From Amphiura filiformis (lineage: Eukaryota > Echinodermata > Ophiuroidea > Amphilepidida > Amphiuridae), in assembly GCF_039555335.1 (NCBI RefSeq), contig NC_092637.1, positions 40,946,526-41,010,525 on the forward strand: DNA of 64,000 nucleotides. The letters run 5' to 3'. The notes under the pieces are model-generated. The model made no database searches. It saw only the letters and a list, made by a program, of their open reading frames with translations, and was not told the DNA's origin. Shown here in pieces: positions 1 through 64,000 of the stretch. The position numbers and the translations under genes are program-made. Positions within the stretch are counted from its first letter, which is position 1; every line of letters starts with the position of its first letter.

Positions 1-3000
1 TCAAAGGTCATTAAGGGGTCATTTCCGGTATAAAACGAAATACCTTTAAAATGCATTTTCTCCCACAAATTACTCAGGACAGTGATGCCACTTACACACA
101 TGCATTGTTATTACCCAGTGTTTATGGGGTGTACACAGATTTGGGGTCAAAGGTCATTAAGGGCCACTTCCGGTCTGAGACGAAAAACTTTCAAAATGCC
201 CTTCTGCCACAAATAACATGGCAAAATAATGCCACGTGCACGCATACATTGACATTAGCCAATGCCTATGGGGTTTTCATATATTTTGGGGTCAAAGGTC
301 ATTAAGAGGTCACAACACGGCTGTGTTCGTGGTCTTAGACCACAGCTAAGTCTAGTTTCTTCTTCTTCTTCTTTCTGTCAACCATTACATTTGCTCTAGC
401 ACTCACATGCTTACATCGATTTTGACCTAACTTGGTCACAATGATCAATGACCATGCCCCTACATGTCACATGAAACTCATGGGGTCAAAGGTCACGCAG
501 GGGTCATATGGGTCAAAAACGTGATTTCAACTCAAAATGCTTCTTCTCTCACAACTTACGTAGGACAGCGACCCCACTTGCACACATGAATTGTCATTAC
601 CCAATGTCTATGTGGTGTACACAGATTTGGGGTCAAAGGTCATTAAGGGGTCACTTCCGGTATAAAACGAAAAACCTTCAAAAATTTGTATTAGCTAAGT
701 AAAACATAGCACAGTAACGGTTTGTTCACATATGATCAGCAGTCACCCAATGTATATGTGGTATTTTTTTTTATTTGGGGTCAAAGCTCATTAAGGGGTC
801 ACTTCCGGTATAAAAAGAAATACCTTTAAAATGCATCTTCTTCCACAAATTATGTGGGACAGAGACGCCACTTGCACACATGCATTGTTATTACCCAGTG
901 TCTATGGGGTGTACACAGATTCGGGGTCAAAGGTCATTAAGGGGTCACTTCCGGTATAAAACGAAATACCTTCAAAAATTTTTATTAGCTAAGTAAAACA
1001 TGGGACAGTAACGGTATGCTCACACATGATCTGCAGTCACCCAATGTATATGTGGTATTTTTTGTATTTGGGGTCAAATCTCATTAAGGGTCACTTCCGG
1101 TATAAAACGAAATACCTTTAAAATGCATCTTCTTCCACAGATTATGTGGGACAGAGACGCCACTTGCACACATGCATTGTTATTACCCAGTGTCTATGGG
1201 GTGTACACATATTCGGGGTCAAAGGTTATTAAGGGGTCACTTCCGGTATAAAACGAAATACCTTCAAAAATTTTTATTAGCTAAGTAAAACATGGGACAG
1301 TAACGGTATGCTCACACATGATCTGCAGTCACCCAATGTATATGTGGTATTTTTGTATTTGGGGTCAAATCTCATTAAGGGGTCACTTCCGGTATAAAAC
1401 GAAATACCTTTAAAATGCATCTTCTTCCACAGATTATGTGGGACAGAGACGCCACTTGCACACATGAATTGTTATTACCCAGTGTCTATGGGGTGTACAC
1501 AGATTTGGGGTCAAAGGTCATTAAGGGGTCACTTCCGGTATAAAACGAAAAACCTTCAAAAATTTTATTTGCTAAGAAAAACATAGGACAGTAACGGTAT
1601 GTTCACACATGAATTGTGGTTACCCAGTTTATATGTGGTATTATTTTATTTGGGGTCAAAGGTCATTAAGGGGTCACTTCCCGAATAAAACGAAATACCT
1701 TTAAAATGCTTCTTCTTCCACAAATTACGTAGGACAGTGACGCCACTTGCACGCATGCATTGTTATAACACAGTGTCTATATAGTGTACACACATTTCTG
1801 GTCAAAGGTCAGTAAGGGGTCACTTCCGGTATAAAACGATATACCTTCAAAATACCCTTCTGCCACAAAAGCATAGCAAAGTGATGCCACGTGGACACGT
1901 GCATTGACATTAGCCAATGTCTATCGGGTTTTCATATATTTTGGGGTCAAAGGTGATTAAGGGGTCACAACACGGCTGTGTTCGTGGTCTTAGACCACAG
2001 CTAATTCTTTCTTCTTCTTCTTCTTTCTTCTTCTGTCAACCATTACATTTGCTCTAGCACTCACATACTTACATCGATTTTGACCTAACTTGGTCACAAT
2101 GATCATTGACCGTGCCCCTACATGTCACGTGAAACTTGTGGGGTCAAAGGTCACAGAGGGTCATAGGGGTCAAAAACGTGATTTCAACTAAAATGCATCT
2201 TCTCTCACAACTTACGTATGACAGCGACGCCACTTGCACACATCAATTGTTATTGCCCAGTGTCTATGTGGTGTACACAGATTTGGGGTCAAAGGTCATT
2301 AAGGGGTCACTTCCGGTATAAAACGAAATACCTTCAAAAATTTTTATTAGCTAAACAAAACATAGGACAGTAACGGTATGTTCACATATGGGTTATAGTT
2401 ACCCAGTGTATATGTGGTATTTTTTCATTTGGGGTTAAATGTCATTAAGGGGTCACTTCCGGTATAAAACGAAATACCTTTAAAATGCATCTACTCCCAC
2501 AAATTACGTAGGTCAGTATCGCCACTTGCACACATGCATTGTTATTACCCAGTGTCAATGTGGTGAACATAGATATGGGGTCAAAGGTCATTAAGGGGTC
2601 ACTTCTGGTATAAAACGAAATACCTTGAAAATTTTTATTAGCTAAACAAAACATAGGACAGTAACGGTATGTTCACATATGGGTTACAGTAACCCAGTGT
2701 ATATGTGGTATTTTTTCATTTGGGGTTAAATGTCATTAAGGGGTCACTTCCGGTATAAAACAAAATACCTTTAAAATGCATCTACTCCCACAAATTACGT
2801 AGGTCAGTATCGCCACTTGCACACATGCATTGTTATTACCCAGAGTCAATGTGGTGTACACATATATGGGGTCAAAGGTCATTAAGGGGTCACTTCCGGT
2901 ATAAATCGAAATATCTTTTAAAAATTTTTATTAGCTAAGAAAAACATAGGAGAAAGATGGTATGTTTACATATGAATTGTGTTTACCCTATGTGTATGTG

Positions 3001-3230
3001 GTATTTTTTAATTTCGGGTCAAAGGTCATTAAGGGGTTACTTCCGGTCTGAGATGAAAAACCTTCAAAATGCGCCTTCTGCCACAAATAACATGGTGTAG
3101 TGATTCCACGTGCACATGTGCATGACATTAGCCAATGTCTATGGTGTTTTCATATATTTTGGGGTCAAAGGTCATTAAGGGATCACGACACGGCTGTGTT
3201 CGTGGTCTTAGACCACAGCTAAGTCTAGTT
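1..3230. repeat. Tandem array of about 146-bp monomers
   Basis: The stretch is a degenerate tandem array. A segment reading GGGGTCAAAGGTCATTAAGG (or close to it) recurs every 145-148 bases, for example near 629, 777, 923, 1070, 1216, 1361, 1507, 1652, 2285, 2432, 2578, 2723 and 2869. It is usually followed by GGTCACTTCCGGTATAAAAC. Alternating monomers differ downstream (ATGCATCTTCTTCCAC against TTTTTATTAGCTAAG), so much of the array is dimeric with a period near 293. Three block boundaries near 316-350, 1971-2004 and 3188-3225 share a segment containing the palindrome TGGTCTTAGACCA. Two of them are followed by TTC-rich tracts. The array runs off the left edge. No coding potential is visible; short open frames here are by-products of the repeat. 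Confidence 0.93.
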
Positions 3231-4149
3231 CTTTCTTTTTTTGCGTGTAATTGACGGATGTGCAAAGAGGAGCATTTGAATTCGCCTCGGTTCGAGGAAT
3301 CTGGGCTCTGGGATATTTTTTTTTCTATTTTTACCTCTTTTTTCTCAGTTCTCAGTGTATTGTAGGCTCCTTCTATTCTTTATATATTGGTACGGCCAAA
3401 TTATGCATAAAAGCGTATAGGTAGGTATACGCGGAACAGAGCATCATACGTCGTTTATCAGTCGTTTATTTTTAAAACCTTCCTTATCACACCCACCTCG
3501 TGACTCTAATTCAATATATCGATCATCACGCAGTATTAGCAGAGTGACAGAGAAAACAACGTTTGGAATTAATTCGCTTTTCAATCAAATTACCGTCCTA
3601 AGCTTAAAATACACGTTGAATTATCTTTTCCGATTATCTTGATGGACATTTCTACCTCTTTTCAAAATTATTTATATTCGTGCTGCAAAATATAATGGTA
3701 TCACCAAGAACTAAAATCTAAAGCTGAATTTTATACTACATCGCTGAGCAACGAGTCAATAATATTAAAACGCGCTGCTGCATTGGACAAACTAATCATC
3801 GCTCAGCAATGAAATATGATTTCATACAGCAGTTACTTTTCATTTTCCTATACACAATACACAGTACTCTCACCATTGACGCGTGACCTCTACAAACAGT
3901 GTATGTTATAGGTATAGGGCATTGCCTAGTTAACGTCACTGTGTGAAAAATAACCGGCCAATATTTAAAGTACTCTCTGAAATTCTAGAAAATATAGTCC
4001 TAAAAATTTTCTGTGTAAATCGAATGCATCTTTTACTGACTATCACTCACACTCCCACAACCAAATAGTTTTTCATCAAAATGGAAACAGAATTGACATA
4101 GCCTCCAAAATTACCAAAATTCTAGAAACCATCGAACAGAGAGTTCAAG
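3231..4149. other. Unassigned AT-rich intergenic DNA
   Basis: No long open frame, RNA gene or clear repeat pairing was found here. The DNA is AT-rich and single-copy in appearance within this window. Confidence 0.4.
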
Positions 4150-4690
4150 GGTCATTCAAATACCCAAAAAAGTAGATTGTGCTTAAAACCTCACCTATGT
4201 ATTTCTCAGGTCATAATGATTCAGGAAAATTTAGTTTGACCTATCTGTGATGTACCGTTTTCGAGTTAAAAGGTCCAAATTAATGTCAACAGTGGTCAAA
4301 ATTTAAAACATGCTCCGAATTTGATGAACATAGTAATTCATAATAAGTTAACATACCTATGGTGCTTCATTCTAAGCTTAATCGCAAAATATGTCATGTT
4401 CAATAGGCATCAATAGGAGTTGATGGTCTTCGATCTAATTTCCCCGTGCAACCTTTGGAAACAAACATCCTATATTATGTGAAACTATTTGAGACCATTT
4501 TGATAAAATTTTGAGCATTTTTTTCAAATTTAACCCCTGCGAAGGTCAAAACTTGACCTTCGACCTTATAACTCGAAAACAGATAATCACAGATAGGTCA
4601 GACTGTACTTTTCTGAATCATTATGACCTGAGGGATACATTGGTGTATTTTCAATCACATTTTGAGCACAAATTTAACCCATGTAAACTT
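4150..4690. repeat. Foldback (MITE-like) element
   Basis: Imperfect inverted repeats face each other. The left arm at about 4190-4290 contains CTCAGGTCATAATGATTCAG and GACCTATCTGTGAT. The right arm at about 4550-4650 contains the reverse complements (CTGAATCATTATGACCTGAG and ATCACAGATAGGTC). The loop of about 250 bases has no recognised coding sequence. The outer limits are approximate and no target duplication was identified. Confidence 0.65.
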
Positions 4691-4744
4691 TACTCCATGT
4701 TTATGCATGGGTTCCAGTGGTCCATAATTTTTTTAATATATTTT

Positions 4745-5152
4745 CATACACTCCTAGATAGTGAGAACCAATCAGAGCAAGCGTTAGTAAATTACTAGCC
4801 GTTCATAAATATTGTATAATTGCACGGGCGCGCACTCCGCGTAGTACTCGCAGTGCTTTCAGGCGCATACGCGCAGTGCTTTCAAGCGCATTCATTTTTC
4901 TTGCGGGTGGATGCATTTATATTTGCTTGTATTTTTTAACAGTTCGAGTGACAATATTTTGTTATAAAAGTAGCAAATATCGGAGGATTTTTTTTCTTGT
5001 GTATGAAATAGGGTAATAAATGCGTATCACTTGATGCGTTTAATGCACTCCCCTTCGGGGCTCGTGCATTAGACGCATCAACATCTCAGTACTCGTGCAT
5101 TATTTTGTACAATTTCACTCCAAACAAGTTATACGCATTTATTAACCTATAA
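4745..5152. repeat. Dispersed repeat, copy 1 (partner at 11505-11874)
   Basis: About 400 bases match a second copy near 11.5 kb. Both carry AGAACCAATC, GGGCGCGCACTCCGCGTA, TTTATATTTGCTTGTATTTT and a closing ATTAACCTATAA. The right part holds a palindrome around 5033-5086, in which TGATGCGTTTAATGCACT faces GTGCATTAGACGCATCA. This is probably a non-autonomous DNA element; the family is not recognised. Confidence 0.7.
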
Positions 5153-6084
5153 CTGAAATTAATCATTGTGATCCAAAGAATCTACATGCCCAGTCTTGTG
5201 ATTTTATAAACGCTGCTCCCTTATGGTGTTACCCTGACTCATTAAAATAGAAAACGTTACAGCTGAAAAAAACACACCAGATGATACTAACTTTACTTCA
5301 TCCTATGTACCCAGGAAACCAGCTCGTTATTCCATTGCAAACTGGCAAGGAAAGCAACAAGTTTCAACAAGCCTCACCTTAACTCTCCAGTTTGAAACCT
5401 TGTCCAATTTATTTTAGCTGATAATTCGATTCAGTTCTAACATTACTGGCGGACACACGATAGATCGCCCGATAAATAACTTTATGTCATTTAATTGGAC
5501 TTCACGTACACAGAACTTTATTTAGTTGAAAGGCTCAGCTTCTATCTGATACCCTTTATTTTTTGGTAGAGTGAAATTTTATTCCAAGTTTTAGTTCAGT
5601 AAAATTTGCTAATTTACGACTACACATTGTACCATTTAAATTCACAGTTTTTTAAATAATTTAATGATATGTAGATGTAATGGTCCTTTACCTACTGAAA
5701 CATGTAGTTCTTTCAACCAATTTGTCATTCAAAGTATAAAAAAAATCTAATATTTGAAAGAACCATTTTCAGTCATCTCCAAAATACTAGCGAGTCCTGT
5801 GAAAAGAAAATCGAGGTCAATCTATTCAAAGTGTATGACCTGATAACTGACTGTTGTGGTGGATATTTGGTTCATTGATTGCTATTATTATATGGGTGAA
5901 TGGACATGCCACAAAAGGATTGGTTGTCTGCATAGGGCCCGCAGTTAAGCATTTTTTGTTGGAACTGGCCGGTAACTATTGGGCGATCTATACGTAGTGT
6001 ATCCACCAGTAATGAAAAATGTCTACCACTATTACACGCATGTCATTATACTATATCTATAAATATAAAATATGAAAAAGTATA
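5153..6084. other. Unassigned AT-rich intergenic DNA
   Basis: No gene or recognisable repeat was seen. A short TAGATCGCCC motif near 5461 recurs in inverted form near 5974 (GGGCGATCTATA), so a degraded TIR element may span roughly 5450-6010. This is weak. Confidence 0.3.
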
Positions 6085-6166
6085 TGGAAGCGGTGGGGTC
6101 CGAACCCACGCCATCGAAATAACTGGTGCCTTAAACCAGCGCCTTAGACCGCTCGGCCACGCTACC
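6085..6166 (-). tRNA. tRNA-Leu(AAG), probably degenerate copy
   Basis: The reverse complement folds as an 82-base class II tRNA: acceptor start GGTAGCG, D-arm TGGCCGAGCGG, anticodon stem CTGGT/ACCAG around the loop TTAAGGC (anticodon AAG), and a long variable arm. Compared with the two neighbours it has two suspicious changes. The T-loop is TTCGGAC instead of TTCGAAT, which replaces the near-invariant A58 and weakens the B box. The acceptor 3' strand is CGCTTCC instead of CGCTGCC, which turns a wobble pair into a mismatch. An oligo-T run follows (6074-6079 on the complement). It is probably a decaying copy. Confidence 0.75.
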
Positions 6167-6463
6167 AGGTGAATTTAAATAAACAAACACATTAATTAAA
6201 AAAATAACAATAAACTAATAATAAACAATAAAAATAAATAAATAAAAAGGAAATAAATAAATAAATGAATAAATTAGTTATTCAATAAAAATTTTACAGC
6301 TTTAAAATATAGATTGTCGAACGCTACAACTTACTTTTCTTTATTTAGCATTAGAAACATGTGTTTCAATATCATCAAAAGGCGTATAATGGTCGAAAAG
6401 TAGAGCAGGAAGCATTCAAACATGATTCCAGATGCAGATATTAAAAAGATATAAAAAAGGACA

Positions 6464-6545
6464 TGGCAGCGGTGGGATTCGAACCCACGCCATCGAAATG
6501 ACTGGTGCCTTAAACCAGCGCCTTAGACCGCTCGGCCACGCTACC
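6464..6545 (-). tRNA. tRNA-Leu(AAG)
   Basis: This is an 82-base leucine tRNA on the minus strand with intact A box (TGGCCGAGCGG), B box (GGTTCGAATCC), anticodon loop TTAAGGC (AAG) and discriminator A. The acceptor stem GGTAGCG pairs with CGCTGCC with one G-U wobble. A six-T pol III stop lies just downstream on the minus strand (6452-6457). The CCA end is not encoded, as is normal in eukaryotes. Confidence 0.95.
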
Positions 6546-6787
6546 AATTGGTGTACATTAAAATAAACAAGTAAATAAGCAAATACCGATTATGTTCCGC
6601 TCCAACAAAAACAGGGAAAACTTCACCAAACACTTTGGTTACCGCTTTGCTATACCAAAAAAGTGACTAGATTTTCGTATTTTTAAGATATTTGAAAAAA
6701 AAAAAAAATGGTCAAAGTCATCAAAGAAAAGTGTCAGTACTATAAAATTATAATAAAAAAATACATAAAGTGAAGTTAAAAATAATG

Positions 6788-6869
6788 TGGCAGCGGTGGG
6801 ATTCGAACCCACGCCATCGAAATGACTGGTGCCTTAAACCAGCGCCTTAGACCGCTCGGCCACGCTACC
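6788..6869 (-). tRNA. tRNA-Leu(AAG)
   Basis: The sequence is identical over its 82 bases to the copy at 6464-6545: AAG anticodon, intact A and B boxes, long variable arm. A five-T stop lies immediately downstream on the minus strand (6778-6782). The flanks differ from those of the other copies, so only the gene bodies are conserved. Confidence 0.95.
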
Positions 6870-7244
6870 AGATGAGTATGCAACTAAGCAGTAGATGGAA
6901 TTATTCAATTTATCAAATACAAAGTTCAAGAGATAGCGCATGTATTTGTTTCCGTGTTATCGACATAGGCCTACTGCACGGAAATGATAAGCTCTGATCT
7001 TAGAACGGAATGCAATTGGAATATATAATCTCTAAATGCGAAATGGATCAAAACATGCATTGCTTTTCAGCACTCCTTGTCATTGTTTGCAATAATTTTG
7101 TCAATAGTAACAATAGGTTTTGGCCCCCGGTATTGGAATTTCCTATAGACGAATCCAACGAGCCAAGTCATGGTCAGGATTTGGTCGGCCATGACGGGTC
7201 CCCGCATGCATCACACTGGTGTAGTGACTGCCCAATTGGGTGGA

Positions 7245-7609
7245 TTAAGGGTGTACTACACCCCTGTGGTGAATTTGTGACTATTTTTGCATTTTTCTCA
7301 AAAATAATGAAACACTGGTAATAAAAGTTATGTATATTATTGGGGCAAGGAATCCAATTACTACACTGAAATTTCAGTGACTCAAGACAAGCGGTTCAGT
7401 ATATATGATAGGAAATGAGGTACATCGTAGCGGTACCTTATTTCTTATCATAAATAACGAACCGCTTGTCTTGGGTCACTGAAATGCCAGTGTAGTAATT
7501 GGATTCCTTGCCCCTATAATATACATAACTTTTGTTACCACTGTGGTATTAGTTTTTGAGAAAAATGCAAAAATAGTCACAAATTTATCGAGGGGTGTAG
7601 TACCCTTAA
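7245..7609. mobile_element. TTAA-flanked foldback MITE, copy 1
   Basis: A near-perfect palindrome bounded by TTAA. It starts TTAAGGGTGTACTACACCCC and ends GGGGTGTAGTACCCTTAA. The arms include AAGGAATCCAATTACTACAC and its complement, CAAGACAAGCGGTTC and its complement, and TTTTTGCATTTTTCTCAAAA. A sister copy lies at 32702-33064. A TTAA target duplication is typical of piggyBac-type elements; the assignment rests on that alone. No transposase is present. Confidence 0.82.
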
Positions 7610-7778
7610 AGCCGCTTAAAATTCGATGTTAGATTCTTGTGTGTTGTATTCTGTCATTATTCTTTTGTCTACGTGTAACACAGGTGATAGAATGCAGTTT
7701 AAAATACCCTCCAAGGCCGCATTATTTCACATTTTATGTGAGATTGAGCCGACGGGGACCCAACTTTGGCAGCCATTA

Positions 7779-9301
7779 AGGGAGTGTTCATAAATACTTT
7801 GGTGGGGGGGGGCTGGAATTTTTTTTTCATGTCGAAAATTTTTTTAACCCCCTCTTCGCGAACCCAAAACGTTTTTGACCCCCCCTCTTAATGGACCTAA
7901 AACTTTTTTGACCCCCCCCCCCTCATATAGGTTCAAAACTATTTTGACCACCCCCCCCCATCATCATGTACCATCAAATGGCAGAGGAAACATATAAAAT
8001 GATACTACAATTTGTATTCATGTGCAATGAAATTGTACCCATGTCATTGATATAAAATATGTGGAATTGTGGAAATGTTTTAAAGTACCGGTAGCATAAG
8101 TATGTTTATGCAACCCAATATTTAACCATACATTTATGATTGGAATCAGTGGTGACGGAAGCATTACAATTTTGGGGTTCAGGGGACGAGTATATTATTT
8201 TGTTCTTGTTTTCCTGAGACATTTTGTTGCGGCGAAGCGTACTAAAATTTTAGCCCAAAATACAGGGACGTACCCAGTTTTCTTGGTCGGGGGGGGGGGG
8301 AGGAATACAATTTCGGGGGCACAGACGAAACAAGACATTGCAGTTGCAAATACATATACCAGTTTTGTTTTTAAGAGAGACTGTACATGTATTTGAGCTT
8401 CCAAAAAAGGCTTTATTGGGACAAAAAGCCTGCAAACATTGTGTATTTCACCCATGATGGGATGAATTGCCTTTATTGTGACAATGTGCGCACACAGCGT
8501 GCAAACATTTTGTATTTTACACTATTTTGGCCCATGATCGGGGTGAATTTGGATGGAAAAGGGGCTCCTTGTTCCTTTTCTTTGCCCTCCAGATTTTCTC
8601 TTTCATTTTTTTGTCAGAGGGGCACTTTTTTCTTTCATTTTGTGTCAGGGGGCCCTTCCACCCCTCTGTACGATACTGCCGAAATGGTGTGTTTTGCTAA
8701 TTGATGGGCCAGTTCGTGTGATCGCGAAGCGCAAAATTGTGCAATTTTACCCTATTTGGGCCCAAAATATGGTGCTTTTCGATGTGCTAAAAAAGTTGCA
8801 CATGGCAATTATTGCTTTATTTTTTCTTCTACATGTATTAGGATTTTTAGGGGATGTTCCCCATAGACAAAATTAGGGGGGCATGTACCCCGGTTCTCCT
8901 ATAATTGTAATGCAACATGATTTAGTTGTATATATCAGTGAAAATAAATTAATAATCTGTACTACATTAAACATTATTGTAAAAATTGTCAACACTAAAG
9001 ATTCAGTGATTTAAAGAGCTGACCAGAAAGAACTGACACAAACCTGAAAATTAAGTTATAGATAAGACAATTTTTAACACTGGATCAAATGTAAGCCTAC
9101 TTTTGTTCTGGTGTTTAAAAGTTGAACATGTTCGCGCGCGAAATTTTTTTACACCCCCCCTACGTACCGAAAAACTTTATAACCCCCCCTGTTCATACAC
9201 CCAAAACTTTTTTAACCCCCCCTATTCAGAACTCCTAAAATTTTATGACCCCCCTACATATTTTCCAGCCCCCCCACCAGAGTATTTCTGAACACTCCCT
9301 A
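7779..9301. mobile_element. 1.5-kb TIR element with G/C homopolymer ends
   Basis: The left end reads GGGAGTGTTCATAAATACTT then GGTGGGGGGGGG. The right end is the reverse complement, with CCCCCCCACCAGAGTATTTC then TGAACACTCCC. Just inside both ends lie runs of the form TTTTTTAACCCCCCC. The interior has short overlapping open frames on both strands but no recognisable transposase domain, so the element appears non-autonomous. Confidence 0.72.
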
Positions 9302-9404
9302 AGGTATAGGAATGCGTGAATTTGGATTCGTCTATAGGTCTATTGTTCTTCTGTTTTGTTATATACCGTAATAAGCTATTGGCTCTATTTTAGTAATTAA
9401 ACAT

Positions 9405-9433
9405 AAAAATAAATAAATAAATAAATAAATAAA
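9405..9433. repeat. AAAT microsatellite
   Basis: About seven copies of a four-base AAAT unit. It may mark the A-rich tail of an unrecognised retroposon. Confidence 0.8.
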
Positions 9434-10319
9434 CAGCTTGGAAATGAAAAGAAGTTTTTGTTACTATCTTCTGCATTTTTTTTTTGAATTTCTAAATTAT
9501 TGGAAATAAATTTTAGACAACTAATTTTAAACACCAAATGACAGATTAAATTATATTTTGCATATTATGATTCAAACAACGTCAAATTTACAAGGAGCTG
9601 AGTGAAATGAAACAGAAAAAAATATTTAAGACATGAGAAACAAAATGCATGATAAGTGTATATAATTAAATATGAAAGGATTTTGAAACGTTAGCATCTA
9701 TCACTCAAAACCATGCAGGTATATATAAATATAGAAAGTTGTTCGGAACCATGGTGAGCTAATTCTTTGATTGCAATTTTATATCTGGCGATGGGATAAT
9801 TAGTAGGTACGCTCTCACCAACTTTCGTTAGGTCGACATTTACTGGTCGATCAAAACCATTAACCTTTTTATAATTAACTACAAATCCTCAACACCACAC
9901 CCTCAAATTTGTATCCGTCATAAATACGCACACGTTTACGTCCAAATGACCTAAGCTAATCGTAGATACATCCTTTGCCCTCATTTTGATGATAATATTT
10001 CTCCCCAGCACCTTACCCGGGGGTAGGACCGGCCATCAAAGATGACCATAGAGCGGGGTTGGTGAGGCCCTAATGATTTTCATTCCGCGAAATTCCATGA
10101 AATTATTTCAAGAGCTACTGACTTATTACTTGTTATTAGGTGAAAATAGTCATTTCCTTTTATATTTAGCAAAAAATTTGCATATGTATAGATTTTTTTG
10201 CCGAGAATCAATTTTGCCTTTACTTTTGTACATAGCCAGAATCGTAGTTCGTGTTACAAAATATGGCTCAGTAGTTCTAAGGTTAAGCAATCTTATATTA
10301 ACATGCTTGGGTAACACCT
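9434..10319. other. Unassigned intergenic DNA
   Basis: AT-rich DNA with no recognised gene. An open frame of about 95 codons at 10073-10357 just before the LINE relic has no family match that I recognise. It may be decayed upstream LINE sequence in another frame. Confidence 0.35.
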
Positions 10320-10646
10320 CTTCTGGATCAGCTACAATTAGACCAGTTAGCCACTAGAAGAGTGATGTCTCAATGTACAATGTTTTATAAAATCCATCAT
10401 GGTCTAGTTAACATCAGCTTTCCACCAAACATCAGGCTTCACCCAACCTCTGGAAGATCACACAATTTACGCTACCTTCCAGTCTTGGCTACTCGCAACA
10501 CCTACAAATACTTTGTGAGGACAATTCCAACTTGGAACAGGCTACCTGCGGAAGCAGTTGCAGCACCATCTGTCAACGTTTTCCAGGCCATAGCTCTGCC
10601 AGCAGTGAGGGTCTTGCAGCCTACTGCTACTCACCAAGTCATCTAA
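10320..10646 (+). mobile_element. LINE reverse transcriptase C-terminal relic
   Basis: The plus-strand frame gives LQLDQLATRRVM, then MFYKIHHGLVNI, then a basic stretch, FVRTIPTWNRLPAEAV and a stop after HQVI. This order (RR, YKIxxGLV, RTIxxWNxLP) is the usual C-terminal tail of CR1/Jockey-type LINE ORF2. Only about 110 codons remain, so the copy is strongly 5'-truncated. The non-coding sequence after the stop may be its 3' UTR. Confidence 0.8.
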
Positions 10647-11504
10647 ATCAGCTCTCCAGTTCTTTTTACTTGCACCGTTTGTTGTTCTGCACTCTGCACA
10701 TTTCTGCACATTTATGAGCATCATCACCTTACTCCTTGAATAAGCTTCGCTTTGTTAGGAGAACAGCACTTGAAGACTTGAAGAATTATTGGCGCACAAT
10801 TATTATAAGTTAAAGTAGAATTTAAAAGTATTCGTAAATAAGAAAACTTACCAAATCCGCCAACTCTGGGGTAATCGGGTATCGTTTTCGATCTCAGAGG
10901 AAGAAGGACGGAGTAAAACTACTTTTTCCTCCTCCACGGCTATCTTAGGATTGCCTCCCTGCTTTCTTTTTGCCCACGGTGGTTCACGCGTTTTATTTAG
11001 CTCTATTATCTCTCCCGGTTATACCAGTTGTAAATAACAATTAATATCAAGTTTGAAGTTCAACATTCAAAATTTAAGAGAAATGTCCTTCATACAAGAA
11101 ACGAAACAAGATAAACACAAGCAGTAGAGATGAAGATGAAGATGCTCGTTCCAAAAGTAGCTTACAGTTAAATGGAAGCGGTAAAGCTATTACACGTAGT
11201 ATAAGGTATACAGAATTAAATTCGGATAAAAAACAAGCTGAATTGATCTGAATATTAGAAATTTATACAAGCGTAAATTACATGCCAATCGCTAGCGACG
11301 AGCTATTTATATTTTGCCAATGAAGTGCAATCTTCTTTCCGAACTAATAATAAACGTCCATGCTTATTGGTCAGATCTTTAATAATAGTTTCTCACCTAC
11401 AGTGTAGCGATTACATAAAATAATCAGCTGTATTAAAGCGAGGAAGCTAAGGAATAAAATAAGTGATGTAGCATAAAATAAACCAACAAATAATAAATAA
11501 AAAC
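10647..11504. other. Unassigned intergenic DNA
   Basis: The first 100-150 bases may be the 3' UTR of the LINE relic. No gene was recognised in the rest. Confidence 0.35.
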
Positions 11505-11874
11505 ACTCTTAGATAGCGAGAACCAATCGGAACAAGCGTTAGAAAAATCATACATTGACCATGTTGACTGTGGATAATGCACGGGCGCGCACTCCGCGTA
11601 CTACGCGCAGTGCTTTCGGACGCGTTCATTTTTCTTGCAGGTTGATGCATTTATATTTGCTTGTATTTTCCAACACTTTGAGTGATAATTTTGTTATAAA
11701 AACGGCAAAAATCAAGGTTTTTTTTATCGTATATGAAATAGGTTAATTAACGCGTATTATTTGTTGTTCGAGAAATTAGAAAATAATGCACTTGCGCTGA
11801 TGTTGATGCGTCTGCGCGCGTGCATTATTGTGTCTAATTTCTCTCCCAACAAGTAATACGCGTTCATTAACCTA
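11505..11874. repeat. Dispersed repeat, copy 2 (partner at 4745-5152)
   Basis: It matches the copy near 4.75 kb: AGAACCAATC, GGGCGCGCACTCCGCGTA, TTTATATTTGCTTGTATTTT, then a palindromic right part with AATAATGCAC facing GTGCATTATT, and a closing ATTAACCTATAA. The copies have clearly diverged, so this is an old family. Confidence 0.7.
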
Positions 11875-12863
11875 TAAATGGAAAATGAAACTGGAAGATA
11901 GAGGCAAAGTATCAATATACAGCGTGTCTCAATAAAAATAGGCCCTGTGGATCGGGGGACATAACTTAAAATATCAGCAGTAAAATTAAAACTTTCTTGC
12001 AGATTCAAAATCCATGAAGTGTCTTCTATAGATTGGTGCATAAATCATCAAAATCCGTTCACTCGTCACTGAGATAATTGGGAAACTACAAATAGACCAA
12101 TTTTTGGACCTTTCCAATGGGACAATACACATTAACAATAATGTGCTGCATTGTAGTTTAGAATTGAAGAAATTAATGAAGTTAAGGGTTGACTAAGTAT
12201 TGTTGGTCGAAACAGCCAAAACGATCGATTTACATGCTCTAAATCAATATATTATTGAAAAATAACACCTTGATGTTTTGCAAAACGTCATACTTTGAAA
12301 AGTTGCTTGATTTATTGTTGTTAATAAGTTATGTACGTTTTACAAAAGTGATGTTGTTTCATCCCTCTTTACAACATAACTCGAGAACCACAGGACCTAC
12401 AAAAGTATGTCTGTAATATCAATGCAATTTTTGCCAAAGCTCACTACCATATGATATGAACTACCAAATCGCAATAATTTGAAATTACGACAGCTGTCAA
12501 AAAGTTGGAATAATTTTGTAACGCATGCGTTGGGTTCATGATATTTTCTTAATCAAAGTTTAAAGGGATATTCTGATAGGGGAAACCCCGATTTAGTTGC
12601 TACTAAAAATGTTAGAGGCGCACTCACAAGCTACCGTCACTAGGGGTCACCATGAGTCATAAGCCCAAGTTATAAGCCCAAGCTATGATTGGCGTAGACT
12701 TGGCTGTATGCTCAAATGACTTTACCAGGAGAAACGTGCCAATATTTGGAATTTTAATACTAAAATGGGGGCAAAATTAAGACAATTTTTGCCCCATCCA
12801 CCACCTAGCCGGTTTACCTAGCCAGATTGCAGGGATGATAAAGATCAAGATAGACGAGATTGA
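11875..12863. other. Unassigned DNA with a possible mariner-type end
   Basis: The segment beginning near 11920 (CAGCGTGTCTCAATAAAAAT) resembles a mariner-type TIR. I did not find the opposite end, so no element is claimed. No gene was recognised in the rest. Confidence 0.3.
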
Positions 12864-13240
12864 AAATGTTCAAGTTCTTTGGTTCATATATCACACTAGA
12901 CATGCTAGAGGGAGACAGTGGGGTTTCGATTAGGATCACGCTGGGAATTACGAAATGAACGACAACAGACCTTGTGGAGGTAATGGAAGTCCAGAGATTT
13001 GAGTTAGAGTTTGGATTTGAAGGTGGAAGTGGCGCTGGTCTGTAGCATCGCTCTTTACGGATGTGAACGTTGGACAATGGCGAAGTATTTGAACTGTGGC
13101 TGTGGAGAAGACGTCTGAGAGTGAGCTCGGGACAAGGAATAACCGAGTGGTTTAGGAAAACCACCGGAGGGTCAGAGAAGGAAAGACTTCTGGAAATGAT
13201 TAAGTGCAAGAGACGGAAGGAAGGAAACGGTCAGAATGGG
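12864..13240 (+). mobile_element. Second LINE reverse transcriptase C-terminal relic
   Basis: Plus-strand fragments in shifted frames give FKFFGSYITLD, then ALYGCERWTM, then VFELWLWRRRLRVS. This is the order FxYLGSxIxxDG, ALYGCExWT, FELWxWRRxLxxSW seen in the C-terminal reverse transcriptase region of many LINEs. At least one frameshift separates the last two motifs (between about 13070 and 13090), and an in-frame stop interrupts the first part. It is a dead fragment, different from the copy at 10.3 kb. Confidence 0.78.
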
Positions 13241-13984
13241 CTGACAAAATTAAGAATTGGTGTGCGCGCGCTAGAAGGATGGCTATCAAGTGAAATGGCT
13301 CTTGTGATGCTGAACCTGAACATTCACAGTAATTACCCTGGCCTTTTTCCCTTCAAAATAATGCTTTATTGTGAGGAAAATTAGTCGCGTTGCATGGACC
13401 GTGTGGGGCTGTACAAAACTACATTTTTACTCCATGCGTTTGTATCAAAGGTGCTAATCGCAATCTCTTTTTATACGAGCTATATCTTACGCACATTTCA
13501 ATGGACGAAGTACACGTATAAGCCGCACTTATGATTGACGCCAAATTTTCACACCTCACCATTGCTTTAATTATTGTAATGATTTCTTACAACCGAAATG
13601 GATAATAATAATAATAGTTACGCTTAAATTCAATGTTTAATATCCTTTAGTAACCGAAATAGATAATAATAATAATAGTTAGTTACGCTTAAATTCAATG
13701 TTCAATATCCTTTAGCATCATTATTGGAAAACAGACCAACTTAGTGTATTTTCTGCTTTGTCTACGTGCAGAATCTTCAATACTGGTTAATAATTTATTA
13801 TTATTATTGTCTGTGAGCCATAAAAACAAACAAACAAAACAAAACAAAACCAATACAAATAAATAACTTTAATAATAATTATTATTATTATATTCAAAAC
13901 ACATTTAATTAAGCGCATAAACGTAAAAAAAGCATCTCAATGCGCTAACAAGCGACGCAGGGGGTGTCTGAGAAGGGTGTGCCC
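13241..13984. other. Unassigned DNA with a short local duplication
   Basis: Two nearly identical segments of about 60-70 bases sit side by side at about 13590-13715, each with ACCGAAATGGATAATAATAA or close to it and TTAAATTCAATGTT. No gene is visible. Confidence 0.45.
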
Positions 13985-14290
13985 CCTGAGAAGTGAGAAA
14001 CGTTTACAAAATGACCTGAGAGCATATCAGACAAACCAAATTGCATTCTGAATACGAGGAATGCCCTTCTGGTATCAAATAATTTCTATTTGTCAAATTC
14101 GCGATATAATAATAACATTAATGAACGCCAGCCATGTATATAATAATAACCTTATACTAGCAAATTATTAAAAAGTGATCATGATTTTTGACATTTAACA
14201 GTCCTCGAAGTAAACTTTTATATATAAATCTAATGATATGTACTTCAGTGTATGTAGCTCGGGATGAATAGCCGTGTATCATTTAAAAAT
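13985..14290. mobile_element. Half copy of the 670-bp palindromic TTAA family
   Basis: Shares ATTGCATTCTGAATACGAGG, ATCAAATAATTT, ACAGTCCTCGAAGTAAACTT and the TGTATGTAG segment with the full copies at 16007-16675 and 48011-48675. Only one arm is present, with a small internal insertion, so it is a truncated copy. Confidence 0.65.
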
Positions 14291-14544
14291 GTTTACATTT
14301 CTTTTTTTACAATTGCTTTAAACAAAAAATAGGCAAGAGCTCAATTTGCAAAATTTTAAATGTCTGCACTTGTCCAATGACACTTTATAAGACTATAAAG
14401 CATGAATGGATTGATATTGAAGTCAGCATTGAGTCTGTCTCAATACTGACTATGGTGATGGAATGTGACGGACCCTGCATATCGGCGGGCCCACAGTTTT
14501 TCACATGCTTTTGGATCGAGGACCCGCCTTCAATCAATAATGTT

Positions 14545-14895
14545 ATTAAAACGTTTTTACCTAAACCAAAAGCCAAAATATAACTTATTTATAACGTTTT
14601 TGTGTTTGCTGGGTACATAACTTTTAATAATTATTCTGGAATAATTTTGGGGCGCTTAAGACAGTGAGAGAGTGCAAGTAAATGTCGGGTTATATAAAGG
14701 TCATGAAAACATTTGGAGCAATATTGTAAAATATTCTTTTCCAATATTTTGGCAAAATATTTGTCAACACTTAAAAACATTCTAATTCTACTGCTTTGCA
14801 TCTAGTTTTCAAAAGTGTTTTGTTTAATATCATTGAAACGTTTGTATACCCTTTATAAAACCCGACATTTAAACGTTTTCTGTAAAACGTTTGCT
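14545..14895. mobile_element. CAGCAAACAC-family foldback element
   Basis: Contains AAACCAAAAGCCAAAATATA and TTTTTGTGTTTGCTGGGT, plus internal GTCGGGTTATATAAAGGTCA and the opposing TTTATAAAACCCGACATTTA. The same sequence blocks occur at 44815-45512 and flanking the Penelope element near 56 kb, so this is a moderately abundant, old, non-autonomous family. Confidence 0.65.
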
Positions 14896-14987
14896 GTGTA
14901 GCAACTCAGGCCAGAAATAAAGCTTTGTCTTTCAAAGGCGTATTTATACGCATAAGAATCCAAGTCCCCCGGATAAATATATATAAT

Positions 14988-15232
14988 GAAGACCTGAGCG
15001 CAAGACGACCGTAAGTCCACTTGGCACCTCAACATAATACACTAAAGTTGCGTATAGTTTGGTAATGTTCAGGAGACATAAAAAATCTTTCACAACATTT
15101 CATGATGTTTTCACCCTGGAACATGTATTAAACATTATAAAAACTATATGAAACTATACGTAACGTTAGTGTATACATGTTGAGGGGCCAAGTGGACTTA
15201 CGGTCTTCTTGCGCTCAGGTCTTCATAATTAT
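14988..15232. mobile_element. Foldback element with about 50-bp arms
   Basis: The left arm, ATGAAGACCTGAGCGCAAGA continuing into CCGTAAGTCCACTTGG, is matched by the inverted right arm ending CTTGCGCTCAGGTCTTCAT. A second inner pair (AACTATACGTAACG against GTTGCGTATAGTTT) extends the palindrome. No coding sequence. Confidence 0.8.
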
Positions 15233-15436
15233 GTGAAAGCCATTCTAGCGCGTAATCCTACGCACGAGATATTATTTACACGCCGTTTTTTAGTTTATCA
15301 GATAAGAAATAAAAAACGGCAAAAAATAAGGAAACAAGCCCCCTGTAGGATTAAAAAGCCCCCTGTAGGATTAAAAAGCATAGCACGTAGCTATTTTGCA
15401 ACATTTTTGAGAGCCAAACTTTTTAAGGCCTTAGGC

Positions 15437-15804
15437 CATAGAGACGTCAACCACCGCCGTATGTAGAATATATCTTCAACCAAATCAGAAAACTGAGGGC
15501 GCTATTCATTTTAAGCTTACGTTGCATATTTACAAGCGGTAAAAATTAGGTTGTGTACATTTACAAAGCAAGTGATAAGTAGCGCCCTCAAATTTCAGAA
15601 AATATCAAGTGTACATACATAGAGACGTCAACCACCGCCGTATGTAGAATATATTAGAATCTTCAACCAAATCAGAAAACTGAGGGCGCTATTCATTTTA
15701 AGCTTACGCTGCATATTTACAAGCGGTAAAAATTAGGTTTGGTACATTTACAAAGCAAGTGATAAGAAGCGCCCTCAAATTTCAGAAAATATCAAGTGTA
15801 CATA
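15437..15804. repeat. Two-copy tandem duplication of a 181-bp foldback
   Basis: Two nearly identical units lie head to tail. The first starts at 15437 and the second at 15618, both with CATAGAGACGTCAACCACCG. Each unit carries ACTGAGGGCGCT facing GCGCCCTCAAATTT, so it is a small palindromic element. The near identity indicates a recent duplication. Confidence 0.9.
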
Positions 15805-16006
15805 CTAATTTTAAGAGTACTAGTAATTACATAATTTAATGAATCAATTTTTAATATGGAAACATATCTTAAACAATAACATGGAAGTTAAAAAAGAGGT
15901 ATGGTGGGAAGAAGTTTACACGATTTTAAGAATTGCCTTTCTGATGCCTAAACTTTTTTTGCAAATTAGTGTTTATTTTAATATAAATGTTAAACGATAG
16001 CGATCT

Positions 16007-16675
16007 TTAAGGGCTGGGGTATGAACGTTTGGACAGTATTTATTTTGGGACATTAGAGCACATCAGACATATCGAATTGCATTCTGAATACGAAGAATGT
16101 CATTCTGATATCAAATAATTTTGGTTTTTGAAATTCGCAATTTAATACACATTTTATGGCAAATCATTAAAATTGATATTTTTGATATTTAACAGTACTC
16201 GAAGTAAACTTTATAAATCTGATGATTTATACTTAACGTATATGTAGGTGGGATGAAATGCCGACGATCAATTGAAAATTTTGACCTTTCGTATTGAAGA
16301 TATGGATTTTTTTTCCCAAAACACCAAAAAAAATTAGGTCTTTTTTGGAAAAAAATCTATATCTTCAATATGAAAGGTCAAAATTTTCAATTGACCGTCG
16401 GTTTTTCCTCCCTGCTACATACACTTTTAGAATATATCATTAGATTTATATAATTTACTCCGAGGACTGTTATATATCAAAAATTTGAAAAATATCAAAT
16501 TTTTATAATTTGTCATAAAATTTGTATTATATTGTGATTTTCAAAAAATGAAAATTATTTGATATCAGAAAGACATGCTTCGTATTCAGAATGCAATTCG
16601 ATAGGTCTGAGGTGCTATCATGTCCCACAAAAAATACTGTCGAAACGCAATAAACGCTCATTTTAGATCCCTTAA
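16007..16675. mobile_element. 670-bp palindromic TTAA element, full copy
   Basis: Bounded by TTAA, starting TTAAGGGCTGGGGTATGAAC and ending in the inverted GATCCCTTAA. The arms meet near 16330 and include GAATTGCATTCTGAATACGA with its complement, CAAATAATTT, and TATATCTTCAAT facing ATTGAAGATATGG. The family has a full copy at 48011-48675 and a half copy at 13985-14290. A TTAA target suggests a piggyBac-like origin. No coding sequence. Confidence 0.82.
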
Positions 16676-16714
16676 GATCAAGGCATATCTGGGTAATAAC
16701 GGCATGAAGCTACA

Positions 16715-16983
16715 ATCTTAGAAATATTTGTTCGAACACTTTTAGGGCCTTATTGAAATGGTCCCCTTCTACCCCGTACAATGTTGGCATGTCCAATATG
16801 CTAATCTTCACCATATCTTCTCCCAACATTGTTTGGTGGGGAAAGGGGAGGGGGCATGCATAAGATGAACATTGAGACAACACTATTATAATTCTTAGTT
16901 TCCAGTGACTCATATAGCGTGCGCACTATGCTAAGAAGAACATAGGAATTACAGTGGGTGTTCGAACACATTTTTTCCGGGAT
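16715..16983. repeat. 270-bp spacer element I, copy 1 (left edge of array)
   Basis: A segment with inverted ends (ACAATC at the left, GATTGT at the right) and subterminal TGTTCGAACAC facing GTGTTCGAACA. It precedes the first 1.79-kb core. Its left flank (GAAGCTACA) differs from the flank of the internal copies (CCTCAGACA), so this is the true left edge of the array. Confidence 0.85.
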
Positions 16984-19900
16984 TGTCTACAAAATTGCTT
17001 AGCAAAATCATCTGATTTTAGTTTTTGGACAATAACTCTGCAGTTACGCCATCGATCTTAATGCAATTTGGCACACATGTCAGAAACATGATTTGCTATC
17101 ATCTCACTAAATATGGAGGAAATCAATGAATATTTGGATAGCGGTCAGTTACCATAGATTTAATATAGCGTTTTGTACACACAAATACATGCCTTAATGG
17201 TTTATGTGCTATGATATTTGCGCATATGTACATAATAAACTTAGAGGAGGGATTAAAGATTTATCTTCAGCTAAAAATAAAAATAAACATTACTCGTAAA
17301 TTCAATGTTATTTATTTAAATGTCACACAGTACCACTGTACGGTAAATGGGGGGGGTCGAGAACGAGGGAGAGAGAGCGAGTGATAGGAAGGAGAGATAC
17401 GCATCGGATACGCACATTTATGGTTTTAAAAATAGTTTATAATAAAAACGTCACTTGACCAACATTTAAGAAATTTAGCCTAATGTGTGAAATTGTGTTG
17501 TATTAAACATTTTAAATACACCATGATTAGGATGGTCAAATGGTAATTCGTAATGATTTACACACATAGACAAGCACGCTAGCCATCGATTTACCATATA
17601 ATAGAAAAGTAAATCTTATTAATCTTTATGTTTTGTGGTCAACCGTGCATACTGTGTGTTTTCAATGGGGAGATGAGCAACGATTCACCTTTACCATAAA
17701 TAGGGTTTCACACTTTCAGTGTACATATTGTTATACCCACAGAAGATACAACGCAAATCATGTTTTAATGAACTTTGCCCATGTGAGATTGCATATAGGC
17801 CTAATAATAAAGGTCATTATATATATCATACTTATAATGATCGGTGTTTGTTTAATCAGCAGACAGCATATATTAAGAGTTTATATTTTCTTTTATTCCA
17901 ATCAAATATAATGGCAATCATAAAAAAAACCGAACTTGCATACCAATCATTAAAATATGTCAGTTAAAATTGATCTATGTGTCATATACATTGCGCATGT
18001 GTGTCTTTTAATGTGCAATTGGTCTTGAACTTGAAACATATTGACCAGCAAGGGACATTTGCACTTTTTATTACTTTTTATTCCTCCTTCTTTTTTAATT
18101 CATGGTTTTCTTTTTAGTTTGATTGTTTGTTTTATCTTCTTTTATTTCTTTTTTGTGTTTTTTTTGCTATTTTGTTTTGGTTTCCTTTCTTTGCTTCTTT
18201 CATCTATTGGGGGGGGGGGGGTCTTTAATGATTTCTTGTTGTTTTTCTTTGTATTTGCTTGAATTCTTTGAGGTATACTTTCGTGGGGTCGGGAATTACT
18301 GGTTTGGAAGGAGAAGTTTGGGAAAGCAATGGACTTAAGTTGGTAGATGCCGTTGCATTATTTTGCTATCTACTGCAGATAACTATGATAAATTTGCATC
18401 CCACATCCGTGTGATGTTTGCTTGACGGTGCCCTTAGTGTCATAGCAACTATAAAAGGTGGTGAATGATTTTCCAAAAAGATTATCAACTTATTTACTAT
18501 CCAAATTGCTATGTTTTAAAATGTTTGGGGCTATGTATAAGGTATTCTACGTGTTATTCGACTTAACTTAGTCAAAATTTGATGAAAATATATGTTTAAA
18601 GTGACCGATCCCTGAAATATTTATGAATGTAATGTAATATTTTTCATTCCCTATGTTCCTTAATGTATATAAACTAACATGTCTAAGTTTCATTTCAATC
18701 GCTCTACTGGATCTGAAGTTGTGAACCCAAATGTGAAGAAGCAAGAACTGATTTTGGAATTCCTCAGACATGTCTACAAAATTGCTTAGCAAAATCATCT
18801 GATTTTAGTTTTTGGACAATAACTCTGCAGTTACGCCATCGATCTTAATGCAATTTGGCACACATGTCAGAAACATGATTTGCTATCATCTCACTAAATA
18901 TAGAGGAAATCAATGAATATTTGGATAGCGGTCAGTTACCATAGATTTAATATAGCGTTTTGTACACACAAATACATGCCTTAATGGTTTATGTGCTATG
19001 ATATTTGCGCATATGTACATAATAAACTTAGAGGAGAAATTAAAAATTTATCTTTAGCTAATAATAAAAATAAACATTACTCGTAAATTCAATGTTATTT
19101 ATTTAAATGTCACACAGTACCACTGTACGGTAAATGGGGGGGGTCGAGAACGAGGGAGAGAGAGCGAGTGATAGGAAGGAGAGATACGCATCGGATACGC
19201 ACATTTATGGTTTTAAAAATAGTTTATAATAAAAACGTCACTTGACCAACATTTAAGAAATTTAGCCTAATGTGTGAAATTGTGTTGTATTAAACATTTT
19301 AAATACACCATGATTAGGATGGTCAAATGGTAATTCGTAATGATTTACACACATAGACAAGCACGCTAGCCATCGATTTACCATATAATAGAAAAGTAAA
19401 TCTTATTAATCTTTATGTTTTGTGGTCAACCGTGCATACTGTGTGTTTTCAATGGGGAGATGAGCAACGATTCACCTTTACCATAAATAGGGTTTCACAC
19501 TTTCAGTGTACATATTGTTATACCCACAGAAGATACAACGCAAATCATGTTTTAATGAACTTTGCCCATGTGAGATTGCATATAGGCCTAATAATAAAGG
19601 TCATTATATATCATACTTATAATGATCGGTGTTTGTTTAATCAGAAGACAGCATATATTAAGTGTTTATATTTTCTTTTATTCCAATCAAATATAATGGC
19701 AATCATAAAAAAAAAACCGAACTTGCATACCAATCATTAAAATATGTCAGTTAAAATTGATCTATGTGTCATATACATTGCGCATGTGTGTCTTTTAATG
19801 TGCAATTGGTCTTGAACTTGAAACATATTGACCAGCAAGGGACATTTGCACTTTTTATTACTTTTTATTCCTCCTTCTTTTTTAATTCATGGTTTTCTTT

Positions 19901-20557
19901 TTAGTTTGATTGTTTGTTTTATCTTCTTTTATTTCTTTTCAGTGTTTTCTTTGCTATTTTGTTTTGGTTTCCTTTCTTTGCTTCTTTCATCTATTGGGGG
20001 GGGGGTCGTCTTTAATGATTTCTTGTTGTTTTTCTTTGTATTTGCTTGAATTCTTTGAGGTATACTTTCGTGGGGTCGGGAATTACTGGTTTGGAAGGAG
20101 AAGTTTGGGAAAGCAATGGACTTAAGTTGGTAGATGCCGTTGCATTATTTTGCTATCTACTGCAGATAACTATGATAAATTTGCATCCCACATCCGTGTG
20201 ATGTTTGCTTGACAGTGCCCTTAGTGTCATAGCAACTATAAAAGGTGGTGAATGATTTTCCAAAAAGATTATCAACTTTTTAACTATCCAAATTGCTATG
20301 TTTTAAAATGTTTGGGGCTATGTATAAGGTATTCTACGTGTTATTCGACTTAACTTAGTCAAAATTTGATGAAAATATATGTTTAAAGTGACCGATCCCT
20401 GAAATATTTATGAATGTAATGTAATATTTTTCATTCCCTATGTTCCTTAATGTATATAAACTAACATGTCTAAGTTTCATTTCAATCGCTCTACTGGATC
20501 TGAAGTTGTGAACCCAAATGTGAAGAAGCAAGAACTGATTTTGGAATTCCTCAGACA
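16984..20557. repeat. Higher-order array dimer 1 (cores C1 and C2)
   Basis: Two 1,787-base cores (16984-18770 and 18771-20557) lie head to tail, joined at CAGACA|TGTCTAC. They differ at diagnostic sites that recur in later dimers: the first core reads ATATGGAGG and TTAAGAGTT, the second ATATAGAGG and TTAAGTGTT. Each core has a purine-rich GAGAGAGAGCGAG tract, a T-rich stretch and a poly-G run. Short open frames repeat in every core but show no recognisable domain. Confidence 0.93.
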
Positions 20558-20828
20558 ATCTTAGAAATATTTGTTCGAACACTTTTAGGGCCTTATTGGA
20601 AATGGTCCCCCTTCTACCCCGTACAATGTTGGCATGTCCAATATGCTAATCTTCACCATATCTTCTCCCAACATTGTTTGGTGGGGAAAGGGGAGGGGGC
20701 ATGCATAAGATGAACATTGAGACAACACTATTATAATTCTTAGTTTCCAGTGACTCATATAGCGTGCGCACTATGCTAAGAAGAACATAGGAATTACAGT
20801 GGGTGTTCGAACACATTTTTTCCGGGAT
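20558..20828. repeat. 270-bp spacer element I, copy 2
   Basis: Nearly identical to the copies at 16715, 24395 and 28236. It sits exactly between CAGACA and TGTCTAC, where the core-core junctions have only GACATGTC. Confidence 0.9.
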
Positions 20829-23800
20829 TGTCTACAAAATTGCTTAGCAAAATCATCTGATTTTAGTTTTTGGACAATAACTCTGCAGTTACGCCATCGA
20901 TCTTAATGCAATTTGGCACACATGTCAGAAACATGATTTGCTATCATCTCACTAAATATGGAGGAAATCAATGAATATTTGGATAGCGGTCAGTTACCAT
21001 AGATTTAATATAGCGTTTTGTACACACAAATACATGCCTTAATGGTTTATGTGCTATGATATTTGCGCATATGTACATAATAAACTTAGAGGAGGGATTA
21101 AAATTTATCTTCAGCTAAAAATAAAAATAAACATTACTCGTAAATTCAATGTTATTTATTTAAATGTCACACAGTACCACTGTACGGTAAATGGGGGGGG
21201 TCGAGAACGAGGGAGAGAGAGCGAGTGATAGGAAGGAGAGATACGCATCGGATACGCACATTTATGGTTTTAAAAATAGTTTATAATAAAAACGTCACTT
21301 GACCAACATTTAAGAAATTTAGCCTAATGTGTGAAATTGTGTTGTATTAAACATTTTAAATACACCATGATTAGGATGGTCAAATGGTAATTCGTAATGA
21401 TTTACACACATAGACAAGCACGCTAGCCATCGATTTACCATATAATAGAAAAGTAAATCTTATTAATCTTTATGTTTTGTGGTCAACCGTGCATACTGTG
21501 TGTTTTCAATGGGGAGATGAGCAACGATTCACCTTTACCATAAATAGGGTTTCACACTTTCAGTGTACATATTGTTATACCCACAGAAGATACAACGCAA
21601 ATCATGTTTTAATGAACTTTGCCCATGTGAGATTGCATATAGGCCTAATAATAAAGGTCATTATATATCATACTTATAATGATCGGTGTTTGTTTAATCA
21701 GAAGACAGCATATATTAAGAGTTTATATTTTCTTTTATTCCAATCAAATATAATGGCAATCATAAAAAAAAAACCGAACTTGCATACCAATCATTAAAAT
21801 ATGTCAGTTAAAATTGATCTATGTGTCATATACATTGCGCATGTGTGTCTTTTAATGTGCAATTGGTCTTGAACTTGAAACATATTGACCAGCAAGGGAC
21901 ATTTGCACTTTTTATTACTTTTTATTCCTCCTTCTTTTTTAATTCATGGTTTTCTTTTTAGTTTGATTGTTTGTTTTATCTTCTTTTATTTCTTTTCAGT
22001 GTTTTCTTTGCTATTTTGTTTTGGTTTCCTTTCTTTGCTTCTTTCATCTATTGGGGGGTCTTTAATGATTTCTTGTTGTTTTTCTTTGTATTTGCTTGAA
22101 TTCTTTGAGGTATACTTTCGTGGGGTCGGGAATTACTGGTTTGGAAGGAGAAGTTTGGGAAAGCAATGGACTTAAGTTGGTAGATGCCGTTGCATTATTT
22201 TGCTATCTACTGCAGATAACTATGATAAATTTGCATCCCACATCCGTGTGATGTTTGCTTGACGGTGCCCTTAGTGTCATAGCAACTATAAAAGGTGGTG
22301 AATGATTTTCCAAAAAGATTATCAACTTTTTAACTATCCAAATTGCTATGTTTTAAAATGTTTGGGGCTATGTATAAGGTATTCTACGTGTTATTCGACT
22401 TAACTTAGTCAAAATTTGATGAAAATATATGTTTAAAGTGACCGATCCCTGAAATATTTATGAATGTAATGTAATATTTTTCATTCCCTATGTTCCTTAA
22501 TGTATATAAACTAACATGTCTAAGTTTCATTTCAATCGCTCTACTGGATCTGAAGTTGTGAACCCAAATGTGAAGAAGCAAGAACTGATTTTGGAATTCC
22601 TCAGACATGTCTACAAAATTGCTTAGCAAAATCATCTGATTTTAGTTTTTGGACAATAACTCTGCAGTTACGCCATCGATCTTAATGCAATTTGGCACAC
22701 ATGTCAGAAACATGATTTGCTATCATCTCACTAAATATAGAGGAAATCAATGAATATTTGGATAGCGGTCAGTTACCATAGATTTAATATAGCGTTTTGT
22801 ACACACAAATACATGCCTTAATGGTTTATGTGCTATGATATTTGCGCATATGTACATAATAAACTTAGAGGAGGGATTAAAATTTATCTTCAGCTAAAAA
22901 TAAAAATAAACATTACTCGTAAATTCAATGTTATTTATTTAAATGTCACACAGTACCACTGTACGGTAAATGGGGGGGGGTCGAGAACGAGGGAGAGAGA
23001 GCGAGTGATAGGAAGGGAGAGATACGCATCGGATACGCACATTTATGGTTTTAAAAATAGTTTATAATAAAAACGTCACTTGACCAACATTTAAGAAATT
23101 TAGCCTAATGTGTGAAATTGTGTTGTATTAAACATTTTAAATACACCATGATTAGGATGGTCAAATGGTAATTCGTAATGATTTACACACATAGACAAGC
23201 ACGCTAGCCATCGATTTACCATATAATAGAAAAGTAAATCTTATTAATCTTTATGTTTTGTGGTCAACCGTGCATACTGTGTGTTTTCAATGGGGAGATG
23301 AGCAACGATTCACCTTTACCATAAATAGGGTTTCACACTTTCAGTGTACATATTGTTATACCCACAGAAGATACAACGCAAATCATGTTTTAATGAACTT
23401 TGCCCATGTGAGATTGCATATAGGCCTAATAATAAAGGTCATTATATATCATACTTATAATGATCGGTGTTTGTTTAATCAGAAGACAGCATATATTAAG
23501 TGTTTATATTTTCTTTTATTCCAATCAAATATAATGGCAATCATAAAAAAAAACCGAACTTGCATACCAATCATTAAAATATGTCAGTTAAAATTGATCT
23601 ATGTGTCATATACATTGCGCATGTGTGTCTTTTAATGTGCAATTGGTCTTGAACTTGAAACATATTGACCAGCAAGTTACATTTGCACTTTTTATTACTT
23701 TTTATTCCTCCTTCTTTTTTAATTCATGGTTTTCTTTTTAGTTTGATTGTTTGTTTTATCTTCTTTTATTTCTTTTCAGTGTTTTCTTTGCTATTTTGTT

Positions 23801-24394
23801 TTGGTTTCCTTTCTTTGCTTCTTTCATCTATTGGGGGGGGGGTCGTCTTTAATGATTTCTTGTTGTTTTTCTTTGTATTTGCTTGAATTCTTTGAGGTAT
23901 ACTTTCGTGGGGTCGGGAATTACTGGTTTGGAAGGAGAAGTTTGGGAAAGCAATGGACTTAAGTTGGTAGATGCCGTTGCATTATTTTGCTATCTACTGC
24001 AGATAACTATGATAAATTTGCATCCCACATCCGTGTGATGTTTGCTTGACGGTGCCCTTAGTGTCATAGCAACTATAAAAGGTGGTGAATGATTTTCCAA
24101 AAAGATTATCAACTTTTTAACTATCCAAATTGCTATGTTTTAAAATGTTTGGGGCTATGTATAAGGTATTCTACGTGTTATTCGACTTAACTTAGTCAAA
24201 ATTTGATGAAAATATATGTTTAAAGTGACCGATCCCTGAAATATTTATGAATGTAATGTAATATTTTTCATTCCCTATGTTCCTTAATGTATATAAACTA
24301 ACATGTCTAAGTTTCATTTCAATCGCTCTACTGGATCTGAAGTTGTGAACCCAAATGTGAAGAAGCAAGAACTGATTTTGGAATTCCTCAGACA
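20829..24394. repeat. Higher-order array dimer 2 (cores C3 and C4)
   Basis: Cores at 20829-22607 (1,779 bases) and 22608-24394 (1,787 bases) repeat the pattern of dimer 1, including the odd/even diagnostic differences. The shorter C3 has only six Gs in its poly-G run and lacks a few adjacent bases. Other differences from dimer 1 are a handful of substitutions and homopolymer length changes. Confidence 0.93.
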
Positions 24395-24665
24395 ATCTTA
24401 GAAATATTTGTTCGAACACTTTTAGGGCCTTATTGGAAATGGTCCCCCTTCTACCCCGTACAATGTTGGCATGTCCAATATGCTAATCTTCACCATATCT
24501 TCTCCCAACATTGTTTGGTGGGGAAAGGGGAGGGGGCATGCATAAGATGAACATTGAGACAACACTATTATAATTCTTAGTTTCCAGTGACTCATATAGC
24601 GTGCGCACTATGCTAAGAAGAACATAGGAATTACAGTGGGTGTTCGAACACATTTTGTCCGGGAT
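24395..24665. repeat. 270-bp spacer element I, copy 3
   Basis: Third copy of the spacer, differing from copy 2 by a few bases (for example CATTTTGTCC instead of CATTTTTTCC near its right end). Confidence 0.9.
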
Positions 24666-27600
24666 TGTCTACAAAATTGCTTAGCAAAATCATCTGATGT
24701 TAGTTTTTGGACAATAACACTGCAGTTACGCCATCGATCTTAATGCAATTTGGCACACATGTCAGAAACATGATTTGCTATCATCTCACTAAATATGGAG
24801 GAAATCAATGAATATTTGGATAGCGGTCAGTTACCATAGATTTAATATAGCGTTTTGTACACACAAATACATGCCTTAATGGTTTATGTGCTATGATATT
24901 TGCGCATATGTACATAATAAACTTAGAGGAGGGATTAAAAATTTATCTTCAGCTAAAAATAAAAATAAACATTACTCGTAAATTCAATGTTATTTATTTA
25001 AATGTCACACAGTACCACTGTACGGTAAATGGGGGGGGTCGAGAACGAGGGAGAGAGAGCGAGTGATAGGAAGGAGAGATACGCATCGGATACGCACATT
25101 TATGGTTTTAAAAATAGTTTATAATAAAAACGTCACTTGACCAACATTTAAGAAATTTAGCCTAATGTGTGAAATTGTGTTGTATTAAACATTTTAAATA
25201 CACCATGATTAGGATGGTCAAATGGTAATTCGTAATGATTTACACACATAGACAAGCACGCTAGCCATCGATTTACCATATAATAGAAAAGTAAATCTTA
25301 TTAATCTTTATGTTTTGTGGTCAACCGTGCATACTGTGTGTTTTCAATGGGGAGATGAGCAACGATTCACCTTTACCATAAATAGGGTTTCACACTTTCA
25401 GTGTACATATTGTTATACCCACAGAAGATACAACGCAAATCATGTTTTAATGAACTTTGCCCATGTGAGATTGCATATAGGCCTAATAATAAAGGTCATT
25501 ATATATCATACTTATAATGATCGGTGTTTGTTTAATCAGAAGACAGCATATATTAAGAGTTTATATTTTCTTTTATTCCAATCAAATATAATGGCAATCA
25601 TAAAAAAAAACCGAACTTGCATACCAATCATTAAAATATGTCAGTTAAAATTGATCTATGTGTCATATACATTGCGCATGTGTGTCTTTTAATGTGCAAT
25701 TGGTCTTGAACTTGAAACATATTGACCAGCAAGGGACATTTGCACTTTTATTACTTTTTATTCCTCCTTCTTTTTTTAATTCATGGTTTTCTTTTTAGTT
25801 TGATTGTTTGTTTTATCTTCTTTTATTTCTTTTCAGTGTTTTCTTTGCTATTTTGTTTTGGTTTCCTTTCTTTGCTTCTTTCATCTATTGGGGGGGGGGT
25901 CGTCTTTAATGATTTCTTGTTGTTTTTCTTTGTATTTGCTTGAATTCTTTGAGGTATACTTTCGTGGGGTCGGGAATTACTGGTTTGGAAGGAGAAGTTT
26001 GGGAAAGCAATGGACTTAAGTTGGTAGATGCCGTTGCATTATTTTGCTATCTACTGCAGATAACTATGATAAATTTGCATCCCACATCCGTGTGATGTTT
26101 GCTTGACGGTGCCCTTAGTGTCATAGCAACTATAAAAGGTGGTGAATGATTTTCCAAAAAGATTATCAACTTTTTAACTATCCAAATTGCTATGTTTTAA
26201 AATGTTTGGGGCTATGTATAAGGTATTCTACGTGTTATTCGACTTAACTTAGTCAAAATTTGATGAAAATATATGTTTAAAGTGACCGATCCCTGAAATA
26301 TTTATGAATGTAATGTAATATTTTTCATTCCCTATGTTCCTTAATGTATATAAACTAACATGTCTAAGTTTCATTTCAATCGCTCTACTGGATCTGAAGT
26401 TGTGAACCCAAATGTGAAGAAGCAAGAACTGATTTTGGAATTCCTCAGACATGTCTACAAAATTGCTTAGCAAAATCATCTGATTTTAGTTTTTGGACAA
26501 TAACTCTGCAGTTACGCCATCGATCTTAATGCAATTTGGCACACATGTCAGAAACATGATTTGCTATCATCTCACTAAATATAGAGGAAATCAATGAATA
26601 TTTGGATAGCGGTCAGTTACCATAGATTTAATATAGCGTTTTGTACACACAAATACATGCCTTAATGGTTTATGTGCTATGATATTTGCGCATATGTACA
26701 TAATAAACTTAGAGGAGGGATTAAAAATTTATCTTCAGCTAAAATAAAATAAACATTACTCGTAAATTCAATGTTATTTATTTAAATGTCACACAGTACC
26801 ACTGTACGGTAAATGGGGGGGGGTCGAGAACGAGGGGAGAGAGCGAGTGATAGGAAGGGAGAGATACGCATCGGATACGCACATTTATGGTTTTAAAAAT
26901 AGTTTATAATAAAAACGTCACTTGACCAACATTTAAGAAATTTAGCCTAATGTGTGAAATTGTGTTGTATTAAACATTTTAAATACACCATGATTAGGAT
27001 GGTCAAATGGTAATTCGTAATGATTTACACACATAGACAAGCACGCTAGCCATCGATTTACCATATAATAGAAAAGTAAATCTTATTAATCTTTATGTTT
27101 TGTGGTCAACCGTGCATACTGTGTGTTTTCAATGGGGAGATGAGCAACGATTCACCTTTACCATAAATAGGGTTTCACACTTTCAGTGTACATATTGTTA
27201 TACCCACAGAAGATACAACGCAAATCATGTTTTAATGAACTTTGCCCATGTGAGATTGCATATAGGCCTAATAATAAAGGTCATTATATATCATACTTAT
27301 AATGATCGGTGTTTGTTTAATCAGAAGACAGCATATATTAAGTGTTTATATTTTCTTTTATTCCAATCAAATATAATGGCAATCATAAAAAAACAACCGA
27401 ACTTGCATACCAATCATTAAAATATGTCAGTTAAAATTGATCTATGTGTCATATACATTGCGCATGTGTGTCTTTTAATGTGCAATTGGTCTTGAACTTG
27501 AAACATATTGACCAGCAAGGGACATTTGCACTTTTTATTACTTTTTATTCCTCCTTCTTTTTTAATTCATGGTTTTCTTTTTAGTTTGATTGTTTGTTTT

Positions 27601-28235
27601 ATCTTCTTTTATTTCTTTTCAGTGTTTTCTTTGCTATTTTGTTTTGGTTTCCTTTCTTTGCTTCTTTCATCTATTGGGGGGGGGGTCGTCTTTAATGATT
27701 TCTTGTTGTTTTTCTTTGTATTTGCTTGAATTCTTTGAGGTATACTTTCGTGGGGTCGGGAATTACTGGTTTGGAAGGAGAAGTTTGGGAAAGCAATGGA
27801 CTTAAGTTGGTAGATGCCGTTGCATTATTTTGCTATCTACTGCAGATAACTATGATAAATTTGCATCCCACATCCGTGTGATGTTTGCTTGACAGTGCCC
27901 TTAGTGTCATAGCAACTATAAAAGGTGGTGAATGATTTTCCAAAAGATTATCAACTTTTAACTATCCAAATTGCTATGTTTTAAAATGTTTGGGGCTATG
28001 TATAAGGTATTCTACGTGTTATTCGACTTAACTTAGTCAAAATTTGATGAAAATATATGTTTAAAGTGACCGATCCCTGAAATATTTATGAATGTAATGT
28101 AATATTTTTCATTCCCTATGTTCCTTAATGTATATAAACTAACATGTCTAAGTTTCATTTCAATCGCTCTACTGGATCTGAAGTTGTGAACCCAAATGTG
28201 AAGAAGCAAGAACTGATTTTGGAATTCCTCAGACA
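24666..28235. repeat. Higher-order array dimer 3 (cores C5 and C6)
   Basis: Cores at 24666-26451 and 26452-28235, again with the odd (ATATGGAGG) and even (ATATAGAGG) signatures and the same GACATGTC junction. C6 has small homopolymer deletions. Near identity across all six cores implies recent amplification or ongoing homogenisation by the 3.84-kb dimer. Confidence 0.93.
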
Positions 28236-28504
28236 ATCTTAGAAATATTTGTTCGAACACTTTTAGGGCCTTATTGAAATGGTCCCCTTCTACCCCGTAC
28301 AATGTTGGCATGTCCAATATGCTAATCTTCACCATATCTTCTCCCAACATTGTTTGGTGGGGAAAGGGGAGGGGGCATGCATAAGATGAACATTGAGACA
28401 ACACTATTATAATTCTTAGTTTCCAGTGACTCATATAGCGTGCGCACTATGCTAAGAAGAACATAGGAATTACAGTGGGTGTTCGAACACATTTTTTCCG
28501 GGAT
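28236..28504. repeat. 270-bp spacer element I, copy 4 (right edge of array)
   Basis: The last spacer copy closes the array. To its right the sequence changes to TGTAGTGTCTTGC, which is unique in the window. The array therefore starts and ends with the spacer and has the form I-CC-I-CC-I-CC-I. Confidence 0.88.
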
Positions 28505-28949
28505 TGTAGTGTCTTGCATCCTCTTGCTGAAACTTGTCCGCTGTCCGATATAATAGCAGGAATACGTGCAGAGAGAGCATGATAAAAATGCATGTTGGCA
28601 GCAATTATTTATGGTCATACATGTTGTTGTGATCAGTGATCACGGTAGATTGCCGAATAGAAGCAAGTATTAACCGTCTTAAAGGCAAAAAAAAAAAGCA
28701 GTGTCGCAATTTACTGACGGAATGAATACAAAAGTTTGGTCGCTACTCGCGCTCGGCGAATCGCATGTAGCATTTCAGACATGGGCGGTTTATAGTAAAC
28801 CATTATTCGTCTCTTTGTCGAATTCATAACGAATGTATAATGACGTGTTTATCTTCTGTACGTCAAAGGATCCTGCAACAGCAACAGCAACAAAATGAAA
28901 AAAAAAGATATAATCTAGAATGAGGTTGATACATAACAATGATGTTATC

Positions 28950-29012
<63 letters not shown>

Positions 29013-29303
29013 AATGACTTTAACCGTGCACTATGATAATAACCATCATCAAAGTGTCAGTGTCAGCCCAGCGGGTAAGTTACCTGATGAAGTCTTATGG
29101 TTTCAGACGCAACGTATCAAGTTGCAAAAAATGTAAGTTCCAGTATTTGATTTAATTCAAAACCATTATTGTTATGCTCACCGTACTGGTGACGATGACA
29201 ATAATGATAAAAATGTGAATACAAAGAATTGAGTGTTTGGTGCACTGGTACCAAAAACCAAACTTGCATATACTTGCACCAAAATCTCACGAATCATTCT
29301 TAC
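28505..29303. other. DNA between the array and the last recognised receptor exon
   Basis: On the minus strand this would hold the receptor's terminal exon(s) and 3' UTR if they are close. I could not identify an acceptor with a convincing coding tail. Apart from an ATG-repeat microsatellite, nothing is recognised. Confidence 0.4.
28951..29010 (+). repeat. ATG trinucleotide microsatellite
   Basis: About 20 perfect copies of ATG. On the plus strand it creates a meaningless polymethionine open frame. Confidence 0.97.
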
Positions 29304-29500
29304 CCTCGGTGTAAAGTACACATCATAAGGGTTGTAGGTGACAGCTGTCTCTCTTCCATAACGCAAAGGAGCACGGGGATCTATTTGCGGCACACGTCGA
29401 TTCAAGACGCAACAGCACCCGATAACGATAGTGATAAACAGAATAAATATTAACACACCGCCCCCTACTGATATGCCAACGATAGCTTCGACTGATAATC
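29304..29500 (-). CDS. Receptor exon 22: transmembrane helix and cytoplasmic tail
   Basis: Starts in phase 1 after TTTCTTTTCAG and encodes LSVEAIVGISVGGGVLIFIL, then FITIVIGCCCVLNRRVPQ and TAVTYNPYDVYFTPR. About 27 hydrophobic residues with a GxxxG pattern are followed by three cysteines (possible palmitoylation) and a basic stop-transfer NRR, so type I topology is expected. A strong donor (AGG|GTAAGA) sits at 29298-29303. If it is not used, the frame runs on about 42 codons to a stop near 29178. Confidence 0.85.
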
Positions 29501-32500
29501 CTGAAAAGAAATGAAAAGTTTTATTAAAACTGAGAGGTCTGGAGTTCAAGTCCCCGCACAGTCAGGTTTTTTACACTGATATGTCTGCCTATGCATGTCA
29601 TTTTTCCATTTGTAAATTCATGACTTGTTTGATTGTCAGTGGCGGCGCCAAAAATATTTTTTTCGGAGGGGTGGCATTGAGGGGGCAAAGTGAATTTCAG
29701 TGGGGGGGTGCAAAATCAACCAATTTTGGTTTTTACTGGGGGGCAACAGGGGAGTGACGAGAGTTCTGACGGGGGGCACTGTTGATTGTGCTAACTAGTG
29801 TGCGTAATTCTTCTTTCCCCTGTATATTGATATATTAAGAATAACGATTAAGCATCATTGATTTGATCTCGTGCGCTAGTTTTTAATGTTTGAATGTTTT
29901 TATGTTCCAGTGTATGATGCGTAAGCCTCTCCCCTTGTTTGTATTCTTAAGTATCAATACTCTGTATTCTATTGCATTGGTTCCTGGTCATGGTTGTAAT
30001 GATTAAATCATGGCTAATACTTCCGCTAGCGTGTTTTGTCGTTCGTAGCGATTTTCAATTATCTGACATAGCATTCAGATTAGGTTCTCAACAGCTGTGA
30101 TTATCCGCTCAATTGACAGTCGTCTTAGGGCATTTAAATGAAGGCACTTAATTTAATGCCCACGTGACCACATGGGCGCAGACATTACATCGTCTAGACA
30201 GGATGTCTGGAAAAGTGACCTTTGGCACAGCAGGGGCCTTCCTGTGTATTTCAATTGGAAACGCGGGATGCATGTCCAAATTTTCTAGCAAATTTGTCAT
30301 TTTTTGGCAACTTTGTAGTATTATTGTAAGAGTTTCCGTCGATAACTTTTTTCCGTCGACCAAAACTTTTAGTTCTTGAGCACATATATACTGACCACTT
30401 GGTGATCTTGGTATGGCGGCGCCCATGGGTCACGTGGGCATTAAGTTTAGTGCCTTTTATTTAATATCCTATGGTAACTGATTGATACATATCAATATTT
30501 TCTTCCGTTGCGGTAAATTGTAGTTGCCGAGGAATATTAGTCACTGCGTCTGACACAAGTGTGGATTCGACAAGTAATTGTCTTTTGGTTCCTCTGCCAA
30601 ACGTGGCACGTTTTCCACGTGTTTTGCTTGTTTTTTTTTTTATGTAAGTCGATTACTGCCCACCCCAAGTACTTACCACTGGTTCGTCTACCACTATCAT
30701 CATCGAGGATTACAACGGTAGCTTCATCTGGATTGGCCACCCTCCCATCAGTCACACTCACGATCCTTACATAGAATTCCTCATTATTCTCACTCAACTC
30801 ATCATCAAGGATAGTCACGATAAATGTCGCTTGTGCCTCAGAGGCTTCAAATTCCACTATATGGTTGGATATAGGGGTATAGTCCTGGGTTGCAAGAGCG
30901 TCTCCTTTAAAGGGTATGGTTTCGACTCCTAGGTGGACAAAGACATAACTGATTTAAATTACGTTTTAATTTCACTGGTCGTGTCCAGAGGGGCGGAAAG
31001 TTTGACGTGTTGTATAATAAAGGCGTCGTCATCCCAAGCGCCACATCATTGGAGTGTATACCGGAAGTGCTGACTAGCAAAGTCTTTCATAACTTAAGTT
31101 TAAATTAATATCGTATTAATATTGTTAAACCGGGTTCTTAAATACCGTAAAACCTCGTCTGCAACCACATAGAGTGCTTCTGATGAATGCTAAATTAATC
31201 CCGGTGCCATTATGGAGTTTGAGCAAATAAATGACAGATCCAAGCATATACGAACAAGTATTATTGTAAGACCAATCTTTTGTATTGGCATATTTACGCT
31301 AGTTTCGTATGAACTTAGCTTTCATCAAAAACACTATGTTTGTAGACGAGGTTTTACGTTATACGTTTATATTAGACCCAGGTCAATGACGAAAAATCGT
31401 GTCCACTTCATCATTTCAATTGCCCGGTTCAATTGACACTCCCTCTTTTGCGGTACGCCAACTCGAATTTCTTTAGGGGACGAGACTCCAAGTATGTCCA
31501 AACGGGTTTGAATCCCTAAATTACACCTTAAAGTTCAACATCCATATGGACACGACCAGTCATAGTTCTGTCCTGCTTAGATCTGCTATGGCCATCCTTC
31601 CATTGTGTTGATCTCTCATAATATTGCAATTTGATTTCGTAATGGACTGAAATGACCAGAGAGGTTACACGTACAACATCTTAACCCCAAAAATGTAATA
31701 TGAAAGTCATTGTAATCAAACTACTGTTCTCCTAATTTAATGCAAACAGATTGAGTACACATACGTGCTTCAGCTGCCTCGATAATGCTGCCTTCTCGTT
31801 CAATAGTGATGGTCACAGATTGACCAGGTTCTGGTACTTCATACCGGCTACTTCCAAAGCGATATCCACCTGAAATTTAATCAGTACATATTGCATTGAG
31901 TTATCAAAACACTACTGATCTGCTTACATTTAGAACTGGGTAGTGAACCATTGTAATGATCCGGCCTTTGGTGGGGACAGCTGACGGTCATTTTTACTGT
32001 GAGCCATAAATGCGAAATAACTCGCAGTCAGTTTCCCAAAGAGCAGGGTGATAACCACAGACTTCCCAATCCATCGACGATGCTGATGGATATTTACAAC
32101 CTTAGTACAGACATGATGTGCCGCATTGTAACACCCATGGAGAAAATCACCTGAATCTGATATCCATATATAACAGTGCCCAACTTACACACGACATTAT
32201 CTTGGGAAAATGTGTTATACATAAAAACATCTCAAAAAAAGTAACTAACCCCCCTTAGATAATGACCATTATTCAAATTGTGATTGTATTACAAATCTGT
32301 AAAATGCGTTGGAAGCAGAATTTACTTCTCCGCATTTTGACACCTCATTTGTTGCAATTGACTAAATATTGACGTCACAGCGTACATTTAAATCAATGTA
32401 ACCCAAGATTTGAAAGTAAATTGTATTGATTTTGTACAATGGAAGGAAATCTGAGTAATGATATCTAAGTGTTTTTGTATTGTTTGCAAGTGCAACTTTC

Positions 32501-35500
32501 AAATCTGGACCTCGCTATATAAATAAACTGATGTTTTATTGTTTCTGGGCTATAGTATCAAATGAGGTGTCAAAATGCACAGAAATAAGTTCTGCTCTCA
32601 ACGCATTTTACAAATTTGTAATACAATAGCCCGTTTTTGAATAATGACCAATATTTGAGGGGGGTTAGTTACTGAAGTGTAATCCAGTAATTACATACAA
32701 CTTAAGGGGGTACTACACCCCTGTGGTAAATTCGTGACTATTTTTGCATTTTTCTCAAAAAATAATACCACACTGGTAACAAAAGTTATGTATACTATTG
32801 GGGCAAGGAATCCAATTACTACACTGAAATTTCAGTGACTCAAGACAAGCGGTTCAGTTTATATGATAGGAAATGTGGTACATTCGAGCGGTACCTCTTT
32901 TCTTATCATAAATAACGAACCGCTTGTTTTGGTCACTGAAATTCAGTGTAATAATTGAATTCCTTCCTATAATATACATAACTTTTGTAACCACTGTTTT
33001 ATTAGTTTTTGAGAAAAATGCAAAAATAGACACAAATATATCGAGGGGTGTAGTACCCCCTTAAAAAGCAGGATATATATGGCAATTTAAAAAGACTAAA
33101 AAATGTTCGCCTGTGTCATTAAATTTAACTTGTAAAGCAAAAGTTCCAAGGATTGGATGTCAGAATTGAAATATTTTATACTGGCAAAATGTCCCTAAAC
33201 TAAACTGAGCTCAAAAAGAAACTTATAATTTTTCACAAGGTCATATCTTGAAATCCTGTCCATCAAATTGAACCAAAATTACACACAGATTTACTTCAAT
33301 ACTCTACTCTTAACACATGTCAGTAACCAAGCAGTTATCCAACTGACACAACAGCAAAATGCACTGACATGGGACAGCTTCCTGGACCACATTCACAGCC
33401 CAGCCCTGTTTCATTAAAAAAGTGTATGAAAAGCAGAAAGAAGCACCGTTTTATCATCTGTGCAAGGATCTTGTGTGCATTCTCACAGATTTTTTTGGGG
33501 GCTGTGAAAGTGAAGGAAGTCCAGGAAGCTGTCCCATGACAGTGCATTTTGCTGTTGTGTCAGTTGGACAACTGCTTGGTTACTGACATGTGTTTTGAGT
33601 AGAGTATTAAGGTAATCCTGTGTGTAATTTTGGTTCATTTTGATTGATAGTAATTTAAGTGTAATTATAGATAAGGACCACACGGTCGACGGAAGAAGGG
33701 GGTCAGCAAAATTCACTCATATTGGGTCTGTGACATTCCTATGACAAACTCATTCTCCCAGTGTAGTAAAGAAATCACAGTGTTTTTACTTTTAGAAAAA
33801 AGCTAAATTAAAAATTATGCATATTTCACCAATTTTGTCTGGCTTACAAATACATGTTTCTTAACATTTCGGTCTGCCATTCCTTTCTTCTTTCAGATTT
33901 CGTACTAACATTATAAAATGAGATTGTCAATAGAGTTATCTTGATAATATCTGAAATATGAAATATTAGTGTTTCTAATTTTGGAAAAAAAGTGTGATGC
34001 ATTTTCCCTAAAACGTGATTTTTTGGCCCAAAAGGGATAAATTTGGATGCTCATTTTTTTGGTTGGACAGCGACTTCAAAGAAACCTTTTATTATGGGTA
34101 CAATCAACACACTTTGGCCCCACATAAGCAAAAATAAAAACATTGTGTTCTGGCTTGCTGATGCTAGAAACACTACAACAATGTTTGCATTGTTTACAAA
34201 CTAAATGTTCCATTTAGTGTGTATTAGGCAAGAACTATATGGTCGACGGAAGAAGGGGGTCAGCAAAATCCACTCATATTAAGTCTGTCACATTACTATG
34301 ATGAACTTATTCTCCCAATGCAGTAAAACAATCACAGTGTTTCTAGTTTAAGAAAAAAAGCTTAATTAAAAAAATGCATAGTTCACCAATTTTTTTCCGG
34401 CTTACTAAAAATACACGTTTCTTAACATAAATCATTGGTCTCCTGTTCCTTTCTTCTTCCAGATTTCGTACTATGAGATTGTCAATAGAGTTATCTTGAT
34501 AATATCTGAAATATGAAATATCAGTATTTCTAATTTTGGATCTAATTTTAAATCACATTTTCCCTAAAACATGATTTTTTGGCCCAAAAGGATAAATTTG
34601 GATGCTCATTTTTTTGGTTGGACATCAACTTCAAAGGAACCTTTTATTATAATGTATATGTACAATAAACACAATTTGCACCCACATAAGCAAAAATAGA
34701 AACACTGTGGCTTGTTGATGCTACAAACACTACAACAACTTGAATGTTTGTATTGTTTATAAACTCAATATTCCCTTTTAACGGGCATGGGAATAGATTT
34801 TTTTCAAGAACTTCAGTAAACATAAACTTAGGAATAGAGATGGTTGCTTGGAGAATTGCTCAGCCCCTATAATGATTTTGGTCGGGTAAGGCCAATACCT
34901 GTTTTTGTCAGTTTTTTAAACCGGCAAAAATGCCAAAACTTTTAAAGTCAGTCAAATATTAACACAGAAAGCTCATAAACAGTAACACACAACTTAAACT
35001 AATGAATCATTAAACATATTTTTGTCTCGTCAAGATCTTTAAAAGCAAAACGTTTAGAATTTGATATGACACTTTCAGGTAAGTGCCGGCACTACGAGAG
35101 CAATGAAAAACCATGCCTTTAATTTCTTAATATGTCATGTATAATTGCAAAATCTGGCCTGATTACACTCAGGAAATTATTTTTGCTACTTCATAATTAG
35201 TTTTGAGATGAAAACAGTAAATTATTTATCACTTTTTTTAGTTTGTCATTTTTGTCGGCAAAAATGTTTTTGCCAAGCGGAAAAAACCGTGGTTAAAACC
35301 ATAGTTTTTTTTCACCTGCGGCAAAAACCTGCAAACCCTGATTTTGGTGAAGCCAAAACACCCCCCCCCACCTGTTAAATGAAATTTGAAGGGATAATCC
35401 AGTTAATTAATCAATCAATTAATGGTTTTCTTTCATTTATTTTTGGTTTAAAGATTATTACCTTCATGAGGCTTTGCAAACTCTTCCCCCCAAAACATCC

Positions 35501-38500
35501 CAGGACCCTCCCCGTACCATGACAGACAATTTCCCCCACCCCATTAGAGACATGTAGTCCATTGAAATTGTAAAAACCAAGGGGATTAGGGGGTTGAGCC
35601 CCCAAATGAGTTGGTTAGCAAACTCAATTCCTCAAAAGAAGATTTCAAGTTCCCCTAAAACCAACCCCTCCCAACAGAGAACACCCCTACCCCCAAGTGT
35701 CTAATTGAAAATTTGAACTGGTAAACACAGATTGTCACTTTAATATTAACACAAAGGTGCATATTATGGGCCGACTCCACCCTGACATTGTTTTAGTCGG
35801 GGTGCTATAACATTTGAAGTGTTTGTGCTATACTAAAAGATAAGGTTTCAATATAAAGCTCTTACTAATAAGCTTTAAGTGGCTATATAATTTACCTATG
35901 TAGGTATAGTAATTTTAAAACAATTCAACATTTTTGCAAAAAATTCTGCGCAAATGTCCGGGCTCCAGCCAAAAGACCAAAAAGTCACACAACGCATGGC
36001 CACATACACAAGCATGCACATCTAGGTTCCAAAGATGTAAATATAATTAACTTCACTCAAAATATCCAAGTAACCTAAATTAGTTCATTCGGTATAATTT
36101 ATTGTTGAAGTATTATTTCCATCTAGAAACACTGCAATGTTAATATTAAAACACATTTTTTAAAAGATGTAATTAATTTCACCCGAGAATCATCATTTCC
36201 TCCTTTCATGGCTCTTGTAGGGTCAGCTTATGTTGTACTGACTAGTGTCAAAATAGCTAAGCAACCTGAATTAGAAGTATTATTTCAATCCAGAAACACT
36301 GTAATTTTAAGCTATTTTAGATATTAAAACACATTGATAGTAAATGTTTCTTGTAAAATAAACTTGACTTTGATTTGAATTATGATATTTGAATATTATT
36401 ATTTATTATTATTATTTGAATGCAATCCACTAATCCATTCTGGTTTAAGCCATTTTGAATGTTATTATACCAATAGACCTAATTACTTCTGACTTTAAAG
36501 TGCTATTAAACTAGAAACACTAATCAACAAACTTGTTAAAACTAGTTGAGGTTTGCTGTTGAACATTTTGAAATAGATCCAATCTTCATTCATGAAAGCT
36601 TTATAATATTTTTGACAAACTCCGGACGATCCTGTATAAATAAGAATTGGATATTTTGAAATTTTCTATGATTTTTGACGCGGTGTTTTTATAACCAAAA
36701 AACCAAAACACAACGATTTTATTTTACAACTGTGAGGGGCTATGCCTGTTTGTTATAACCAAGATACAAGGTAACACCAGCATGGCTGTCCAGCAGAGAA
36801 CAGCAGGCATTTGAAACATCACTTTTTGACCTAAAAATTAGGAAAAATAGAAAAATAACGTTCTTTCTATTAAAAACTAGAAACACTGCAAATCCCTTTT
36901 TTCATGAAATATGACAAGTAATGTGTTAGCTATATACTGACAAAAAATGGATGTGAAAATACTAACTTCTACATGTTAGCAGTGCCATATGTCTTTGTTC
37001 TTGATTTTAAGAGTGTGTTTCAGAGGCGTTAAATTCACGAAAATCAAAGGTTTTGTAAAAAATAATCTAGAAACACTTAGAATTTTTAATGCCCACCATT
37101 GATGTTGGTATACCTAAAGGTAGTCAGGGACTTCATATGAAACAAATTTGCCTACCCCCTTCTTCCGAAATATTTTCAAATCGTATGGTGGTTAACTATA
37201 TTTACACTTAAGATATGACCTTGTGATTCAAAAGTTGTAAAAAATTATAAGTTTCTTTTTGAGCTCAGTTTATTACTAATATGTATATTCACCGTCATTG
37301 TCATGTATTATCACCCGAATTTCCCCAGTTCCAACTTGAATGTCACCACTCGTTATCCTGACAATAAGATCTTCGTCCTTTTCAATCAAATTATCATCCA
37401 CAATGTCGATGTCAACATATGACGTCACCTGTCCCTCCCTAAACATCACGATACGATCAGTAAACTTAGTGTAATCCCGAATGGCTTTTGCTTCTCCGTC
37501 TAGTGTGGATACACCTGGAACATGAATAAAGCAGTTGAAGCAATAATATGTGATTTGCATAAATAATAGATTCGTATTTAAATGTTAGTTTTCACTGATC
37601 ACATTGTCCCTTTTTAATTTCGAGCCAAACAAATAAGGTAATCGTAATATCGGGAAATAAGACGTAAGACGAATAGCGAAATGCACACAGTATGCGTCAC
37701 TGATTCAATGATACACATGAGCTCACATACACGAAACGTGCTAACCATCACTCGATCAGTGAACTCGGAATAAAACAGGAGATCTCCGGTTGGAATATAA
37801 AAACCTAAATTTTAATGTAATTCAGGGACTTTAGGCTTAGCCTTTCACGTGGTAGACACTATTGGGCATTGAAATAATGCAAAAAGTAGAAATTCGAGAA
37901 AAATTGAGGTCGTCGCTGTGGAGCAAATCACATAATGGCTTTAATAAAGCTGCTCAATGCGCGCTCCAAACGTTATCTATCACTGTCAGACCTGTAGCCA
38001 TGATTTGTGTGGGGTGGGGTGGATAGGGTTGCAGAACGTACACAATGAATGCAAAAAACACTTAAATGCATCGAAACTTTAGCTGTGGACTATACCCCCT
38101 GGAGTTTGTTGATCCTATTTTGAAAATGTTCCCTTAAAAGTGACCCTGTGTGAAACTTCACGATAGAGTAGACATTTTGGTGGATATCGTGTGCATGACC
38201 AGGTCAAACCCAGCACTTCACATGCAACTACAAACCGCGGCTACGGGCCTGGTCCATGATGAAAAATACACAATGCATACACGCTAATCAGAGAGGATGA
38301 TTTAAGCACTTCCCAACAAGTCTTGCGGTTAGCACAGCTGTGTGAGTGAACATGGCACCACTGCCCGCCCACTGCTTACACACGTGCATGGTTAAATTTG
38401 AATTTGGACAGATATATTTACAATAAAAACACCTTCAAAAGTTGGTCGATTTCACATTTTATGTTATCTACAGAAGGTGTGAATTATCCTTCATGCATAC

Positions 38501-41500
38501 ATCACTTTAGATCTGAAATCGACCAAGTAATAATGACACCCGGGCAATTCTAAAACAACATCTTTTGTACAGAGTTCAATGGGATTTGAAAAATAAAGTG
38601 GCAGTTGAAACTCTAGTGATAACACTTTTACAGTGCATGATGGGGCTTCCTTAAATCATCCTCTGCACGCTAATTGAAAGGATGACTCTAAAACAGGACA
38701 TGAACGCACCTGCCTATGGGTCCTAGTTTTTATGTCGGCGGATTGTGCTATATAAATCCGTTGCTCTTTATAATAATCTACATCTTTTTTACTCTTTTAC
38801 TCATGTATTGAACTAAACATGTATGTAGACAACTTAGACAAAGAATGTCACTCACGTATGGTTGTAGCGGTCGCACATGAGTCTATAGAACGGCTGATTG
38901 GAATGCGCAGTGTTCCTATGGACTCTGTCGTATCCATTTGATCCGATTCAAATGAAAATGTACCTGAAAATGAACATAGTCAATTTTATGTTGTACTACT
39001 GATATTGAAGAATACGTTTACATTGTCACTTTACAACTTGTTTTTTCCAATCTTTTTTAAGTAGGTTACTGTTAATGGTCAAGATGAGTCATTAATTTTC
39101 ATAACAATTATATTATGTATATATGTGCGTTCATTTAGTCCCTTAAAGTAACATTTGTGTCACTACATGGGTTGTGCTACATGACATATAGTTATTGCCA
39201 TTGATTTGGCTAAAAAAGCTGTGAAATGTTACATATACTTTAAGGCACGGTAAGGGGCTGTGCAATAATTATGAGCCCTGTTTGGAGGGTAAAAAACATA
39301 GGGGGGGGGGGGGCTTGTTGGCAAGTCGAGGGGAGCAAGAATTTCTTTTGGCAGGTAGAGAGAGGGACAAGCAATGTTTGGCAGGTTGAAGGGGGGGGGC
39401 AATGTCGGCATTGAAATTCTTCCCCGGGATCATAATTATTACAGATATTTTAAATTTAAATGTAAATTGAGCTATTTGGATCATCAAACATGTACATGCC
39501 CTCGTTAATATTCTTTTAATGTATCTTTTGAGTTGTAAATTGTATAATTATATTCTTTGTAATTCTTTATAATTATATTCCTTTATGTATTTTGCAGGGC
39601 CCCGTGTTAGACCAGCTTCGGCTGAATCGGGCTACCCTGGGTAAACATGTTGTAAATAAATAAATAAATAAATAAATAATTAAGATCTAAGTGCGTTTGT
39701 TATAAAATGTCCACGGACCAACTTGTGTCAGTTACCTATTTGATCTTGAATGGTAACAACTGCCACATTTCCAGGTTGTTCAATTGTACCAGAACCACTC
39801 AGTTTACTTAACGTCAACGAGAAAGTTTCAGACCCTTCCACGGCAGAATCTCCTACGATGTCAAAGGTCACGGATTCCACTTCCTGTTCACCTCTAAAGG
39901 TCACAATGGCGTCTGATGGCGAGAAATCCTGTGGGAAGGTTGCTCCAGTGTCTGATGTGGAAATGCCTATAATGACACATAGATGTTGTTAGGGATGCCC
40001 AGTTTTTACCAGTCAGGTATCGCCCGGGGGGTACTCAGTACAAATGACCATACGGGGACGTGCCGCAAATATGGGTAGCATTTTCAGCCTTTTGGTATAT
40101 CAATGACCCCTTTTTCAAAGCCTATTTTGGTATATGAATGGGTCCTTTTTTCAAAATTTTCAAAATGTTTTCGGAAAATAGCCCAATTTTTCGTTAATTT
40201 AGCCAAAATTTTGGGAAAATTGGTAAAAACTAGGACAATTTGGGTTAAATTCGGCCGAAAATTTTGACTTTTGGTATATCAATGGGTCCAAATTTCTTGA
40301 AAAATTGGTATATTTATGGGTCCACTTTCAAATTCTCAGCGGCACGTCCCTACCAAAACCAAACTTGAGTACCCCCGGGTATCGCTTTGCGTAGTTCATT
40401 GTGATCCAAGCTTTGTACTAATATTTTGTGAGTGTATTACCTAATTTTGGGGTCAAGTGTTCAAAGGTAACCGATCTTTATCCTGGGTTGCCAGTATTCT
40501 TATGAAGTCAAAGTTTTGACCAAATATTTATAAGGTAGATCTTAATTGGGGCTCATTGATATTTCACATTAGAACTTTCATTCAAACTTACGTAAAGTTG
40601 TTCCTTCTCCAGCAAGCCCGGAACGTATGATATTGACACGTAATACACCGCAATTTTCACCGACTGTGTATTCAGGATTCTCAAAGCGGAATGTTTCGGC
40701 TAGAATTAAAGACATGATAATAGTGGGTGTATATTATTTACTTTTATGTCAAACATGGTACCCAGATTTCTCGTTAGCTGCAATAACTACATGATTGTCG
40801 CTAACTTAAACAGAGTTTGAAATATGATTTTTAAATTGATTAAATAGTTCAGCCGTGTCATCTTATTCCAATGTTATCACGGTTGTTTGATTAATATTTC
40901 TAGCAAAACATTACATTATTTTTAATTCTAGTCCTTTACATTACAGCTATCACGTCGACAATAGCGTCGATTATTTCATTGTATCACTCCATCTTACCAC
41001 TGTTTTAAAGAATACAGGATTCAAGGTATAAAAATGTTACTATAGTATCACTGTTGGGGGCAGAGGATGTTTAAAGACATTCCCACAACCCAATGGGGTT
41101 TATGACCTTGTATGTCTGGCTTTTGTACACATGTGGTACAGTTGATCATGGCTTGCATTGGAATTGTGTGCAAATATCTGGTGTTTTCATCCTATTATTT
41201 AACATTCATAACATCGAGACTTAGGAATAAAATTAATGCAGTGGGACAATATGAATGTTTCCTGTAAGAAAATCAAATATCAGTCCTAAGTCTCAACTAT
41301 TAGCTTGTTGGCTGCAGTTTTAAAATTACCATTTTGTGTGTGTGGCAATGGGGACTTTGCCTTTAGAATTAGGTTATATTGATCAAATTTCCCAATCATA
41401 GTGCATTGTAGGAATGCCTTTAAGCCTCCTCTGTGTTGGGGGTAAAGGTCGCAGACAACTTACCATCATTATCAATGATCAACACAGTAACTTCATCATT

Positions 41501-44500
41501 CCCTTTATCAATCTCTCCATCAGCATCAGCTAGTACTATACGAAATGTTTCTGTTGGTTCTGATATAGCATCTTCCTTGATTTCAATGGTGTCAGTGACA
41601 GAGGCTTCTCCGGTGCCAAAAATAACAGTAACGCTGTAATCTTGGAAATCTGAGCCAGGAGTTGCTGACTCACCCACTGCAGTGACAGCTGGAATATTGA
41701 ATAGATTGTTAGTGTCAAATCACCTGCAAGCATTGGGTATCTATGGCCATTCCATAACTATTCGAATAATAACAGAAGTTGAAACGTGTATGTTTAAAGA
41801 AGCCAAATCCAATCAAAATTCCTCCATCTTATTTAAATTTAAGAGATCGTACGGTGGAGACAGATGCAAGAACAGAACAACATTAGAGTGTCAACATACA
41901 AACGAGTGTAACCATATCATGTATATACCTTCGTTTAAATCCACTGGTAATAGACCATTATACAATACACCAACCGTAATGGTCAACGGTGTAACAATTG
42001 GAATACAGCAACAGTTTCATTTCTAAAATGTTAGAGGGACAGGTCTCTAGATTAATTTGGCAACCATTTTTTAAAATAATATATATGTAGCGCCTGCTTT
42101 TCCGTGGGAAATCTGCCATATAGGTTTCCTGGCGGCCTTCTGGAGGACAACACTGTATAAAAATATCGTATTTTATAACCTATACACTGTATTATTAACC
42201 CTTTATTATTAAAACAAAATGCTGCAAGACACTCTCTCCAATCAATACATGCCACTCATAAACGCTCACTTACATTCATATCAAAAACAACAACAACAAA
42301 AAGGATTCTATGACAATGATAAAGAAAAAGAATACATGATAAAACTTAGAAACCCTGCTACATTAGTTTTACAGAACTGTTTCGTAAGGGCCGTAGCCCT
42401 CACTCATCAGAAACTTTGTGCACAAAGTTTCTGAGCATGAGGGATACGGCCCTTACGAAACTGTTATGTAAAACTAATGTAGCAGGGTCATCTACGTTTC
42501 ATCATTTATTAAGCTCCCTTCTTGGTTGAGCACTTTATCATGTCCATGGTTTCAACCTTTATTGGATTATTATAGAAAAAGAATATCCATACTTGCAGTT
42601 GATACTCGCTTGAGACTCTGGTCTTCGCCTTCTCTGTTCAGTAAACCTCTTCTGCTCACAGTGAATGTGATAAATCCTTTGTCTTCCAAGACGATCCTCT
42701 CTGACGCTTCCACTAGTAACGATATTATTCCTGAAATTATCAAAAAACATGACACAGGATTGATTTACTACCCATAACCATGGGTGATGTCCGGAAAAGA
42801 GAAAATGTGTAGAGTATAACTGTGCTCATAATGGAATACTCCACTCCAATTGAAATAACAGAGGGGTGATGACTAAACATTGGGATTGGCAATTGAGAAC
42901 TGCTGGGAAAGTATTGAATTCTTTCGCCCAACGGAACGGAAAAGACAATTAAAAGCGTCTCGGTGCTGAAATGAAATGTACCGAATGTTTCAACCTTAGG
43001 CAATAGAAACAAATAAGTTTGATCTTTCAATCGACCATCAATGCTTGATCGATCCTAATTATTTATGAAATCAGTTAATGGACTATTGTTAAATGTGATT
43101 ACATATGAATCTATAAATGTAACGATAATTGATCAGTACAAATTTACCAATAAATTCTGATTAATTAGATCCAATCAAATTAGGGTGTGGTGCCTTATCT
43201 GACACAATGTCCGAGTATATCTCTGCTAGCAACTATAACTCAAGTATAAGACACCACGCCCAATTTGGTCCTATAGAACTATCGGTGCCCGGTTAGGTAC
43301 CGATAACTCTTAACATCACTCCCTGGAGATCGAATAAATTGTATCCAGTATAATAATTAACTGTTGCATAGTGCTATTGTTTTCAATTTAAATGAAAAAA
43401 CCCGAATGCACTGTACAAATGTTCAGGCTACGATAACAAGTGCCATCGGTACCTCTTCGGGCACCGATAGAGCTATAGGACCAAAAAGATGTTGTGCCTA
43501 AGAAAAGTTTCCGACGTTTTGTCCCTTGCATACTACGCTGATCAACAAGTAATCACGCCACGTATCTATGCTGACGTCAGACACACCATTACAAGTTTAC
43601 TGGTTACTTAACCGATAAGAACACTAATATTGGAAACACAATTTTTAGGGGCTTACGAAATCTAATAATGCCTGTGTAAAATAACTCTCACCACGGCATA
43701 CTAATATAGAGGCGTTTAATATAGGACATGATGAGTTATATATGGGCGCTGCGTTATTCTGACTGGAATTTATAGGTCTGCCGTTGGCTCTATAAACAAT
43801 AAATTGGCAACATTACCATTCTCTTGTACTCCATTCTTGATATTTTGACCTTTGATCTTACCGTCGTCATCTTGAATCCACACAGTAGCATTATTACGAT
43901 CTGTGTCAATGGCGAAGTTTACATTAGACAGTGTCACCAAGAAGCGCTCCTCACTCTCTGGAATTATGTCATCGTGAAGGTATATAGGGCATGCTTGGAC
44001 TGTTTCACCTGGTCGAAATCTGATAGGCTTATTGGTTAAGCCTTGGAAATCGGTGATATTGGCATCGAAAGCGCTGGTGCTTAAATCTGCATTACACAGG
44101 TGTAAAATATTGTAAACGCCGTAACAGACAAGCAGTATTACGCAAAGCATACAAATACACACAAATCATCTACAATTTACACAAATCTTCTGCATTTAAA
44201 CATTACTTTTACATTCTGACATTTTACATAAAAATTATATTTTACTGCAATGAATATTCGAACAATTTACTCACACCGAGTCATCCAATCGTCGGCCTCA
44301 TGTAAACATATACCAAAACGTAATTTCCCCTTTAAATAATGGCCATTATTAATTCCTAAACGGTTGGTTTATGCAGTCGAAGCAGAATTTATTTCTGCGC
44401 ATTATGACACGTCATTTGTTGCAATGGTCCCCATATTGATGTCGCTGCGTACGTTTTAATGAAAGTAACCCAAGATTTGAAAGTTGCAGCTAAATTGTAT

Positions 44501-47500
44501 TGCCTTGTATTCAGTATCCATTGAAGGAAATCTGTTTTAACAATGGTCGTTATTCTTATCACTGATCATCATTCCAGTAATGTCAAATTGAAACATGACG
44601 ATTTGAATATTTGTTCTAACCTAAATGACCTACAATAACTGTAAGTTGTCCTTTGAGTGGTAAGTTAAAATTTACGGATTAGTCTTCTACTTCCTGTATG
44701 ATCTTCTTGATCACAGAAAACATTGAACTTGTAATGTTTTAATTTGGGATTAAGTAAACAATGACCACTGACGTGAATAATTACATTTTGTTTGATTAAT
44801 TATCACATGTTTTCCCAGCAAACACAAAAACGTTTTAAATAAGTTATATTTTGGCTTTTGGTTTAGGTAAAAACGTTTTAATAACATTAAAATGTCGGGT
44901 TATATAAAGGTCATGAAAACGTTTTAAAACGTTTTGTATGAAAACACACAACAACAATATTTTAAAGATGTTTTCAAAATGCTATTGTAAACTATTTTTG
45001 CAAACATGTTTTGCCAAATATTTTGTCAACACTTAAATACCATTATGTTAAAATATTTGCACCCAGGAAACACAGAAATGTTCTTAAAATGTATTTTTCA
45101 AAACGTTTTAATAACATTTAAATGTCGGGATAATTATATAAAGGTCATGAAAACGTTTTTAAAACGTTATTGCAAATATTTTGGGCAAACATTTTTCGCA
45201 ATATATTTTTTCAACCCCAAAATAACATTTTGTTTAGAATGTTTAGTATGAATTAATTTATATTGTCAAAAATGTTTTTCGAATGTAATTAAAACGTTTT
45301 TATACCCTTTATATAACCCGGCATTTAAACGTTTTCTGTAAAATATTTTGTGTTTGCTGGGCAGTAGATTATCAAAAAAATTTTTTTAATGTTATGGAAA
45401 CGTTTTATACCCTTAATATACCCTTTATATAACCCGACATTTAAACGTTTTCTGACAACCTTTTATTACCTTTTACGAATGATGTCGAAAACGTTTTGTG
45501 TTTGCTGGGTTGACATCCTCTAAATTCACGAATCAAGAAGAGGAATCCAATGAAAGCTGAAAACATTTCCCTCCACGGATACTGAACCCAAGGCAAAATG
45601 GCTTTGCTGCAACTTTCAAATCCTGGGTTACTGTCATTTAAATGTACGCTGCGACATTAATATTAGGACCATTGCAACGAATGAGGGGTCATAATACGCA
45701 AAAATAAATGGTGCTTCGACTGCATATCCCAAATCTGGCATACGACCAACCGTATAGGAATAATGACCATTATTTAAAGGGGGTAATTACTTTTTGGAAT
45801 GTTTACAAAAGAATTTCCCAGGAGGGTCCTGGAAGCTATCCAGATCAAGAAGCAGGGATCTTCATTGAACCGAGAAACAGGATTGGAATTAGATCATGTG
45901 TGGGACAACCTGATCAAACTCAGCGGCACCAGGGGCAGGAAACTTAAGACTTCGGTGACGTCATCATCTAGCCGTTTCCAAGTAAACATCAAAGCTAACA
46001 ACATCGGCTGATGACGAGGAAGTACCTCGAAAGCGCTCCCAATAAGCGAAATAAACAAGTAGTGTTGAAGTTTAAAGTAATGATTTTCAGATGTTTACTT
46101 GTTTTGTATACATGGTTGTTCCGAATTGAAAATCATCCATTTCATTTATACTTACATACTGTGGCGTCGTTCTCAAGGTAGGCGGGAATGTTGCCATCTG
46201 GTCCTCTATGAACGATCACATGGAATGATGCGACTGATTCTAGAACAGTGTACTCAATCTTCTGAAGGGAAAACAGGGCTGCGGGAAACAAAAAGTAGGG
46301 ATAAATAGTTTCTTTGTATCCATGTTTAGAGACTAAAAATTAACATACGCACCATAACAAGGTCTAATTCATTAATTTAATTACGTCATACATATTTCCT
46401 ATCTCTATAAAGTCAAAATGTTTCACTTGCTTTCAGTGAAGTTTTCATTAGGGGCAGAGGGTCAACTTGGTAAAATCTCAATTATGAGTACATGTCACAC
46501 GAGTGCTTCATGTTGACCATACCATACGATAACAACATTATCTAAAAAACTTTTGGAATTTTGGAGCAATGGGATATTCCATTTAAAATCCACACTACCC
46601 CTGTGTAAGATTTTGGAAATATCTTACACAGAGGGCGTATGGGTTTCAAATAGAATAGATAATTGGATAACTTCCATTTGAAATACTTACTCCAGTTGTG
46701 GAAGATATAGGTAAAGACATAATACAGGTGGAGTATGGGTTTCAAAATGATTTACCCTGAATAATTACATTTGAAAAACATAAAAAAAAGAAGAAAAAAG
46801 GAAGGTTTTATTTCAAACTCTAATGGTGACCCGCAGGTCAAATTGCTAGAATTGTACATTAAACACCACTAAACAGACACAATGCAATTTGCAGGCAGCA
46901 GCTTAATCAGCGCCAATATTGCAACATTGAAACAAACAATTATACAAACATCCAATCCAACCCAACCCCATCCCCCAGTAGGCAATGAGGATAAAGTGCC
47001 TTGCCCAAGGACACAACACGTTGGCACGAGCGTGGCTCGAACTCGCAACCTATGGATTATGAGTCGGGCGCCTTATCCACTCGGCCACACATACTCCCCC
47101 TGTGGAAGATATTTCCAAAATCTTTCACAGTGTGGATTTTCAATGGAATAGCCAATTAACGTACCATCATCGTTTCTGATCATAACGGTGACTCTCTGAT
47201 TCCCGATCTGAACCTCACCGACACCCATAGCAGAGCTGTAATCCACATAGAACACTTCGTTATGTTCGACCCGCTTATCGTTTACGATCGGTATGGTGAG
47301 TGTAGCAGTATCCAGGCCTTGTGCAAAAGTAATCATGTTGGACCCAGAATTGAGGAAATCGATTTCTTCGGTTGCAACGGCAAGATCGTCTGTTGCGCTA
47401 CCAGACACTATTACTTCTATAAATATGCAAGAGGAGAAAGAAATTAATAGCGATCAGTACGGTCAAATCAATGCATTTCTCATATATCCGATCAACGTTT

Positions 47501-50500
47501 TGATTTAGTCCATACATTGGTCAAAACTTATCGAATGGTCTACAAAATGTACGAGCAACAGCCTTTTGTCTCCAATGTGCAATATTTTACCCACCTGATG
47601 TTACTTAAAATAAAATAACACTACGAGGCCATTTGTCAGGGTAACCGCATCAACCAATCAACCAATAAATTGCTTCTACCAACAGTAATTTATTATCCAA
47701 GGGTGTTATTTTTTACCAACCTCATACGATTTTCACGATACTACAGGGTGAGTCAAAAAGTGCAATAGAGCAAAGAATCGATACTTATGTAAGAACCAAG
47801 TTGAACTTTCTCATTATTGAAAGTTTCTATAAATGCCACACTCAATAGTCACCTTCTGTGAAAAAATGAAGTGAATCACAACGACCGTTTTAATTTTATG
47901 AGTCATGTTGCTACGATACCCAATTTCATTGTTTATCCACGAGGTAACATGTATTTTGAATGAGAGCACACGATGCACGGTAAAGGCGCCAGCTCTAAAA
48001 CTGACTTTAACATAAGGGATCTGGAATGAGCGTTTTGAGCGTTTCGACAGCATTTTGTGGGACATGAGAGCACATCAGACATATCGAATTGCATTCTGAA
48101 TACGAAGAATGTCTTTCTGATATCAAATAATTTTCATTTTTGAAATTCACGATATAATACAAATTTTATGACAAGTTATTAAAATTTGATATTTTTCACA
48201 TTTTTGATATGTATATATAACAGTCCTCGAAGTAAATTTTAGAAATCTAATGATATATTCTTAAAGTGTATGTAGTTGGGAGGAAAAGCCGACGATCAAT
48301 TGAAAATTTTTACCTTTCATATTGAAGATATGGATTTTTCCCCCAAAAGACCTAATTTTTGTTAGTGTTTTGGGAAAAAAATCTATATCTTCAATACGAA
48401 AGGTCAAAATTGTCAATTGATCGTCGGCTTTTCATCCCTCCTACATACACTTTAAGTATAAATCATCAGATTTAGAAAGTTTACTTCGAGTACTGTTAAA
48501 TATCAAAAAGATCAATTTTTAATCATTTGCCATAAAATGTGTATTACATTGCGAATTTTAAAAAATCAAAATTATTTGATATCAGAAGGACATTCTTCGT
48601 ATTCAGAATGCAATTCGATATGTGCTCTAATGTTCCACAATAAATACTGTCCAAACGTTCATACCCCATCCCTTAATAAGGTTGCTTTTTGCGTTATTTT
48701 AATTTATTTTTTTCTATTCAAACAAACTTTCTAACATTACTTTAAGTCCTTCATACCTCACTCGACTCCATCTCGAAATCCCAATATGTCCAACTTTTTT
48801 TTTTATATTTCAATGTTTATAATTTTTATTCATTTCAGCAAACAAATTAAGAAAATCAGCAACAAATCACATCAAGGCAGCAAAAATTAGAAATACAAAG
48901 TTATGCAGTCACACTACCTCCAATATGTCCAACTTACTGGATCTTTAGTAATTCACTCCACTTTAATTTGCGCGCATTTCATTTCGACATTTGAAAAACC
49001 CGCCTACAATTTTGTACGTTTTTGATAGAGAATGAACATCTTTAAAGTGAAGGTAAAATGAAAATAACAAAAAATAATGTTTCTTTTCCTTAAACAAGAC
49101 CAAGGGTAATAACACTTTGGGTGCTTCATTTTATTTCAATGCCATTGAGGTGTCTCTTGGACAAACATTAAAATTGGGTATCGCTATAAAATGTTGTCAT
49201 AAAAACAAAACGGTAAATGTTAATTCCTTGATTTTTTCACACAAGGTTACTAATGGATATAACATTTACAAAATGTTTTAAAACCTAAAAAATTCAACAC
49301 GGTTCTTAAATAAAAACGGATTTATTTCTCAATTGCACTTTTTTTGACTCCCCTGTATTTACAATAGCTTTGATATAAGATAACAACTTTACATTCTATG
49401 AAATCAAAGCAAAGATAATGTAGGAGGCGCATTGAGGCTTGATGACATAAGAAGGGGCTTCACCTTTAGCAAACAATGCATTAACTTGGTCATGGACATA
49501 AACAACAAAATATTACATACAATATCAGGAAAAATTAATGCGACGTCTCGTACATGATTAATACATACTCACTGATAAAAGAAACACAGGTTTATGAACA
49601 GCTATTACTTAATTTTGTTGTATTTTCATTTGTATTATTTTGATATTTTGATATATTCTGTTAGTCAATGGTCAATGGTGATTACACCCGAATTGTTTCC
49701 CTACTGATAATCAATAAATAAAGCAAGATAAATATTTACCAAATGTTCGTCTTTCTACATCAAACCCGTCCCGTTTAAACGTGAGCGTGACAAATTCGTC
49801 TGATTCGGAAATAGATACATCTTGATCGACCACGGAGTATAATGCTGTAAGGTAATAATAACAATGCATTATTGCATATTCTTAAACACTTGAGAACGTT
49901 CCTGCATTCTTATTGGTTCTTACCCAGCTTTACCCGTGTGATATGACACGATATCACGCGGGTCAGCGCATGTACGTCAACGCGATACGCGTACTCGCTA
50001 TTTGGACCAATCGGAGGCGCACAGCAACAACGGGACTGATCGATTTTAAGCCCTAGGTATAAGTTCTTGCAAAATGTAGATTTAATTTGATTAAAATTTG
50101 TATGATATTTTTATTTGATTTGAAGTGTTTAAGAATGAGAATAAAGGTATTGTTTTATCATTATTTTAAGTAAAACAACTCGGCTTCGCCTCGTTGTTTT
50201 ACTTAAAATAATGATGTCGCCCGTGTTATATGAGACGATAGATGCACTCCAGCGGCTAAAAACAATACCTTTATTCTCTAAATCTTTAATAACAATAATA
50301 ATTATAGATCAGTGTCAAAGATCATTGTCACATCGAAGATGGAATATGCTAACACGTCAACACATGGAGGAACACCTGTATAACTGTTAAACCTAGATGT
50401 AGTCCGAAGGCATCATTTTCTCATCATTGATCTCCATTGGAAGAAATCTCCTCCCTACAAATTCAGCCTTTTGTCCACAGCTGGTGCTACTACAATATTT

Positions 50501-53500
50501 CATCGAATGCACTATGGTTTAAATGCTCCAGTCCTCTTGTGCAACCTTTAGCTGACCAGCTCTATACTTACCCTCGTCTGGGGAGGGGGGTGGGCACTTG
50601 CACATATTGACACGTGTCATGTGCCTTTAAATAGACCCCATGTTCATCAAAGCTGCCCCATTTTTCATCAGCTTACACCCAATGACCACTTTAAAAAAAA
50701 TAGAAATTCACACGAATTCTGCACATTTTGGCGCGCTTTGCGTGCATTTTGATCAACATTAATATTTGTAGCAAATGTAGCTTCAAAATGGCAAATTTGC
50801 ACACATTTTGCCTAAAATTTTAGTTTTCACGGTCAATGACACCCTATCAATGACCCCCATTTTCTTTGAACCGCCACTGAATGACCCCTTTTTTATACTT
50901 CCAACGGATGTCATATTACTTTTGGTTATGAAGAGGGGATAGAGGGAAAGAGACAACAAACAAAACAGACAAACATATAGGTACTAAGAGTATAGCGTAA
51001 AGACTCGATAGTTAGCATTATGTGCTTACTATCGAGCGCTTTTGAAACATGAAATTGTACCAAAGTCCTGCGCTTGACCAACTGAGCTAATGGGTTTTAG
51101 ACACAAATTTGCAGGTTTACCTGTTCGTATATAACTATGTGTATCGATGATTTGCTCAAAACACTTTAAACTTTTGAGGATGGGGTGTTGCATGTTTAAA
51201 TATTCAATATTAAGCACATATGCTAACTCTCGAGTTTTTAATATATAATAATAGTGCACCCACCGTCATTATCTTGAATGGTAACTGTTGTGGTAGCAAG
51301 TAGTCCAACTGAGGCCTCATCTGTCGTTATCACAAGCTCAAATGTTTCGGCTCCTTCCACTAGCAAATCTTCATAGATAGGTATGTCATTTATTGTTAAC
51401 ATAGATTCTCCTGCAGGAAACACTATATCTCTATCTATTCTTCCGTAATCGAGTGTGAAAGAAGCTGGTGTGGTAGCAGTAGATTGGGATTGTAAATATG
51501 TGGTAAAATACATTGAAATATCTTTATTCCATAAATTCGCCAGCTTTTAAAAAGAAGGTCTCGCCCGGTTTAACCATACGGGGGTACCTAGATTTTAGGA
51601 TTTTATAGCGCTGTGCCAATATCTTAAACATAATTACTCAGTTATTAACCCTAAAACAAAGGATTGTAAATAATAAATGTTTGTTAATGTGAAAACAGCA
51701 TTAAACTAATGCAACAAAACAGGTTATCATATTCAATCACTCTACAAAGCTAGAAGTTCATTGGTGATTATGTGTAAACCTTAGAGGAAAAATTCAAAAT
51801 TCATTCAGCCAATTGACCAATCATTTACGCCATAACAAACTAATTACTCATTGTTGTGGGGCCAAACAAGCTTTTTCGGATATAAAATGTATCTATTTAT
51901 GACAAAATTGGTGGCGCTATTTAGATACTGGAAATTACTCTTTCAGGCTTTTAATAAAATAATTCCTTTTATTTTTTGATGAAATATGTTTATAAAACTT
52001 CTTTGTTGCTTGTTTCACCTATTCCACCTGTTTAATTGGCAGTATTGATTACCTACCCCTTGCAAATTAAGAAATATAATATATGATAAATAGCGCCATC
52101 TATAGTTTGCATTTCCTTAATAATGAAGCCAATTCTATATATATATATATCAAACAATCGTGACATAGAGTGCAATCGGGGGAAAACTGTCTATTTTTAA
52201 ATATCAGAAGCAGTTTCTACTTACGAAATGTAACTTTGCGGTCATTCTCAGTCTTCTCTATTTCTACCGTTAAGAATTGCCCATCCTCTGATACAAAATA
52301 GGCTGAATTTGTAAAGGCGATGATAGCTGAATAGAACAAAGGAAAAGTAGGAGAAACTAACATAATTCTGACTAATAATGTTGTAGTTGACTTTTAATTA
52401 TGAACTAGATCAAGATACACTATCTGTAATTACAGATCTTCATTTTAAAAAATGTGAATTTTCATACATACAAGTTATCCTGTGCATACATTTGCGTGTA
52501 ATTTATTATATGCGGTGTGTGGTGTTTGGGTGAGGATATATGGGGTTGAATATCCCTTTTGTGTATGCATTTCTGTTGGTATATATCTCCATATATCATA
52601 TACATATTAGATGGGAATGGTAGAGTAGGGCAAAAATAATTTTACGGTGTTGAGAGTGTGCATGAAATTTAGTGTAATTGACAATTCCTACATTTTACCC
52701 CAACCTGTGGCGGCACGACAAGTGCCAATGGCCTAAGGAGCGACTTCAAGACTTGAACGGCGGTTGACCGGCTGTTGATGGCGATTGCACTGCGTTTCTT
52801 TGTTTAGAACAATATAAACCGACTCCAAGCAACCAGGCGGAACCAGCGGACATTGAGTTGTGAAGCCCTCCTAACAAAAAACTTACGATCATTATCGACT
52901 ATGGTAACATCGACAGAGCTCATTGTTGGGCTTATTAGGCCCGGTGATGGAGTATCTATCGTTACAGTAAATATCTCGTCTGGTACCTCAGCATCTTTGT
53001 CATCAGTGATGTATATAGTCACACATTTTTCACTTTCTCCAGAGTTGAAAATAACTATTTCACTCAAACTCATATAATCGCCTGGCATTGTCGTGTCGTC
53101 CGACGTAAAAACTCCTGGTGTAAAGACATTATATAATATTCATAACTGAACTAATTTGCATTTATTGAATATCGATTATAATAATAAACAATTTGCAGGA
53201 AATTCTCAGTAAATCTTAATGACTCACAGATTCACATATTGGTCCTGCAAGTTTGACATTAAAAATGAATGTGGTAAAAACGTACGCACGTATTAGGCAC
53301 AAGAAACAAATTAGTTCGATCTTTGGATCGACCGTCGATGCTCATTCGATGCTTGTTATAATGCAATAACAGATAATCAATCAGAATTAATGCTAAATTT
53401 ATATTCATCAATATCAATACAGGCAGAGATCCATATGTTATCACAGTTAACAATAGTCAATTAATTGATTTCATAAATGATAAAGATCGACCAAGCATCT

Positions 53501-56500
53501 ATATGTCGATCGAACTATATACTTGTATTATCGCGAGAGTAATTCTAATGAATTCTGTAGCCCTGGTTAACATACTGTATCATAGGCTTAGGAACCGGGG
53601 GACTTGCGGGGGCTCAGCCCCCTCAATAATTTTGGTCTGTGGGCTTAGACCCCTCACAATAATTTATTTCAGATGAAGTAAAAAAATATCATCAACAGAT
53701 ACCGGGAATAATGGGTGTTTTTGACTTTTTGCACAATATTTCCTGACACCGAGGGACCCTCCTCGGGCAGCCCCTAGGATGGGTCCTAACTTTTTTATTT
53801 GGTCAACCCCCCATGTTATATATCTTCCTAAGCCAATGTGAATGACGTGAGCAGTCGACGATAAAAAAATCAATGACACTTATTATAGAGTAGCGAGTTA
53901 TTTGCAGTGAAATGTATGTAATAGTTACCATAATCCTATCAAAATAATACAGAGTAGGATTGAGCAACGCACATGACACCTCCGACCAAACCCCCCTCGG
54001 AATGTTAGGGTTCACTTCAAAATGATATTTTTATGTTTGCTACTCTTTTGGTATGGAATACTTTGAACAGCAAAGCTCTGATTGTCGCTTAAATGTTAAC
54101 TGATTAACTCCATAATTAGTTCATTTCAATTCATTTCATTATGCTTTATTTCATTTCATGTTATATCATTTCAATTCATTTCATTTCATTTCATTTCATT
54201 TCATTTCATTTCATTTCATTTCATTTCATTTCATTTCATTTCATTTCATTTCATTTCATTTCGCCTTGATTCGCCCTTTCCCGTTTCGTTATTTGCATTA
54301 CACGGGTAATAAAGTTAGCGAAAGCGTAAGTTATAAGTTTTCGTATTATTATGTACCACGAACTTACTAGTTTGTGAGATTCTATCTAAGTATCCAGTCC
54401 TTTTTACACATATAGTAATACTGACTTTGTCCTCCTCAACAGAGTACGTTTTATCATTGGGCAGATAGTGAATAGCTGAAAACAAAGAAGTCAAAAATCA
54501 AATAAAAATATCGTTAAGTTGGTAAAAGTGTATCTTTTTTTTTTTTATTTCACGGGATGTTTTTGCTTTCATTGCACACGCACTATCGTCCTTTTTGAAA
54601 TTATTTTTAAACATTTGAAAGAAAGTGTATGGCTTTAGGTTGTTGTACAAAATGGAGCAATAGGAATTCAACGAATGGGAAGACATAAAAGAGAGTGTTT
54701 TCAGCCCCTTTATGATTAAAATAAAATGCAAGAATAACACACGGATCCTCGTCGTGAATTTAGTATTATAAACCGTCCTTTTGTTCAATAATTACTACAG
54801 AGAGAAACCTCTTGAAATTGTCAATTACCCATTTGAAACATGTTCTCTATAGATGAGTTGACTTCTGACGTCAATGCCTGGCAGTATGCGCGCGCATCAT
54901 ATTTTGTTCAGGGCTCGCGTTTTTAAAACTCCCGCCACATCACAATAAGGCTATTGAACAGTGTAGTGGTTGCATGGGGTTTATTCAAGCATATCGATAT
55001 ACCAGTCCCTTGCCTTTGTTGATAAACATTGAGGTCACCTTATCTATATAATTCGTGTGTGGCAGTTGACGGGTGTGACGCTTATATCACCGGTTTAATA
55101 GCCACACATATTTCACATATCGTTAAGGCAAATTGCAGCCACGTTTCTCATGTTTTCCTATATGTGACCAGCTTCAACAAGTCGCCAAGCAGGTATTTGA
55201 CCTTGGGATTGAGTGGACTTTCAAATCATTGAAAGTGCTTATTAAAATTTTCGATAGGTTTAGGTGTAACTTTTGAATACGGGTTTATTACATTCAAAGG
55301 GTCCCCATTGCCAACATAATAGGCCTATATTAAGACAAATGAGGCATCAAGATTTGCAAAATAAAACGTTGTTTCCTTTTGCTATTTCAGTTTTAAATTG
55401 TGCTGCATAGGTTATTATCTCATAATAAAGTGGGGGGATTACTTTTTGGTAGATGTTTATTATAATTATACAAAAATAGCAACGATTATTAAATCTTACG
55501 ATCAGTATCCGTTATAATAACCCTTGTTTCAGCGTTCACTCCTGGCTCTGCACCTACAATGGAACTCAAACAGATTGCATAATACTCCACTGGTTCATCT
55601 ATACCATCATCTGCCACACTGAAATCGATCTGGACGTCACTATCTCCCGGTCTTAACTTGATATCATTTAGAGGTGCTGTCGTCACAGATATATCGGCTG
55701 GTGAACCTGCCGTACTGACCATAGTAGTGCATGCTGTTCCATGGTTAAAATCTACTCATATATTTAAAAGAAAAGTGTAAGGGAGCTTTAAGAGTGAGGT
55801 CGTTGAAAGTGGAAAAATGTAAGAAAGCAGACGAAACAGCAAACTGGAAATGTTTTAAAAATGGTTTTAAACATTTTAATAACATCACATTATAAAAATA
55901 TGTGAATGGTTAGTTTGAAAGGATATTACATGCACCTATAAAACGTTTTTATTGCTAACATTATTGATGAGATTCATCAGGATCGTTCAAAGTCAAATTA
56001 AATAAATGAGTTCTGGTACAGATCCAATAAAAATGAAAGTACTCACTAGATATATTTCCACTTCCTATCAGGAACCTTGTTCACTCTGTAATGACTCTAG
56101 TGTTTCTAGATGTCGGCAGTCCTTGGTGGCTGTCCTTGGTTTCTCGACAGCCGTGAAGCCCCACAGCACCCTTCGCAATATGCTCGTGCACCCCAAAGAC
56201 AAACGGGACCCCCTCCAAACAGCTGAATCAATTTATGAAATACCATGCAAGAGCTGTCCTAAGACCTACATTGGAGAGACAGGCCGTCTATTCAAAACTA
56301 GACTATTTGAACACAAAACTGAAGCCGAAAAAATAAGTTCCAAAAATTTTACCAGATCACAAAGAAAGTCATCCACATTCCAAATTCATAAATCGGCAAT
56401 AACTGAGCACGTCGCAGGCAGCAACAATGTTATCAACTGGGACGAGGCAGTAATCATAGATCAAGAGGCAGACAAAACTACGCGTTGGTTAAAAGAAGCC

Positions 56501-59500
56501 ATCTGGATCAGGAGTAGGGGCAAAAACACTATGAACAAGGACGAGGGGGCATACAAATTGGACAGAATCTATGACCAGATCATCTCAAAACGGCAACCTA
56601 CAAATGTGGCAACACCATCACAGCCACCAAGGACTGCCGACATCTAGAAACACCACAGTCATTGCAGAGTGAACAAGGTTCCTGATAGGAACTGAAATCT
56701 AGTGAGTACTTTCATTTTTATTGGATCTGTACCAGAACTCATTTATTTAGTTTTTATTGCTATATTGTAAAATAGTTTTTGCAAATCGGTAAAATCTGTT
56801 ATTAAACGTTTTTATACCCTTAATCTGACAAAATGTTTCTGTTAACTATTTCTAACATTTTGTACGAATTAATTTACGATATACTTAGTAAACATCACAG
56901 CAAAAGGAAATTATTTTTGTTTTGGATTTATTTTGATTTTAAATCTCGGACTACTCATTCAATAAAGAAATGAAATTTGGTCGTACATACCGGGTAAATA
57001 TTAAGTCTTAGGATTTTGCCATCTCTATCTGGGCCTTTTATGACCATATTAAATCTAAAACTGAAATAATTTACATGCAAATGGTAAATACTTCGATTTA
57101 TTTCTAAATAACTCACTAAAATATGTACAGGTTTGTTGACTCCCACCATTTGTTCTCACGACATCAACTGCTAGAACGCCATCCGATTCTAAAACGACTG
57201 GAGAGGTGGGTACGATGTTTAGCTCTGCAGGGTCAGGTGCTTTGGGTAATAATTAAAATAGTGATAATAATAAGAAAAGATGTTATTGACTTGTTAGAAA
57301 GAAAATTTCTCTCAACAAAATATTGACGTACTTTAATATTTCATCACCACATCCGTGGCATTTCATCAGAATTGTGACAGGAGCGGTAAAGCTAATCACG
57401 TGACTCAAGGAGTCACGTGACTTGATGACCGGTTTGTAGACAGGGACAGGTATTGACTTCTAATAACTATTCGAATTAGTTTCTATTTTGAACAGGTGGA
57501 TGGTCGTATGCACCAAGGTGTTAGAAACCACAACCTCTCAATTGACTCTTTCCCCCTTAATTCATCATGGATCGTCATCGCGATTATTTTGCCCTGATAT
57601 GGGTATTCTGATTCCACACCACTCCACGCCATACATAAATTCTCCCAGTCACATTTCCCCAATATGAAATTTAAAAAAAGTAAAATAAAATTTGGCGGAG
57701 GCGGGGTTCGAACTCACGGCGCACCGCTTCGGACACACTATGAACCCAGCGCCTTAGACCACTCGGCCACTTGTCTTGATGATATTCATTCGCAACTTCA
57801 ACATAGGCCTACCACGTGACAAGCAAAGGCAGAAAACGTACCATATTTTGGAATTTTATTTGCCTAAAAACATTAATGTGTATTATAATAGCGCTCAATT
57901 GTTGTGAACTGCGTGTTCTATATACACAAAAAAATTCCAACAATAAACATGATAAATGGGCATCTATATGGACAATACATTATATCGATTTTGACACGTG
58001 CTCGTGTCTCAGTACATTTCCATGGTCAGTAAAATACTATAGAGGAACCTACCATTTTTCTTGTATACACGTTCGATGTTTTGATCAAGTATGTAAATAA
58101 TCGACATTAGACCCAAATGTTTTTTCAGGAAATAAAAGATTAGAATACCATAAAAACGAAACAGTAATCTTTGGTGGGGTCTAATGTAATATTCACATAG
58201 AATTTTCAACGTTTTTTCTATCTTTATTCTTGCTCAATTAAAAAAATATTTTAGCGTATATAAAATTGAAATAAAATTATCTGCCTCTTAAACGACATCA
58301 AATGTGCCACAATTGGGTACACGAATCGTTATGATGTGCAGTTAATATTCATATTTTCTTTTATACAGAGGATGCTTCAGTTTTGACAGGAAAATATGTT
58401 CTTGAAAACCCTCTCACTCGGTTATTTTAAAAAGGTAACCACACTTCCCTAGATTGTGAAGTAAATTAGCGTTAAAATTTGTCTTATTCTAACAGCAAGC
58501 GTTTCTAAAATGCAGTATGGCGAAATGTGGTGTATTCTGATTCCATCGATTTTACAAATAAGTAATTAGTAAATACACGAGTGATGCAGCTTCAGTTCTA
58601 TAAAACGTATTAAAAGCTGCTAGATTTAAGTATATCGACGACCTCATGGTCAATTATAGGTCCACTTGCAAAGTTATTAGATGGGGGTTTGATGTGATAC
58701 AAATTATAATTATCTAGTCGATGAGTCTCATGTCATGATGTGAGGGCGATAGCTCGAGCCTGGTACAGACTCCAAGAATAGATAAATCCGTATCGTACCC
58801 TAAACTTGATTTTATCATGGTCATACCCATGAGGTACAAAATAAACCCCGATAGGCCTAAGACTTTATGGTAACGATTAACCCTAACCCAACTAGGACTC
58901 ACTAAACATGACGCAATCAGACCAAGTCATATATACCCAGGGAATCGTTGGCCGGGCCAACGTCACCTGTGTAGCTACATGCTGGGGATCTTCTGCGTGG
59001 CATGCGAGGGGTCCGAGGTTCGAATCCCGTGGGTGCCATTTGTTTTTTTTTGTTATGTCGACTACTGAGATCTACATTCTTTCCCTTCCGATAGCACAAA
59101 AACCACGGGTAGCGTTAGGGTTAATAAACTTTAAAACTATGAATTCACAAAATGAAAAAATCTTCCTGCTGGTATGGCTGGTAGTTGTCGAATAGAAACT
59201 CGCTGTGTAAAATGACTACAAGGGTAACGAATTTACGAGAGCAAATTTTGCGACGCCCAATTGGAGCTTAAAGTCATCTTTACCGAATCACAAATTCAAA
59301 TTTTGATAGACTCTAAGGACCTTCGATGCATTCAAGTTTTTAGTGGAATTTGTCAGAACTTGATTGAATATTGTTGATAAAACTGTGCAAATTTGCACTG
59401 TGATTACGCGATTCTGGGTTTGTTGCTGTGTAACTTTTTAGCGCATGCGTAGTTCCTCACTGACCTGATACGAGAATTGAAACAAGATCAACTGACATAA

Positions 59501-62500
59501 TATGCGAAATATCCGCGGGAAATATCATGTCAATAAATTGGGGCGCTTATCCAATGAAAACACGGGGAAATACTTGAAAGTATAATAAACGGATAACATC
59601 CATTCTTTTCGCCAGCTTTCTTGGAACAAACAGATAAACATGGATAAGATCAGAGCTCGCCATGTGTGATAAAATAAATTTGAAAAATAATTATAATTTT
59701 TTTGTTAACATAATTTCTAGATTTCTTAAATAAAGAAACAAATACAAAAGTGGCCCATGGGGTAGAAGATAGGTGAGGGGTGCGTGAATGTTAATGTCCT
59801 ATATATTTTGTGTACTACAGCAAAATCAATAATAGTATCACCTTCACCAACAAATGCCGACATTATTAAAAAACTTCAAATATAGCACAATCAATATCAC
59901 TTGAATAAAAATGCCTTCCAAACCAAAGTAATTACGAGGCCTCTTCTACATTTCTCTATCCATAGGCCAGCATGCTTATATAGTGCCTGGCATTCCCTTT
60001 TATAGGGAATTTTCTTATTACGGTGTCTATTACAATACTTTTAATACTGATTTTGATATTGCCTTACCTAATACACCGTACACTTTCACTTCACACAACA
60101 GCAGGGAATCGGGGTCCGTAATGTATACATATCGACCGTAGGTAGAAATAGGACAATCTCGGTAGATGGACTCCATCGCAGCCTCGGCAGTTGTAGCCGC
60201 TTCAGCAGCGGTGACAGGGATTCCACATTCTATGTTACTAGTGATGTCAACATCTGCGCCCGATGTTTCTCTGCAACTGCCTACAAGAATGGTATGGCCT
60301 TGTAAGGCACTGTTAGCAGATGCTTTTGAGAAAGAAAACCGATAATTAATATCATCATCATCATCACCCTCCTTCGGCTGTGGTGCAGGCAAACACAACA
60401 TTTCTCCATGCAAAGTGTAGCCTGAAGCATGCCTTCGTCACACTATAGTACACGCAAGCCTTGGGTGTTGCTTAAATAGGAGGAACGTGGATGTCCACGT
60501 CTCATTTTGCCGTGAGTGCAATTATATAGATGGCTCTTCTCATGGCAGACGAAGGACGTGCCCACGAATCTCAGCTGTAGATTTCTTATACACGGGATTA
60601 AAGGCTCGGTGTTGGTCATTACATAATGTTGTACATTTACTTGGTTACTGTGTTTCAGACTAAATTAGTATTTCGACCAAATTCCTCTTGTTTCTAGCAC
60701 GAACACCTAAACCTCGACCCAAACCCAACAGTTGCGAGCGAGAAATACACGGAGTAACTAAAATGCTTGCGCACTGAAGACCATTATAATGCAACTTACG
60801 ATCATCTGTTCTCTTGATTATTTCCACAGCAAACACATGATACTCTGCTCCTAAGTCTACTCGCCACCAGGGATCAGCACCACCTTTGAAAAGTTACAAC
60901 AGACCAGAACATTTTACTTGTAATGTATTTTCCTCTTAAGCTGAATTTAAGGTTGATCGCCTTTGTCATGTGTGCAGGTAGGCGGCTTGCGCGCATTCAC
61001 GATGTGCAAAAAGACAAGACGTCGTCGTTAATGTACTCAGAACATGCTTTGTATTATCAAGACGCAGAACTCTGTTCTTACCTTCTTTACCACAATTTTG
61101 TATAATACGCCGGTGCTTCGAGTCCGCCTGGGGATAGACTTCTCCGTAGTCCAGTTGCCAATTGTGCATACTCTGGCTATTACATTTAAGCTTAAAACTC
61201 TGATTTAATTAATGTGTGCACAATTGATAGATTTTCACAACTGATCTTTTCAGTCACCGTACGCCCTCTGTTTGTTAGCTTCCCAAGTGGACTACTGACT
61301 TTGGATTGCGGTTAACATTTTTAACACGGGACTCTATGGAGAGTTAGGCCAATTTCTGGCCTGACTAAAATTGGTCATGATGTAATGTATCTTAAAATGA
61401 ATCTGGCTTGTGATTGGTCGCCCAGATCTCGTTATTGTTTAAATCCTCCCGACACGTACTGGTCCCATTAACTATACATGGTACACAACTATCTAGGGAA
61501 TGCGGCGCTTTTGTGCTGGCGCGAAAGTTGGTGGATGAATGTACGCATCTAGCGCGCGTTGTACCACCATGCTTAGTCTTGTGGTTAGAGTTGATTGATA
61601 AACAAGTATGATTGACAGTGTGTTTTAGAGAACGAAGTCCCGGGGTAAAGTTCTGCTTAAAAGTGAAAGTCCATAGTCGATTTTTAACTCGGATAATAAA
61701 CTGGCAGATTCTAAAATTAGAATTGTTCAGTATTGAAGTGCCATTATAATTATGCCATTATGATATGTTGCATTCAATAATATTAGCCTACGTATACTTT
61801 ACTTTTACTGTCACAAATATAATTATATAAACTTTTTCATAACCATTTTATACTAGTATTTTGATGTAATAAATATCAGTATAATTTCGAGTTCAACTGA
61901 ATGCGTTCATCATGATTAATAACATTTTTATTTATCAAAAATCGACTATGGCATAATCTAGCCTGGGGAAAACACAGGGCAACTTGCCCATTCACATACA
62001 GGGCGGACTTGCCCAAACCGTACTTTTTGTTTACCTCGTGTTATGCTTACTAAACACAAAATGTGGATCCTTTAATTGCATAATGTGTTGGGCAAATCAT
62101 TCACCTTCCGAATGAAAACCTTCTCAGAAATACCTGTTTTGATTCGGAAACGTTTGAAGGGAGAGCGTGGCGCAATGGTTAGGGTACTTGCCTTTAGTGC
62201 ATGAGGTCCCGGGTTCAATTCCCGGCGGTGGCAATTTGCTGAGATATTGACTTGGAAAAAACAGTCTGAAATTAATTGGCAACTTCTGTAGATTAATTTC
62301 AGACTTCCGCTCTCCCCATGGTTCAGTTAGAATTGAGTAAATGAATCATGAAAGTACTCCGTCCTTCGGAGGGGACGTTAAGCCGTCGGTCCCGTGTGCA
62401 GAGAGCCATACCTGTACATGTATTTCGCAGCCAGTTTCGAAAAGAGTAGGGTGTTAAACCCCTGAATGTTCCCAACCCGTCCCAGTGTTCAAATGGACCC

Positions 62501-63112
62501 CAATGGAAATAAGCTTCAATAGAGGCTTTCTTGGGTTATCCAGGGTTGTCAGAACCCGAACAAAACAAAAAAGACAATACGTTCTGTGGCAAGATGTGTC
62601 GGACTGTCTTGTTATTTTTTTTTGTACTTAGCTATGACGTGAGCTAGACAATTACATCATCATCGTACTTTCCCAGCAGTCACGAGATCAAAAACACGTG
62701 GTGGGCGGACTTCCCACGAGGGCGGACACTCCCTGTATCCCCTACCTGAATGAGTGACTCCATTTTGAAATATACACTCCGTGTGTGGGAGATTATGGTC
62801 AGGTAGCTACCTTATGGGGTGACGGGTGTAAGGGTGTCAAATGAATTAAATTGCCCATTGAATAAAACATAATGAAACATATAACATCCCTTTGTTAAAA
62901 TACACGCGTTAATTTTATGTCTGTTTTTCAAATGTATTTCTTTGTTCTCAATATAATACACAATAAACTGTTTTACTTACTACTTTGAAAGCAATAAGGA
63001 CTAGAAGTAAAGTCTGTATTTGGGCTCCCATCTAGCGCGGTATCTCCGCAATGCATTGCATCGACACAACCGCTCTGAGATGCTGTCCCACTTTCAGCGA
63101 TTGATTGCAGCA
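29304..63112 (-). CDS. F-type lectin / nine Calx-beta / transmembrane receptor gene (22 exons seen)
   Basis: Order from the N-terminus: an F-type lectin domain (three exons), nine Calx-beta domains (18 exons), then one transmembrane helix and a short cytoplasmic tail. The seen exons total about 3.76 kb, about 1,250 residues. Every extracellular exon has a length divisible by three, starts after an AG, ends before a GT and is in phase 1, so the exons join without a stop. Calx-beta domains are calcium-binding extracellular or cytosolic modules (Na/Ca exchanger, FRAS/FREM proteins, VLGR1, integrin beta-4). F-type lectins bind fucosylated glycans. The likely role is a surface adhesion or recognition receptor; this is inference. 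The signal-peptide exon probably lies beyond 63112 and possibly outside the window. The C-terminal end is also open. Introns carry many mobile elements. I do not recognise a named orthologue. Confidence 0.85.
30134..30462. mobile_element. TIR element in receptor intron
   Basis: Inverted ends: AAGGCACTTAATTTAATGCC then CACGTGACC on the left, and GGTCACGTGGGCATTAAGTT then TAGTGCCTTTT on the right. The arms are about 40 bases and include a CACGTG core. It lies between Calx-beta 9 and the transmembrane exon. No coding sequence. Confidence 0.75.
30677..30928 (-). CDS. Receptor exon 21: Calx-beta 9, second half
   Basis: A 252-base phase-1 exon encoding FKGDALATQDYTPISNHIVE, then ILDDELSENNEEFYVRIVSV and VVILDDD, followed by a short linker SGRRTS to the donor GTAAGT. 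It is the membrane-proximal Calx-beta domain. Confidence 0.94.
30966..31566. mobile_element. TIR element in receptor intron
   Basis: The ends carry ACTGGTCGTGTCCA and the inverted TGGACACGACCAGT. An inner inverted pair is CCGTAAAACCTCGTCTGCA against TAGACGAGGTTTTACG. It lies between the two exons of Calx-beta 9. No transposase. Confidence 0.7.
31765..31869 (-). CDS. Receptor exon 20: Calx-beta 9, first half
   Basis: A 105-base phase-1 exon (acceptor TAAATTTCAG, donor GTATGT) encoding GYRFGSSRYEVPEPGQSV, then TITIEREGSIIEAAEA. PEPG replaces SEDG but keeps the glutamate. Confidence 0.87.
31999..32090 (+). mobile_element. SINE tail fragment
   Basis: Matches the body of the SINE at 62158-62580: GTGAGCCATA, TCGCAGTCAGTTTC, AGAGCAGGGTG and ACTTCCCAATCC correspond to GAGAGCCATA, TCGCAGCCAGTTTC, AGAGTAGGGTG and TGTTCCCAACCC there. 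The tRNA-like head is absent. Confidence 0.6.
32236..32688. mobile_element. Foldback MITE with AGTAACTAACCCCCCT ends
   Basis: The left end AGTAACTAACCCCCCTTAGA and the right end GAGGGGGGTTAGTTACT are inverted. Arms of about 120 bases include AATGACCATTATTCAAA, GTAAAATGCGTTG and TTTTGACACCTCATTTG with their complements. The enlarged relative at 44320-45797 shares the arms. Confidence 0.82.
32702..33064. mobile_element. TTAA-flanked foldback MITE, copy 2
   Basis: Sister of the element at 7245-7609 with a cleaner terminus, TTAAGGGGGTACTACACCCC, and the inverted GGGGTGTAGTACCCCCTTAA at the right. It lies 14 bases from the previous MITE. Confidence 0.85.
33203..37272. mobile_element. 4.07-kb non-autonomous TIR element
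   Basis: The left terminus AAACTGAGCTCAAAAAGAAA, continuing through AAGGTCATATCTTGAAATC, is matched by the inverted right terminus ATATGACCTTGTG and TTTCTTTTTGAGCTCAGTTT. Inside are a foldback at 33265-33650 with about 130-base arms, and a direct duplication (33670-34220 against 34236-34770, both with GGTCGACGGAAGAAGGGGGT). There are also repeated CTAGAAACACTG motifs. I see no transposase. It fills most of the intron inside Calx-beta domains 8/9. Confidence 0.78.
37293..37514 (-). CDS. Receptor exon 19: Calx-beta 8, second half
   Basis: A 222-base phase-1 exon encoding STLDGEAKAIRDYTKFTDRI, then IDIVDDNLIEKDEDLIVRIT and IRVIIHDND. The donor GTGAAT is weak, and the TIR of a 4-kb element begins about 21 bases beyond the exon. 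Confidence 0.94.
38290..38672. mobile_element. Foldback MITE in receptor intron
   Basis: Ends GAGGATGATTTAAGCACTTCC and the inverted GGCTTCCTTAAATCATCCTC. An inner inverted pair is GGTCGATTTCACATTTTA against the complementary TGAAATCGACC. It lies upstream of exon 19 in the intron of Calx-beta 8. Confidence 0.72.
38856..38963 (-). CDS. Receptor exon 18: Calx-beta 8, first half
   Basis: A 108-base phase-1 exon (acceptor CATTTTCAG, donor GTGAGT) encoding TFSFESDQMDTTESIGTL, then RIPISRSIDSCATATTI. It was too short to stand out as an open frame and was found by the exon pattern. Confidence 0.85.
39250..39435. mobile_element. Short TIR element with G-rich interior
   Basis: The left end GGGCTGTGCAATAATTATGA is matched by an inverted CATAATTATTA near 39430. 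The interior has poly-G runs and repeated TTGGCAGGT motifs. A relative is at 63285-63632. Confidence 0.6.
39736..39966 (-). CDS. Receptor exon 17: Calx-beta 7, second half
   Basis: A 231-base phase-1 exon encoding SDTGATFPQDFSPSDAIVTF, then IVGDSAVEGSETFSLTLSKL and VVTIQDQI. It ends QDQI where every other domain ends in DND, DDD, DTD or NDD, so one calcium ligand is lost. Donor GTAACT. Confidence 0.93.
40022..40380. mobile_element. Foldback MITE with CCGGGGGTACTC ends
   Basis: The left end CCCGGGGGGTACTCAGTACA, then ACGGGGACGTGCCGC, is matched by the inverted GCGGCACGTCCCT and TTGAGTACCCCCGGG. The interior repeats TTGGTATATCAATG-type motifs. It lies in the intron inside Calx-beta 7. Confidence 0.85.
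40592..40699 (-). CDS. Receptor exon 16: Calx-beta 7, first half
   Basis: A 108-base phase-1 exon (acceptor TTAATTCTAG, donor GTAAGT) encoding ETFRFENPEYTVGENCGV, then LRVNIIRSGLAGEGTTL. GENC takes the place of the usual SEDG and keeps the glutamate. An unpaired cysteine is present. Confidence 0.9.
41464..41688 (-). CDS. Receptor exon 15: Calx-beta 6, second half
   Basis: A 225-base phase-1 exon encoding ESATPGSDFQDYSVTVIF, then IKEDAISEPTETFRIVLADA and VTVLIIDND. This is one of the most canonical halves in the gene. Donor GTAAGT. Confidence 0.95.
41689..42353. other. Intron DNA, left part of the intron inside Calx-beta 6
   Basis: No exon or clear repeat was recognised. Short open frames on both strands show no domain. 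Confidence 0.4.
42354..42490. mobile_element. Near-perfect 137-bp palindrome
   Basis: The arms of about 65 bases (CCCTGCTACATTAGTTTTAC through GTTTCGTAAGGGCCGTA) are almost perfectly complementary. They meet at AACTTTGTGCACAAAGTT, with essentially no loop. It lies just downstream of exon 14 on the minus strand and would form a strong cruciform or RNA hairpin in the intron. Confidence 0.92.
42593..42730 (-). CDS. Receptor exon 14: Calx-beta 6, first half
   Basis: A 138-base phase-1 exon (acceptor ATAATTTCAG, donor GTATGG) encoding ISLLVEASERIVLEDKGFI, then TFTVSRRGLLNREGED and SLKRVSTA. It is the longest first half, with an extended hairpin after SRRG. Confidence 0.88.
43185..43510. mobile_element. 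Foldback MITE in receptor intron
   Basis: The left arm TTTGGTCCTATAGAACTATC then GGTGCCCGGTTAGGTACCGAT faces ATCGGTACCTCTTCGGGCACC then GATAGAGCTATAGGACCAAA. The outer pair is GTGTGGTGCCTTAT against a weaker inverted match. The intron separates Calx-beta 5 and 6. Confidence 0.78.
43862..44086 (-). CDS. Receptor exon 13: Calx-beta 5, second half
   Basis: A 225-base phase-1 exon encoding TSAFDANITDFQGLTNKPI, then YLHDDIIPESEERFLVTLS and VWIQDDD. All acidic positions are kept. Donor GTAAGA. Confidence 0.93.
44320..45797. mobile_element. Composite foldback element with a second family inside
   Basis: The arms at about 44320-44560 and 45560-45795 are inverted copies (AATTTCCCCTTTAAATAATG against CATTATTTAAAGGGGGTAATT; GTAACCCAAGATTTGAAAGT against its complement). 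They match the MITE at 32236-32688. Between them lies a block of the CAGCAAACAC family (about 44815-45512) with repeated ACGTTTT and GTCGGGTTATATAAAGGTCA segments. This is one element inserted in another. Confidence 0.75.
45798..46075 (+). mobile_element. Penelope-like element 3' fragment
   Basis: The plus-strand frame encodes FPRRVLEAIQIKKQGSSLNR, then ETGLELDHVWDNLIKL and a stop. This matches the end of the GIY-YIG endonuclease of Penelope-like elements (EAIxIxK, LNRxxG, LxxxWDxLL). The GCTGATGACGAGG and CGAAAGCGCTC that follow look like a 3' UTR. It abuts the composite foldback element exactly. Confidence 0.65.
46156..46278 (-). CDS. Receptor exon 12: Calx-beta 5, first half
   Basis: A 123-base phase-1 exon (acceptor TTTCCCGCAG, donor GTAAGT) encoding LFSLQKIEYTVLESVASF, then HVIVHRGPDGNIPAYLEND. 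An internal TTTTCCCTTCAG inside the exon looks like an acceptor, but using it breaks the frame, so the upstream site was chosen. Confidence 0.85.
46560..47155. mobile_element. TIR element interrupted by a SINE
   Basis: The left end ATTCCATTTAAAATCCACAC then TACCCCTGTGTAAGATTTTG is matched by the inverted CAAAATCTTTCACAGTG and GGATTTTCAATGGAATA at the right. The SINE at about 46780-47092 sits inside. The right end is only about six bases from the donor of exon 11. Confidence 0.7.
46780..47092 (-). mobile_element. tRNA-derived SINE
   Basis: On the minus strand the head reads GTGTGGCCGAGTGGATAAGG, then CGCCCGACTCATAATCC and GCGAGTTCGAGCC, which is tRNA-like with A and B boxes. The body GTGTCCTTGGGCAAGGCACT follows, a sequence type common in marine invertebrate SINEs. 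The tail has AATAAA and a T-rich end near 46785. Confidence 0.8.
47165..47416 (-). CDS. Receptor exon 11: Calx-beta 4, second half
   Basis: A 252-base phase-1 exon encoding VIVSGSATDDLAVATEEIDF, then IVNDKRVEHNEVFYVDYSS and VTVMIRNDD. The usual DDxxxE is altered to NDKRVEHNE, so this calcium site may be weaker. Donor GTACGT; a MITE end lies about six bases beyond it. Confidence 0.93.
47744..49355. mobile_element. Mariner-like non-autonomous element, 1.6 kb
   Basis: The ends CAGGGTGAGTCAAAAAGTGC and the inverted GCACTTTTTTTGACTCCCCTG are flanked by TA on both sides (47742-47743 and 49356-49357), as in Tc1/mariner. The inverted repeats extend far inward (CGTTTTAATTTTATGAGTCA and GATACCCAATTT against 49160-49230). 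The 670-bp TTAA palindrome at 48011-48675 is inserted within it. No transposase was recognised. Confidence 0.78.
48011..48675. mobile_element. 670-bp palindromic TTAA element, nested copy
   Basis: Matches 16007-16675 in opposite orientation: GGGATCTGGAATGAGCGTTT at the left, and AAACGTTCATACCCCATCCC then TTAA at the right. The central palindrome and the GAATTGCATTCTGAATACGA arms are conserved. It lies inside the mariner-like element, so it is the younger of the two. Confidence 0.82.
49740..49844 (-). CDS. Receptor exon 10: Calx-beta 4, first half
   Basis: A 105-base phase-1 exon (acceptor ACCTTACAG, donor GTAAAT) encoding LYSVVDQDVSISESDEFV, then TLTFKRDGFDVERRTF. The intron that follows contains the mariner-like element at 47744-49355. 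Confidence 0.88.
49890..50285. repeat. Palindromic dispersed repeat
   Basis: AGAATAAAGGTATTGTTTTA, then ATTATTTTAAGTAAAACAAC, faces its inverse around TCGGCTTCGCCTCG at about 50139-50278. The left part has a GC-richer segment with CGATATCACGCGGG. It resembles the style of the repeats at 4745 and 11505 (CCAATCGG near a CG-rich patch), but I cannot show common descent. Confidence 0.65.
51003..51110 (-). pseudogene. Hairpin plus tRNA-like A-box fragment
   Basis: CTCGATAGTTAGCA pairs with TGCTTACTATCGAG at 51005-51038. On the minus strand CCATTAGCTCAGTTGGTCAA then GCGCAGGACTTTGGTAC resembles the 5' half of a tRNA (A box TAGCTCAGTTGG). The 3' half is missing, so this is a relic of a SINE head or a tRNA pseudogene. 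Confidence 0.4.
51264..51464 (-). CDS. Receptor exon 9: Calx-beta 3, second half
   Basis: A 201-base phase-1 exon (acceptor CACACCAG, donor GTGGGT) encoding FTLDYGRIDRDIVFPAGES, then IYEDLLVEGAETFELVIT and TVTIQDND. It is the shortest second half, missing the GSA-type loop that precedes the DY strand in other domains. The acceptor has a weak pyrimidine tract, but it is the only nearby AG in phase. Confidence 0.88.
52225..52326 (-). CDS. Receptor exon 8: Calx-beta 3, first half
   Basis: A 102-base phase-1 exon (acceptor TTCTATTCAG, donor GTAAGT) encoding IIAFTNSAYFVSEDGQFL, then TVEIEKTENDRKVTF. It is the shortest first half and has the usual SEDG acidic turn. Confidence 0.88.
52887..53114 (-). 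CDS. Receptor exon 7: Calx-beta 2, second half
   Basis: A 228-base phase-1 exon encoding MPGDYMSLSEIVIFNSGESE, then ITDDKDAEVPDEIFTVTI and VTIVDND. This is a textbook Calx-beta C-terminal half with PGDY, the DD/E/DE cluster and a closing DND. Donor GTAAGT. Confidence 0.95.
53115..54118. other. Intron DNA inside Calx-beta 2
   Basis: Contains an inverted pair (TTAGTTCGATCTTTGGATCG, ATGCTCATTCGATGC near 53320 against AAAGATCGACC, CGATCGAACTATA near 53480-53516) and a GC-rich stretch at 53583-53800 with GGGGGCTCAGCCCCC. Probably two degraded foldback elements. No exon. Confidence 0.45.
54119..54261. repeat. TCATT pentanucleotide microsatellite
   Basis: An imperfect start from 54119, then about 19 perfect TCATT units at about 54168-54261. 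It lies about 100 bases downstream of the donor of exon 6 on the gene's strand. Confidence 0.95.
54368..54475 (-). CDS. Receptor exon 6: Calx-beta 2, first half
   Basis: A 108-base phase-1 exon (acceptor TTTGTTTTCAG, donor GTAAGT) encoding IHYLPNDKTYSVEEDKVS, then ITICVKRTGYLDRISQT. SVEED supplies the first acidic site. A TCATT microsatellite lies about 100 bases into the following intron. Confidence 0.88.
55500..55733 (-). CDS. Receptor exon 5: Calx-beta 1, second half
   Basis: A 234-base phase-1 exon. It encodes SPADISVTTAPLNDIKLRPG, then VADDGIDEPVEYYAICLSSI and VIITDTD. The DDxxxDEPxEYY stretch and the closing DTD are the calcium-site signature of Calx-beta domains. The donor GTAAGA follows immediately. 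Confidence 0.92.
55840..55944. mobile_element. CAGCAAACAC-family sequence hosting the Penelope insertion, left part
   Basis: GGTTTTAAACATTTTAATAA and ATAAAACGTTTTTATTGC resemble the ACGTTTT-rich family at 44815-45512. The matching right part continues at 56763-56870 (AAACGTTTTTATACCC), so the Penelope copy landed inside an older element. Confidence 0.5.
55958..56749 (+). mobile_element. Truncated Penelope-like element with an inverted copy of its 3' end
   Basis: The plus-strand frame carries KPHSTLRNMLVHPKDKRD, then YEIPCKSCPKTYIGETGR and LFKTRLFEHK, then EAIWIRSRG. This is the GIY-YIG endonuclease of Penelope-like retroelements, preceded by the last reverse-transcriptase residues. The 3' end (about 56620-56749) is repeated in inverted form at the left (about 55999-56132), replacing the 5' part. 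Thirteen identical bases, GTTTTTATTGCTA, flank the unit (55945-55957 and 56750-56762) as a target duplication. The open frame at 56006-56647 begins and ends in the two arms, so its first 50 codons are an artefact of the inversion. Confidence 0.88.
57117..57239 (-). CDS. Receptor exon 4: Calx-beta 1, first half
   Basis: A 123-base phase-1 exon (acceptor TTACCCAAAG, donor GTGAGT). It encodes PAELNIVPTSPVVLESDG, then VLAVDVVRTNGGSQQTCTYF, which fits the opening Calx-beta strands with the conserved glutamate in LESDG and the RTNGG turn. It joins the exon at 55500-55733 in frame. Confidence 0.78.
57394..57423. promoter_or_regulatory. Perfect palindrome with two CACGTG E-boxes
   Basis: TCACGTGA at 57396-57403 and GTCACGTGAC at 57412-57421 lie in inverted symmetry around CTCAAGGAG. 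GTCACGTGAC is the consensus for MiT/TFE and USF-type bHLH-ZIP factors. The intronic position could be an enhancer, but the pair could also be the core of a small foldback repeat. Confidence 0.35.
57690..57776 (-). pseudogene. tRNA-like pseudogene (Leu/Ser type)
   Basis: The minus strand reads AAGTGGCCGAGTGGTCTAAG, then GCGCTGGGTTCATAG and GTGAGTTCGAACCCCGCC. A and B boxes are present, but the anticodon stem and the acceptor stem do not pair. It is a pseudogene or the head of a SINE. Confidence 0.6.
58960..59052 (+). pseudogene. tRNA-like 3' half with a T-run
   Basis: GGTCCGAGGTTCGAATCCCG, then TGGGTGCCA and a TTTTTTTTT run, looks like a T-arm (B box GGTTCGAATCC), acceptor end and pol III stop. 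The 5' half is not convincing. Probably a retroposed tRNA fragment or a SINE head. Confidence 0.4.
60068..60322 (-). CDS. Receptor exon 3: F-type lectin, C-terminal part
   Basis: A 255-base phase-1 exon (acceptor TTTCTCAAAAG, donor GTAAGG). It encodes SALQGHTILVGSC, then SNIECGIPVTAAEAA, then CPISTYGRYVYITD and LLLCEVKVYGVL. The GRYVYI and LCEVxVYG strands close the F-type lectin beta-barrel. The join to the next exon puts the first Calx-beta domain directly after VYGVL, with almost no linker. Confidence 0.9.
60800..60883 (-). CDS. Receptor exon 2: F-type lectin core
   Basis: An 84-base phase-1 exon (acceptor CTTTTCAAAG, donor GTAAGT) encoding GADPWWRVDLGAEY, then HVFAVEIIKRTDD. PWWRVDLG is the hallmark strand of F-type lectins, and RTD occupies the RXD sugar-binding motif. 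The histidine normally 27 residues before this arginine is a phenylalanine in the spliced product. Confidence 0.88.
60884..62980. other. Intron between the first two lectin exons
   Basis: Holds a SINE at 62158-62580. In the remaining 1.7 kb no exon or repeat was recognised. Confidence 0.5.
62158..62580 (+). mobile_element. tRNA-derived SINE, near full length
   Basis: The head GGGAGAGCGTGGCGCAATGG, then GGTCCCGGGTTCAATTCCC and GGCGGTGGCA, is tRNA-like. The body contains CCTTCGGAGGGGACGTTAAG, then CCGTCGGTCCCGTGTGCA, a segment widespread in marine invertebrate SINEs. It then continues TCGCAGCCAGTTTCGAAAAG and ends near AACAAAACAAAAAAG. The fragment at 31999-32090 is a second, headless copy. 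Confidence 0.8.
62981..63112 (-). CDS. Receptor exon 1 seen: F-type lectin, N-terminal part
   Basis: A 132-base phase-1 exon (acceptor ATTACCTAG, donor GTAAGT). It encodes LQSIAESGTASQSGCVDA and DTALDGSPNTDF, then SSPYCFQS, matching the GxAxQS and A.DG..NTD motifs that open F5/8-like F-type lectins. Reading upstream to a methionine at about 63158 gives a hydrophobic stretch that could pass for a signal peptide. That stretch is also a good pyrimidine tract before the acceptor, so I prefer an internal exon. Confidence 0.78.
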
Positions 63113-64000
63113 CTAGGTAATCGAGAAAAGAAAAACACACCAAAAACACACATTGCATATAAGAAATAAACTAACAAACATAATTTAAAAGTTATCAATA
63201 TCTTAGGAACTGGCAATCTTAAACATTGTGCCTGTTTGACTATTTGGTTAGCCAACTAGTTTATAGTTATTAATATTAGTATATGGGGCCGTGCAATTAT
63301 TAGGATCCGGGGGGATTTTCAAACGGCTCGCCAAAAATCACTTGCCAGCCCCCCGACCCACAAAAAATCGATTGCCCACCCCCGGCCTGCCAACAAATCT
63401 CTCCCCCCCCTTGCACAAATTTGCAAATCGTAAATGGTTTAAATATATGTTCCAAGCGCAGCGAACAGGAGAATTCGCATAGTGTTTCCTTACTGTTTTC
63501 CTAAGCCTTTTTAGAGCGTTTTATTTAGAAGACGCCCCATGAATGTGTACCAAAAATCGCTTGCCCACTTTAGGCTCGCCAAATATTACACCCCCCACCC
63601 GTCAGGGCTCATACTTTTTGCACAGTCCTTATATTGTTCGTTGAGTTTCGGAAATGATCAAAAACAATTACTGAATTCTTTCACTGATTCATAAAATACG
63701 ATTGCAAAATGGGTCATATTATCTGTGGTGTGTTGCAAAAGAGTTTTACATTTCAGCTTATATTTCTGAAAAATTGATCAAATAGACTTTGGTATGTAAA
63801 GAAACCTTCAACCGTTAGCTATAATAAACCGAAACAATTATTTCATTCGGCTCATAACTTTTGAAGATATGCCCTTTTTCACTCTGTCCACGGAGGAGGT
63901 TTGGCTACTTCAAAGATGCATGAATATAAAAGATTCCTCGAAGACAACTTTATAAATAACAACTTTATTTCAGGGAATGGGCTTTACCGGTGGGTTTATG
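63113..64000. other. DNA upstream of the first lectin exon seen
   Basis: No further exon was recognised on the minus strand. Most of it is the element at 63285-63632. The start codon and signal-peptide exon are probably to the right of the window. Confidence 0.45.
63285..63632. mobile_element. TIR element with C-rich interior
   Basis: The left end GGGGCCGTGCAATTATTAGG is matched by an inverted GGGCTCATACTTTTTGCACA at the right. Repeated GCTCGCCAAA, TTGCCCAC and CCCCCC segments lie inside. It is related to the short element at 39250-39435 by ends and interior style. Confidence 0.6.

What the first reader, a model, noticed from the sequence alone, without database searches (positions are those of the whole stretch)
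29304..63112. Predicted lectin receptor joining an F-type lectin to nine Calx-beta domains and a transmembrane helix
Twenty-two exons on the minus strand splice in frame into F-type lectin, nine Calx-beta domains, one transmembrane helix and a tail. F-type lectins are usually secreted or combined with other lectin, sushi or pentraxin modules. I do not know of a described protein with this architecture. It would be a glycan-recognising head on a long calcium-stiffened stalk, fit for cell recognition, adhesion or immunity.
Basis: partly seen in the sequence, partly recalled or inferred. Interest (0 to 1): 0.78.

Follow-up and report, generated by a model that had tools for sequence, protein, structure and literature searches.

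The report
Lectin-fold receptor on Calx-beta stalk
The sequence holds most of a real animal gene for a cell-surface protein that appears to put a lectin-like head on a stalk of nine calcium-binding domains anchored in the membrane, but the head has lost most of the residues that lectins of its family use to hold fucose.

Summary
On the minus strand, 22 exons join in frame without a stop into an F-type lectin domain, nine Calx-beta domains, one membrane helix and a short tail. The head's best solved relatives are bass FBP32 (E 3e-18) and eel lectin 1k12. All nine Calx-beta domains pass the Pfam cut-off, one only after a splice site was re-chosen. All 21 modelled introns are phase 1; picks blind to phase gave phase 1 at 17 of 18 acceptors and 17 of 18 donors of the Calx-beta exons. 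Five acidic positions are kept in 9 of 9 domains at 16-36% pairwise identity. Two corrections: the head keeps the calcium motif but one of three fucose-binding basic residues, so 'glycan-recognising' is unproven; and both gene ends are unsettled (29304 is a donor, not an end; 63112 may be an acceptor). That lectin and stalk share one transcript is likely, not shown. No paper in the held library contains both 'F-type lectin' and 'Calx-beta'. Best reading: a type I adhesion or recognition receptor, a new combination of known parts.

The parts
62981..63112 (-). [quoted passage not shown] alternatively the exon starts at ATG 63158)
63113..63158 (-). possible signal peptide in an open extension of FL1, beginning at an in-frame ATG (10-residue hydropathy up to 2.86); alternative to an upstream exon beyond the window
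   Evidence: no separate signal-peptide-like exon found in 63113-64000
60800..60883 (-). FL2: lectin exon with PWWRVDL and the retained RxD
60068..60322 (-). FL3: lectin exon, ends at the domain border (LCEVKVYGVL) with a strong phase-1 donor (9.8); its acceptor was chosen to complete the domain (score 6.5; 60280 scores 7.9 and 60377 scores 7.3)
57117..57224 (-). C1a: first half of Calx-beta 1 (borders uncertain)
   Evidence: weak alone
55500..55733 (-). C1b: second half of Calx-beta 1 (start revised from 55706)
54368..54475 (-). C2a: first half of Calx-beta 2
52887..53114 (-). C2b: second half of Calx-beta 2
52225..52326 (-). C3a: first half of Calx-beta 3
51264..51464 (-). C3b: second half of Calx-beta 3 (acceptor uncertain)
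   Evidence: phase-blind acceptor pick differed
49740..49844 (-). C4a: first half of Calx-beta 4
   Evidence: weak alone
47165..47416 (-). C4b: second half of Calx-beta 4
46156..46278 (-). C5a: first half of Calx-beta 5
   Evidence: weak alone
43862..44086 (-). C5b: second half of Calx-beta 5
42593..42730 (-). C6a: first half of Calx-beta 6
41464..41688 (-). C6b: second half of Calx-beta 6
40592..40699 (-). C7a: first half of Calx-beta 7
39736..39966 (-). C7b: second half of Calx-beta 7
38856..38963 (-). C8a: first half of Calx-beta 8
   Evidence: weak alone
37293..37514 (-). C8b: second half of Calx-beta 8
31765..31869 (-). C9a: first half of Calx-beta 9
   Evidence: phase-blind donor pick differed
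30677..30928 (-). C9b: second half of Calx-beta 9 and short juxtamembrane linker
29304..29500 (-). TM exon: single membrane helix, Cys-Cys-Cys and basic residues after it, start of cytoplasmic tail; may end at 29304 (donor, phase 0), at 29182 (donor, phase 2), or be terminal with a stop just after 29181

Best explanation
An intact animal gene for a type I membrane protein: a single F-type-lectin-fold head at or near the N-terminus, a rod of nine Calx-beta domains, one membrane helix and a cytoplasmic tail. Each Calx-beta domain is encoded by two exons, and all 21 modelled introns are phase 1, so modules can be added or lost without breaking the frame. Proposed mechanism: calcium bound at the conserved acidic sites near the domain ends stiffens the rod and holds the head away from the membrane, where it contacts a ligand on another cell, a microbe or the matrix. 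The head is unlikely to use the canonical fucose site, because two of its three basic residues are gone. It binds either another glycan, through the kept fold, calcium motif and RxD, or a protein. Shown here: the exon series, domain identities, the conserved acidic positions and one hydrophobic helix. Inferred: a single transcript, secretion and orientation, calcium stiffening (by analogy with exchanger Calx-beta domains), ligand binding and an adhesion or recognition role.
For: 22 AG/GT exons join in frame with 0 stops in 1,238 codons. For the 18 Calx-beta exons, phase-blind picks give phase 1 at 17 of 18 acceptors and 17 of 18 donors, P about 1e-7 each if the three phases were equally likely. 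Exon GC is 0.439 and intron GC 0.357. Lectin: E 3.2e-18 to 3cqo and 5.5e-10 to 1k12, 46 of 135 aligned residues identical to 1k12. Calx-beta: E 1.3e-90 for the model, and 9 of 9 domains over the cut-off, C1 with its revised border. Acidic columns: five kept in 9 of 9 and two in 8 of 9 domains, against 16-36% pairwise identity; matching positions of the Na/Ca exchanger are seen. One helix by hydropathy. Lectin-stalk linkage: same strand, a phase-1 donor at the end of the lectin domain, a phase-1 acceptor at the start of the first Calx-beta domain, a 2,843-base intron within the range of the others (477-5,423), and no signal-peptide-like start exon in that intron.
Against: No transcript, protein or orthologue was available. 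All module borders being phase 1 also means that any two such modules would join in frame, so phase alone does not prove one gene. If the FL3 donor is not used the frame stops 12 codons further on, so a small soluble lectin could be made from the same exons; four AATAAA/ATTAAA motifs lie in the lectin-stalk intron, a number I take to be no more than chance but did not test. The first Calx-beta domain, next to the lectin, scores low (30.8 bits with the revised border, 20.9 without), and its first exon is not significant alone. The FL3 acceptor used is only the third best in its frame. The fucose site is eroded, which weakens a lectin role. Both ends of the gene are unsettled, so further domains may exist; the introns and the flanks were not scanned with Pfam (one search was not accepted).
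Confidence: 0.7

Rival explanations
1. Two genes: a small separate F-type lectin gene, followed on the same strand by a Calx-beta membrane protein whose own start exon was missed.
For: Phase 1 is the common phase of extracellular modules (recalled), so lectin and stalk would be joinable by chance. F-type domains occur in relatively short secreted lectins (PMC8878817, passage). Reading through the FL3 donor reaches a stop after 12 codons.
Against: The lectin ends at its domain border in a strong donor (score 9.8). No signal-peptide-like exon lies in the 2,843 bases between them; the same scan found 1 candidate in the other six regions scanned. The scan is crude, covered 6 of 21 introns and the upstream flank, and would miss unusual signal peptides.
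Confidence: 0.13
2. The architecture shown is a fragment of a larger known type of protein, such as an ADGRV1-like or FRAS/FREM-like protein, with further domains outside the modelled exons.
For: Both ends are unsettled. Those families carry Calx-beta arrays (PMC10323441, PMC10095167; passages).
Against: In the model the Calx-beta array is followed at once by a single helix, and no CSPG, GAIN or 7TM family matches at E up to 1. ADGRV1 has a GAIN domain and seven helices, and Fras1 has CSPG repeats before its Calx-beta domains. Upstream domains cannot be excluded.
Confidence: 0.12
3. The head is a working fucose-binding lectin of the canonical kind.
For: Similarity to FBP32 and eel lectin over the whole domain, kept cation motif ALDGS, kept RxD, and cysteines in ExC, DCP and LCEV matched by 1k12.
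Against: His52 and Arg86 counterparts and the Cys82-Cys83 pair are not kept in either alignment. PMC5712786 (passages) says such changes may mean other specificity or loss of sugar binding.
Confidence: 0.15
4. The locus is a decaying pseudogene.
For: Some splice borders (C1b, C3b) are weak and the fucose site is eroded.
Against: There are 0 stops in 1,238 codons, and five acidic sites are kept in 9 of 9 domains.
Confidence: 0.04

Closest known systems
F-type lectins: MsaFBP32 (3cqo) and eel agglutinin (1k12)
   Same: Same domain by sequence (E 3.2e-18 and 5.5e-10); PWWRVDL core and cation motif; cysteines in ExC, DCP and LCEV
   Different: Those carry the intact His-Arg-Arg fucose site in one or two F-type domains; here two of three are lost, the paired Cys82-Cys83 is absent, cysteines 15, 21 and 88 of the model are extra, and the domain heads a membrane protein
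Mosaic membrane F-type lectins of Drosophila (furrowed, CG9095)
   Same: F-type domain in a large protein with a predicted membrane domain; [quoted passage not shown]
   Different: Partners are complement-control modules and a C-type lectin domain, not Calx-beta
FRAS1/FREM2, and CBCP (which I recall to be FREM1)
   Same: Extracellular Calx-beta domains; Fras1 and Frem2 made as transmembrane proteins (PMC10095167); CBCP joins a lectin-type domain to a Calx-beta domain (PMC514892)
   Different: CSPG repeats dominate; five Calx-beta in Fras1; the CBCP lectin domain is C-type
ADGRV1
   Same: Long calcium-binding Calx-beta ectodomain with another domain of a LamG/pentraxin kind (PMC10323441)
   Different: 35 Calx-beta domains, EPTP repeats, GAIN and seven helices; no F-type lectin named
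Na/Ca exchanger calcium-binding domains (NCX1, fly Na/Ca exchange protein)
   Same: Best solved relatives of the Calx-beta domains by sequence, matching acidic positions
   Different: Two regulatory domains in a transporter (cytoplasmic side recalled), not an extracellular stalk

Membership tests
F-type lectin family | Sequence similarity over the whole domain | tested here: met
   3cqo residues 154-289 match query 4-154, 1k12 residues 10-150 match 3-152
F-type lectin family | Fucose motif HX24RXDX4(R/K) | tested here: not met
   RxD kept; His position is Phe or Gln, last basic position is Ala or Asn (motif from PMC5712786)
F-type lectin family | Cation motif h2DGx | tested here: met
   ALDGS aligned with AIDGN
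F-type lectin family | Binds fucose | not testable with these tools
   needs protein
Calx-beta domain proteins | PF03160 match over the gathering score, each domain | tested here: met
   9 of 9, C1 only with a revised splice site
Calx-beta domain proteins | Acidic calcium-ligand positions | tested here: met
   five columns 9 of 9, two columns 8 of 9, on an alignment made with the first C1 model; that these are the ligands is recalled from exchanger work
FRAS/FREM family | CSPG repeats before the Calx-beta domains | tested here: inconclusive
   no CSPG match in the model, but introns were not scanned with Pfam (not accepted) and sequence upstream of the window is not available
ADGRV1 | GAIN domain before seven membrane helices | tested here: not met
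   one helix directly after Calx-beta 9, no GAIN or 7TM match in the model; the stretch below 29304 was not scanned with Pfam as a whole

The most novel reading that the evidence does not exclude
A class of cell-surface recognition receptor not described in the held papers, in which an F-type lectin fold with a rebuilt binding site is carried on a calcium-controlled rod of nine Calx-beta domains, used for cell-cell, gamete or microbe recognition in an invertebrate.
Probability: 0.45. Interest if true: 0.6.

Novelty: new variant of a known kind. Interest (0 to 1): 0.45.

Why it matters
If one transcript is confirmed, it adds a new partner for the F-type lectin fold and a calcium-tunable stalk to the list of lectin-type membrane receptors. 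It also gives a clear test of whether a degenerate F-type domain binds a different ligand. It remains a recombination of known modules, so it is of interest mainly to people working on lectins, innate recognition and domain shuffling.

Tried and rejected
Homology: the lectin domain was searched in viral contigs and in bacterial and archaeal genome contigs; 10 and 69 stretches matched a pattern, none was confirmed as a relative. These collections are not of animal genomes, so this says nothing about animals. The window's own genome is not held. NCBIfam gave nothing for the lectin-to-Calx-beta-4 part, and for Calx-beta 9 plus membrane exon only a partial exchanger match far below its cut-off; Calx-beta 5-8 were not sent there.

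Extra exons: no further Calx-beta or lectin ORF stands out in the window. A start exon between lectin and stalk, or upstream of the lectin within the window, was looked for with a crude scan and not found. I did not try to choose among candidate tail exons below 29304.

Splice alternatives: 12 variants of Calx-beta 1 were scored against a profile of the other eight domains; the best uses 57224, 57117 and 55733 (32.0 bits against 25.3 with 55706). This is a chosen best of twelve. For Calx-beta 3 I found no better canonical acceptor than 51464 among the AG sites listed.

Papers: seven full-text searches ran; the longer result lists were shown to 20 entries only. 'F-type lectin' with 'Calx-beta' gave 0 papers. 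At least two of 'Calx-beta', 'fucolectin', 'F5 8 type C', 'discoidin domain' gave 5 papers, of which only PMC514892 holds Calx-beta. Bishnoi et al. 2015, cited in PMC5712786 for F-type lectin architectures, is not held, so an earlier mention there cannot be excluded. Of the papers I looked into I saw passages (PMC5712786, PMC514892, PMC5460417, PMC10323441, PMC10095167, PMC11788884, PMC12716839, PMC8878817) and one whole section (section 13 of PMC5712786); none was read whole.

Full report
What was checked. The window looks like animal DNA (introns, interspersed repeats; inference), and no genome is held for it. I collected stop-to-stop frames on both strands (2,178 of 20 residues or more; minus-strand frames listed), scored splice sites for 22 candidate exons, and joined them. 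The result is 1,238 codons without a stop: lectin exons FL1-FL3, nine pairs of Calx-beta exons, and one exon with a membrane helix. All 21 introns between them are phase 1. Replacing 55706 by 55733 as the start of C1b adds nine codons and raises Calx-beta 1 from 20.9 bits to 30.8 bits, over the 27-bit Pfam cut-off.

Is it more than chance? Pfam scores the nine domains at 28.6 to 70.1 bits (C2-C8, C9 and the revised C1). A leave-one-out profile finds 9 of 9 second-half exons at E 3.5e-5 or better; among the short first-half exons 5 of 9 are below 0.05 and 4 are not significant alone. Picking the best splice site without regard to phase, 17 of 18 acceptors and 17 of 18 donors fall at phase 1; the two exceptions are the C3b acceptor and the C9a donor. 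The C1a acceptor and donor picked that way lie at other positions than in my model, though also at phase 1. Under equal phases the chance is about 1e-7 for each set. The lectin and membrane exons were not part of this test; for FL3 I chose the acceptor that completes the domain (60322, score 6.5) over 60280 (7.9) and 60377 (7.3). Exons have GC 0.439 and introns 0.357.

The stalk. The nine domains share only 16-36% identity, yet five acidic columns are kept in 9 of 9 and two more in 8 of 9. They match the Glu of ENCG, the Asp of SDY, an Asp and Glu of the IIDDD...E loop, and the terminal acidic cluster of the Na/Ca exchanger domains shown. That these bind calcium in the exchanger is recalled knowledge. 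The pattern argues for selection on calcium binding in the array. No further Calx-beta ORF stands out in the window.

The head. Its best solved relatives are F-type lectins: FBP32 E 3.2e-18, eel lectin E 5.5e-10, then a platelet-aggregation factor and fucolectin-related proteins. Identity to 1k12 is 46 of 135 aligned residues. The cation motif and the PWWRVDL core are kept. The published fucose motif HX24RXDX4(R/K) (PMC5712786, passages seen) is not met. In 1k12 numbering, Arg79 and its Asp are kept, but the His52 place holds Phe in the MAFFT alignment (Gln if the cysteines are matched), the Arg86 place holds Ala (Asn if ungapped), and the Cys82-Cys83 pair is absent. The same review says that Drosophila CG9095 and five oyster isoforms have lost members of the triad. 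So the head belongs to the F-type family by sequence, but its canonical sugar site is probably not used.

One gene or two? Lectin and stalk lie on one strand. The lectin ends at its domain border in a phase-1 donor of score 9.8, and the first Calx-beta exon starts with a phase-1 acceptor. The 2,843-base intron between them is within the range of the others (477-5,423). A crude scan for a start exon with a signal-peptide-like segment and phase-1 donor found none there, none upstream of FL1 in the window, and one in the other five introns scanned. Against this: all modules share one phase, so any would join; reading through the FL3 donor meets a stop after 12 codons, so a short soluble lectin could be made; and four polyadenylation-like motifs lie in that intron, which I did not test against chance. 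One gene is favoured, not proven.

Ends. The membrane exon has a phase-0 donor at 29304 (score 9.0) and a phase-2 donor at 29182 (score 10.0), and if neither is used the frame stops just after 29181. I could not identify a further tail exon. Some 800 bases further on begins a block of six 1.79-kb tandem repeats. At the other end, FL1 is open upstream to an ATG at 63158 with a hydrophobic stretch that could be a signal peptide, but the sequence before 63112 also looks like an acceptor (score 5.5). More N-terminal domains beyond the window are possible.

What it resembles. F-type domains in membrane proteins exist (Drosophila furrowed and CG9095; section read). A lectin-type domain joined to Calx-beta exists (CBCP, with a C-type domain; passages of PMC514892). 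Long or multiple Calx-beta ectodomains exist (ADGRV1, FRAS1; passages of PMC10323441 and PMC10095167; sea star FRAS homologue with five Calx-beta, passages of PMC5460417). The combination here was not found in the held papers, with the caveat that a key survey of F-type lectin architectures is not held.

Verdict. A real gene with the claimed architecture, likely a type I adhesion or recognition receptor with a calcium-binding rod.

Noticed in passing
16712-28507: Block of tandem repeats of about 1,788 bases, six copies about 99% alike, in pairs separated by about 270 bases; two open frames from it have no Pfam match. It lies near the 3' side of the receptor gene.
   Followed up: partly
56006-56644 (+): 213-residue open frame inside the C1a-C1b intron with a weak GIY-YIG match (18.0 bits, cut-off 22.6), perhaps a piece of a Penelope-like retroelement (recalled).
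   Followed up: partly
6084-6869 (-): Three tRNA-Leu(AAG) genes in a row.
   Followed up: no
62161-62233 (+): tRNA-like match of Rfam (38.3 bits) inside the FL1-FL2 intron, not reported by ARAGORN; perhaps a tRNA-derived short interspersed element.
   Followed up: no
1-3186: Satellite with 146- and 292-base periods.
   Followed up: no
16007-16674 and 48013-48676: Copies of a roughly 650-base element matching in both orientations (90% and 83%), so each is itself an inverted repeat; similar at 32702-33064 and 7245-7605. Likely foldback mobile elements.
   Followed up: no
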